Source: Ignavibacteriales bacterium
Lineage (GTDB): Bacteria; Bacteroidota; Ignavibacteria; UBA10030
Assembly: GCA_026390585.1 (NCBI GenBank)
Contig: JAPLFP010000170.1
Span: 1-49,331, forward strand
Direction of reading: 5' to 3'
DNA length: 49,331 bases
Shown: positions 1-49,331 of the stretch, one piece after another
How positions within the stretch are numbered: position 1 is the stretch's first letter
Layout: each line of letters begins with the position of its first letter
Translations under genes and position numbers: made by a program
Notes under the pieces: model-generated
What the model saw: only the letters and a program-made list of their open reading frames with translations
What the model was told of the DNA's origin: nothing
Databases searched by the model: none

Positions 1-52
1 GGAGACGCGAAGAAAAAGGAACCCTCGCCGGGCCCGACCTGGCGAAATGAAA

Positions 53-86
53 ACGCCCCCAGAACGGGGGCGTGTGGATCCTTTTT
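53..86. terminator. Rho-independent-type hairpin acgccccc-agaac-gggggcgt, T-rich on both strands, just beyond the stop of the minus-strand ABC operon
   Basis: Perfect 8-bp stem at 53..73; TTTTTT at 81-86 on plus, TTTTC following on minus. Confidence 0.7.
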
Positions 87-131
87 TCCTTTGTGGCAAT
101 GTGTGAATGAGCCTCAGTCGTGCGCTGCCTG

Positions 132-1619
132 CTACCTCATATCATAACGCAGGAAAACCACAAAGGCAGCGACGAAGGCAAATACATTGAAGAGCGCGAG
201 CAATCCCAGGTCGAGCAATGCTCCGGTAACCGACGTGCCGAATGAGTAGTCAGGGTCCTTGAATTTCGGCATCTCGGAAATATCGATCTTCTCCTGCGGT
301 GGGCCTGTCATTGTACCCGATGTCGACCCGCGACCCGTCGACATCCTGATGTTAATGCCTTGCCCTCCCTTCTTCTGCACATAGTTCGTGTACTGTGCTT
401 TGTACTCCTTCATCGCGTCCTCATAACGCTTTTTCATCCCCACGTCAGTCCCTCCCAGCTTCATCGTGGCCAGCTGGAATTGCGATGCCGGTGAGATCTT
501 TGCGAGCGAGAACGCAAGGAGTTCCTGTCGACTTTTCTGGTTGTAGTAGTCTTCGTAGACACGAGCAGAATAGTCGGTGATCCCCTGCTCCATTTCCTTT
601 CTCTTCGCATCATTGTCGGTTTGAAAGTCTTTGATCGCCTGTTGCCGGTCCTCGGGTTTCATGTCCCCTATGGATCGAAATCGTTCGCGCGATCGTTTCG
701 CCATATCGTTGAAGAACTCTATTCGCGACTGAGTGGAGTAGCTGGCCAGTCTGCTTTCGATCTCATCGACCGTCGGAACCGGCATAGCCCGGCCCGCGAG
801 CATCGTCGCTGCCTTCGGCACGATAAGAACAGCACAGATCCAAATGACAAGCAGGACCAGGAACGACACACTGGAACGATGGGTCATCGCCGAAACGAAG
901 ACCCCCAGGAGCATGAAGCAGGTCGCGTACAAGACTGAGGCGAGGAAGAAGAACCCGTATCTGCCCCAGGTCGAGCCGTTCAGATCAACCCCCATGAGGA
1001 TAAGAAGAAGCGCGCTGATAAGAAATGAGATGAGCACCGGGGCCAGAATGACCAGCCAACTTCCAACGAGCTTCCCAACGATAAATTCAGCCTTGGAGAT
1101 CTTGTTGGCAAAGACAAGTTTGAGAGTTCCACTCTCCTTCTCTCCGTTGATGGCATTGTAGGTGAACAGCACCGCGATCAGACTTAGGACGATGAGAACG
1201 ACGAACGTGGGGTCGAGGAACTGGAAGGCCGCCAGCATCGGGTCGTCGGAGTATTCGCTCCGCACCAGTCGGATATCGGAATAGCGGCCAATGTCGGAAT
1301 AGCGGCCAATATCGCTATTGACACCGTTCGAGAGGATCTCCATCGGATCAGGCTTTCGCCAGGCCGAGTTCGTTACGGTCATCCAGTTGCTCTGCTGGGA
1401 AGCAAGGTCAAGCGTCATTTGAACGCCCTGCTCGTATTGTGCCACCCGCGCCTTGTAGTGTGTGATGCCCATCCAGATACTCAGGACAAGCAACAGCATG
1501 CTAACGCTTGCTGCGACGAGGAAGCGCGTGCTCTGAAGATGGTCCCTCAGTTCTTTTTCAGCTATGGTTTTCCACATACTGTCATGCCCTTTTGTTAGAC
1601 CGATAACGAGTGACCACAA
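132..1619 (-). CDS. ABC-2 type transporter permease subunit
   Basis: 495 aa, multiple TM segments, KELRDHL N-terminus, NGEKESGTLKLVFAN permease motif; next to an ABC ATPase. Confidence 0.85.
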   Translation of the reverse strand: MWSLVIGLTKGHDSMWKTIAEKELRDHLQSTRFLVAASVSMLLLVLSIWMGITHYKARVAQYEQGVQMTLDLASQQSNWMTVTNSAWRKPDPMEILSNGVNSDIGRYSDIGRYSDIRLVRSEYSDDPMLAAFQFLDPTFVVLIVLSLIAVLFTYNAINGEKESGTLKLVFANKISKAEFIVGKLVGSWLVILAPVLISFLISALLLILMGVDLNGSTWGRYGFFFLASVLYATCFMLLGVFVSAMTHRSSVSFLVLLVIWICAVLIVPKAATMLAGRAMPVPTVDEIESRLASYSTQSRIEFFNDMAKRSRERFRSIGDMKPEDRQQAIKDFQTDNDAKRKEMEQGITDYSARVYEDYYNQKSRQELLAFSLAKISPASQFQLATMKLGGTDVGMKKRYEDAMKEYKAQYTNYVQKKGGQGINIRMSTGRGSTSGTMTGPPQEKIDISEMPKFKDPDYSFGTSVTGALLDLGLLALFNVFAFVAAFVVFLRYDMR

Positions 1620-1634
1620 GCATCTTAAGAATTC

Positions 1635-1706
1635 TCACGCAAAGGCGCGAAGAACGCAAAGAAAATCAGAAAACATACTCTTAGCAGACTTTGCGGCTTT
1701 GCGTGA
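1635..1706. repeat. 72-bp inverted-repeat element, TCACGCAAAG...CTTTGCGTGA ends, no ORF
   Basis: Ends tcacgcaaaggcgcgaagaacgcaaag / ctttgcggctttgcgtga; same ends as the GxxExxY units at 4086 and 30950. Confidence 0.75.
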
Positions 1707-1733
1707 AACGATTTTTTTCGTCTCGCGTAGTTG

Positions 1734-3173
1734 TCATCGCAAATCAAACCTCAGAAATGCATAGAATGCGCCGCCGATAAAGAGTGCGTTCAGGACTACA
1801 AGCAATCCCATATCGAACATCGAAGCGGTCATCACATCACCAAGGCTCCTCGGCTGCTCAACATATTCCGGAAGCTCGGACGGGTTCAGGGACTTCTGCT
1901 TCTCTTCCTGATCGTTCTGGCCGCCGGAGAAACGCTTGATGACAATCCGGAAGTAGTCCGCTGAGGACCCTGTCTTCTTCCTTATCGTTTCTGCAAATGC
2001 ATCCCGGTACCGGCTCAGCTGCTGCATATATCGAAATTTCATTCCCACGTCGGTCCCAGCGAGGTTCATCGCCGCAATCTGGAAGACGGCGGTGGGGGAA
2101 ACGCGCGAAATCCCGAATGCCCACCTCTCCTGCCAGTCTTTCTTATTGCGCCAATCCTCATCCAGCCTGCTGTAGAATTCCGCTCTCGCGTCCTCTCTGG
2201 CTTTTTGCAGACTGTCCTGAAACGCCGCCATGGCATTCACGAAACCGGAATCGTTCACGCTAGCACTTGATGACATGCGAGAGCTGAACCATTGTTGCGA
2301 TGCTTGCAACCATTTCTGACCTTGATCCGCCGTAAATTTCCTCTTTTGGATTTCCACGGCGTCGATGCTGGGGACGGATGCGATCTGAGACGCCAGCAAG
2401 ACGCTGCCTTTTGGAATAATGAGGACCGAGAATATCCACACAACAAGCGCGAGGAGGAAAGAAACGCTCGACCGCGACACCATCGCCGAAACCATGATGC
2501 TCAGCGTCAGAAACACACCGAAGCAGAGGAGTCCGGCGACGATGACCAGTCCGAGGCGCACCCACTCGAAGCCGCTCATCGGAATCCCGAAGCCGAGAAG
2601 CATGAGGCATCCGATGAGCAAAGGGACCAACAGCGGAACCCCCAACGCGAGGACGCTTCCGAGCAGCTTACTCAGGATGAAGCTTGCGCGGGCGACGCCA
2701 TTTGAAAAAACCAGCTTGAGCGTCCCTGCTTCCTTTTCACCGTTGATGGCATCATACCCAAACAGGATGGCAAAGAGGCTGAAAACGATAACAAAGACGA
2801 AGTTGAGATCCAGGAACCGGAAAACAGCAAAGAGCGGATCGACGCTGAATCGGCTGTTGATCAGATTCAACTCACCGGATGACCTCATGTCCGTCGTTCG
2901 CCCGACGTCGTTCGTTACTCCGTTGACCAGGATTTCCAGCGGCTGCGGCTTTCGGAAAACGCGGTCCTGGATCTGATGCCAATCTGTCTGTGCCGCGATG
3001 TTCGCAGCATTGGTGGTCTTCGCGCTCTCGTATTCATGGATACTCTCCTGGTAGTTGCGAATACCCACATAGAAGCTGAGCAGGACGAGAACTGCTGCAG
3101 CCGCGAAGGTGATGGCAAACTTCGTCGAGTAGATGATATCGCGGAGTTCTTTTTCAAGAAGGATTTTTAGCAT
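1734..3173 (-). CDS. ABC-2 type transporter permease subunit, paralogous to 132..1619
   Basis: 479 aa; KELRDIIYSTKF and NGEKEAGTLKLVFSN motifs shared with the neighbouring permease. Confidence 0.85.
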   Translation of the reverse strand: MLKILLEKELRDIIYSTKFAITFAAAAVLVLLSFYVGIRNYQESIHEYESAKTTNAANIAAQTDWHQIQDRVFRKPQPLEILVNGVTNDVGRTTDMRSSGELNLINSRFSVDPLFAVFRFLDLNFVFVIVFSLFAILFGYDAINGEKEAGTLKLVFSNGVARASFILSKLLGSVLALGVPLLVPLLIGCLMLLGFGIPMSGFEWVRLGLVIVAGLLCFGVFLTLSIMVSAMVSRSSVSFLLALVVWIFSVLIIPKGSVLLASQIASVPSIDAVEIQKRKFTADQGQKWLQASQQWFSSRMSSSASVNDSGFVNAMAAFQDSLQKAREDARAEFYSRLDEDWRNKKDWQERWAFGISRVSPTAVFQIAAMNLAGTDVGMKFRYMQQLSRYRDAFAETIRKKTGSSADYFRIVIKRFSGGQNDQEEKQKSLNPSELPEYVEQPRSLGDVMTASMFDMGLLVVLNALFIGGAFYAFLRFDLR

Positions 3174-3227
3174 TGCTGTACCTTCATATTCTTCAATGGA
3201 TCGGTGGGCGCATCAGGGGTTGGCGAA

Positions 3228-3962
3228 TCAAGCAGCAACCTTGCCCTGGATATAGTCGAGATACAGTTTCTCGAGGTTTTCATGCTCCAGCTCCGCCTTT
3301 GTCTTGACGGCCAGTAGTTTTCCTTCACTCATGATGCCCACCGTGTCGGAGATTTCCTTCGCCCGGAAGATATCGTGCGTGCTGATGAGAATCGCACGGC
3401 CCTGTGCCCGTAGTTGGTGAAGGATCGCCAGAAACTCATTGGCAGCTTTCGGATCCAATCCGCTTGTTGGTTCATCCAGGATGATGGCCGGGGCTTCTTT
3501 GACGATGGCAATGGCGAGGCCGACTTTCTGACGCATCCCTTTCGAAAATCCTTTCAGCCGCTGTTCGAACGCCTTTTCCTGCAGACCGACCTGCCGCAGC
3601 GCATTGTAGTAGTCGTCCCGTTTAAGGTTGTGCCTCCCTCCGAGGCGCGCGAAGAAGTCGAGGTTTTGCCGCGCGGTGAAATTCGGATAGAGCATGACCA
3701 CGTCGGAAAGATACGCCACGTGCTGTTTGGCAGCGAGCGGATCTTTCGTCACGTCGATTCCGTTGATGAACGGCGTCCCCTCGGTGGGATTCAGAAAACC
3801 GAGGAAGAGGTTGATGGCAGTTGTTTTCCCAGCTCCATTGTCACCAAGCAGACAAAAGATCTCTCCTGCCTTGACGGAAAACGAGACGTGATCGAGTGCG
3901 CAGAGTCCGTCTTCGTAGACTTTTGTGAGTTTCTGCGCTTCCAGAATGTTGGGTTGATCCAT
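3228..3962 (-). CDS. ABC transporter ATP-binding protein
   Basis: Walker A GDNGAGKTT, signature-like FSKGMRQKVGLA, Walker B AIILDEPTSGLDP. Confidence 0.95.
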   Translation of the reverse strand: MDQPNILEAQKLTKVYEDGLCALDHVSFSVKAGEIFCLLGDNGAGKTTAINLFLGFLNPTEGTPFINGIDVTKDPLAAKQHVAYLSDVVMLYPNFTARQNLDFFARLGGRHNLKRDDYYNALRQVGLQEKAFEQRLKGFSKGMRQKVGLAIAIVKEAPAIILDEPTSGLDPKAANEFLAILHQLRAQGRAILISTHDIFRAKEISDTVGIMSEGKLLAVKTKAELEHENLEKLYLDYIQGKVAA

Positions 3963-4085
3963 GACGGTCCCTTAGTTGATGACGATGAGTGATGGAGAGA
4001 GACAAATCCTAAATTCTAAATCCGAAATCTCAAATAAATCCTAAAGCACGAAATCCGAAACCCTAAAAAGCCGTTACAAGAAATG

Positions 4086-4559
4086 TCACGCAAAGACGCC
4101 AAGCCGCAAAGGATGGAATGAGATTGGGTCAATCCTCGGGAAGGCCATTGACAACGCGAGAAATTCCGCGTTTGATCAGTGCATCTCCAAAATTAATCAG
4201 AAGACCTAGGCGTTTGTCGGCCAAACGCAGGTAAGTCAACAACTGCTTCTTGTGAACCGGAGCAACTTCTTCCACTGATTTCAACTCGACTATCACTTTC
4301 TCTTCAACGATCAGATCCGTCCGAAATCCCTCATCCAACATCACCGATTCATAAACCACAGGAAGCACTTGTTGACGGGAAACCATCAGACCTCGTTTCT
4401 TCAACTCATACTCTAAGGTAGCTTCATAGACCGATTCGAGTAGACCCGGGCCAAGAGTTATGTGAACCTTATATGCGGCGTCTACGATGATTGTGGCAAT
4501 CTCGTTCTCAGATATACATATTCTTTAATCTCTCTTTGCGCCTCTGCGTCTTTGCGTGA
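4086..4559. mobile_element. 474-bp inverted-repeat-bounded unit carrying a GxxExxY gene (copy 1)
   Basis: 12-bp perfect ends TCACGCAAAGAC / GTCTTTGCGTGA; same length and internal layout as copy 2 at 30950..31423. Confidence 0.65.
4129..4515 (-). pseudogene. GxxExxY protein copy 1, full-length reading frame but ATA instead of ATG at the expected start; the ORF track shows only the C-terminal 91 aa (4129..4404)
   Basis: Manual translation 4404->4515 gives ISENEIATIIVDAAYKVHITLGPGLLESVYEATLEYELKKRGL, aligned to MSENEIATVIVDAAYKVHVALGPGLLESVYQATLEYELKKRGL of copy 2; TAA lies in frame upstream. Confidence 0.6.
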
Positions 4560-4566
4560 GATTGTC

Positions 4567-6054
4567 TTATCTTTTCGTTAAGCGAATTCCAAACACCACA
4601 ATTCCAATCACCAACCCGACGATCAGAATCACGATAGCCGCCGTCCCAAAAATGCTCGCCTTTGCCGTGACCTGGATCGTGACGGTCTTCGGCTCCGCTT
4701 CGAGCGGCTGATTGTCCGAACGGCCGGAGATCCGAACTCGGATGTCATACTTCCCCACCCCAACATCCGGAGCCGGCTTGAACGTGAAGCTGATCCGGCG
4801 TTCCGCTGACGGGTCGAGTCGATCGATCGTATTCGGATCGATCACCTTTGTCCAGTTCAACGGAAGATCTGCGTCGATGCGGACGTTGTCGAGCCAGCGC
4901 GAGCCTTCGTTCACAATATCCAGCGTCATCGAAACTGTCTGATCCGGATTGATTTCATAATAGAGCTGCTGCGCCCTGATTTGGAATTGTCCAATGCCTC
5001 GTGGAACGAGCTCCAGCTGCGCATATCCGATACTCATACTGCGCACCTGATCTTCTGTCATCGTTTTGGAGCGATCAATCACTATTCCACTCCGCTGAGG
5101 AATAGCAAAGACATAGAACTTGATCGGCTGGTCGATCTTGAGTTCGTCGTTCGCACGGGCTGGTAAGAGGACGTTAAGGGACACATCCTTGGTATTGACA
5201 CCCTGTGTGTACTTTACCTGAGTCAGACGCGCCTGGGTCTGGGGATCCTGGAAATAGACATTCAGCTGTAGAGGGAGATTAGCAACTTCCAGCCGGAAGG
5301 TGTTCTCGGCGCTGGAGAAAAGCTCCATCCTCATTCTGTAGGTGGCTGTCGACGCGAGCGGAGCTTCCTGGCTGAATTGTTCTGTAACAATCGCTACGCG
5401 GTTGGAGGCGGCATCTTTCTGAAAATAGATTTTCTTCGAGTCCTGGTTTTGCGAGTAGATCAGTCGCACCGTTGCGACATCAACATCCTGCAGCAACGTA
5501 AACTCGATCGTTGGATTCTCACCAACCTTGAGAGCTTCGATCTTGATTTCATATGGTTGACTGATGATCGCACCCGCGTCGTTGAGCAGGGCGACGTAGA
5601 CGTCCGTAATCACGTCCGGCTGGACCAGCGAATACAGACCCTCTTCGATGTTCAGGATGCGTTTGATTTCGTTCGTGCCGCTGGTCATATTCGCCAGCGT
5701 CAGTTTCACATGCCGCTGTCCATTGGGAAGCTGTGACTTCACCGCCTTCTGGATGGCGATATAGCGGCGTTCATAGATAACAGCAAGAAACGATTGCTGA
5801 TAGTTTACCTCTGAATCGCGAAACTGGCTCTCGACCCGTTCAAGATCAGCTTTTGAAACAAGGCCTCTGTCGAACAACGATTTCTGCCGCTCGAACTCGG
5901 CTTTTGTGATGTTGTAGGCGTCAAGCGCCCTCTTCAAGCCAAGAAGTTTGTACTGGTCATCGCGCGGGTTATAGTATGTCCCCTGCTGGGAGAACAAAGC
6001 AACAGGTGCAGCCAACAGGAGGATGATCGAGAGAAACAGAATAGCGCACTTCAT
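4567..6054 (-). CDS. NEW3-domain (alpha-galactosidase NEW3-like) membrane-anchored protein, probable partner of the ABC-2 exporter
   Basis: Start MKCAILFLSIILLL chosen inside the 522-aa ORF (signal peptide); C-terminal RRISFTFKPAPDVGVGKYDIRVRI... followed by one TM helix. Confidence 0.75.
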   Translation of the reverse strand: MKCAILFLSIILLLAAPVALFSQQGTYYNPRDDQYKLLGLKRALDAYNITKAEFERQKSLFDRGLVSKADLERVESQFRDSEVNYQQSFLAVIYERRYIAIQKAVKSQLPNGQRHVKLTLANMTSGTNEIKRILNIEEGLYSLVQPDVITDVYVALLNDAGAIISQPYEIKIEALKVGENPTIEFTLLQDVDVATVRLIYSQNQDSKKIYFQKDAASNRVAIVTEQFSQEAPLASTATYRMRMELFSSAENTFRLEVANLPLQLNVYFQDPQTQARLTQVKYTQGVNTKDVSLNVLLPARANDELKIDQPIKFYVFAIPQRSGIVIDRSKTMTEDQVRSMSIGYAQLELVPRGIGQFQIRAQQLYYEINPDQTVSMTLDIVNEGSRWLDNVRIDADLPLNWTKVIDPNTIDRLDPSAERRISFTFKPAPDVGVGKYDIRVRISGRSDNQPLEAEPKTVTIQVTAKASIFGTAAIVILIVGLVIGIVVFGIRLTKR

Positions 6055-6312
6055 AGGATTTGCCACAGAGCTGGTCGTTGGGATGATGAGGAAGAGAACA
6101 TTCTCTTTGACGCAAAAAGGCAGAGATTGTTCCACTCAGAGAGCGTCGTCGAGAAGAATGCTTCTCAGGAGCAGAAGGTTCTCTGGCAGCGCAACTCAAG
6201 ATAGAAAGAATAAAAATGATTTCCCAGTTACCCTCCGAGGAGAAATGGCGATACTAATTCTATCAGCACGAGTGCCTTTTTGCCCATAGGCCTGGACAAT
6301 TTCGTCACAGAC

Positions 6313-6348
6313 GAAGAAGCCCCAGTCAATTCCAACTGGGGCTTCTTC
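6313..6348. terminator. Bidirectional terminator-like hairpin GAAGAAGCCCCAGT-caattcca-ACTGGGGCTTCTTC
   Basis: 14-bp perfect stem; near-identical hairpins at 7011..7044 and 8783..8808. Confidence 0.65.
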
Positions 6349-6500
6349 TATCACAACCTGTTCAGAACGACTTCAAATGTCCCGTTCACATCTACAAAAC
6401 CTCTCCTCGTCTAGAGAATTGCATCTAGGCTCATTCCGTCAGCTTGAGTTGCTGGTCAGGCGGTTTGCCGACAGAGCTCCAAATATGACAAGGCAACAAC

Positions 6501-6695
6501 TTAAGGTCTACCAGTTAAGAGACCGCCTATGAAAAAGCCGAATCCCAAAACTGAATCACAATGTGGACATGAGTACATAATTTCTTTTTTTACAATACCA
6601 GATACATCTTTGTGTACTTCTTCGGTCAACTCAGCTGATTCTCTTTTGGTTTTTTCCAAAGAAAGAGCTTGTTTGCAATACGGGCATTTTGCCAT
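6501..6695 (-). CDS. Small zinc-ribbon-like protein
   Basis: 64 aa with CPYC and CPHC motifs; RBS-like aaggagg upstream. Confidence 0.6.
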   Translation of the reverse strand: MAKCPYCKQALSLEKTKRESAELTEEVHKDVSGIVKKEIMYSCPHCDSVLGFGFFIGGLLTGRP

Positions 6696-6756
6696 TTGTT
6701 CCTCCTTATATGTACCTATCTAATATGTGTACTGCCAGATTGAACAATTTCAAATC

Positions 6757-7157
6757 GCCTAACCACAATTAGATTGACCCGCATAAGATGCAGAGTCTTA
6801 TGAACTCAAAAACCTCTTTCATCGCATCTGCTCTGCCAAAATGTCAAGCACGGCGGACGCAAAAATCGCGGAATCCGGAGGTTTCTCCTTCACGCCCAAC
6901 AAGGTTTTCTAGATCCGTAGGCACAAGTTTTCTGACATCAAGTTACGTGGTAGCCGTCCCATTGTCAAATAAGGGCAACACGACGAGGAAAATGCGATAA
7001 GGTCACAACAAAAAAGCCCCAGTCAATTCCAACTGGGACTTTTTCATCACAACCTGTTCACAACGAATTCAAGTGTCCCGTTCACATTTACAGAACCTCT
7101 GCTCGTGTAGAGTATTGCATCTAAGCTCATTCCGTCAGCTTGAGCGGCGCATTAGGC
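6757..7157 (-). repeat. Intergenic repeat block U2 (attC-like ends, two hairpins)
   Basis: Minus-strand GTTAGGC at 6757-6763 near the next gene start and GCCTAAT at 7151-7157 near the previous stop; shares long segments with 6313-6461, 8524-8860 and 9688-9770. Confidence 0.6.
7011..7044. terminator. Terminator-like hairpin, second copy
   Basis: aaaaagccccagt-caattcca-actgggactttttc, one mismatch. Confidence 0.6.
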
Positions 7158-7201
7158 GGCAACATTCGCTTTGTCCATATCTTCGGCTGAAAGGATAATC
7201 A

Positions 7202-7780
7202 CTATTTTTTGGGGCGTGATTCAGGAGGTATCATCCCATTGACACGATAATACACCACCAGTTGTCCGTAATGTTCGCCTGTATGCTCAAGCATGAGATA
7301 CCAAAGGAACGAGCCGTGGACCATCCAATTGCCCCAGGGATATTTATATTCCTTGGTTAATCCCGAATCCCCTTGCTCCTTGATCAGCTTCACACCGTCG
7401 TCGGCTGTTTGTATCAGAAATTTGACAATATCTTCTTTCGTTGTGTACTTCTTCTGCAAGGAGTCTTCGCTCCCAAAGGGCCACATCGGTGTTCCTGTGA
7501 TGGCACTCATCATGTTATACTCAGCTGATGCAATGTGTATGAGGTTTTGTCCGAAGGTCCGTTCATCTTTTTGAGCTTTGAAGTCGTATTTGTCTTGAGG
7601 AAAATCCCTGGCCATCGCAATAACTTTTCCGAAGACATAGTACCATTCGGACAACAGCTCCTGAGAGGGACTTTGTGCAGCCTTGGGAGGTTCGAGCGGT
7701 TTCTTCTCCTGTGCGGAAGCGAATGTGATGAGCAACGCCGCGAGTCCCATAATAACAAGTGTAGAAACGCATCTTTGCAT
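7202..7780 (-). CDS. DinB-family protein with N-terminal signal peptide
   Basis: MQRCVSTLVIMGLAALLITFASAQ start; HIASAEYNM and LEHTGEHYGQLVVYYRVNGMIPPESR DinB-like helices and His residues. Confidence 0.8.
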   Translation of the reverse strand: MQRCVSTLVIMGLAALLITFASAQEKKPLEPPKAAQSPSQELLSEWYYVFGKVIAMARDFPQDKYDFKAQKDERTFGQNLIHIASAEYNMMSAITGTPMWPFGSEDSLQKKYTTKEDIVKFLIQTADDGVKLIKEQGDSGLTKEYKYPWGNWMVHGSFLWYLMLEHTGEHYGQLVVYYRVNGMIPPESRPKK

Positions 7781-7980
7781 GGGTACTCCTTTGAAGAGTG
7801 GGATGATTGTTTGCTGTCGCCTGACATTGATTCGATTGATCCGCCTATTATGCGGAACACCGGATCGCGATCCGTACAACTCGCCGTTGCCGTACTCGAT
7901 CTAAATGCAATTGTCTCTTCCGTTGTTGTTGGTCACAGGCGACACGATTTCTTGGCACGGTAGGCGGGACATTTCTGATG

Positions 7981-8469
7981 TCAAGTTACTATATGTTTCC
8001 AATATGTGCACTTTCCGTCCCTCTCTGATCTTCCTGTCATTTTGTTAATAACAATTTCTACCGCATTACAGTTCTCAACTTCTTCAATAGTGACCTCTCT
8101 TGCCTTTGGCTGCAAACAACGGTTAAATATATTTAGTACTTGACATCTTTCTTTGATATTTTCGATTATCCGTGCTTTTCCATAGCAAATAGCACTATCA
8201 CTATTAATGTGGCATTCTGCTCCTTGAGGGTGTGAAACCATTTCTCCACAATGTCGACTTACTGTAAAACAAACGTTAGGATTTTTCCTAATAATATCAA
8301 GTTTCGACCCTTCTACTGCGCAATGGAATATTAGCTTTCCTTCCGAATATCCGTACGTTAATGGAATAACATACGGTCTATTATCAAGTACCAATCCCAA
8401 ATAGCCTACACGTTCTTCTACAAGAAGCTTTTCCATTTCTTCTCGTGATTCGATGAAGTTCTTTGGCAA
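7981..8469 (-). CDS. Pyridoxamine 5'-phosphate oxidase family (NimA-like flavin-binding split barrel) protein
   Basis: RVGYLGLVLDNRPYVIPLTYGYSEGKLIFHCAVEGSKLDIIRKNPNVCFTV. Confidence 0.8.
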   Translation of the reverse strand: MPKNFIESREEMEKLLVEERVGYLGLVLDNRPYVIPLTYGYSEGKLIFHCAVEGSKLDIIRKNPNVCFTVSRHCGEMVSHPQGAECHINSDSAICYGKARIIENIKERCQVLNIFNRCLQPKAREVTIEEVENCNAVEIVINKMTGRSERDGKCTYWKHIVT

Positions 8470-8523
8470 GGGACCTCCTACTTGTTTTTTTCATCTGGAA
8501 ATAATTTTCCGCTTTTGATATGC

Positions 8524-8860
8524 GCCCAACAATAATTAGATTGCTCCGTGTAAGATACGGAACCATACAAACACAAAAACCTCTTTCATCCGCAAACGGA
8601 ATCCAGAGGTTTCTCCATCACGCCCAACAAGATCTTCCAGATCCGTAGGCACAAATATTCTGAACTCAAGTTACCGAGTCACCAGCCCATTGTCAAATGA
8701 GGGCAACACAACGGAGAACGTGAGGAGTGACGACAGCAGAAGTGAACTTGTGACAAATCTGTCAGAAGTCGGAGAACAAAAGAGCCCCAGTCAACTCCAA
8801 CTGGGGCTTCTTCATCACAACCTGTTTAGAACGGACTCAACGAGACTTTTCAACTTTGTC
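8524..8860 (-). repeat. Intergenic repeat block U4
   Basis: GCCCAAC core then ...TTAGATTG...TAAGAT, hairpin AAACCTCT...AGAGGTTT, and GCCCCAGT...ACTGGGGC hairpin at 8783-8808; parallels block at 6757-7157. Confidence 0.6.
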
Positions 8861-8898
8861 CATTTGACTTTGACGACATACAGTTCTCGATCAACAAC

Positions 8899-9645
8899 TC
8901 AAAGCTTCACAGCAACAAAAAGGGCGGTGAATGCATGAAAACTTGCATGGGCTATGAAGGCCGATTCTAATCCGTGTTTCCAGAACAACCAACCCCATGG
9001 CAGAGAGACAATGAAAATTGTAAATACACACCAAACTGGATTCGTTGTGCCAAATCTTATTAAAGTAGGTGTATGACCGATGGCAAAAAGTATTTGACTC
9101 AGAAGAACAACTGACCAAATCAATGATTCTTTTGGAATTCCTATACCATGTTGAAAAATGCGCCACAAAATCCATGTTATGATAGTCATAATCCCCCAAC
9201 GCATGATCACTTCCTCGGTTAGGCTACCAAATAGGCGGGTTAGAAATGGGTACATATTGAGATAAGCGACAAAATCAGGCGCAATAAAATATGCAACAAT
9301 GGACCCTGCCAGACCTATTGGGGCTCCATAAAATAACTGGCGTTTGAGTACTATCCAGAAAACCTTTTTCTTAATAGGAACGTCAGCAAGGTAGGCTCGA
9401 AAACCAATTCTGGGTGTAAGGAGTGCTCCTACAGCCGCAAAGATGGTGATGAAAATGACAGATTGAAAAACACTTAACACAACGAGTGTATTCATCGAGA
9501 ATGGTAAACGGACATGTTCGGGAATGAGTTTTGGTATAGCCGGTACGTAAGAGACAGAACCTATGAATCCAGCAAGCCACACATATATAAAGCTGCGGAG
9601 CCGACTATGTGTAAAACTATTGTTGCTTCCAGAGTTCTCGGGCAT
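8899..9645 (-). CDS. CPBP family intramembrane glutamic endopeptidase-like protein
   Basis: 248 aa, polytopic, LTEEVIMRWG (EExxxR) and FAIGHTPT motifs. Confidence 0.75.
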   Translation of the reverse strand: MPENSGSNNSFTHSRLRSFIYVWLAGFIGSVSYVPAIPKLIPEHVRLPFSMNTLVVLSVFQSVIFITIFAAVGALLTPRIGFRAYLADVPIKKKVFWIVLKRQLFYGAPIGLAGSIVAYFIAPDFVAYLNMYPFLTRLFGSLTEEVIMRWGIMTIITWILWRIFQHGIGIPKESLIWSVVLLSQILFAIGHTPTLIRFGTTNPVWCVFTIFIVSLPWGWLFWKHGLESAFIAHASFHAFTALFVAVKL

Positions 9646-9687
9646 TGTAGGATTCAGTTAATATGATGATTTCATAAATCTACTATG

Positions 9688-9860
9688 GCCTAACCACAAT
9701 TAGATTGACCTGCATAAGATGCGGAGTCCAGCTGGGGCTTTTCAATCGCAACCTGCTCAGGACGATTTCGATTGCCCTCTTCGAAATTGTGCATTGGACT
9801 TTATCGACATGCCGAAGCGACTGTTTACGGTCCGTCTACGTTCTGCCTCTTGAATGTCGG
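9688..9860 (-). repeat. Intergenic repeat block U5 (internally deleted copy)
   Basis: GCCTAACCACAATTAGATTGACCTGCATAAGATGCGGAGTC, differing from 6757.. at 2 of 41 positions, then jumps to the CTGGGGCTT segment. Confidence 0.6.
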
Positions 9861-10166
9861 CTTTGCATTTTGTTCGTAGAGAAGTCGTCTATAGCGCATG
9901 ACGTGGCTGGTAGTGCACCTCTTCACAGTCAATATCGAAAACGTCCGATCAATGCCCGGCGGTCAATCTGAAAAAGCCTAGTTGTTTTTTCTGCCTTATA
10001 GCTTTATCTTGACATCCCGTCCATATATTCGATCAGAAGAAACCTAGGTGATCTGAATCGGTTTTATCGCGGGACCCCCTCTTCGAGGGGTAGGCGTGCA
10101 GAGATTGACGACTCTTGCTCTTCCATCTGAATCGGCAATCGCGAATCGTCGATCGAAAATTCATTT

Positions 10167-10240
10167 GCACCCATAGCTCAATTGGATAGAGCATCAGACT
10201 TCGGATCTGAGGGTTGGGGGTTCGACTCCCTCTGGGTGCA
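10167..10240 (+). tRNA. tRNA-Arg (anticodon TCG)
   Basis: Cloverleaf gcaccca...agctcaattggatagagc...tcaga-cttcgga-tctga...gggggttcgactccc tctgggtgca; loop CTTCGGA gives anticodon TCG. Confidence 0.92.
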
Positions 10241-10395
10241 CAACGCAATTTCCGATTTTCGATCTCTGATTTATGATTTTGGGTTTATGTCTCGCCCGAG
10301 CCTCTTTTCAATCACAAATCAAAAATCGCAAATCGACAATCACTCGGCTATACCGCTGATCACGCACCTCGTCAGCATCCCTCAGCAAAATGGCC

Positions 10396-10413
10396 CGACT
10401 CCCTCTGGGTGCA
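10396..10413 (+). repeat. 18-bp exact repeat of the tRNA-Arg 3' end
   Basis: cgactccctctgggtgca identical to 10223..10240. Confidence 0.8.
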
Positions 10414-10593
10414 CCAAATCATTTTCGATTTCCGATCTATGATTTTCGATTTGCGTTAGGCGGTTTTTCAATGATTCCCGCCATAGAACGGCGGGACGCA
10501 AAAAGCGCGCAATCGAAAACCTGTGGTGAGCGCCTGCCTGATGGACCGAGAACAGCCGGCAGGCGTCGAACCATCAGAAATCGAAAATCCCCC

Positions 10594-11442
10594 TCAGTTT
10601 CCCGCAATAATCCTGTACAGCTCCTTCTGAATTCTTCTCGTCATCTCTCCCGGCATGCCGTTTCCGATCGCCAACTCATTGATCTTGACGACAGGGGTGA
10701 CCTCCGTTGTTGTCCCGACGATCATGCATTCGTCGAACCCGCTCAGCTCCGATTCATTGATGGAAGCCTCCAGAGATGAAATGTTGAGGTTCCGGCAGAT
10801 GTGAAGGACAACCTGCCTGGTAATACCAGACAAGATGAAGTTGGATTTTCGCGGTGTCAGGAGCATACCATTCTTCACAGCGCAGAAATTGGTGTGCGTT
10901 CCTTCCGTGATGAAGCCGTCGCGCGACCAGATCGTCTCACAGGCGGCTTGTTCCACTGCGCTCTGCCGTGAGAGGATGTTTGGCAACAAGGCGATGGTTT
11001 TGATGTCACAGCGCGACCAACGAATATCCTTTTCGAGAAGCACCCGCACGCCTTTTTCAATTTCCTCAGCATGCGGCTTGAAGGGACTCGTTGAAATCAG
11101 AAGGGTTGGCGGAGTGGAAGGTGGAGGGAAGAAATGTTGGCGGGGAAAGTACGCTCCACGGGTTGCCTGAATATATGCTATCGCTTGCGCACCCTTGTGA
11201 CCATTTCTTGTCGCAAGCTCCTCGATGATCGGTCGTATTCTTCCAATGTCAATTCCCTTGATACGCAATTGCTCCAGGCCATATCGCATCCGCTCAAGAT
11301 GAGCCTCAACCTGAAAGAACCCCCGTGGAGGGTAGAACCGCACGACCTCGTAGATTCCGTCGGAGAAGAGAAATCCCCGATCAAACGGTGAAATGGTCGC
11401 TTTGTCGTGTTCGACATACTTATCATTGAGATAAAGCCACAT
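10594..11442 (-). CDS. Class IV aminotransferase (D-amino acid / branched-chain aminotransferase-like)
   Basis: MWLYLNDKYVEHDKATISPFDRGFLFSDGIYEVVRFY...ITRQVVLHICRNL. Confidence 0.88.
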   Translation of the reverse strand: MWLYLNDKYVEHDKATISPFDRGFLFSDGIYEVVRFYPPRGFFQVEAHLERMRYGLEQLRIKGIDIGRIRPIIEELATRNGHKGAQAIAYIQATRGAYFPRQHFFPPPSTPPTLLISTSPFKPHAEEIEKGVRVLLEKDIRWSRCDIKTIALLPNILSRQSAVEQAACETIWSRDGFITEGTHTNFCAVKNGMLLTPRKSNFILSGITRQVVLHICRNLNISSLEASINESELSGFDECMIVGTTTEVTPVVKINELAIGNGMPGEMTRRIQKELYRIIAGN

Positions 11443-11457
11443 ACTCTCAGCTCTCAA

Positions 11458-13581
11458 TCATTTCTGAATCAAGCCAACAAGCGAATGAGGTGCGACCCGA
11501 TAGGTTTCCGCCAGACTGAGCGGCTCTTCCTCGTCTCTCTCAGCAATGTCTTGCGGAGAACTGAGAGATGTATCGAGAAGTCTGCACCAGCGCTTCCCTT
11601 CCAAAGTCTTCGGCAGCTCGAAGAGAAGCTGATCGGAGAATGCATTGAAGATGAAATACAGGTCCGAGTCATGTCCGTTGAATTGAACCTCGACAGCCAG
11701 GCAGTGCGGGTGCCACCATTCAGGTCGATGCAATTGTACGCCATGCCAGATGATGCGTGGAATCCCCTCTGCTGCGTGTCCAATGAATTCGCGTTGCCTG
11801 AAAAGGAGATGTGTCTTTCGAATAGCGATGAGATTTTTGACGAATCTCAGAAGGTCCTTGTTACGATCCAACATCCCCCAATCCAACCAACTGATCTCGT
11901 TGTCCTGGCAGTAAGCGTTGTTGTTTCCCTGCTGAGTGCGGCCCAGTTCATCGCCAGCCAGGATCATAGGAACACCCTGAGAGAGAATCAGTGTTGCCGC
12001 CAGATTCTTGACCTGACGGAGTCTTAGGTTCACAATCTCAGGGTCTCGCGTCGGCCCTTCTACCCCACAATTCCAGCTATCATTCTCACTCATGCCATCA
12101 CGATTCTGCTCGCCATTCGGCTCGTTGTGCTTTTCGTTGAAGGAGACAAGATCCGCCAGCGTGAAGCCATCATGGCTTGTCACAAAGTTGACACTGTGAT
12201 ACGGAGCCCGGCCGTTTCCGCTGTAGAGATCGGCGCTGCCGCAGAACCTCGTCGCCAGAGCCTGCACAGTCTTGGCAGATCCTTTCCAGAACTGCCGCAC
12301 ATCATCGCGGAACCGGCCGTTCCATTCTGCCCAGCGACCCCAACCCGGGAAGCTGCCGACCTGATACAACCCGGCGGCGTCCCACGCCTCAGCGATCAAC
12401 TTCACGTTCGCGAGAACTGGATCCGCCACAATGCGTTCTATGAGGGGAGGATTTGCCAGAACACTGCCGTCGGTTCCTCTTCCAAGGATCGATGCGAGAT
12501 CGAAGCGAAAGCCGTCGATGTGCATCTCCGTCACGAGGTATCGCAGCGAATCAAGAATCAGATCTCTCATGATGGGATGATTGCAGTTGGTCGTATTGCC
12601 ACACGCCGAGAAATTCAGATACTTCCCTGTTCCCGGTTCGAGCATATAGTAGATCGAGTTGTCAAGCCCGCGAAATGAAAGTGTCGCACCGTTCTCATCC
12701 CCCTCTCCGGTGTGATTGTACACTACATCGAGGATCACTTCGATGCCGGCATCGTGGAAAGCCTTCACCATCGTCTTGAATTCGCGAACCTCTGCCCCAA
12801 GCCTGGCATCCGAGGCATACGATGCCTTCAACGCAAAGAAACTGATAGGATGATATCCCCAGAAATTGATGAGCTGCTCGCCGGTTGACGGATTACGAAC
12901 CAGGCAGTCGGTTTCGAGGAAATCTGTGACCGGCATAAGCTCGACTGCTGTGATTCCCAGCTCCTGCAAATACGGTATCTTTTCTGTGAGTCCGAGGTAC
13001 GTGCCGGGCTTGCGAGTTCCAGATGACGGATGTTGTGTGAACCCGCGAACGTGCAACTCATAGATAATCGAATCAGCCAGATGCCGATTGATCGGTTGAT
13101 CAAATTCCCAGTCGAACTGGTGGTCGACAACCCTTGATCGGCGGAGCCAGGCCGCACGACGATTTGTCCGTTTGTTCCCCCACACTTCACCACCGCTCAG
13201 GGAATGCGCGTAAGGATCCAACAAGATCTTCGAGAAGTCGAACCGGTGGATAAGTGGATTTGGGTTCCCTAACATCCCAACGCGATACCCATACTCGACT
13301 CCGGGATCGACGCCTCGAATACACACATGCCAGGTGTCGCCTGTCTTGTTGTAGCGGGCATCGAGAGGGAATTCTGCCAGAGGCTCCACCTGGTCCGGAG
13401 CGAAGAGCACGAGACGGACATCGGTCGCGTGCTTGGAGAACACGGAGAAGTTGATTCCCCCGCGGACAGATGTTGCCCCAAGGGGGAGCGGCTGTCCCCG
13501 CGCAATCTCGAACTGGTCATTGACGAGGTCAAGGATTGATTTACTGGATCTGTCGGTATTGTTGGACTTCTTTGATGGCAC
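11458..13581 (-). CDS. glgX: Glycogen debranching enzyme GlgX
   Basis: 707 aa; PLGATSVRGGINFSVFSKHA, VILDVVYNHTGEG, DGFRFDLASILGR, GDELGRTQQGNNNAYCQDNEISWLDW. Confidence 0.95.
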   Translation of the reverse strand: MPSKKSNNTDRSSKSILDLVNDQFEIARGQPLPLGATSVRGGINFSVFSKHATDVRLVLFAPDQVEPLAEFPLDARYNKTGDTWHVCIRGVDPGVEYGYRVGMLGNPNPLIHRFDFSKILLDPYAHSLSGGEVWGNKRTNRRAAWLRRSRVVDHQFDWEFDQPINRHLADSIIYELHVRGFTQHPSSGTRKPGTYLGLTEKIPYLQELGITAVELMPVTDFLETDCLVRNPSTGEQLINFWGYHPISFFALKASYASDARLGAEVREFKTMVKAFHDAGIEVILDVVYNHTGEGDENGATLSFRGLDNSIYYMLEPGTGKYLNFSACGNTTNCNHPIMRDLILDSLRYLVTEMHIDGFRFDLASILGRGTDGSVLANPPLIERIVADPVLANVKLIAEAWDAAGLYQVGSFPGWGRWAEWNGRFRDDVRQFWKGSAKTVQALATRFCGSADLYSGNGRAPYHSVNFVTSHDGFTLADLVSFNEKHNEPNGEQNRDGMSENDSWNCGVEGPTRDPEIVNLRLRQVKNLAATLILSQGVPMILAGDELGRTQQGNNNAYCQDNEISWLDWGMLDRNKDLLRFVKNLIAIRKTHLLFRQREFIGHAAEGIPRIIWHGVQLHRPEWWHPHCLAVEVQFNGHDSDLYFIFNAFSDQLLFELPKTLEGKRWCRLLDTSLSSPQDIAERDEEEPLSLAETYRVAPHSLVGLIQK

Positions 13582-13822
13582 GGTGCGTGTCTGGCGTCAA
13601 GGTCTGATGTTGATTGGGTGCCACATCACTGCTTCTCAAAGATTAGCAAATGCTTCCATAAAGCACAACCCCACGTGAGAACCCATTTTTTCGCAACATT
13701 CTGACACTATGGAAGTGGTGATTTTTGGCCATTCCGTTTTGTGCTTGCGTCAATGGCGTTGCTTCCAGGAATTATTTTGTGCAAATTGCCTGATAACTTA
13801 AGCTTGCACTCAGGTATTCCAC

Positions 13823-14425
13823 ATGCTCGCCGGACCGAAAAAAGTACTCCATACGATTTATAAACCCGTCAGGGACTTCTTCATCAAGCACCCTGCCCTT
13901 CTGTCGGGGTATATCATCTATGGGTATTTCTTCATCACGACGATGGATTTCTACAGGGACTTCAAGAAGACACACAGTGTCGGTTTCCTGAGCACGCTGG
14001 AGAGATTCGACGCGCTGATCTGGATGTGGCTGCTCGCCGTAGTGCTGGTCAAGGTCATCGAGTACCGGAACAGACTGAACACGCAGGAACGATTGCGTCT
14101 CGAACATGAGAAAGAGCTTGAAGTCAAAGGTGCGCAACTTTCCACAACACACCAGATGATCCGAACGCTGCAGCATCAGATCAACAACCCTCTCACGATT
14201 ATTCTCCTCTACGTACAACGGGCACTTCGCAAAGCAGAGAACAACCAGCAGGATCTCGAGAACCTCATCATGGTGAAGAACGGCGCCGAACGGATTGCCG
14301 CCACGCTCCGTGAGTTTGCCCACGCACAAGGTATCGAAACGGTTGACTCTCCCGTCGGCGATCTTGTCACACCCTCCAAGAAGGATGACTCTAAACGAAC
14401 AGTGGATGAAGCACGCCCTGCTTGA
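13823..14425 (+). CDS. Membrane protein with a histidine-kinase DHp (HisKA-like) domain, apparently lacking a catalytic ATPase domain
   Basis: TM helices then QMIRTLQHQINNPLTIILLYVQRAL (H-box-like); ends about 60 aa later without N/G boxes. Confidence 0.65.
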   Translation: MLAGPKKVLHTIYKPVRDFFIKHPALLSGYIIYGYFFITTMDFYRDFKKTHSVGFLSTLERFDALIWMWLLAVVLVKVIEYRNRLNTQERLRLEHEKELEVKGAQLSTTHQMIRTLQHQINNPLTIILLYVQRALRKAENNQQDLENLIMVKNGAERIAATLREFAHAQGIETVDSPVGDLVTPSKKDDSKRTVDEARPA

Positions 14426-14861
14426 GGCACAGAAAGCCTTTGAGCAGGAAGAGGTTCCCGTCGGAGCGGTCGTTGTTCATAACGGCAAGATCATCGGACG
14501 CGGTCACAATCAGATCGAGCGACTTCAGGATCCTACAGCGCACGCGGAAATGATCGCCATCACCGCAGCCGCGAATCACCTCGAATCACGAAGACTGGAC
14601 GACTGCACGCTCTATGTTACCCTTGAGCCGTGCCCGATGTGCGCAGGCGCCATTGTCCTCGCACGCATCCCTGCGTTGGTCTTTGGATCGTTCGACCCGA
14701 AGGCTGGAGCCAGCGGCACCCTCTACAACATCACACATGACAAGCGTTTGAATCACACCGTCCATGTGGTATCAGGGGTCTGCGACCGCGAGAGTGAAGA
14801 ATTGCTGAAGAGGTTTTTTGGTAGGGTGAGAACGATTCCTGTAAGACGCCAGGGAGCCTGA
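14385..14861 (+). CDS. tadA: tRNA-specific adenosine deaminase TadA
   Basis: HAEMIAI and PCPMCAGA zinc motifs; start MTLNEQWMKHALLEAQKA at 14385. Confidence 0.92.
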   Translation: MTLNEQWMKHALLEAQKAFEQEEVPVGAVVVHNGKIIGRGHNQIERLQDPTAHAEMIAITAAANHLESRRLDDCTLYVTLEPCPMCAGAIVLARIPALVFGSFDPKAGASGTLYNITHDKRLNHTVHVVSGVCDRESEELLKRFFGRVRTIPVRRQGA

Positions 14862-14862
14862 A

Positions 14863-15930
14863 TCAGGCCTCCGCCTGTAACTTCTCCTGCTTGTCCGCAA
14901 CACGAAGCTTCTCGATCAGCTCGTCCAAATCACCATCGATAATCTGCGCGAGGTTGTAGAGTGTGAGGCCAATCCGGTGGTCCGTCACACGGTTCTGCGG
15001 GAAATTGTAGGTCCGGATCTTGTCGCTCCGGTCGCCACTCTTGATCATCGACTTTCTTGTTGCTGCCACGGATGCGGTCTGCTCGTTCATTTTCGCTTCA
15101 TAGAGTTTGGCACGGAGCATTTTCATCGCGCGCTCCCGGTTCTGAAACTGCGAGCGTTCCTGCTGGCACGCCACGATGATGCCGGAAGGTTTGTGCGTGA
15201 TCCGCACGGCGGTCTCAACCTTGTTCACGTTCTGCCCGCCTTTTCCACCTGCACGGTAGGTGTCAAATTGAAGGTCTGCTGGGTTGATCTCGATCTCTAC
15301 TTCTTCGACTTCAGGCAGCACAACGACGGACGCAGCTGATGTGTGGACGCGGCCTTGAGCTTCCGTTTCGGGGACACGTTGCACACGGTGGACCCCGCTT
15401 TCGAATTTCATGAAACCGTATGCTCCGTCACCCGAGACAGCAAACACTACTTCCTTAAACCCCCCCTTGCCCGTCTCATTCCAATCCATCAACTCGACTT
15501 TCCATCCTTTACGCTCGGCATAGCGGGTATACATTCTGTAAAGGTCGGAGGCAAAGAGTGCGGCTTCCTCGCCACCGGTGCCACCACGGATCTCCATAAT
15601 GAAGTTCTTTGTGTCGTTGGGATCTTCCGGGACGAGAAGTTCCTTTAACCTCTCCTCGAGGCCGACGAGCTGAATCTTCAGCGTGTCATACTCCTCCTGC
15701 GCCATTGCCTTGAGCTCCGGGTCGCTCACCGATTCAAGGAGCTCTTTGCTCCCCTTGAAATCGTTGTTGGCTTTCTTAAATTTCTGATACGCCTCAACGA
15801 TCGGTTCCAGCAAACGAAGTTCTCTTCCAAGATCACGGAAGCGCCTTTGGTCGGCCATGACGGCGGGATCCGACAGCAACTGTTGGATCTCCAGCGCCCG
15901 CTCTACCATTTTTTCTACTTTGTCGAACAT
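14863..15930 (-). CDS. prfA: Peptide chain release factor 1
   Basis: 355 aa; [33 protein letters not shown] (GGQ), [11 protein letters not shown]. Confidence 0.96.
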
Positions 15931-15974
15931 ATTCTCTGAAGGGATTCGGGACTCTTGTGTCAGAAGAAGAATCG

Positions 15975-17021
15975 TTAGTTACCGGATGCAACGGTGGCTT
16001 CTTCAACCGGCAGTGGATCTCGCAATGTGTACTTCGCCGGATCTTCCAGCCCCAGGGCACATCGCAGGGCAACAATAGCGACTTCAAGCTGAGATTCGTC
16101 CGGTTCGCGGGTAGTCACCCGCTGGAGCCAAAGTCCGGGAGCAATCATCATCCTCCCCCACCAGGTGGTTGTGTGCTTGGCTGAGAACTTGATGACTTCA
16201 TACGAGATTCCGCCAACAACAGGGATGAAGGGCAGGTGTGTCAGGAGGCGGGTAACGATCGTGATCTTCCCAACAAGCGCGATAGTCACGGCGTCGAGCA
16301 GGCCAAATGCGAGGATTGCCACAAACATTACGATCAACAGGAAGCTCGTTCCGCACCTCGGATGAAATCTGCTTCGTTCCTGCACCGTGCGCGGTATGAG
16401 TTGATCGGTCAATTCAAAGGCAAATACCGTCTTGTGTTCGGCACCGTGGAACTGGAACAGCCGCTGGATTTCCTTCGACAATGCGATGGCTGAGAGATAT
16501 CCCAAGAGAATGGTGATTCTGATCAGCCCTGCGACCAGATTGAATTCGAATGCACTTTGTTCAAAATGAAAGACCTTCGTAGTCACAAGAATCGGGAGGA
16601 CAAAGAATATCGCTACGCTAAGGGCGAGCGCCAGGACGAGCGTCCCTGCGAGGGCAAGCTTCGACTGGGTCTTCGTTTCTCCATTTCCGCTTACGGGATG
16701 TTTCTTCTCCTCAACATCGAGCATGGCGATTTCGGCGGAGTAGTTGAGCGTCCTGATGCCGAGATACATCATGTCGATGAGACCGATGGCGCCCCGCAGT
16801 ACGGGAAGCTTGAGGATCTTGTATTTCTCAACAACCGAAGCATACTTCTCCTGCTTCACAACAATATCTCCGTTGGCACGCCTGACCGCCGTCGCCACGG
16901 AGCCGGGAGCACGCATCATGACCCCTTCGATAACTGCCTGGCCTCCCACTTGCATCGGTTTAGCCGGATCATACAAAGGATTCGTCGGTACCCAGCTCGA
17001 TATCTTCTTCTCTTCAGCCAA
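15975..17021 (-). CDS. DUF1385 (YqhQ-like) membrane protein
   Basis: [24 protein letters not shown] and [15 protein letters not shown]...[10 protein letters not shown]. Confidence 0.9.
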
Positions 17022-17110
17022 TGTTCACCCCTTCTTCAATGATAGTCAACAATAATATACCAAAGAAAGCCGCGACATTCAACGCCCTTGAGTAAGGTGC
17101 AGTGAGAAAC

Positions 17111-17168
17111 TTGCCACAAAGACACGAGGACTCGAAGTTCATATTGTGTCTTGGTGCCCTTGTGGCAA
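17111..17168. repeat. 58-bp palindromic element TTGCCACAA...TTGTGGCAA
   Basis: 9-bp perfect ends with partly complementary interior (gacac...gtgtc). Confidence 0.6.
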
Positions 17169-17171
17169 ATG

Positions 17172-17783
17172 TCAGAGCGAATTCAACGCTGCAGTGATGG
17201 AAGCGAGAAGAATCGAAGGATCTGATGAATGCGGTGCTCGAGCCGGATCGATGACATCCATCTGGCTCGCTGCCGAAGAGAATTGGCCATTCGCATAGTA
17301 GCTCTGCACAAGAAGAAGACGCAAACGTTTCGCCGTCACCTTCGCATCGTGGGCAAATGTATAGGAGGGAACTTCTGTCAGAACAGAATTTGAATACGTG
17401 ATGGAGGAAGAAAAATCATTCAGCGAATATAGCACGAAGGCAGCCCCTGCCCGGACATCGTTCAGTGCGGCCGGGCTGATTTCCTTCAGACCAATCGCGA
17501 AAACAAAATCTCCGCTTGACTTCACGAGATCGCGCTTGTAGGCGTACGACCAACCGCGCCCATTCAGAGCCTCTCCCCGAACAAGAGGCGTGCTCGTCTG
17601 GCTGCTGTACGCCTGCGTGAAATTGTTCACGGCGGAATCGAACCGTTGAGCCTCGAAGTCACTCCAACCCATGGCAACATAGTCCATGTCTGACGGGTTC
17701 TGTTCAGGACCGGACGAGTTATCCTTTGAGCATCCCGTACCTGCAATGACAGCAACGACGCTCAAAGCAAGAAACAATCTCAT
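17172..17783 (-). CDS. TPR-like lipoprotein
   Basis: Lipobox-like VIAGTGCS; repeat-like helices SDFEAQRFDSAVNNFTQAY. Confidence 0.6.
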   Translation of the reverse strand: MRLFLALSVVAVIAGTGCSKDNSSGPEQNPSDMDYVAMGWSDFEAQRFDSAVNNFTQAYSSQTSTPLVRGEALNGRGWSYAYKRDLVKSSGDFVFAIGLKEISPAALNDVRAGAAFVLYSLNDFSSSITYSNSVLTEVPSYTFAHDAKVTAKRLRLLLVQSYYANGQFSSAASQMDVIDPARAPHSSDPSILLASITAALNSL

Positions 17784-17870
17784 GTCACGTTTCCTATGAA
17801 TAGATCACTCCAAGCTTGTTAAGAAGCGTGCCTCTGGCGCCATCTGATGAATCAGACGGCTGGATTTGGA

Positions 17871-17920
17871 CGAAACCCGAAGGGTTTCGCTTTCCGAAAG
17901 GCGTCGACTTGAGTCGACGC
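17871..17920. repeat. Adjacent perfect hairpins cgaaaccc-gaa-gggtttcg and gcgtcgac-ttga-gtcgacgc
   Basis: 17871..17889 and 17901..17920; a third palindrome tctgatgaatcaga lies just upstream. Confidence 0.65.
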
Positions 17921-18002
17921 GCAAGATATTCTTCGCGTTCTCTGCGACAAAACTCAAACCGCAAAGGCCTCAGAGAAGCGCAAATCGTTTGCGAGACAGC
18001 TT

Positions 18003-21000
18003 TCACTTCATCAGGATCAGCCGTTTCGTCTCACTGAACCTTCTGCCAGATCCCGGCGTCACATCGCGGGCGTCGATCCGATAATAGTACACCCCGCTTG
18101 CCAATGCGGACGCATTCCATGTTTCGGTGTATACTCCCGCTTTCAACTGCCCGTCAACCAATGTCTGGACCTTCCGTCCAAGCATATCAAAGATCACTAG
18201 CGTCACCTTTGATTCCACCGGAACTCCATACCGGATGATCGTGCTGGGGTTGAACGGGTTTGGGTAGTTCTGAGAGAGCGAGAACGCGGTCGGCAGCGTC
18301 GACTTCCCCTCCTGAACGGAAACAGGCTTTGGAGCACCTACATTCATTCCTCTTTGGACAGAGAGATACGGTCTGCCATTTTTGTAGGAAGTGACGCTCA
18401 TCGTCAACGACTCTGCCTTTACTACCTGGAATGGGACGAGCGTATCTTTGGCAAGTGCGTTCGCAGCAAGCGTGGCAATGTTGAGCCCCTTCAGAAGAAC
18501 TTGCGTTGAATCGTAAGGAGAGCGAAGGCTGATATTGACGGAGAGCACGCCGTCTGACCGTTGTGTCGATTTGTTCAGCCGGGGGGACAATGTCATGACG
18601 GGAGGCGGAGCTGTCAGGAGAGCAGGGATCTTCACTGTCCATATTCCGCGCCCATGGGTCGCTACAACGATTTCATCGTCAACCGCTCGCATCTGCCAAA
18701 TGGAGACTGCCGGTAGAACATCGTTTGCGTACGTCCAGGATACTCCGTTGTTCGTCGAAATGAATAATCCAATTTCTGTACCGGCCCAGATTTCATTCGG
18801 GTTATGAGGCATGACAAGCAGGCAATACGTCGCCACATCCGGAAAGCCGTTGGTGCTCACGGTCGTCGTCCCTGAAGCGAATCCTGAGATATCCTGCCAG
18901 CTTTGCCCAAGATCGGTTGTGCGGAGAATCTTAGGGTACCTAGAGATCGAGAACAGAGCGTAAGCCGTCCTGGGCTGGCTTGGATGGGTTGCGAGACCCG
19001 ACAGGCGGCCGAGACTGGCTATGTAGTTGTTCGTTGGGCTGAAGGATACGCCTCCATCTGTTGACACAAAGATATTGCGTGTTGTTCCGCCGTTTAACAT
19101 CATGTAACCCGCCCAAACGATCTGAGGATCCGCTTGGGAGATCGCAGCATTTGATCCTGAGCCAAATCCCCAATTTGCAGCAGCGACGCGGAACAACGTC
19201 CAGTTGTCCCCGAAGTTGTCTGATCTCCAGATCCCCAGGCTTCCGATGACAAACAACAGGTCCGGATCGATGTTGGATTTCGCGATCGGCGTGATGAATG
19301 GACCCAGTACGCTCCCGATGTCGGACAAGTCCGTGGTCGCCGACTGAAATGAGCCGCCGCCATTTATAGATTTTTCGATCTGATTGTAGTAGAGTGATCC
19401 GATCAGTTTTGATGGATCTTTGTAGTGCCAGATGCTCGCGAAACCGTCTCCGCCGATAGGATTGGACCATATCGAGGTTGCTGCCGGATTGATCGTGGAG
19501 AGCAATGAGCCGTTATCCTGCGTCCCACCGAAGTATTGACTGGTTCCAGGTCTTTTGTCAACGCCATAAAACTGACTTGTGTTGTAGCCGAGGTTCGGCG
19601 TGGACCATGTGACGCCGCCGTTTGTGGATGTGGCAATGCCACCGTCGCTTCCATGGACGATCCGAAAACTCTGAGTCGCCTGATCGACCGGTATGATGGC
19701 GATGTTATGATGGTCCGCATGGACATAGGTGGATGATTGGCTTTGAGTCCAGTTTGTCATCTGGGTCGTGGTCCTGACACGACCCGGAACGAGACCATTG
19801 TTGATCCGCAACGTGGAGGCTGGCGGGAGAGTTGGACTCCAAACCTGACCACTCACCAGTGACGGCCAAATGGCGTCTATGTTCTTGTAGCGCTCTCCAC
19901 CAACGGTTGCGATGTTCGCGTTCGGACCATTGGGATCATACGAAACAGCGTGTACGAAGATGTACTCTCTTTGATCATTGATTGCGTCGTACGTGACCAG
20001 CTTAAACACTCCGGAAGTATCCGAATCCCTGAAGGATGCCATCAACTGACGGTTGTTCACCACATCCCAAACCTGGAACGGCACACTGATATAGTCGAGA
20101 TACTGGTACTGGAAGTTCGCTCCGTTCTTGAACCGGTGTGCCTTCTGACTGACCCCGGGGCCGAATCGGATCTCAACCGAAACGTAATCCGAATCGACGA
20201 GATTCAAGGGAGCAGTCGTTGTGCCATAGAAATCTTTTCCAGAGCCGATGCCTCCCCCGCCAAACGGCAAGGTGCTGTTCACAAAAGTCAGGAAGCCCGA
20301 GGTATTGGTCTGCGCAACACTGAGAACTCCTGCAGCCTGTGTCACCGCCCCGGTTATCTGAATCTTGTACATATCCACGCCGCCGACGAAGCAAATATCA
20401 CGATCATAAGGATGAGCAGCTATGGTGTTGTCGTACCAACCTTGAGTCTTCAGCCAATTCGGCGGTGTTCCGCTTGACTGTGTAGCTCTCGCCCATACGC
20501 CGCCCCCGTCATCCGAAACATACAGATCGGAGACTGAGCTAGGGGCCTCCATCGCCAGAAAGAGGCGAGCCGTGTCAGCGCGTGAAACTGCCAGTTCACA
20601 CCTCGCACCTGTCCGGATGCCGCTGACGATACTCGTCCAGGTCAATCCCCTATCGGTGGATTTCAAAACGCCGTTGGAATTGCGCGTTGCGTAGAGCACG
20701 TTGAAGTTCAGAGGATTCTCAACAATTTGCTGTATTCTCCCTCCGCCGGAATGAACTCTGTTCCAACTACTACCACCACTCGTCGAGCGAAGGATTGCGG
20801 CGTTTGTCGCAGCAAGCACGATATTCTCGTTTGAAGGATCAACAATGACTCGATTGACGTACGAGAAGTCTGTATTGCCAGCTGTAGATGATAGTTGAAT
20901 CCACGTTTCTCCACGATCGGTGCTCTTCCAGATGCCGTCGCCCCGAACCGCGTCTCCGTTGAAGAATCCTTCTCCGGTTCCCGCATAGATGATAGCATGA

Positions 21001-21518
21001 TTCGATGCAGCCATCGCGATCGTGACTGTCGCCAAGTTGGGTATGGTCGGGGTTTTGTTCACCCACGTTGTTCCAGCATTCGTGGTCTTCCAAATGCCGC
21101 CACCTACTGAACCGGCAAACCAGGTATTCTTTATCGGATCGTCCGGGTCGACAATGAGACCACGCGTTCGTCCTCCGACATTCCCGGGCCCTCGTTCCAC
21201 CCAAGGGAGTCCGTTGTACTTGAAGAAGGAAGTCGCCTTGGCTTCTCTGGCCTTGTTCACTTCAATCATCTTGTAATTTATCGGATACGATGGACCCGTT
21301 TCTCCATCGCGCGTGCGGATCTCCCGGTGGTAGCGCTCGAATTCTTGTGGCGCGTCCATCGCGTCCACCTCTTTCTCAACCCCACACGTGTCTTCCAACG
21401 AAGTTGCCTGGCGCGCATCCTGAGCAACACCCTTGTCGCCGCTTGAACGCCAGACCATGACGATAAACAGCGCACTGACCAGCACCGACAAAGCGAGATA
21501 TGACAACGCACGGCTCAT
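18003..21518 (-). CDS. Large secreted sortilin/VPS10-type beta-propeller protein with type IX secretion C-terminal sorting domain
   Basis: 1171 aa; repeated SxDxGxTW-type motifs (STDRGETWIQL, TTDLGQSWQDI, STNNGVSWTYA) and C-terminal LSQNYPNPFNPSTIIRYGVP...YYYRIDA...KRLILMK. Confidence 0.85.
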   Translation of the reverse strand: MSRALSYLALSVLVSALFIVMVWRSSGDKGVAQDARQATSLEDTCGVEKEVDAMDAPQEFERYHREIRTRDGETGPSYPINYKMIEVNKAREAKATSFFKYNGLPWVERGPGNVGGRTRGLIVDPDDPIKNTWFAGSVGGGIWKTTNAGTTWVNKTPTIPNLATVTIAMAASNHAIIYAGTGEGFFNGDAVRGDGIWKSTDRGETWIQLSSTAGNTDFSYVNRVIVDPSNENIVLAATNAAILRSTSGGSSWNRVHSGGGRIQQIVENPLNFNVLYATRNSNGVLKSTDRGLTWTSIVSGIRTGARCELAVSRADTARLFLAMEAPSSVSDLYVSDDGGGVWARATQSSGTPPNWLKTQGWYDNTIAAHPYDRDICFVGGVDMYKIQITGAVTQAAGVLSVAQTNTSGFLTFVNSTLPFGGGGIGSGKDFYGTTTAPLNLVDSDYVSVEIRFGPGVSQKAHRFKNGANFQYQYLDYISVPFQVWDVVNNRQLMASFRDSDTSGVFKLVTYDAINDQREYIFVHAVSYDPNGPNANIATVGGERYKNIDAIWPSLVSGQVWSPTLPPASTLRINNGLVPGRVRTTTQMTNWTQSQSSTYVHADHHNIAIIPVDQATQSFRIVHGSDGGIATSTNGGVTWSTPNLGYNTSQFYGVDKRPGTSQYFGGTQDNGSLLSTINPAATSIWSNPIGGDGFASIWHYKDPSKLIGSLYYNQIEKSINGGGSFQSATTDLSDIGSVLGPFITPIAKSNIDPDLLFVIGSLGIWRSDNFGDNWTLFRVAAANWGFGSGSNAAISQADPQIVWAGYMMLNGGTTRNIFVSTDGGVSFSPTNNYIASLGRLSGLATHPSQPRTAYALFSISRYPKILRTTDLGQSWQDISGFASGTTTVSTNGFPDVATYCLLVMPHNPNEIWAGTEIGLFISTNNGVSWTYANDVLPAVSIWQMRAVDDEIVVATHGRGIWTVKIPALLTAPPPVMTLSPRLNKSTQRSDGVLSVNISLRSPYDSTQVLLKGLNIATLAANALAKDTLVPFQVVKAESLTMSVTSYKNGRPYLSVQRGMNVGAPKPVSVQEGKSTLPTAFSLSQNYPNPFNPSTIIRYGVPVESKVTLVIFDMLGRKVQTLVDGQLKAGVYTETWNASALASGVYYYRIDARDVTPGSGRRFSETKRLILMK

Positions 21519-21538
21519 CTACGCGTTACCTGTTTTGG

Positions 21539-21985
21539 CTATTGGATGGTTGCTGCATCGAGACTTCTTGTTTTTCTGCTTCGAAGATCGAAGAGATAAC
21601 CTGACTTCTGTCCGGCCGACGCTTCATCGCTCTTCTCATTCCCTGGCACTGTGTTTACAAAAACAGTGAAGTTGTCTCTCCAACCGACGGAGCCATTGGG
21701 AATCTCATCTTCAAATATGACGCTATCGATTGAAAGATCAAACACAAAAAAGGATACTTGTTGCTGCGGATCCTTCGCAGTTGGCTTTGACTTCTTCAGA
21801 CACACGACAGCGGTCTGTGCGTCGTTGAACAGGAACTCCACCGCCTGGCCATACTCCTGAGCAGCCAACGCCCGGTAGCGTGTGCCTCCGGAATCTGATC
21901 CCTTGAATTCGTTGCGGCTTGAACCGCAGGAAACAAGAAGCAGGAGCAGAAGGCTGGGGAAGATATGAAGCACGATCTTCATCAT
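21539..21985 (-). CDS. Small lipoprotein of unknown function
   Basis: Start MMKIVLHIFPSLLLLLLVSCGS (lipobox), overlaps the upstream stop. Confidence 0.55.
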   Translation of the reverse strand: MMKIVLHIFPSLLLLLLVSCGSSRNEFKGSDSGGTRYRALAAQEYGQAVEFLFNDAQTAVVCLKKSKPTAKDPQQQVSFFVFDLSIDSVIFEDEIPNGSVGWRDNFTVFVNTVPGNEKSDEASAGQKSGYLFDLRSRKTRSLDAATIQ

Positions 21986-24900
21986 TTCGCGAACACCATC
22001 TTCTTTGTCTCCATAAAATCTCGTGCTGAGCTTGCCTGCGGTGAGCTTGTCGAACCCGTCGAAGCATCGCCGGCTTGCCCGCCAGAAGCACGGCGGGCGA
22101 GGAGCCGGTAAAAGTACACACCGCTCGGGAGTTTCGATGCATCCCATGTAACCCTGTAGGTCCCCGCCTGCCGTTCCTCGTTCACGAGCGCCGCAACCTC
22201 TCTTCCGAGAACATCAAAGATCTTCAAAGAAACAAATCCGGCAGCGGCAATCCGAAATTCGAAATTGGTTGTCGGATTGAACGGGTTGGGATAGTTCTGT
22301 TCGAGTGAGAATTGTGTCGGGATGTTCGCCACGACGTCATCGACATCCGTCTTCTTCACGATGCCGACAACACCAAGCCGATCAATCACACCGCGCAGCT
22401 CTCCCGTGTTCTGAACATACGTTGTTGGGATGGAGAGCCATTTGCCATCCTGCAACATCGCAAGGGTGAGGCTGTTCTCGTCTGTCAGACCGGAGACGCT
22501 CACGGTGCTGGCCCGATTCAGCGTGATGCCAGCGGGGCCAAGAGAGAATGCCTTCAGCAGTTTGGACGATGCAGTAGAGCCAGGCTGCAAATCGTTGAGG
22601 CCATCACACAGGGTGACATATATTGGTTTTTTCACCGATCCCGCATCGAACGTGATGCTCACAGATCCGCTCGGCGACGCAACGGTGGCAGGGGCATCGG
22701 TTTTGAGAAGTCTTGCGTTGAGAGAGATTGTGGTATCTGCGTAGAACACACCATACTTCTTTGCGGCCCGTACTCTCAGGGAGACAGCCCCACTCCCGCT
22801 CAATTTCTGCGTCGTGTCGATGAATGCTTTTGTCGTCCCGGAAATTGCATTGAACCGAAGCGTCGAGGAACCGCTCGTTTGTGACAACGTGCCGCTCACA
22901 CTACCTAATCTTAACTCAGCCGAACTGGCTGCAACGACATCGATGTACTCGCTCAACAACGGATTCTGCAGATATCCGATCGTCAGCGGCGGTGCCGCAC
23001 TCGAGTCGCTGTACTCGAACACAGCCCTGATCATCAAATTGAAACCGTCCAACTGGCCGGGAATTGGCTGCATGGCACTTACTTCACGCATCGTTTGCCA
23101 TGTATTGGGAGGCGCTCTGTTGTAGTTCGGCCCACGATACACATAGGAGTAGTCTTCGGTCACGTAGTTGTCAACTGCCAAATACGTCCCTACCGAATCT
23201 CCAAGATCTTCCATGAACCCAACATAGATCGGCCCGGAGAGGTTTGTCAGAGTTTTCTCATACGCAGAGAGGTCGATGTCAACAAATGACCCAAACGGAC
23301 TGACAGTGCGGTCGACATTGACGAGAAACGGTGTGACGATATCTGAGCCCGGTCTGCCGTTACGGTCCCCCCAGACGTGGAAGACAAAATTCATCCTGTC
23401 CGTCGGAAGCGCGGTGCCGTTGGAGAACTCTTGGTTGAATGCGAGCATCATCCGGGCTTTTCGAAGGATATTCCATTTCATTGCCGGTTGAAATCGTACC
23501 GCCATTCCGAGGGTTGTCGCATTGTTGCCGAATCCCAAATATGGAGCGTTGCCCTGAGAAAACGTATGCGGCGTTCCGCCGTCATACTTTTCCTCCACGA
23601 GAAAATGGAGAAGCTCGCCGAAGGAAGTGTAGGAATATATTGTTGGCAAGACAGGCTGAGTGTTCATGATAACGAACACGATCGAGGAATATGTCGTCCC
23701 AAGATCCGGAGAGGTGAACTCAACACCGCTCGTTACATCCCGAACTCGCACAGCAGCGGGACCCGATTCGATCGCCCGAACAACCACTCCAGCGGGAGCT
23801 GCAAAGGTAATGCGAAAATTCCGCGCACCCGAAAATGATATGTATTGAACCCCCTGCTGCTTCAGAGTGTCTGATTGTTTGGTATTCGGATCGAGATACT
23901 CCCTCCTCAGACTCGGCCGCACCGTCATCTGACCTTTGTACCGATAGGCAGGATCCTGTCCACCGGACCCCATCCAGTTGGCGGTGAAGAAATTCAACAT
24001 CGACGCTGCAAACGTCGTTGAGATTCCCGATTGAGTCAGCGATGCTTCAAATCCCTGGATGCCGGAGTACAGGTTTTGTGTCAAGTTCTTGAGAAACAGC
24101 AGGCCATACTGTTCTCCGACATATCTCGTCCAGAGAGCTGCACGACTGTAGTCCTCCAGCGTCCCATCCCACCCCGTCAACGCGACATTTGTGTTAGAAA
24201 GGTACCCCGACGGACTGCGGAGAGTGAATCCGCAGAGATATTCAGCGTACTCCGACAAGCCTTCATTGAAAAACGTAATCTCGTACGGATCGTAGTTCCA
24301 ATGGATGAGGTGCTGGAACTCATGAGCCAATGTAGAGAGCGCGCCCGACGTTCGGCGAGTGCTGTTGTAGTAGATCCCGGGATAGGAATCGATGTAGAGC
24401 ATGTCTCTCCTGTTGCTGGTGGAAGTCGCTCCGCTGCTCGGATCGACATCGACAGCATAGAAGAAGCCCGCAACGTAGCTGTTTGACCCGGTGAATCCAT
24501 CCTGTATGTCACAGACCAGGAAATGGGTCTTTCCATCCCCCTTCCCCTTCTGAAAACTCGAGTTGACATTCGGGGGATTCCCACAGACCTGGCGATCGAT
24601 CGAGAGAATTCCCATGGTTGAGTCAAGTGAGGTACGACTCGTGGAGCGCTCGAGTGCATTTGCCATGGCATCAACTTCAGCCGACGTGACATGCCCGTTG
24701 TTCCACTCCGACAGGGCGACCCAGATGTAGCTGATCGACCCGATGAACTTGAGTTCGGCACGAATTGTGTCATAACTCCGGTTCTGAATATTGTAGACCC
24801 AGAAGAGATTCTGGTCTCCGACTCTTGGATCAACCGCCCCTTTCTGCAATCTCCATTGCTGCATCGCCTCGACAAGGCCCGGATGCTGGATCCGTGTGTT

Positions 24901-25059
24901 CAGCCAGGCTTCCTGGATTGTCTTCGGGTCGTTCACTTCGAACGATCCGCATATGGCGCGACTGCCGATTTCCATCGGCGCAATATCCTGTGCTCGCAGT
25001 GTACCTGAGCACACCGGCAAGAGCAAGACGGCCCACCGTATGATGTTCCTCGTAGTCAT
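21982..25059 (-). CDS. Secreted putative zinc metalloprotease with type IX secretion C-terminal sorting domain
   Basis: TLAHEFQHLIHWNYDPYEITFFNEGLSEYAEY (HExxH plus downstream E) and LEQNYPNPFNPTTNFEFRI...GVYFYRLLA...KKMVFAK. Confidence 0.8.
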   Translation of the reverse strand: MTTRNIIRWAVLLLPVCSGTLRAQDIAPMEIGSRAICGSFEVNDPKTIQEAWLNTRIQHPGLVEAMQQWRLQKGAVDPRVGDQNLFWVYNIQNRSYDTIRAELKFIGSISYIWVALSEWNNGHVTSAEVDAMANALERSTSRTSLDSTMGILSIDRQVCGNPPNVNSSFQKGKGDGKTHFLVCDIQDGFTGSNSYVAGFFYAVDVDPSSGATSTSNRRDMLYIDSYPGIYYNSTRRTSGALSTLAHEFQHLIHWNYDPYEITFFNEGLSEYAEYLCGFTLRSPSGYLSNTNVALTGWDGTLEDYSRAALWTRYVGEQYGLLFLKNLTQNLYSGIQGFEASLTQSGISTTFAASMLNFFTANWMGSGGQDPAYRYKGQMTVRPSLRREYLDPNTKQSDTLKQQGVQYISFSGARNFRITFAAPAGVVVRAIESGPAAVRVRDVTSGVEFTSPDLGTTYSSIVFVIMNTQPVLPTIYSYTSFGELLHFLVEEKYDGGTPHTFSQGNAPYLGFGNNATTLGMAVRFQPAMKWNILRKARMMLAFNQEFSNGTALPTDRMNFVFHVWGDRNGRPGSDIVTPFLVNVDRTVSPFGSFVDIDLSAYEKTLTNLSGPIYVGFMEDLGDSVGTYLAVDNYVTEDYSYVYRGPNYNRAPPNTWQTMREVSAMQPIPGQLDGFNLMIRAVFEYSDSSAAPPLTIGYLQNPLLSEYIDVVAASSAELRLGSVSGTLSQTSGSSTLRFNAISGTTKAFIDTTQKLSGSGAVSLRVRAAKKYGVFYADTTISLNARLLKTDAPATVASPSGSVSITFDAGSVKKPIYVTLCDGLNDLQPGSTASSKLLKAFSLGPAGITLNRASTVSVSGLTDENSLTLAMLQDGKWLSIPTTYVQNTGELRGVIDRLGVVGIVKKTDVDDVVANIPTQFSLEQNYPNPFNPTTNFEFRIAAAGFVSLKIFDVLGREVAALVNEERQAGTYRVTWDASKLPSGVYFYRLLARRASGGQAGDASTGSTSSPQASSARDFMETKKMVFAK

Positions 25060-25103
25060 CTCAAAAATGCTTGTTCTTTCCTGCAATGACTTCTGGCAAA
25101 AGT

Positions 25104-25238
25104 GTCATTGCGAGCGCTGTCTGCGAAGCAATCTGTACATGTATAGATTGTCCCGCTTCTGGATTCCGCCTGTAGGCAGGATTCATAGAGCGGAACTTCG
25201 TCGTCCCGAAGAGAAGAAGCGGGACTCCTCGCAATGAC
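25104..25238. repeat. 135-bp nested inverted-repeat (MITE-like) element
   Basis: Outer GTCATTGCGAG / CTCGCAATGAC (11 bp perfect), inner TCCCGCTTCT / AGAAGCGGGA (10 bp perfect). Confidence 0.75.
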
Positions 25239-25261
25239 CCTGAGGGTTTTTGAGATAGGTT

Positions 25262-25552
25262 CTATTCTTTGACAAGTTCGAACTGCTCAAGAATGATGTG
25301 TGTTGAATCCAAAGCTACGTTCGGCGGACGGAAATGAATTCGGCATTTCTGTCCCTGCATCTTCCACAGTTTGCGATACAATTCTGTCGTGTCTTTCTGA
25401 ATGACGCGAACCCTACGGTCATCCGTTTGAATCGAAAGGTCCGTGAACGGTTCGTTCCCGATGACGTACACCGTTCCGATGAGAACGGGAGTTGCTTCAT
25501 CCAGTTCCTTCTGGCTTCCGCATGCCCACAAGATCACCGCCAACAGCACCAC
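25262..25552 (-). CDS. Small lipoprotein of unknown function
   Basis: MVLLAVILWACGSQKELDE (lipobox LWAC). Confidence 0.5.
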   Translation of the reverse strand: MVLLAVILWACGSQKELDEATPVLIGTVYVIGNEPFTDLSIQTDDRRVRVIQKDTTELYRKLWKMQGQKCRIHFRPPNVALDSTHIILEQFELVKE

Positions 25553-25604
25553 AGGTGCGATGCTGATCTTGAAGTTGGGATCGGGCGGGCGTAAGGACCG
25601 GAAC

Positions 25605-27104
25605 TTATGTTCGAGTGAACATTCGAGCGAGCGCGTCTTTCGTCTCCTTGATGTCGGCGCTGTCGAACACTCTCAGAACGAACACGAGGACGATGAAGAG
25701 AGCTGTGAACGCCAGTTTCGTGGAAATACCGCTCAACGTTGCCGGGTCGGGGTGGATGACCAGGAACAGGCCGACGACAGCTCCTGTGGCAAGGCACAAT
25801 CGGAGAATCCGGCCCCACTCATACTCTACATGATAGAACTTCTGAGACGGGAAATAGATTCCGGCAGCCATGACGATGTAGCTGATGAGCGTTGCGATGG
25901 CGGCGCCCATAATTCCAAGCGGCGGAATGAGCAAGTAGTTTGCGATGATATTTGCAGCGGCTCCTGCCCCTGTCGCATATGGCAGGTATTTCGTCTTCTT
26001 CTCCAGGTAGACACCGACGACGAAATTCACATATGCACCTGTGAAAACGTACGCCAGGAGAATGATAGGAACGATCTTCAAGCCCCCCCAGTAGGCGGGG
26101 CCGATAAAATATCCGCCGAACAATCGAATCCGGACGATATCATCGATAAACATCGTCCCGGTAACAAAAACGAGCATCAGAAGCGAGACGAAGTACGTAA
26201 AGACTTTGGAGAACAGCCTCGGGGCATCACTGTCCTTCGCGTGCGTGAGAAAGAAGGGACGCCATGCGTAGTCGAACATGCCTACGACAAGCATCATCAA
26301 GACTCCGAGGCGATAGTTGGCTGTATAGATCCCAACCGTATCGTTGTTCGTCAACGCTTTGAGGATCGGCCGATCGATGACCTGAATTGCAATTCCCGCC
26401 AGGCTGGCAGGGATATAGGGGAGCCCGAAACGGAGCATTTCCTTGTAGAGCTTCCCCGGAATGCGAAACGTCAGCTGAGGGGAAACAATCCAGAAAAGGA
26501 CAAGTGCGGTAAAAGCAGACGCGATGAGATTCGCGATGAACACTACATCGACCCTCATCTGAAAGAAGACGAACATGATGACCGTCAGCACGACGGTGAT
26601 AACGATATTGAGAACACGCAGGCCGGCGAACAGTTTTGCCTTGTTCTCCATCCGCAGATACGCGAATGGAACGATAGCGAGCGTGTCGAAGAACAAAATC
26701 CATGCGGAATAGCGTATGAAGAGTATCAATCCTGCATGCCCCACCAGGTCCGCACGTTCCGGCCCGGCATCGAGGAGATCTCCGATCGAAGCTGCAGAGA
26801 AATAGATCAGCAGCGAAAACAGAAATGACGTGACAAGAAGGGAAAAGAACGGCGCGCTGACCGTCTGCTTTTTGTCGCCCGATTCCAGCGACGCGACAAA
26901 GCGCATATACGCTGAATCCATGCCGTACCCATAGATCACGAACGCAAAGGCTATGTAGGAGTACAAATAGCCGACGGTACCGAGTTCTGCCTTGAAAAGG
27001 AAGTTCGTATAGAAGGGGACAAGCAGGAAATTGAGGAACCGGCCGACAATGGAGCTCAGGCCGTAGATGGCTGATTCTTTTCCCAGCTTGAAGATGCGAT
27101 CGAG
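25605..27104 (-). CDS. Polysaccharide biosynthesis / oligosaccharide flippase (Wzx/MOP superfamily)
   Basis: Start MLDRIFKLGKESAIYGLSSIVGRFLNFLLVPFYTNFL; about 12-14 TM segments. Confidence 0.85.
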   Translation of the reverse strand, partial: LDRIFKLGKESAIYGLSSIVGRFLNFLLVPFYTNFLFKAELGTVGYLYSYIAFAFVIYGYGMDSAYMRFVASLESGDKKQTVSAPFFSLLVTSFLFSLLIYFSAASIGDLLDAGPERADLVGHAGLILFIRYSAWILFFDTLAIVPFAYLRMENKAKLFAGLRVLNIVITVVLTVIMFVFFQMRVDVVFIANLIASAFTALVLFWIVSPQLTFRIPGKLYKEMLRFGLPYIPASLAGIAIQVIDRPILKALTNNDTVGIYTANYRLGVLMMLVVGMFDYAWRPFFLTHAKDSDAPRLFSKVFTYFVSLLMLVFVTGTMFIDDIVRIRLFGGYFIGPAYWGGLKIVPIILLAYVFTGAYVNFVVGVYLEKKTKYLPYATGAGAAANIIANYLLIPPLGIMGAAIATLISYIVMAAGIYFPSQKFYHVEYEWGRILRLCLATGAVVGLFLVIHPDPATLSGISTKLAFTALFIVLVFVLRVFDSADIKETKDALARMFTRT

Positions 27105-27152
27105 CATAGATGAGGTATGCGCTAAGAAGAGACCAGAACTCTCAAAAAGCAC

Positions 27153-27288
27153 TCACGCAGGGACGAAACGAGTTTTCCTCTGTGTAACTCTGTGCTCCTT
27201 TGTGTACCTCTGTGTCACCGACCAAAGCGTTACACAGAGAGACAGGGAGAAAATCCAGAGAGACACCGAGAACAACGCCATTGCGTGA
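27153..27288. repeat. Palindromic element with TCACGCA...TGCGTGA ends and internal TCTGTGTAAC / GTTACACAGA
   Basis: Outer ends match those of the GxxExxY units; inner 10-bp perfect inverted repeat at 27179-27188 / 27229-27238. Confidence 0.6.
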
Positions 27289-27323
27289 CATTTTTTCTTT
27301 GAACTGTTGGTTTGAGATGGCTT

Positions 27324-27488
27324 CTAGCTCTTCCCGCCCTCGTTGACCAGCATGATGGGGATGTCGTCTTTCACCGGATACACCTGTCCGCACGACTTGC
27401 ATGTGAGCGTCTGCTGATCCGCTTTGTAGTCGAGGTCCCCCTTACATTTTGGACAGCACAGAATTGCGAGGAGTTCAGGTTTAAGCAT
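27324..27488 (-). CDS. Trm112-family small protein (54 aa), absent from the ORF track
   Basis: Manual translation [62 protein letters not shown] motifs and YPVxDDIPIML. Confidence 0.85.
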
Positions 27489-27915
27489 TATTCCCCCGAG
27501 AGTTGTTCATCGCCTCTTGCAGCACTTGAACAAACATGGCTGGTGGCCGCGTGGGCCGACCTGTGGCTTCGTTGAGAAAACTGTGAACGGTGTAACCCTC
27601 GACGATGGGCTCCGTCTCGCCTTCGTCAAAGATCCGATACTGAAAACGAATGCGCGCCACAGGCGTCTCGGAAACCGACGCTTCGATGGTGAGCAGATCG
27701 TCGTAGCGTGCAGATTTCCTGTATTTCGCGAATGCCTCAACGACCGCGACGAGGATTCCTTGTTTCTCGATTTCCGAATACGGCAGGCCGAGGGATCTCA
27801 ACAACTCCGACCGGCCTACTTCAAAGTACTCAAAGTACTTTCCGTTGTTCACTACCTTCATCGCGTCGGTATCTGCATACCGGACACGGATGGTCGTTGA
27901 ATTCTTCAGTGCCAA
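27481..27915 (-). CDS. Hotdog-fold acyl-CoA thioesterase (YbgC/4-hydroxybenzoyl-CoA type)
   Basis: [37 protein letters not shown]; start set to TTG at 27915 (ORF open to 27963), uncertain. Confidence 0.8.
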
Positions 27916-27922
27916 CTCGTCC

Positions 27923-28873
27923 CTATTCCTTCCATGCTCCCATCTTCGAGAACTTCTCCACACGCTTTTCGACGAGTTTGTCGGGTTTCATCTTGGCGAG
28001 CGCCTTGAGTTCTTCCAGCAGGATCTTTTTGAGTATTGATGCAGACAGTTCATGGTTTCTATGCGCACCCCCCCGAGGCTCAGGTACGATGCGGTCGATG
28101 ATCCCCTGTTCCAGGAGGTCCGCCGCCGTCAGCTTCAATGCTTCGGCAGCCTGTTCTTTGTAATCCCAACTTCTCCAGAGGATGCTCGAGCATGATTCCG
28201 GCGCAATCACCGAGTACCACGCATTCTCGAACATCAGGATGCGATCGCCAACGCCAATACCGAGTGCACCCCCTGAAGCACCTTCCCCGATGATCGCAAC
28301 GATGATCGGGACAGGCAGGTGAGACATTTCAAAGAGATTCCGGGCGATGGCTTCAGCTTGTCCCCGCTCCTCAGCCCCGATGCCGGGGTAGGCTCCCGGC
28401 GTGTCGAGCAGCGTGATGATCGGCCTTTTGAATTTGACCGCCATCTTCATCAACCTGAGTGCCTTGCGATATCCTTCCGGATTCATCATACCGAAATTGC
28501 GGTAGACGTTGGATTTCGTGTCTCTTCCTTTCTGTTGCCCCAGAATCAAAACAATCTGCTCGCCGAGACGCGCGAACCCAGCGACGAGGGCCCTATCATC
28601 GGCAAACAACCTGTCGCCATGCAACTCAACGAAATCCTCCGTCATGAGATTGATGTAGTCCAACGTGTACGGCCGATCCGGATGCCGGGCGAGCTGGACA
28701 CGCTGCCAGCGAGTCAGGTTGGAGAAAATCGATTCTCTGAGCTGATCCACCTTCTTTTCGAGTGTCGAGATCTCGTCTGCAATATCGAGGTTGTCTGCGT
28801 ACTTCCTCATCTCCTCGATCTTCTGTTCGAGCTCAAGAATCGGTTTCTCAAACTCCAGTACCATTTTTGCCAT
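27923..28873 (-). CDS. accA: Acetyl-CoA carboxylase carboxyltransferase subunit alpha
   Basis: [68 protein letters not shown]. Confidence 0.96.
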
Positions 28874-28911
28874 CGAAAGGCTCCTTCTGCCGCGTGATGC
28901 GGCATGAATCC

Positions 28912-30939
28912 TTATACTTCACGCCGTTGCCGCAGCATGGTCGTCAGCAAGATCTCAACATCCAACGCAATGGATTGGTTCTTTGCGTAGTAAAGGTTGT
29001 ATTGTTCTTTCTCCTGATCCTCCAGCACGCGATTTTTCTGGAGCTGTATCAAACCCGTGAGGCCGGGTTTACCAAGGAAGAGCACACTTTGCTGGTTCAA
29101 GCCAGGTTTCGCGGTGCTATTGTCGGGAGGTCCGACGAGGCTGAATGTCCCGCCAAAAACCTTCGGAACACGCAGGATAAACTCCGAGCGGGTTTTTCCC
29201 GTCGAGGCCTTTTTCAAATATAGGAAAGGATAGATCGAAATCAAAAGAACAACCGACAGACAAATGTCAAAGAGCCGCTTCAGAGTGCGATTTGTGGATT
29301 TCTCAATGTTGTACGTGATTTGAACGAGAGGCAGCTCATCCAGTGAATCGACGCTTCCCTTGCCTATGATCACTTCAAGCGTGTTCGGCACCAGATGGAA
29401 GTTGACAGATTGTGCATGCGTTCGCCCGATCACCGAGAGGATGTCGGCATACAAAAGAGTTTGCGTCGAAAAAATGACATCGCTGACCTTCATATCTTGA
29501 ATGACCTTGCCGATGTTCTCAGTACTGCCGACAATCGGGAGTCCCGCCAGGTCTTCTCCGATTCTCCTACGATTGACATCGACAAATCCCAACACGTCAT
29601 ATCCGTCGCTCACCCGGCTTCGCAGCCGTCGCAACAATTCCTGCGCTGATTTGTCCGTTCCGACGATGAGCGTACGGCGGCCGAGAATACTCCTTCGACC
29701 TTCCGACGAACTTCTCCCCAACACGCGCAAAAGCAGGCGCCATCCAGGGAGGAAGACTGCGCTCAGCATCCCGGAGATGATGGTCACTCCCCTGCTGAAC
29801 CCGTAGTCCTTGAAGAAGAAGACCAGCGCTGAAATGACGATGAAGCCCACAACCGTGGAGACCATCGTGCGAGAAATCGACATGCGGCGATGGGTATAGA
29901 CGCCGGCTGAATAGAGTCCCCCCGCAACAATGATAGATGGGACGGTATAGACGATCGGATACGCGTAGCTCGGGACCCGAAACATGGTACCGAACCATGT
30001 CAACTCTGCCAGAAGAATTGAAAGGTCCACAAGGGCGATGTCAACGACGGCCACGGTGAGCGGTCGGAGAAAGGCCTTGATCATGGCCAGCCGCGAGGAG
30101 ATGGAAATTGCCGCACGAATCAGAAACGCGAAGAGTTTCGAACTGCTGAAATGTTTCTGCACGAAGAGCTGCATCGCCTGGTAGAAGGTACGGATTTCGT
30201 CCAGATTGCTCCGCTTCGTGCTCTCCCCCTTGTAATGGATGATCTGGGTCGAGTGAACGTAGTAGTTCTTCCATCCGGCCTGCTGAATCCTGTAGCACCA
30301 GTCGAGGTCTTCCCCGTACATGAAGAACTCCTCATCGAGTCCTCCGACCTGCTCGAATGCCTCACGGCAGACCATCATGAACGAGCCGCTGACCGCATCA
30401 ATCTCGTACGTTTCGTCAGGGCTGAGGTAGGTCAGGTTGTAACGGCCAAGCAAACGTGAATTCGGGAAGAGAGCGCTAAGTCCGATCATCTTTGAAAATG
30501 CAACCCATGGACGCGGGAAGCTCCGCCGACAAGCGAGCTGAAACGTGCCGTCCGGATTCAGCACTTTGCAGCCGGCCAGGCCGACATCAGGATTTTCCTG
30601 GAAGAATTTGATCATCACACGAAGCGTATCTTCCTGCACAAGAGTATCGGGATTGATGAGAAGCAGGAATTTCCCCTGCGCTCGTTTGAGGCCGAGGTTG
30701 TTCCCCTTCGCAAATCCAAGATTGACTTTGCTTGTGATCAAGTGAACGAGAGGAAAGCGTCGACGCACCATTTCGACGCTGCCATCGTCCGACGCATTGT
30801 CGACGACGATAATCTCTCCACGAATCCCCTTCATTGCCTTTTGCAGAGACACAAGGGCGTGATGAAGAAAGTCACGCACATTGTAGTTGACGATGATGAT
30901 GGAAATGAGGGGCGGTATGTGTTTTCGTTTTGCCGGCAT
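28912..30939 (-). CDS. Fusion: N-terminal GT2 glycosyltransferase + TM region + nucleotide-binding-like domain + degenerate C-terminal sugar phosphotransferase-like domain
   Basis: [27 protein letters not shown]...[18 protein letters not shown] at N-term; [19 protein letters not shown]...GFVDV and [14 protein letters not shown]...FSLVGPP...[12 protein letters not shown] at C-term. Confidence 0.8.
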
Positions 30940-30949
30940 GAAAAAAATG

Positions 30950-31423
30950 TCACGCAGAGACGCAAAGCCGCAAAGGACAGAATGAGAGTGGCTTAGTCTT
31001 CGGGAAGACTGTTGACAACTCGAGTTATCCCCCGCTTGATTAGCACGTCCCCGAAGTTGATTAACAAGCCCAAACGTTTATCGGCAAGGCGCAAGTACGT
31101 TAGCAACTGCTTTTTGTGAACCGGGGCAACTTCCTCGACTGATTTCAACTCAACGATAACTTTGTCTTCAACGATCAAATCCGGCCGAAATCCGAGATCT
31201 AGCTTGACAGTTTCATATACCACAGGAAGTGCCTGTTGCAGGGAGACCTTTAAACCCCGTTTCTTCAACTCATACTCCAATGTGGCCTGATAGACAGATT
31301 CAAGTAACCCCGGACCAAGCGCGACGTGAACTTTATATGCAGCATCGACTATTACCGTCGCAATCTCATTTTCTGACATACATATTCTCTAATCTCTCTT
31401 CGCGCCTTTGCGCCTTTGCGTGA
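30950..31423. mobile_element. 474-bp inverted-repeat-bounded unit carrying a GxxExxY gene (copy 2)
   Basis: Ends TCACGCAGAGACGC / GCGCCTTTGCGTGA; same length and gene position as copy 1. Confidence 0.65.
30993..31379 (-). CDS. GxxExxY protein (PD-(D/E)XK nuclease-like), copy 2
   Basis: 128 aa with GPGLLESVY and RPDLIVEDKVIVELKS. Confidence 0.9.
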   Translation of the reverse strand: MSENEIATVIVDAAYKVHVALGPGLLESVYQATLEYELKKRGLKVSLQQALPVVYETVKLDLGFRPDLIVEDKVIVELKSVEEVAPVHKKQLLTYLRLADKRLGLLINFGDVLIKRGITRVVNSLPED

Positions 31424-31425
31424 GA

Positions 31426-32142
31426 TCATCTGCGCTCAAACAGGCTTTTGATCTTCAATCTCCACACCATCCACACGGCTTCGTAAACGATGCGTTTGGA
31501 CATTTTCGAAACACCGATCCGTCGATCGACAAAGACGATGGGGATCTCGCACATGCGGTATCCTTTTCGCCATGTCTTGAAGTTCATTTCAATCTGAAAG
31601 GCGTAGCCATTCGAATGGATCAAATCGAGATCGATGCTCTCCAGCACTTTTCGTCTGAAACATTTGTATCCGCCGGTTGCGTCGCGCACCGGCATCCCGG
31701 TAATGACTCTCGTGTAGATGTTCGCGAAATAGCTGAGGAGCAGCCTTCTCATAGGCCAGTTGACGACATTGACTCCCTGAATGTAGCGTGATCCGATGAC
31801 CAGGTCGTATTCTTCAGCCTTCTCAAGCAAGCGAGGGAGTTCAGCAGGGTCATGCGAAAAATCGGCATCCATTTCGAAGACAAAGTCGAAGCCATTGGCA
31901 ATCGCAAATTTGAAGCCTGCAACGTAGGCTGTTCCCAATCCCATTTTCCCTGGTCGCTCGATGAGGTGAATCCTCGGCTCGGTCTTCTGCATCTCTTTCA
32001 CCATTTTCCCGGTGCCGTCAGGAGAACCGTCGTCAACGATCAGGATGTTGAAATGATCGCCGTGCTTCAGCACCATTGGCAGAAGTTGGGGGAGATTGTC
32101 AGCTTCATTGAATGTCGGTATGACAACAAGGCAGCGTTTCAT
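31426..32142 (-). CDS. Polyprenol monophosphomannose synthase-like GT2
   Basis: Start MKRCLVVIPTFNEADNLPQLL; ILIVDDGSPDGTG, FVFEMDADFSHDP, IGSRYIQGVNVVNWPMRR. Confidence 0.9.
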   Translation of the reverse strand: MKRCLVVIPTFNEADNLPQLLPMVLKHGDHFNILIVDDGSPDGTGKMVKEMQKTEPRIHLIERPGKMGLGTAYVAGFKFAIANGFDFVFEMDADFSHDPAELPRLLEKAEEYDLVIGSRYIQGVNVVNWPMRRLLLSYFANIYTRVITGMPVRDATGGYKCFRRKVLESIDLDLIHSNGYAFQIEMNFKTWRKGYRMCEIPIVFVDRRIGVSKMSKRIVYEAVWMVWRLKIKSLFERR

Positions 32143-32189
32143 AGAGTCCGTCTTTTTGATTCTTGGTGATTCGTGAATCAATGACTGGG

Positions 32190-32361
32190 GTGTCAGGACT
32201 TTGGTCCTGACACAATGGAGTCCGCGTCCCAGCAGATTGCCTGGTGGCGTCAGGAGCAAACTCCTGACGCCACGCTAAGACCCGGGTGTCAGGGTCCATA
32301 CCCTGACACCACAATTGCCACAAGCTCGCACCGGAGGTGTCAGGAAGTGGTTCCTGACACC
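32190..32361. repeat. Cluster of four tandem REP-like hairpins (GTGTCAGGA...TCCTGACAC family)
   Basis: Hairpins 32190..32213, 32244..32273, 32285..32310, 32336..32361, each a perfect 10-13-bp stem with a 4-nt loop. Confidence 0.9.
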
Positions 32362-32468
32362 CCAGAATATTCAATAGCTTGCAGCTATTAGACAAAACAA
32401 ACTGACCACCCCTTTGTCCCCTCCTTCTGAAGGAGGGGATCAAGGGGAGGTTTCAAGCAATGCAACGC

Positions 32469-33575
32469 TCAAAGCGACTCAACAACCGCCGACGCGATCG
32501 TCCTCTGCTGCTCCTGCGTCAGCTCCGTGTGCATCGGGAGCGAAAGAACTTCAGCCGCGGCTCGCTCCGTGACCGGGAAGGATCCCTTTGGCTTTCCAAC
32601 GCTCGAATATGCCTCCTGCAAATGCAGGGGAATCGGATAGAAAACGGCGTGAGGGATCTTTTTCTCATTCAACAACGCGTCCACTTTGTCGCGATTTCCT
32701 AACCGCACCGTGTACTGGTGATAAATATGCCGCGTGTATGGCGCCTCAAAGGGGGTTGTGAGGTTTGCTCCCTTGAACAGCTCGTTATAGAAACGAGCAG
32801 CTGTGCGGCGCGCTTCATGCCACTGCTCTAGGTACTTCAGTTTGACGTTAAGAATGGCAGCCTGGAGAGTATCGAGGCGACTGTTAACACCGATGGATTC
32901 ATGATGGTACCGTTTGCGAGATCCATGCATGATGATTGTCCGGACTTTGTCTGCGAGAGTATCATCGTTGGTCACAACCATCCCCGCATCACCGAACGCC
33001 CCGAGGTTCTTACTCGGATAAAAGCTGATGCAACCCAGTTCTCCAATCCCTCCGACTTTTTTCCCTTTGTACTCGCTCCCCATGGCCTGAGCAGTGTCCT
33101 CGATGACCGGGATTCCGTGTTTTCGCGCAACCGCCATCAGTGGATCCATATCCACAGCATGGCCGTACAGATGCACCGGCATGATTGCCTTGGTTCTTGG
33201 TGAAATGGCAGCTTCGAGTGCTCCCGGGTCTATGTTGAACGTCAAGGGATCGATATCGACGTAGACCGGCTTCGCCCCGAGAAGAACGATCGTTTCAGTG
33301 GTCGCAACAAACGTGAACGGGGTTGTCACGACTTCATCTCCCGGACCGATGTTGAGAGCCATCATGGCAACCTGGAGCGCATCGGTGCCGGATGCGCAGC
33401 CAATGGCGTGCTTTGTCCCGAGATACTTGGCGGCAGCAGCTTCGAACTCCCCAACTTCTTTTCCGAGGATGTAGTGGCCGGAATCCAGGACGCGATGAAT
33501 CGCTTCATCGATTTCGGGCTTGATTTTCTTGTACTGCGTGGTCAAATCAACCATTTGAATATTCGGCGTACTCAT
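32469..33575 (-). CDS. DegT/DnrJ/EryC1/StrS family (PLP) sugar aminotransferase
   Basis: GCASGTDALQVAMMALNIGPGDEVVTTPFTFVAT, VIEDTAQAMGSEYKGKKVG, FYPSKNLGAFGDAGMV. Confidence 0.93.
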   Translation of the reverse strand: MSTPNIQMVDLTTQYKKIKPEIDEAIHRVLDSGHYILGKEVGEFEAAAAKYLGTKHAIGCASGTDALQVAMMALNIGPGDEVVTTPFTFVATTETIVLLGAKPVYVDIDPLTFNIDPGALEAAISPRTKAIMPVHLYGHAVDMDPLMAVARKHGIPVIEDTAQAMGSEYKGKKVGGIGELGCISFYPSKNLGAFGDAGMVVTNDDTLADKVRTIIMHGSRKRYHHESIGVNSRLDTLQAAILNVKLKYLEQWHEARRTAARFYNELFKGANLTTPFEAPYTRHIYHQYTVRLGNRDKVDALLNEKKIPHAVFYPIPLHLQEAYSSVGKPKGSFPVTERAAAEVLSLPMHTELTQEQQRTIASAVVESL

Positions 33576-33576
33576 A

Positions 33577-34992
33577 TCAGGTGTGTCCTTTTCCCATTAG
33601 CATAACGTAGAATGTATTGAAAAGAATCTTCAAATCCATCCGCCACGACATGTTCTCGATGTAAAAAAGATCATACTTCAACTTCACTTTCACATCTTCG
33701 ATTGACTCGTCGTACTTGTGTTTGACTTGCGCCCAACCAGTGATTCCCGGACGGACTTTCAGACGGCGTTTGTAGAGAGGAAGTTCCGCGGCAAGCTTCT
33801 CGACAAAGAATGCGCGTTCGGGACGCGGGCCAACCAGGCTCATGTCACCGCGAAGAACGTTGATGAATTGCGGAACTTCGTCGATGTGCAGACTGCGTAT
33901 TATCTTGCCAACGCTCGTCACGCGGGGATCCCGCTTCGAAGCCCACACTGGGCCCGATTTTTTTTCTGCGTCGGTGTACATCGATCGAAACTTGAACATC
34001 TTGAAATTCTTGCCGTTTTTCCCCACACGCTCCTGTTTGTAGAGAACTGGTCCAGGGGAACTGAGCCTAATGATCGCTGCGACCGTCAGCCAGAACGGCA
34101 GTCCCACCACAAGAATCAGCATGGAGACAACAACATCCGCAATGCGCTTGAGCGATTCCTCCCACGGTTTCATAATCTCCGGCATGACCTCGATGAGAGG
34201 AGCTCCGTAGATTGAGCTGATCCGCGCTTGTCCGCTCACAATGTCATAAAGATCCGCCATCATCTTGAGGCCGACTTCATACCCGGTGCATTCATTGATG
34301 ATGTAGATCAGCTTGTCGTGTTCATAGGAATCAAGCCCGACGAGAACCTCGCGGACGCTGTGCTTTTCAATGAGCGATGAGAGATGATCCGATGAGCCTA
34401 CGAGCGGGATCGTCCTGTACTCCAGACGGCGCTGGCGCTTTGCCCCTTTAGCCTTTCCAGCCTCCACAAAACCGACGACCTTGTAGCCCAATGCCGGATA
34501 CTTCAGAACCATATCACAGAGTTCTCTCGCCTTCGCAGACCAGCCGACAATCAATGTGTTCCGCGATCCGATTCCTGCTTGCAACAATTGTTTTTGCACT
34601 GCACGGATGATGAGTCTCCCCATGCTCACGAAACCAAACAGCAGAAGCCAGTAGGCAACGATGAGCACTCTGGTTCCTGATTGCGGGCTTGTTGAAACGT
34701 CGTCGATGAAGATGAGGAAGAAGAGGACAAGAACGCCGGCCGCGGTCGTACGGAAGAAGGTCACGAGCTCATCCAGGCGAGACTGCGCGTACCAGGAGCG
34801 ATGCAGACCGAAAAATGCGAAGAGCAACACCCAGTAAGCGTAGATGACGAGCATGGGCATGAAGAACTCAGGCTCGATCGGATACGTGATCCATCCACTC
34901 CGCACGCGCAAAAGATAGTAGACGACGTACGCCAGATTAATGGTGAAAAAGTCGAGAACAAAAAGAAGAATGCGCTCAATACGCTTGCTCAT
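33577..34992 (-). CDS. Polyprenyl glycosylphosphotransferase (polyPGT, exopolysaccharide initiating enzyme)
   Basis: SSPGPVLYKQERVGKNGKNFKMFKFRSMYTDAE, SLHIDEVPQFINVLRGDMSLVGPRPE, VRPGITGWAQV. Confidence 0.95.
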   Translation of the reverse strand: MSKRIERILLFVLDFFTINLAYVVYYLLRVRSGWITYPIEPEFFMPMLVIYAYWVLLFAFFGLHRSWYAQSRLDELVTFFRTTAAGVLVLFFLIFIDDVSTSPQSGTRVLIVAYWLLLFGFVSMGRLIIRAVQKQLLQAGIGSRNTLIVGWSAKARELCDMVLKYPALGYKVVGFVEAGKAKGAKRQRRLEYRTIPLVGSSDHLSSLIEKHSVREVLVGLDSYEHDKLIYIINECTGYEVGLKMMADLYDIVSGQARISSIYGAPLIEVMPEIMKPWEESLKRIADVVVSMLILVVGLPFWLTVAAIIRLSSPGPVLYKQERVGKNGKNFKMFKFRSMYTDAEKKSGPVWASKRDPRVTSVGKIIRSLHIDEVPQFINVLRGDMSLVGPRPERAFFVEKLAAELPLYKRRLKVRPGITGWAQVKHKYDESIEDVKVKLKYDLFYIENMSWRMDLKILFNTFYVMLMGKGHT

Positions 34993-35028
34993 TGCGGGAT
35001 TTCCAGGGCCCTCGGTGATTTCATTGCA

Positions 35029-36078
35029 TCACTTCATTTTCTTCGGCAGGTCTCGTACCGCGGACGACATGCCCGGGGGAAAGCTTGCCGCAGACTTAAT
35101 ATGATCCCACTCATCTCTGAACCAACGGATGGTATTCTCAAGACCTTCCTTGAATTGCGTTTTCGGTTCATACCCCAGCACCTCTCTGGCACGATCGATC
35201 GACGCCAGCAACCTGCTTTTTGTATCCCACTTACGTCGCGTTGAGGAAATGATGCCAGCTTTGTTTCCTGTCAAATCATTGATGAGATTCGCGAGATCCA
35301 GAATGCGCGTTTCCGCGCCCGAAGCGAGATTCATCTCATTGCCGATTGCCTTCTCATAGTGCCCAGCCCTCATGACACCCTCGACAATATCTTCCACATA
35401 AGTGAAGTCGCGGGTTTCCTCGCCCGTGCCTGTCATAGGCAAGGCTTTACCCTGCAGCGCCCAGAAGATAAAGTTCGGAATCACATTGCGGTATTGTCCT
35501 GGCACTTCGCCGGGCCCGTACGAATTGAAAAACCGGGTCTTCACAACCGGCAGACTGTAATGATTGTAATAGAAATTGCAGTACAACTCCCCAAGCATCT
35601 TGGTAATCTGGTACGGCGTGGTGAGGTTGAGGGACATGAACTCTTCACGCAGGGGCAAGGGGGCCGAACTCCCATAAATGGAGCAGCCGGACGACGCATA
35701 AACAAAGCGCTCCACCTTTGTGAGCTTGGAATATTCGAGAACCCGGAGTGTCCCCATGCCATTTGTCATGAGATCAGATTCTGGATGATCGATACTGTTT
35801 TGATTCGCGAAAAACGCAGCGAGATGAAAAACATACTGCGGTTCTTCAAAGAAAACTCTCTTTAACTTGACCTCATCCTGGACGTTGCCTTCGACGAACA
35901 TCATATTGGGGGCAGCGGGCAGATTCCAACGTTGCCCGGAGCTCAGATCATCCAAGACGAGAACCAATGCAGCCTCAGACTCACAAAGCTTTTTCACCAG
36001 GTTTGATCCAATCGCACCGGCCCCGCCAGTAACGAGAATTCGTTTCCCCTTGTACGCTTGTTGAAAATCCGTCATCAT
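35029..36078 (-). CDS. NAD-dependent epimerase/dehydratase (extended SDR)
   Basis: GKRILVTGGAGAIGSNLVKKL, YASSGCSIYG, PYQITKMLGELYC. Confidence 0.9.
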   Translation of the reverse strand: MMTDFQQAYKGKRILVTGGAGAIGSNLVKKLCESEAALVLVLDDLSSGQRWNLPAAPNMMFVEGNVQDEVKLKRVFFEEPQYVFHLAAFFANQNSIDHPESDLMTNGMGTLRVLEYSKLTKVERFVYASSGCSIYGSSAPLPLREEFMSLNLTTPYQITKMLGELYCNFYYNHYSLPVVKTRFFNSYGPGEVPGQYRNVIPNFIFWALQGKALPMTGTGEETRDFTYVEDIVEGVMRAGHYEKAIGNEMNLASGAETRILDLANLINDLTGNKAGIISSTRRKWDTKSRLLASIDRAREVLGYEPKTQFKEGLENTIRWFRDEWDHIKSAASFPPGMSSAVRDLPKKMK

Positions 36079-37331
36079 GTGTTTTGTCCCCGTTTGTCTT
36101 CAGTGAGTACTCTTTCAAAAGCTTGTTGGAACAGTGTCGTGCAAACCTCGAGGGAATAGTTGCGTTCAACGAACTGTCGTCCGTTCGCGCTGTACTCCTT
36201 CGCGAGTTGTGGGTTTGCATGGATTGTCTGCACAGCAGCAGCGAGCGCTTCTGGATTTTCCGGTTCGATGCATATTCCGCAGCGAGCAGCCTCGACAATT
36301 TTTGGAGCGTCACCGTGAAGCGGCAAGCCGGCAATCAATGGCCGCCCAGCCGCCATGATACTCATGATCTTGCTCGGCACCACAGGCGTCTTGACTTCTT
36401 TGCGCAGCGTGGCGAGACAAATGTCGGATGCATGAAGCAGTTCGATATACTCCTCTTTTTGCAGCATCGGCAGAAAGCGGACATTGACCATTCCCTGTGC
36501 TTTTGACATCAAGCGCGGCTTCTCCATTCCATCTCCCACGATATAGAAAACAATATCGCTTTGGCGCTTCAGGAGCTTCGCGGCATCAATGACCGTGTCG
36601 ATGTCCTGTGAGAGACCGATCACTCCGGCAAACGACACGACGTAGTCGCCCGCGTTGATGCCGTAGCGAGTACGAAACGCATTGTTCCTCTCGCCCGGGG
36701 TGATGGACCTGGTGTCCACCAAATTCGGGATGACGGAAACGCGAGAATCCGATCCTCCGCATGAAAGAACGTGATCCTTGTTTCCCGGCGAGTGGACGAC
36801 GACCAGATTTGTCACTCTATAGAAATACGCCTCAATGCGTCGAAAGGTCCTGATAAGAAACGAATTTCGAAGAACTCCGAGATCGATGGCACTCTGCGGA
36901 AACAAGTCCTGCACGTTGAGAATGGCTTTTGCATTCTTAAACCGGCGCAAGACCAAAGCAGTCCATCCAAGGAACAGAGGGGGCGAATATACCAGCACGA
37001 TGTCATACTTTCCTCGCGTAAGAAAGAGACCCGACAAACAGAGGGCAAAAGCGAGGGTCACTTGTCCCAGTCCACGAAGGATCGGGATCTGACGCGGCAT
37101 ACCTATCGTGCGTATTCTGATGACATCCATCCCGTTCACTCGTTCCTTCATCCACCGACCAGAGCGATACGCTGCAGGAAGGGAGCTTCTGTCAATGTTG
37201 TACGAAGGATACCCTGTGAGAATGGTAACTTCGTGGCCGCGGCGGACGAGTTCGGAGCCCAACTCGTAGTACAAATGAGATGCCGATCCGACTTCAGGTG
37301 GAAAATACGCGCTAACGAGTATAAGTCTCAT
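36075..37331 (-). CDS. Glycosyltransferase family 4 (WbuB-like)
   Basis: RLILVSAYFPPEVGSASHLYYELGSELVRRGHEVTILTGYP; C-terminal GT-B fold region. Confidence 0.88.
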   Translation of the reverse strand: MRLILVSAYFPPEVGSASHLYYELGSELVRRGHEVTILTGYPSYNIDRSSLPAAYRSGRWMKERVNGMDVIRIRTIGMPRQIPILRGLGQVTLAFALCLSGLFLTRGKYDIVLVYSPPLFLGWTALVLRRFKNAKAILNVQDLFPQSAIDLGVLRNSFLIRTFRRIEAYFYRVTNLVVVHSPGNKDHVLSCGGSDSRVSVIPNLVDTRSITPGERNNAFRTRYGINAGDYVVSFAGVIGLSQDIDTVIDAAKLLKRQSDIVFYIVGDGMEKPRLMSKAQGMVNVRFLPMLQKEEYIELLHASDICLATLRKEVKTPVVPSKIMSIMAAGRPLIAGLPLHGDAPKIVEAARCGICIEPENPEALAAAVQTIHANPQLAKEYSANGRQFVERNYSLEVCTTLFQQAFERVLTEDKRGQNT

Positions 37332-39526
37332 TGAACTCGCTTGACCTCCTCGATATCCACAGGTCTGCGTTGCTTGAGCGATTCTACAATCGCGAACGTT
37401 GTGTTCGTGGTGGCGAGAGCGTCTGCGAAGTTTTTCCGGGAGGTGGCGGTTGTCCCGTGGAAAAACTCCGCTAGTTCTTTCCGATAGCCCATGTCTTGGC
37501 TGGACAGCTTCTTGCGTTCCTTCCCGGATCCGCTTGCGAATTGCATCATTCGAAAATCTTCTATGACTGCGGCAGATTCATCCCAAAAAAGCTCCACCTT
37601 CTCGCGCGAAAAATTCTTCGTCCCCAAAGCCGTGTAGGTAATGGTTCCGACGGAGCCGTCTGCCATAGAAAGAACTATTGCGACATTGTCGTCGGGTTTG
37701 TATTTCCCAAGCGACCCAGAAATGGCGCTGGCGTACGTCATGGTCGGCACGGATCCTGTCAGCAGCTGTAGGTAGTCGACGAAATGACATACCTCTCCGA
37801 TGATGCGACCACCCCCAATGGCAGGATCCTGAGTCCAATGATCCGGAGGAATAAAACTGGCGTTGACCCGATAATGGACCTGTAACGGTGCTATTCTGTT
37901 CCTCAAGTGATACAGAAGTCGATCCGTCAGTGTCGAATATCGACGATTGAAACCGACCATAAACATCTGATCCGGTCGGAGATACTGGTTTGCATCGACC
38001 AGCACGTCGATCTCGCTGGGCATTATCGCCATGGGTTTTTCGACAAAAACATTCTTTCCTTTGCGGATCGCCTCAGCAATCAGGTTCGCATGCAGATGAT
38101 GCCTCGTGCAAATGAGAATGCTACCAATCTGATCATCGGCCAACACTTCCGTGTAATCGGAGGTCGCGTACTCAAAGCCGTACCGCTCTCCTGTATGGCG
38201 CGAACTCAAGCCGGATTTCGTGGAGATTCCACGCAATCGAACTCCTTTGACCGTTTTTAAGGCAGGCAGAAGAACATTCCGCGCGAACATTCCGGCTCCG
38301 ATGAAACCAACGGCTGTGCGTTCGCCAGCTGCCTTGCCCCCCTCCTTCTTGGTCGATGAAGGACTCTTGAGTTGAACCATCGTGGCTGTCGGATATTCAT
38401 TGGGATAGCTGATCAGGACACCCACGAAGTCTGTTTTGCCTTCAAGAATCATCGCATAAGCAGATTCCGCTTGTTCAATAGAGTATCGATGCGAAACAAG
38501 CTTGCTTACGTTGACGGATCCCATGGCGACAAGACGAAGGAATTCCTCAAGATTTCTCTGTTCAGTCCAACGCACATATTCCAATGGAAGCGCCGGATAC
38601 GAGGGGACCAGGCTCCGGGAGGGCCCCGACGCCTTGGATACCGTAAAGGTAAGCTCTTTGTCCCAGAACGCTTTTCGTGTGAGAGTGAGTTCGGAGACCC
38701 CCACAAGAACAATTCTTCCCCGCTGGCGGGCAATTCGCTCAGCCATTTCGATCGTGGAATTATCTCTGGTCGCGGCGGCGAGAATGACAGCATCCGCTCC
38801 CTTTCCTCCTGTCAGGTTTGACACAATACTGTCGATGTCATCACGCCCGATCAGGTACGACTGGGTACATCCAAGCTCTTTTGCCAACTTCACTTTTCCC
38901 TCATTGACTTCAACGCCAATGACCCTGCAGCCATACGCAGCAGATATCTGCGCACACAAGAGCCCGATGAGACCCAGACCTATCACGACGACGTTCTCTC
39001 CAGGTGTGAGCTCAGCACATCGCACACCGTGCATGGCAATTCCTCCAAGCATCACGAAGGCAGCTTCCTCAAAAGAAAGAGTTTTCCCTCCCTTTGATCT
39101 TGGCAGTTTTGCACACAGCTCGGGTGGTGCCACGATGATCTCTGCATGGCTTGCATACGTGCTGCCAGCGCACGCGACAGCATCACCAACTGCGAATCCC
39201 TGGACGTTGGCGCCGACCTCCATGACAACTCCCGCCGCACTGTACCCCAGAGGGACAGGCTCATCGAGTCTCGACAGCGCTTCCTTGAACACATTGAGAA
39301 AACCTTCACGTTTAGCTTTCTGGTATGCAATCAATACCAGATCGGGGCGGGCGAGAGCCTTGCCGGCAAGACTCTTCTTTCCCATCTCAATCATCAGTTT
39401 CTCGGTGCCAGGGCTAATGAGCGATGAAACGTTCCTGACAAGGATTTCATTTGCACCACACATCGGTGACGGATTCTCAACGACGCGTACGCGTCCGGTT
39501 TTCATTTCTTCAACGACTTGTTTCAT
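37328..39526 (-). CDS. Bi-domain oxidoreductase: zinc-type alcohol dehydrogenase-like + Gfo/Idh/MocA
   Basis: Medium-chain dehydrogenase VVIGLGLIGLLCAQISAAYG followed by VGFIGAGMFARNVLLPALK...KNVFVEKPMA. Confidence 0.9.
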   Translation of the reverse strand: MKQVVEEMKTGRVRVVENPSPMCGANEILVRNVSSLISPGTEKLMIEMGKKSLAGKALARPDLVLIAYQKAKREGFLNVFKEALSRLDEPVPLGYSAAGVVMEVGANVQGFAVGDAVACAGSTYASHAEIIVAPPELCAKLPRSKGGKTLSFEEAAFVMLGGIAMHGVRCAELTPGENVVVIGLGLIGLLCAQISAAYGCRVIGVEVNEGKVKLAKELGCTQSYLIGRDDIDSIVSNLTGGKGADAVILAAATRDNSTIEMAERIARQRGRIVLVGVSELTLTRKAFWDKELTFTVSKASGPSRSLVPSYPALPLEYVRWTEQRNLEEFLRLVAMGSVNVSKLVSHRYSIEQAESAYAMILEGKTDFVGVLISYPNEYPTATMVQLKSPSSTKKEGGKAAGERTAVGFIGAGMFARNVLLPALKTVKGVRLRGISTKSGLSSRHTGERYGFEYATSDYTEVLADDQIGSILICTRHHLHANLIAEAIRKGKNVFVEKPMAIMPSEIDVLVDANQYLRPDQMFMVGFNRRYSTLTDRLLYHLRNRIAPLQVHYRVNASFIPPDHWTQDPAIGGGRIIGEVCHFVDYLQLLTGSVPTMTYASAISGSLGKYKPDDNVAIVLSMADGSVGTITYTALGTKNFSREKVELFWDESAAVIEDFRMMQFASGSGKERKKLSSQDMGYRKELAEFFHGTTATSRKNFADALATTNTTFAIVESLKQRRPVDIEEVKRVQ

Positions 39527-40667
39527 TATCGATTCTCTTGAGTTCGTCGATCATGGACTTCGCCGTCGATTCCCATGTATATGCTTTCACTCGTTCCTTG
39601 CCGGCGGCGATTTGGCGAGAGCGAACCGAGGGATCTGAAAGCACGGAATGTATTTTGGAGGCAAGATCGGCCGGATCAAAGGGATCAAAATACAGAGCGG
39701 CATCCCCACAAATCTCCCGAAAGGGGATGAAGTAGTTGCTATTTCCGGCCGGAATCTTGGAAGCCACTACAGGGGCACCGTGTTTCATTGCTTCGATGAC
39801 AGGAATTCCGAATGTCTCCGCGAGGGAGGGCATCACTACGACATCTGCCCGTCTGTAAAGAAAGGGCATGACCGCAGGCTCGATCCAGCCAAGGAAGGAA
39901 ATCCTCGATGCCGATCGCAATGTGTCTCTGAGTTGCAGCAGCCTCTTGAAATACGGCTCGTATGTCGGCGCGCCTGCAATCACCAGCTGCCCGTTGTATT
40001 TGTACTTTTCTGCAATTATTTCAAATGCATTCAGCAGCACCTGCATGTTCTTATGAGGATCGATGTTCGATACGCACAGCACGTACGGCGGTTTTGGGGT
40101 CTCAACCTCCGCTGTGGAGACTTCCTGGTCCGAGGTTTGTTCGACTCCATGGGGCAGGACGAAGGTTTTCGCCCGATCGATTCCAAGACGTCGACAGATG
40201 ATGTCCCGCGAATTTTCGGTGAGAAATCGAATTGATGTAGCGCGGGCAGAAGAGAGCCGGGCAATCTCGCGCTGCAGGAAGTTTCTGATTCTGCCGCGAA
40301 TATCCCAGCCGACTTGATATGGAAGGAATGGATTTGGATTTTCGATGAGAAGCATCACACGGCAACCGGCAAGGATTGACGTCATGCTTCCAACCGAATA
40401 CAACCAGTCAACTTTCAGGCTCATCAGAACGAACGGCAAGACAACCTGTTCATACACGATGCGCAAATATGCGTTGCGTGGATCGAGTGCCACCGTATAA
40501 GTGCGAAACTCCTTCGGGATCACCTGCAAGACTCTCTCCTGGTGCTTTGAAACGATCACTATGCATTCATCGATTCCGCGTTCGCGTGCCAACGCCGGTA
40601 AAAGGTTCCTCATGCTCACCAATCCGCCGCCAGAATAGACACTCAGGGCGTTGATAGCGATTCTCAA
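39510..40667 (-). CDS. Glycosyltransferase family 4
   Basis: RIAINALSVYSGGGLVSMRNLLPAL; PPYVLCVSNIDPHKNMQVLLNAF; MPSLAETFGIPVIEAMKHGAPVVAS. Confidence 0.9.
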   Translation of the reverse strand: MRIAINALSVYSGGGLVSMRNLLPALARERGIDECIVIVSKHQERVLQVIPKEFRTYTVALDPRNAYLRIVYEQVVLPFVLMSLKVDWLYSVGSMTSILAGCRVMLLIENPNPFLPYQVGWDIRGRIRNFLQREIARLSSARATSIRFLTENSRDIICRRLGIDRAKTFVLPHGVEQTSDQEVSTAEVETPKPPYVLCVSNIDPHKNMQVLLNAFEIIAEKYKYNGQLVIAGAPTYEPYFKRLLQLRDTLRSASRISFLGWIEPAVMPFLYRRADVVVMPSLAETFGIPVIEAMKHGAPVVASKIPAGNSNYFIPFREICGDAALYFDPFDPADLASKIHSVLSDPSVRSRQIAAGKERVKAYTWESTAKSMIDELKRIDNETSR

Positions 40668-40713
40668 TTAGTTTCTCTCCTTTGAAACGATTACCACGTG
40701 CTCAACAATCCTG

Positions 40714-42150
40714 CTAGACCGACCTCAACCTGAACAGTCCCCGGACCATCTCCCTATCTGCTGCACTAATCTCCCCCGTGGCGAACAATAATCCGCCGTA
40801 GGCGGCGAGGCCGATGATGACGGTCGGTATCATAGACATAGAGGCCAACAGCAATCCCACAAATGTGATCAAGGCGGCAGCGAGTGCCCTTCCAACGGTG
40901 ATGACGATGGAACGATTCCACACAATTCCTGAACCCAGAACAAGCCACCCGGTGTAGAGTGACTCGGCGCAAAGCATGCCGATGGCGACACCTCGAATAC
41001 CGTCAAGGGCGTATCCAATGGGAACAGCCACGCTGTGAGCCACAACCAACAGAAGAATTCGGGTGACATAGAGTCGCTGTCGATCCGACGCCCAATAGCT
41101 TATCTCAGCCGCTGAACGAGAGATCGCGATCACAAGAACCCACAAGAGCACCGTGAAGACGGGGGATGCCATCGAATATGATGCGCCGTAGACGAGAACT
41201 ATAATACTCTGAGATGTCAGCGCGCCAAGCACACCGATCGGAAGTGCCAACACCAGAAATAGTCTCGTCGCACGAATGACGAGCAGATCAAAGTCCTTTG
41301 GTGAATCACCATGAAGTCTCGAAAGTGTCGGTAGGAGGACTCGGTTCGACGCCGCAATTCCGTATGCCCAGACAAAAACGATCAATCGATGAGCCGCCGA
41401 GAACAATCCAATGTCGGTCGCGGTTGCCATGTAGCCGAGGTACAGAGTCGCGAAAAAAAGGCAGAACTGCGACAGAAACGTTGCCACACCAACCGGCAGA
41501 GATTCTTTTAAAAGCGCTATGGACGCACGCCAACTAAATTGAAAACGTATTCTTCCGAAGCGGCGCAGAGAATCAAAGAGTAGGTAGACGGCCGGCACCG
41601 CCAGACTTAGGACATAGAAGATGGCGGAGCTCGTCGAAATTGTTCTTGAATGGACAACGGCGAGCACAAGACCGACAAATAGGACGGCCTTCATGACACG
41701 CGTCAATGAAACAAACTCAAACCTCTGAATTGCTTCATAGGCCCATTCCAGAGAAAGAGCCAACGGAAAGACAGCGAGGGACAGGATGATGACAAGGAGC
41801 CTGGCCGGTGCGGGAATAATTCCGGTAGCGCTCGCTAACGAGGCACAGGAGAAGAGGATGATTGCCAGGAACAACCTCGTCGTCAGCACCGTGGAGATGT
41901 GGATTACAGCCGGTGTTTGACCCCGTGCGATCGCACGGACACCCATGACTTCGAGCCCGAATTCGTCAAGGCGAAATAAATACAGCATGATCGCATAGCT
42001 GAAGGACCACCAGCCGAATCCTTCGGGGCCAAGTGCCCGACCCAAGACAGCAAATGCGACAAGAAGAAGCAACTGAGCAGTGACGTTTCCGAACGAAAGG
42101 GTGAGGAAACTTCGAAACAGAGATTTTCGCGATACCGCGGCTTCCGTCAT
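40714..42150 (-). CDS. Oligosaccharide flippase (Wzx-like)
   Basis: 478 aa polytopic; FGNVTAQLLLLVAFAVLGRALGPEGFGWWSFSYAIMLY. Confidence 0.88.
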   Translation of the reverse strand: MTEAAVSRKSLFRSFLTLSFGNVTAQLLLLVAFAVLGRALGPEGFGWWSFSYAIMLYLFRLDEFGLEVMGVRAIARGQTPAVIHISTVLTTRLFLAIILFSCASLASATGIIPAPARLLVIILSLAVFPLALSLEWAYEAIQRFEFVSLTRVMKAVLFVGLVLAVVHSRTISTSSAIFYVLSLAVPAVYLLFDSLRRFGRIRFQFSWRASIALLKESLPVGVATFLSQFCLFFATLYLGYMATATDIGLFSAAHRLIVFVWAYGIAASNRVLLPTLSRLHGDSPKDFDLLVIRATRLFLVLALPIGVLGALTSQSIIVLVYGASYSMASPVFTVLLWVLVIAISRSAAEISYWASDRQRLYVTRILLLVVAHSVAVPIGYALDGIRGVAIGMLCAESLYTGWLVLGSGIVWNRSIVITVGRALAAALITFVGLLLASMSMIPTVIIGLAAYGGLLFATGEISAADREMVRGLFRLRSV

Positions 42151-43505
42151 GCCAACGCCACTTTCTCTTGAACTTGTTCTGGAGATGAAAACGGGCCGTT
42201 CGCAAGCACGACCAGCATCGCAACATCAAACCAGAACATCTCAAGATACCAAAGATCAACTGTCGTCAGCAGAAGCAGGAAGCTCACAGTACTCCACAGA
42301 TAGACTCGGACAAGCGGGTGATGGTTCTCTCGCCTCTTCGCGCGACCGAGCACGCTCTTCAGGAAGAACACAAACGGAATGAATCCGACGAGGCCGACAT
42401 CCGTCAGGAATGTCAGCCAGACATTCAAAGGAGTAGCCAATGCGGACGGATCCAGACCCCCGTATTGCGGATAGAAAAATGCATAGAGACCAGGGCCGAC
42501 ACCGAAAACCGGTGCCTCAATGACAATCCTTACCCCCACATAAACGCGAAAGAGCCGATCGAGCGTCGACACATCCTGGAACTGAAAAACGCGATTGACA
42601 CGGTCAAGCAAAAGACCGCCTACCGGTGTCAGCAGGATCAAACCCAAACCCAATATAGCGAACACGGAAACCCACAACAGTACCCGCGAGCCACGAAACG
42701 TGGAGCTAAACAGTATGATCATCAAAATCGTAGAGGAGAATAGCGCAGTGAGAGACGAGTTAAACAGAATTGCCAAGACAAAAATTGCCAAGAGCGTCAG
42801 ATGAAACCTCCTGCTTACAATAATGACATTATGCATGAATGAGAGGATGACTTTGATGAACAAAGGCACCAGAAAGAAACCGAACGCCGACGGTTCCGGG
42901 AACATCGCGGAGGCCCTGTACACCCGCGCGAAGCCTAATCTGAAAAAGCTAGAGCCCATCTTGAACGTCTCATTCGTAGGCTCAAGACTGATGAATCCTC
43001 CCCATGAAAACACGGTGGCGGTGATATATTGCACGATGCCGAACAGCGCCACGACCGCACCGAAGACAACCTGAAGGACGAAGACACGCTTGAGCATTTT
43101 GTCGTCGGCATCACCGAGGAAATTGATGAACAGACCGTAAACGATTACGGCATACACAACGCGGATGAGCGTGGTGATGGCTCTGTCCAGGGGCGAGCGT
43201 CCAAACGAAGTCATTGAATAATCGGTGAATCCCACCACAACCGTGCCTAACACATACGCTCCTAAGAAGAACAGAAGTGAGTAGGCAGAGCTGTCGAGCC
43301 AGAACCGGAAACCCGAATTGCAGAACTGAACCAAGAAAACCAGGAACATTGCTCCCACGATCCAAAGAGCCGGCCAGTCCCGAGTCGTCACGATGGCGAA
43401 CATGTAGAACGGGCTCGCGAGGAGATAGGAATAGACCATCCACTTCTTCAGCGGTACGTCGAACATTGACGGCGCAGGATGATATGTTTGACTTGCTGAG
43501 ACCAA
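42147..43505 (-). CDS. O-antigen ligase/polymerase-like (Wzy/WaaL) membrane protein
   Basis: Polytopic; GVGPGLYAFFYPQYGGLDPSALATPLNVWLTFLTDVGLVGF periplasmic-loop motif. Confidence 0.8.
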   Translation of the reverse strand: MVSASQTYHPAPSMFDVPLKKWMVYSYLLASPFYMFAIVTTRDWPALWIVGAMFLVFLVQFCNSGFRFWLDSSAYSLLFFLGAYVLGTVVVGFTDYSMTSFGRSPLDRAITTLIRVVYAVIVYGLFINFLGDADDKMLKRVFVLQVVFGAVVALFGIVQYITATVFSWGGFISLEPTNETFKMGSSFFRLGFARVYRASAMFPEPSAFGFFLVPLFIKVILSFMHNVIIVSRRFHLTLLAIFVLAILFNSSLTALFSSTILMIILFSSTFRGSRVLLWVSVFAILGLGLILLTPVGGLLLDRVNRVFQFQDVSTLDRLFRVYVGVRIVIEAPVFGVGPGLYAFFYPQYGGLDPSALATPLNVWLTFLTDVGLVGFIPFVFFLKSVLGRAKRRENHHPLVRVYLWSTVSFLLLLTTVDLWYLEMFWFDVAMLVVLANGPFSSPEQVQEKVALA

Positions 43506-43526
43506 GGTGCGTTGTCGATCCGGCTC

Positions 43527-44771
43527 TTACTTCAACCAGTTGCGGGGGTTCAATGACTCCCTGATTACGCGCATTTTCTCACGATCCTGCTCCTCGGCGC
43601 CGCGTTTCGCCCGCTCCAGATAGTCCACGAAAAACGTCAGGACCGTTCCGATGACGATACTCACGACAAAGACAATGGCTGTGATGAGGAGCCTTCTCGG
43701 TTTCGATGCCTTCTCGGGCGGGGTCGCATTGTCGAGGATCAACATGGAAGGTGTATCCCGCTGTTCTTCGATCTTCGCCTGCTCGTAGAGTGGCAGAATC
43801 AACTCCAAAATCTTTCCCTGGAGTTCCACTTGTCTGAAGAATCTGAAATACTGCACACCGAGCTCGGGAGCCTTGTCAAATGGCGGGAAGATTTGAAATT
43901 GCCCATTCTTCTTTTCGTCTCCCACTTGAAGCGCGGCCATTTTTTGGCGCAAGGCATTTGTCTCAATTTCCAACCGCTGTCGGATCTCATTGTTGGGGGT
44001 TGTTGCGTTCGAGAGAATCGAAAGTTGGAATTCTCGGAGCGCAATTTGACCCTGGAGGTCGGCTGCTGCTTCGATGCCTGCCTTCAGTTGTTCAGGGATG
44101 GAGTAGATCCTGGTCTTCTTCTGAAAGGTCTTGAGACTGTCTTCTGCATCCTTGAGATCCCGGAGATTTTGCAAATAGCGACGCTCAAGGAATCGACGAT
44201 TGCTTTGTGCTTCCGCGGTGGACATCTCGGTATGGATCTTGTTGAGCATCTCAACAAAGTAGTTTGCCATCTGGGCAGCCCGCAGGCTATCGGTATCATA
44301 CATAGTAATCTCAAGCGACACTTCCTCCTTGCCGAGAGCAAGCGTCAAATTATCATCCAGTTCCTTCACCGCATCGTATTTCGTTGAGGATTTATAGACA
44401 TGCATGAGATCAAACCGATCGATGACCGCGTCCATGCAGCGGCGGCTTTTCAGAATCGCCTGATACTGTAACAGCTCATCAGAGGCCGGCCCCCCGAGAC
44501 CCAGGCTTCTGAGGGAAGAGGAGGTACTGGAGCGAAGAACGGAACTTAACAGGCCGAGCGAATTCTGCTGTTTCGGCGGCATAATGACAGCTGTGGCTTT
44601 GTACATTTTCGACATGACAAGGAACAGCACAATCGCCGCGAGCAAGACCGAAATCGCCACGAAGCCAAAGACGAACTTTCTGTGCCTGGTGATCACGACG
44701 AGATAGTCGAGGACATTGACGGTTCTCAGGCTGGTCGGTTGTTCGTTTTGTGATTTATCATTCATCGTCAT
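43527..44771 (-). CDS. Chain-length determinant (Wzz-like) protein without kinase domain
   Basis: VLDYLVVITRHRKFVFGFVAISVLLAAIVLFLVMSKMYKATAVIMPP, coiled-coil middle, PPEKASKPRRLLI before second TM. Confidence 0.88.
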   Translation of the reverse strand: MTMNDKSQNEQPTSLRTVNVLDYLVVITRHRKFVFGFVAISVLLAAIVLFLVMSKMYKATAVIMPPKQQNSLGLLSSVLRSSTSSSLRSLGLGGPASDELLQYQAILKSRRCMDAVIDRFDLMHVYKSSTKYDAVKELDDNLTLALGKEEVSLEITMYDTDSLRAAQMANYFVEMLNKIHTEMSTAEAQSNRRFLERRYLQNLRDLKDAEDSLKTFQKKTRIYSIPEQLKAGIEAAADLQGQIALREFQLSILSNATTPNNEIRQRLEIETNALRQKMAALQVGDEKKNGQFQIFPPFDKAPELGVQYFRFFRQVELQGKILELILPLYEQAKIEEQRDTPSMLILDNATPPEKASKPRRLLITAIVFVVSIVIGTVLTFFVDYLERAKRGAEEQDREKMRVIRESLNPRNWLK

Positions 44772-44918
44772 CTAGAATCCTCCTTTGACTCTCATCCTGG
44801 GAAAGTCAGCGTCAAACGTGGTGCGATACGAGGTACCATGCGTTTCTTTCGTCGTCTGGTGCTTCTGAAACTTGGCATTCAGCTCATACGAACGATGCAG
44901 CACGTCACACTCTCTAGT
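44772..44918 (-). pseudogene. Short open frame resembling the C-terminal end of an outer-membrane beta-barrel protein (remnant?)
   Basis: Manual translation ...TRECDVLHRSYELNAKFQKHQTTKETHGTSYRTTFDADFPRMRVKGGF*, stop codon immediately upstream, no start. Confidence 0.3.
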
Positions 44919-44961
44919 TCAGGCAAACCGAACTGCCGTGTTAAGGAGCTCGTCAACGGTT

Positions 44962-45873
44962 TTACTTTGTGTAGTCGTATCTCGTACTCTTCCTCAAAAC
45001 TCCGGCAAGTGCATCTTGAGGCAGGGTCTTCTTTGCAGACCAACCTTTTCTTTTTCTCGCAACAAGCAACCAAGAATCCTTCCACCCTTTGAAGAGGTTT
45101 GTTACAAGGAGATACGCAGGGCGACTGAACATCGGCAGTTTCTCTAACATGTGGTCACAACCTCTAAGTTCTAACACCTCCAGATCGAGATATTCAGAGA
45201 GGTGAACCAGATCATTCATGACGTACTCTCTAACATGTCCCCTCCAAGACCCGGGATACCAATAGTAACCTTCAAACGGAGGTAGATTTGTTCTACCAAA
45301 TAAGACATCTACTCTTTTTCTGATATTCACTGCGTTAGGAACTGTCACAAAAAGCAATCCTTCAGGTTTGGCTAGTTCGAGCAAGTCATTGAGCAGGTCA
45401 CGTGGTGAATTATGAAGGTGTTCCAGGACATCATGAAGCATAATCATGTCGAATGAGTTCTTCTCAAACGGCAACATTCCTCCACGCGCCTCCTTGAAAT
45501 CAATGCCACAGTTCTTAGCGAAGGAGAGTATCTTCTCTCGATTCCCTGGCAACTTGTGCCAATCATCCTGCAAGTCGTCATAAGCAGAACAATGAAAACC
45601 CAATAACTGCAAGACGGCTGTCTTGTCGCATGGTCCACAGCCGAAATCTAAGATCGCGCTGCCGGGCTGTAAATAACGTCGTGCCATATCGGCGATATTT
45701 GAATATGCTCCCTTTACGGTCTTATCATGCGGGGTGCACATGTAGCCTTCAAAGGGGAATATCTCCACGGCGCGTCGAATGGCTTCGTCAGTTGTCATAC
45801 GTTCTTTGACCCGTGTCTCCATCGAGATGCTGTGAACCACATCCCGCCTATCGGCTTCAGATTCAACTCTCAT
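44962..45873 (-). CDS. Class I SAM-dependent methyltransferase
   Basis: SAILDFGCGPCDKTAVLQLLG, FDMIMLHDVLEHLHNSPRDLLNDLLELAKPEGLLFVTVPNAVN. Confidence 0.88.
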   Translation of the reverse strand: MRVESEADRRDVVHSISMETRVKERMTTDEAIRRAVEIFPFEGYMCTPHDKTVKGAYSNIADMARRYLQPGSAILDFGCGPCDKTAVLQLLGFHCSAYDDLQDDWHKLPGNREKILSFAKNCGIDFKEARGGMLPFEKNSFDMIMLHDVLEHLHNSPRDLLNDLLELAKPEGLLFVTVPNAVNIRKRVDVLFGRTNLPPFEGYYWYPGSWRGHVREYVMNDLVHLSEYLDLEVLELRGCDHMLEKLPMFSRPAYLLVTNLFKGWKDSWLLVARKRKGWSAKKTLPQDALAGVLRKSTRYDYTK

Positions 45874-46003
45874 AAAGCCATCTTGAATTGGTATGGCGGA
45901 TTATCCAGAAGCACGCGCCGACTAGTAAGCAACGCCCGACGGTCACTTGTGACCATGGCCAGATTTGAATGCGACCGCAAACGACCTCTCGTCTCAGTCT
46001 CCG

Positions 46004-47761
46004 CTACTTGGTCACTTGAATAGCGATCAAGACCGTGGTCGCGACGGACGCCACCACCGCGATGATATCCCGAATTATTGGCCACGTTTGTCGGGTGTCC
46101 TTGATGTACTCTTTGGGCACCCAGATCCGATCACCCGGCTCAATGACCGTGTCACTCGGATCAAGCCACTCCTGCGTGGCTTTCTTGATCACTTTCGTAT
46201 CACCGCTGATGGCAAGCTCTGAAAAACCGCCGGCTCTGGCAACGTAGTCCTTGTAGCGCATCCCAGGCACATACGGTATGTATCCCGGCTTCTGCACTTG
46301 ACCGATGACAAGAACAGTCCGGTTGTCAGAGGGGACATAGATGATGTCTTCGTCTCTCAAAACGACATCCTGTGTGGAATCGCGATTCTGAACCAATTTC
46401 ACGAAATCAACCAGAACTGGGTGACGGGAAGTTCTCATGTCCAGATAGAAATAGGCGCTGTCTGCGGATGTCAGCTGCTGTGAACGTATGTTTTGCAGGA
46501 GAGAGATCTGGGTACCAAACAAGTCTGCCCCCTGCTCGTCACGGCGAAGGATAAAGGACCCGCTCAGCAATGCATCGTACTGGAATCCGCCGACAAGCTC
46601 GAGAATCTCAGAGAGTTTTGTACGTCCGGCAAGAATCGGATACAAACCCGGCTTTTTCACCTCGCCTTCCACAGTCACAGTGCAAATACTCCTGTTGTCG
46701 GGGATGAGCGGGACGATAATGCGATCCCCTCTTTGAAGAAGAATATCCGGTTCTGAACTCTTTTGAATGTTGAGGAGATTGACCTGAACATCGCCCGCTT
46801 TTTCTCCTCGGTCGTTTACATGCTGGATTCTGACGTGCTCGAGGTCTGATCCCTTCATCGCACCCTGAGCGATCTGAACCAGCGAAAGAAGGCTGTCGCC
46901 TTCCACCCATTCATAGAGACCGGGGGTATTGACCGCACCATAAATACCAACGGAGTTGCTCGAGAGTTGGCGCGGCGGAACCAGAACTACATCGCCGTCG
47001 AGAAGGAATGGATTGCAGGCATCCTCCCCTGTCGCATAGAATTTGGGAATGTCGACCCTTATCGTATCGCCGTTCTTCCGCATCAGCACGATATTTCTCG
47101 TCGAAGCTCGCCCATTGTTGCCCTCCACCGGGATAGCGCTCGCGGGTTTGACCGATTCTTGCTTCGAAGCTTCAGGAGAACTCTGCATCAGCAGTTTGTC
47201 GGTCAGACTGCGTTGCGGAGTCTCAATAGCAGCACCGAGGGACAACAGTTTTTCGACACGGTCAACAGCATTGACAACATACTGGCCTTGCTTAACGACA
47301 GACCCTCGGAGCGTTACAACGATCGATCGTGGCTTCAGAAGTGTGAACGTGACATCTCCGGAAGTATATTTGGTCCGCATCTTCTGCGTCACCAGAATCT
47401 TCGCTTCGGAGAGCTTCATCCCGGCGACAGCGACCTCACCCACCGTAGGAATAATGATCGTCCCCTCGGGAGTCACAGTCACGGGATAGACCACACTGAA
47501 CGGTCCCCACAGACCGAGCTGAAAAATATCCGAAGGCCCGACAACATATCGGTCGGGACGGATAGGCCCTTCCATCGGCACGGATCCAAGCCGGGCCGAC
47601 ATATCTTCCCTTGAAAGGACGCTACCACCTTGTGGCGGCAGCTCGACACCCTTGTCCCGCGACTGGCTCTGCGTCTGCGATTGGTCTTTCACCTGTGCGA
47701 GAGCGACGGAGCATCCAATGAGCGTCAATACCGCCAATCTCCGCGCGTGCAATTGCATCAT
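46004..47761 (-). CDS. SLBB-domain polysaccharide export protein (Wza-like)
   Basis: YVVGPSDIFQLGLWGPFSVVYPVTVTPEGTIIIPTVGEVAVAGMKL followed by several SLBB-like repeats (VTVEGEVKKPGLYPI, VLVIGQVQKPGYIPY). Confidence 0.92.
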   Translation of the reverse strand: MMQLHARRLAVLTLIGCSVALAQVKDQSQTQSQSRDKGVELPPQGGSVLSREDMSARLGSVPMEGPIRPDRYVVGPSDIFQLGLWGPFSVVYPVTVTPEGTIIIPTVGEVAVAGMKLSEAKILVTQKMRTKYTSGDVTFTLLKPRSIVVTLRGSVVKQGQYVVNAVDRVEKLLSLGAAIETPQRSLTDKLLMQSSPEASKQESVKPASAIPVEGNNGRASTRNIVLMRKNGDTIRVDIPKFYATGEDACNPFLLDGDVVLVPPRQLSSNSVGIYGAVNTPGLYEWVEGDSLLSLVQIAQGAMKGSDLEHVRIQHVNDRGEKAGDVQVNLLNIQKSSEPDILLQRGDRIIVPLIPDNRSICTVTVEGEVKKPGLYPILAGRTKLSEILELVGGFQYDALLSGSFILRRDEQGADLFGTQISLLQNIRSQQLTSADSAYFYLDMRTSRHPVLVDFVKLVQNRDSTQDVVLRDEDIIYVPSDNRTVLVIGQVQKPGYIPYVPGMRYKDYVARAGGFSELAISGDTKVIKKATQEWLDPSDTVIEPGDRIWVPKEYIKDTRQTWPIIRDIIAVVASVATTVLIAIQVTK

Positions 47762-47773
47762 AATGCGTTCTCC

Positions 47774-48871
47774 TTAGATTTTCCTTATGAGCACGTCAAC
47801 AATCCGGTTTGCTGCGTTGCCATCCCAGAGATCAGGGACGCGTCCCTTCTTTCTGTTGCCCGCAAAAACCACTTCGCTCCGACTGACAACCTTCTCGACA
47901 TCCAGTCCGCACAACTCGTTGGTGCCAACCTCGCACGTAATCGGTCTTTCTGTATTCTCGCGCAGAGTGAGGCATGGGACGCCAAGAAATGTGGTCTCCT
48001 CCTGAATGCCCCCCGAATCCGTGAGCACAAGCTGGGCATTGTCCAGCAGACGGAGAAAATCGAGGTAACCGATGGGATCGAGAAGCCTGAGGCCCGGGAT
48101 CGCGTCTGCACGCGCACCCAACCCGTGTTGAGCGAGCATCTTCTTTGTCCGCGGGTGGACAGGGAATACAATTTCCGAGCGTGATGCAATCCGCTCAAAA
48201 ATCGCTAGAATCTTCGCCAATCCTTCTTCGGTATCCACATTGCTTGGTCGGTGGAGCGTGACCAGTGTGAACTTGTTCGCCTTCACGCCGAGGCGCTCCA
48301 TGATCGTCGACTTCTTCGCCTTTTCGCGATAGTAAATCAGGGAATCGATCATGACGTTTCCCACCAAGTGGATCTTCTTTTCGTCGATTCCCTCTCTGTG
48401 GAGATTCGCGACCCCGCTGGGCTCTGTCACGAACAAATCGTCTGCAATTGAATCGGTCAGGAGACGATTGATCTCCTCCGGCATCGTGCGGTCGCCGCTT
48501 CGCAATCCAGCCTCAACGTGCGCTACTGGGATCCCCATTTTAACGCTGACAAGACTACAGGCAACGGTAGAGTTCACATCGCCAACCACAATCACCAAAT
48601 CGGGATGGACTTCTTCGAGCACTTTCTCGAATTCCACCATAATCCTGGCGGTTTGCTGGGCGTGCGATCCTGATCCAACGCCGAGATAGAAATCAGGTTG
48701 CGGCAGCTCGAGATCTCCAAAGAAGATCTTGGACATCGCCTCATCATAGTGCTGTCCCGTGTGCGCGATCAGGTGCCGGACGCTGCCAGCGTGCTTCTGA
48801 AATGCTTTATGGAGCGGGGCGACCTTCATGAAATTCGGCCTGGCCCCAACGACGCTAATGATTGTTTTCAA
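47774..48871 (-). CDS. wecB: UDP-N-acetylglucosamine 2-epimerase (non-hydrolysing)
   Basis: VVGARPNFMKVAPLHKAF, HTGQHYDEAMS, GDVNSTVACSLVSVKMGIPVAHVEAGLRSGDRTMPEEINR, LTDSGGIQEE. Confidence 0.95.
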   Translation of the reverse strand: MKTIISVVGARPNFMKVAPLHKAFQKHAGSVRHLIAHTGQHYDEAMSKIFFGDLELPQPDFYLGVGSGSHAQQTARIMVEFEKVLEEVHPDLVIVVGDVNSTVACSLVSVKMGIPVAHVEAGLRSGDRTMPEEINRLLTDSIADDLFVTEPSGVANLHREGIDEKKIHLVGNVMIDSLIYYREKAKKSTIMERLGVKANKFTLVTLHRPSNVDTEEGLAKILAIFERIASRSEIVFPVHPRTKKMLAQHGLGARADAIPGLRLLDPIGYLDFLRLLDNAQLVLTDSGGIQEETTFLGVPCLTLRENTERPITCEVGTNELCGLDVEKVVSRSEVVFAGNRKKGRVPDLWDGNAANRIVDVLIRKI

Positions 48872-48934
48872 GCCGGTTTAATGGTTAAATCGTGATTGGT
48901 GAATAGTAAACAGTGAATAGAGCCATTTCCAGTT

Positions 48935-49046
48935 TGTGATTTTCGATTTCTGATTACTGTTTCATGCTTCTGGTTTCTGGTTTCTGGCTTCTGGCTTCTG
49001 GCTTCTGACTTCTGACTTCTGACTTCTGACTTCTGACTCCTGACTC
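48935..49046. repeat. Degenerate tandem heptamer array (gattttc/ggtttct/ggcttct/gacttct variants)
   Basis: About 15 consecutive 7-bp units, e.g. tgacttc x4, tgactcc x2. Confidence 0.9.
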
Positions 49047-49066
49047 CTGACTTCTGCATTTCCCAA

Positions 49067-49331
49067 TCATCTTCCTTCATACATCATCTTATAGTACTCT
49101 TTGTACTCTCCACTGATGATCCGCTGCCACCAGCCGGTATTCTGTTGGTACCAGGAGATCGTCTGGATGATGCCATCTTCAAAAGAGAAACTCTGACGCC
49201 AGTTGAGCTCTTTCTCGAGCTTAGCGGAGTCGATTGCATACCGGCGGTCGTGACCTGGTCGATCCTTCACGAAGGCAATGAGCGTTTCGGGCTTACCGAG
49301 TGCTTTCAGGATGAGCTTCACGACATCCAGA
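49067..49331 (-). CDS. rfbB: dTDP-glucose 4,6-dehydratase, C-terminal part (runs off the window)
   Basis: LDVVKLILKALGKPETLIAFVKDRPGHDRRYAIDSAKLEKELNW. Confidence 0.9.
   Translation of the reverse strand, partial: LDVVKLILKALGKPETLIAFVKDRPGHDRRYAIDSAKLEKELNWRQSFSFEDGIIQTISWYQQNTGWWQRIISGEYKEYYKMMYEGR

Follow-up and report, generated by a model that had tools for sequence, protein, structure and literature searches.

The 49,331-bp window examined here (the whole stretch of DNA that was analysed) carries two cassettes in which one small nuclease-like gene of the GxxExxY family is enclosed by inverted repeat ends, and the mobility of gene and ends together as a unit is well supported. We consider it fairly likely that each 474-bp unit is a homing-like single-gene mobile cassette whose nuclease recognises its own repeats.

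Two cassettes with sharp borders

The two units were found to be exactly equal in length (Table 1), as the preliminary description had stated, and pairwise comparison aligned them in an ungapped register at 78.3% identity. The distances given there, 43 bp between stop codon and left end and 44 bp between start position and right end, also hold in both copies, but the start position of copy 1 reads ATA rather than ATG, so that copy 1 is not an intact ORF and copy 2 is the only intact one. The TCACGCA...TGCGTGA boundaries were recovered, while the perfect end match of copy 1, previously given as 12 bp, is in fact 14 bp, with TCACGCAAAGACGC at both ends. Comparison of the copies in 20-bp windows gave 11–18 matches inside the units and 1–8 outside, and their identity thus falls to chance at these boundaries, as had been claimed. 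The count of two units is correct for gene-bearing copies but missed two gene-less relatives. Since the genome contains TCACGCARAGNCGC 31 times (reversed control, 0) and the window contains the pattern with two mismatches 10 times (1.7 expected), a chance origin of the repeats was excluded.

Table 1 Features of the cassettes and related repeats in the window
Feature	Position	Strand	Remarks
Gene-less palindrome with cassette-type ends	1635..1706	.	Lies between two ORFs (72 bp); G001 and G005 lack it at the orthologous site
Gene-bearing cassette, copy 1	4086..4559	-	474 bp; 78% identical to copy 2; sharp borders
Copy 1 left end	4086..4111	+	Tandem units TCACGCAAAGACGCCAAGCCGCAAAG
GxxExxY coding region, copy 1	4129..4515	-	Start position ATA; stop 4129-4131; PF13366 E=6e-41, TIGR04256 E=6e-43
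Copy 1 right end	4534..4559	-	Inverted units TCACGCAAAGACGCAGAGGCGCAAAG (- strand reading)
Degenerate nested gene-less palindrome	27153..27288	.	TCACGCA ends enclosing inverted units of the CACAGAG type; G001 has a longer variant, G005 none
Terminal repeat of a separate MITE, TTGAGATGGCTTCTA	27312..27326	+	MITE surrounds many CGCAAAG palindromes of this genome
Gene-bearing cassette, copy 2	30950..31423	-	474 bp
Copy 2 left end	30950..30975	+	Units TCACGCAGAGACGCAAAGCCGCAAAG
Intact GxxExxY gene (P0001), copy 2	30993..31379	-	128 aa; ATG start
Copy 2 right end	31398..31423	-	Inverted units TCACGCAAAGGCGCAAAGGCGCGAAG (- strand reading)

The GxxExxY protein

The gene product matched the GxxExxY family, PF13366 (PDDEXK_3)/TIGR04256, over its full length with 139–146 bits against curated cut-offs of 22 and 35. 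The residues E27-D67-E77xK79-Q91xxxY95 are invariant, D67, E77 and K79 being so in 59 sequences. A predicted structure (pLDDT 93.7) gave fold matches to Cas4 and lambda-exonuclease relatives (best E 6e-3), the closest structures being 4ic1 (TM 0.59) and 3syy, the latter with the best E-value; a sequence search of solved structures returned no match, and PADLOC Cas4 profiles matched only at E 0.002–0.01. By residues and fold GxxExxY is a predicted PD-(D/E)XK nuclease of the RecB/Cas4 type, which bears out the relationship proposed earlier. It shares both the E-D-ExK-QxxxY residues and the fold with Cas4, RecB-family and lambda-exonuclease nucleases, but differs from Cas4 in having no invariant cysteine, and hence none of the conserved Fe-S cluster cysteines, in its length (about 125 aa versus about 200) and in sitting between its own repeats. 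The single ORF of the unit matches PDDEXK_3 alone, leaving no transposase gene and, given the PD-(D/E)XK fold, no HUH Y1 transposase in the unit. The element gene has a low dN/dS and is under purifying selection.

Association of gene and repeats across the family

The repeat was found on both sides of the gene in 65 of 78 GxxExxY relatives from many phyla and in 0 of 67 distant control windows; flanking repeats, which the preliminary description had led us to look for in relatives, were present in 76/78. Among 80 further loci across the phylum of the window, 49 had inverted, 4 everted and 9 direct repeats. The inverted flank score of own pairs (19.5) exceeded all of 2000 permutations (at most 13.0). 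In a broader sample the units differ (CGCAAAG, CACAGAG, CACGGAT, CGCAGAT and others, mostly of the form CRCRRAK) and are mostly spaced by 8–11 bp, with a peak at 9–10 bp. The same dominant unit occupies both flanks in 116/167 cases, against at most 52 in 5000 permutations, and the protein tree requires 46 changes of unit type, where shuffled data need no fewer than 83. Unit type therefore follows the protein tree, and gene and ends co-diversify. Correlations between residues and unit letter 2 (K90 with G, I122 with A) vanished or lacked power in phylogenetically independent pairs, and a residue-to-unit code was set aside as the correlations were non-significant once phylogeny was allowed for.

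These data bear on an unlikely alternative in which mobility or mutability belongs to the palindromic repeats, REP- or MITE-like with a transposase elsewhere, and the GxxExxY gene has been trapped between them as a passenger. A gene lying between hairpins rather than inside one (R-gene-F layout, 15/78 relatives) would fit such a passenger, as would the nesting of palindromes inside one another in this genome and the finding that 13/30 ends listed here have a separate MITE's outer TTGAGATGGCTTCTA-type repeat beside them. Both gene-bearing copies, however, are without MITE ends, the gene is under purifying selection, and a matching unit of its own flanks it in nearly all phyla, its type tracking the protein tree. 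PF13366 was moreover present in 52/53 genomes with three or more repeats, against 117/292 (relatedness ignored), leaving just 1/53 repeat-rich genomes without a relative. The separate inverted-repeat MITE could still disperse part of the gene-less hairpins without the nuclease. We also considered whether the gene-less palindromes are simply cassettes that have lost the gene by deletion; the idea was abandoned because their interiors resemble neither the gene nor one another.

Genes of the S23 family (PF05635), the ORFs known from 23S rRNA intervening sequences that end in inverted repeats (PMC4990558), likewise have inverted unit arrays on their flanks in this genus (p=2e-4). This would suit an RNA-level element akin to such an intervening sequence, in which the transcript ends pair and RNase III removes the insert, making insertions nearly neutral, while the protein has another role. 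We regard this as very improbable: the units sit between genes and not in rRNA, an RNA stem alone predicts neither co-diversification with a DNA-nuclease-like protein nor phasing at about 10 bp, and movement is left unexplained. Nor are the window genes S23 four-helix-bundle ORFs in rRNA, since the protein is PF13366 and the window holds no rRNA; an Rfam scan of it found a tRNA and nothing else.

Exchange at chromosomal sites

Cassette copies occur at unrelated sites within one genome, and the same site can be invaded in diverged genomes against the phylogeny of its flanks. Copy 1 and the element that occupies its orthologous site in the sister species G001 share 96.8% identity, against about 85% for the flanking genes, with a dS of 0.09 for the element gene and about 1.0 for its neighbours. 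The intergenic site orthologous to that of copy 2 holds a gene-less palindrome in G001 and a divergent GxxExxY cassette in G005. Among other relatives, the element is less divergent than its neighbours in L143/L137 (dS 0.29 versus about 1.0) and more divergent in L143/L077 (1.9 versus 0.42). At two fixed sites in Nostocales, one allele takes the place of another that has a different gene and unit, and in AU tests at fixed sites the element tree and the flank tree reject each other. The flanks of L219 and L222 are nearly identical as far as the repeats, with 73–79% identity inside; conversely, the ~450-bp elements L217 and L218 lie in different surroundings and match from ATGAACCACGAAG to CTTCGTGGTTCAT, with weak similarity beyond. 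The predicted break of similarity at the cassette ends was thus observed at the ends or at most a few tens of bases from them in the window copies, G001, L217/L218 and L219/L222.

Given the dS contrasts, the AU test and the L219/L222 borders, this joint exchange of gene and ends cannot be put down to vertical descent together with the genes alongside. Homologous recombination could instead spread alleles of a resident gene, with the repeats serving as autoregulation operators or as a terminator and no homing involved. Helically phased tandem sites upstream of the gene fit an operator, and at one fixed site the neighbouring genes converge, a setting in which a terminator would be expected. We nevertheless hold this to be quite improbable: operators need no downstream mirror, yet inverted far outnumber everted flanks (49 versus 4), the exchange breakpoints fall at or near the repeats while nearby flanks retain resident sequence, and copies stand at unrelated sites within a genome. 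The proposed dispersal or homing unit of nuclease gene plus palindromic ends thus gained support from the flanks in relatives, the border breaks and the joint exchange at fixed sites.

The suggested comparison of occupied with empty sites succeeded in part: some relatives have no unit at the same locus, but a base-precise empty site was not obtained. At loci of the genus without the cassette the intergenic flanks have diverged too strongly for breakpoint placement, and a candidate clean empty site for L217 and L218 in Dolichospermum/Anabaena was rejected as flank similarity ends short of the site. By inspection, no target-site duplication was visible in the listed flanks. Viral contigs and phage records contained no relatives and plasmids contained relatives in only 8/72,556 records, so that phage or plasmid carriage is apparently not the main vehicle.

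Proposed mechanism and its implications

Each cassette encodes one small protein of the RecB/Cas4-type PD-(D/E)XK group between inverted arrays whose short degenerate unit recurs about once every turn of the DNA. Based on these observations, we propose that the protein would recognise its own unit in a hairpin, a cruciform or paired sites and cut or nick there, and that repair of the break would copy the cassette into the cut site. Homing targets would be palindromic or unit-bearing sites, and gene-less hairpins may be remnants or target sites. This role in recognition, cutting and copying is one that we infer; a nuclease alone would account for copying into broken sites and not for the first arrival of a palindrome at a new locus.

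GxxExxY is a widespread family, and a genome often holds several of its genes. Should it drive a homing-like element, the family, an extensive class of odd intergenic repeats of environmental bacteria and the recurrence of the genes at fixed sites would be explained together. Because unit and protein co-diversify, nature supplies many specificity pairs for a nuclease-type protein of very small size (about 125 aa), and the hypothesis is therefore directly testable. More tentatively, GxxExxY and perhaps S23 proteins might possibly define an undescribed class of single-gene homing elements in which the encoded protein reads helically phased degenerate units at the termini, with about a dozen unit specificities co-evolved with it; were this so, a natural, readable nuclease-to-target code would be available. 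A literature search, with many subscription papers outside its reach, returned no paper with these repeats or treating GxxExxY as an element.

Relation to known systems

RAYT/TnpAREP with REP/REPIN sequences (PMC3116915, PMC8266576), the analogue with a different enzyme fold that was named earlier, is among the closest known systems. In both, short palindromic repeats flank a small nuclease-type gene and are also scattered without it through intergenic DNA, and repeat type tracks protein type. RAYT is an HUH Y1 enzyme whereas GxxExxY is of PD-(D/E)XK type; the cassette further differs in having degenerate units in phased arrays as its ends and in the exchange of gene plus ends at fixed sites. 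With homing endonuclease genes, which include PD-(D/E)XK enzymes, it shares a single nuclease-type ORF (cutting by GxxExxY being putative) and the presence, in conflict with the flank phylogeny, of recent or divergent versions at one site in diverged hosts. Unlike these, it lies between genes and not in an intron or intein, has matching inverted ends and occupies several sites per genome. The 23S rRNA intervening sequence with its S23 ORF (PMC4990558) differs in its four-helix-bundle protein, its insertion in rRNA and its excision by RNase III, but is similarly compact at about 430 bp, with one small ORF inside terminal inverted repeats and tandem heptamers near the ORF (GACAGAT in Coxiella).

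Two cassettes with a nuclease-like gene

The gene-bearing cassettes (copies 1 and 2) and gene-less palindromes of the window are listed in the table. In the preliminary description the two copies were taken to be units of equal length, each with TCACGCA...TGCGTGA ends and a GxxExxY gene, and with similarity stopping near those ends. This was borne out: the copies are 78.3% identical in ungapped register, identity drops to chance level directly beyond their borders, and both genes match PF13366 (PDDEXK_3) and TIGR04256 (GxxExxY) over their full length. The ends consist of tandem RCGCAAAG-type repeat units, closed by TCACGCA/TGCGTGA. The ORF of copy 2 is intact (128 aa); the start position of copy 1 (4513-4515) reads ATA, and ATG in the relative from the sister species (genome G001); translation of copy 1 may therefore be poor or absent. 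A tRNA gene at 10167-10240 was the sole Rfam match in the window.

Cassettes and palindromes in the window
Feature	Position	Gene strand	Length
Gene-bearing cassette, copy 1	4086-4559	minus	474 bp
Gene-bearing cassette, copy 2	30950-31423	minus	474 bp
Gene-less palindrome	1635-1706		
Degenerate gene-less palindrome	27153-27288		

Flanking repeats match and follow the protein

Relatives of copy 2 were drawn from GTDB genomes, spanning Ignavibacteria, Cyanobacteria, Planctomycetes, Acidobacteria, Chloroflexi, Deltaproteobacteria and others. A side was scored as flanked if it had two or more repeat motifs inside 150 bp. Among loci with enough flank (n=78), repeats were found on both sides in 65/78 and on one side in 11/78; homologues devoid of flanking repeats, which would speak against the proposed unit, numbered 2/78. 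Control windows 800 bp farther out gave 0/67 for both sides. Paralogues in the window's genus carry distinct end types (CGCAAAG, CACGGAT, CGCGGAT, CGCAGAG, CACAAAG), each matching between its two sides, and matching two-sided ends were again observed at 80 PF13366 loci sampled phylum-wide. There, most repeat units fit C-R-C-R-R-A-K, with a density of 5.0 per locus close to the gene versus 1.1 farther away and a spacing of 8-11 bp (9-10 commonest). The inverted match between a gene's own upstream and downstream flanks was 19.5, against 11.3 for mismatched pairs (permutation maximum 13.0), and flanks were inverted in 49 cases, everted in 4 and direct in 9. Among 345 phylum genomes, PF13366 was present in 52/53 with at least 3 repeats versus 117/292 with fewer, counts that ignore kinship.

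Co-diversification was analysed with 188 GxxExxY proteins. The dominant repeat unit agreed between sides in 116 of the 167 testable loci; permutations gave a mean of 36 and a maximum of 52. The protein tree required 46 changes of unit type versus at least 83 in 200 shuffles, and 6 changes of the last letter (G or T) versus at least 24. Particular residue-unit links were not separable from shared ancestry.

Cassettes move as single units

Gene and matching ends enter the same site of diverged genomes together, acting as a single unit, and cassettes supplant divergent alleles with breakpoints at or near the repeats. Copy 1 is 96.8% identical between the window genome and G001, versus ~85% in flanking coding sequence; the element has a dS of 0.09, whereas the three neighbour genes tested have values of 0.93-1.09. 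High identity starts ~9 bp left of the cassette and stops ~24 bp right. At this site G002 has a CGCAAAG palindrome without the gene and G005 other hairpins. G004 has a 72-bp stretch only and lacks the unit; a base-precise empty site was not found among the genomes compared. Where the window genome has copy 2, G001 carries a palindrome that lacks the gene and has TCACGCA-type ends; the GxxExxY cassette present there in G005 is divergent. The protein is under purifying selection (e.g. dN 0.007 versus dS 0.09).

Exchange was also seen in Nostocales. The first site there is convergent intergenic, with 17 loci occupied. Loci L077 and L143 share flanks of 90-91% identity, whereas their genes are 71.5% identical and their ends differ (CGCAAAG versus CGCAGAG); conversely, L137 and L143 have genes 92.5% identical and flanks of 81-84%. 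Element and flank trees were mutually rejected (AU p ~1e-8 and ~1e-42). In Nostoc sp. FACHB-280 (L086) the element apparently sits at this same site but reversed, with TTCGCGCAAAG ends, which suggests independent entry or flipping. A second site holds several unit alleles, the gene being missing in two genomes (L349, L353); L219 and L222 are near-identical in the flanks next to the repeats and 73-79% identical in the stretch that the repeats enclose.

Proposed mechanism

G22, E27, Y30, Y55, D67, E77, K79, Q91 and Y95 are invariant in 59 diverse members. The E / D / ExK / QxxxY arrangement is that of RecB, Cas4 and lambda-exonuclease relatives. AlphaFold2 gave a high-confidence model (pLDDT 93.7); its best PDB matches, LHK-Exo 3syy (E 6e-3) and Cas4 SSO0001 4ic1 (probability 1.0, TM 0.59), are weak by E-value and agree with the conserved residues. 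A search of phages and viral contigs did not find the protein, and on plasmids it is very rare.

The cassette's sole protein, with its nuclease-like fold and a type that tracks the repeat type, would be the simplest engine of movement. We infer that it may bind its own repeat unit, when phased or folded into a hairpin, and then cut there, whereupon repair would copy the cassette. Such a model would account for co-diversification, for the reuse of sites and for purifying selection; it leaves first arrival at a new locus unexplained. Of the earlier proposal that nuclease and ends form one dispersal or homing unit, movement as a unit stands, while nuclease action is inferred.

Relation to known systems

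The cassette works like RAYT/REP pairs but is not a RAYT, since RAYT is an HUH enzyme and the cassette has none. It also behaves like homing genes, and its protein would be a putative homing endonuclease; a precise empty site was not found among the genomes compared. The S23 intervening sequence of rRNA (PMC4990558) has a similar architecture. Inverted unit arrays, differing in sequence, also accompany S23 genes in the window's genus (permutation p=2e-4), a hint that the elements may form a wider class. S23/PF05635 has 14 matches in the window's genome, and its loci L230-L249 in the genus (four-helix-bundle genes) have flanking inverted arrays of short, degenerate units, e.g. TTAGTTAATTAG, GTGAATAGTGAATAG and GAGACGGTAGACGG. 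In the open literature searched, no paper describes the GxxExxY unit.

Gene-less palindromes and a separate MITE

The 4.7-Mb genome contains 31 occurrences of TCACGCARAGNCGC, versus 0 of the reversed control; those outside the cassettes lie mostly in gene-less palindromes of ~50-270 bp. The smaller palindrome in the window is missing from G001 and G005; the degenerate one is nested, with CACAGAG-type units inside TCACGCA ends, two unit types in one element. Many gene-less palindromes of the window genome are enclosed by a MITE with TAGAACC.../TTGAGATGGCTTCTA boundaries. Its repeat gave 67 matches at no more than 2 mismatches versus 7 in the control, and 13/30 ends had it alongside; the MITE may do part of the dispersal. 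This distinct family (ends TAGAACC..CTCAA / TTGAGATGGCTTCTA) was seen at 27312-27326 and L035-L064, its interior containing variable nested palindromes, often of CGCAAAG type. A Dolichospermum genome (G353) has a ~50-70-bp repeat in ~40 copies (L338, L340 and other matches), outside the GxxExxY unit.
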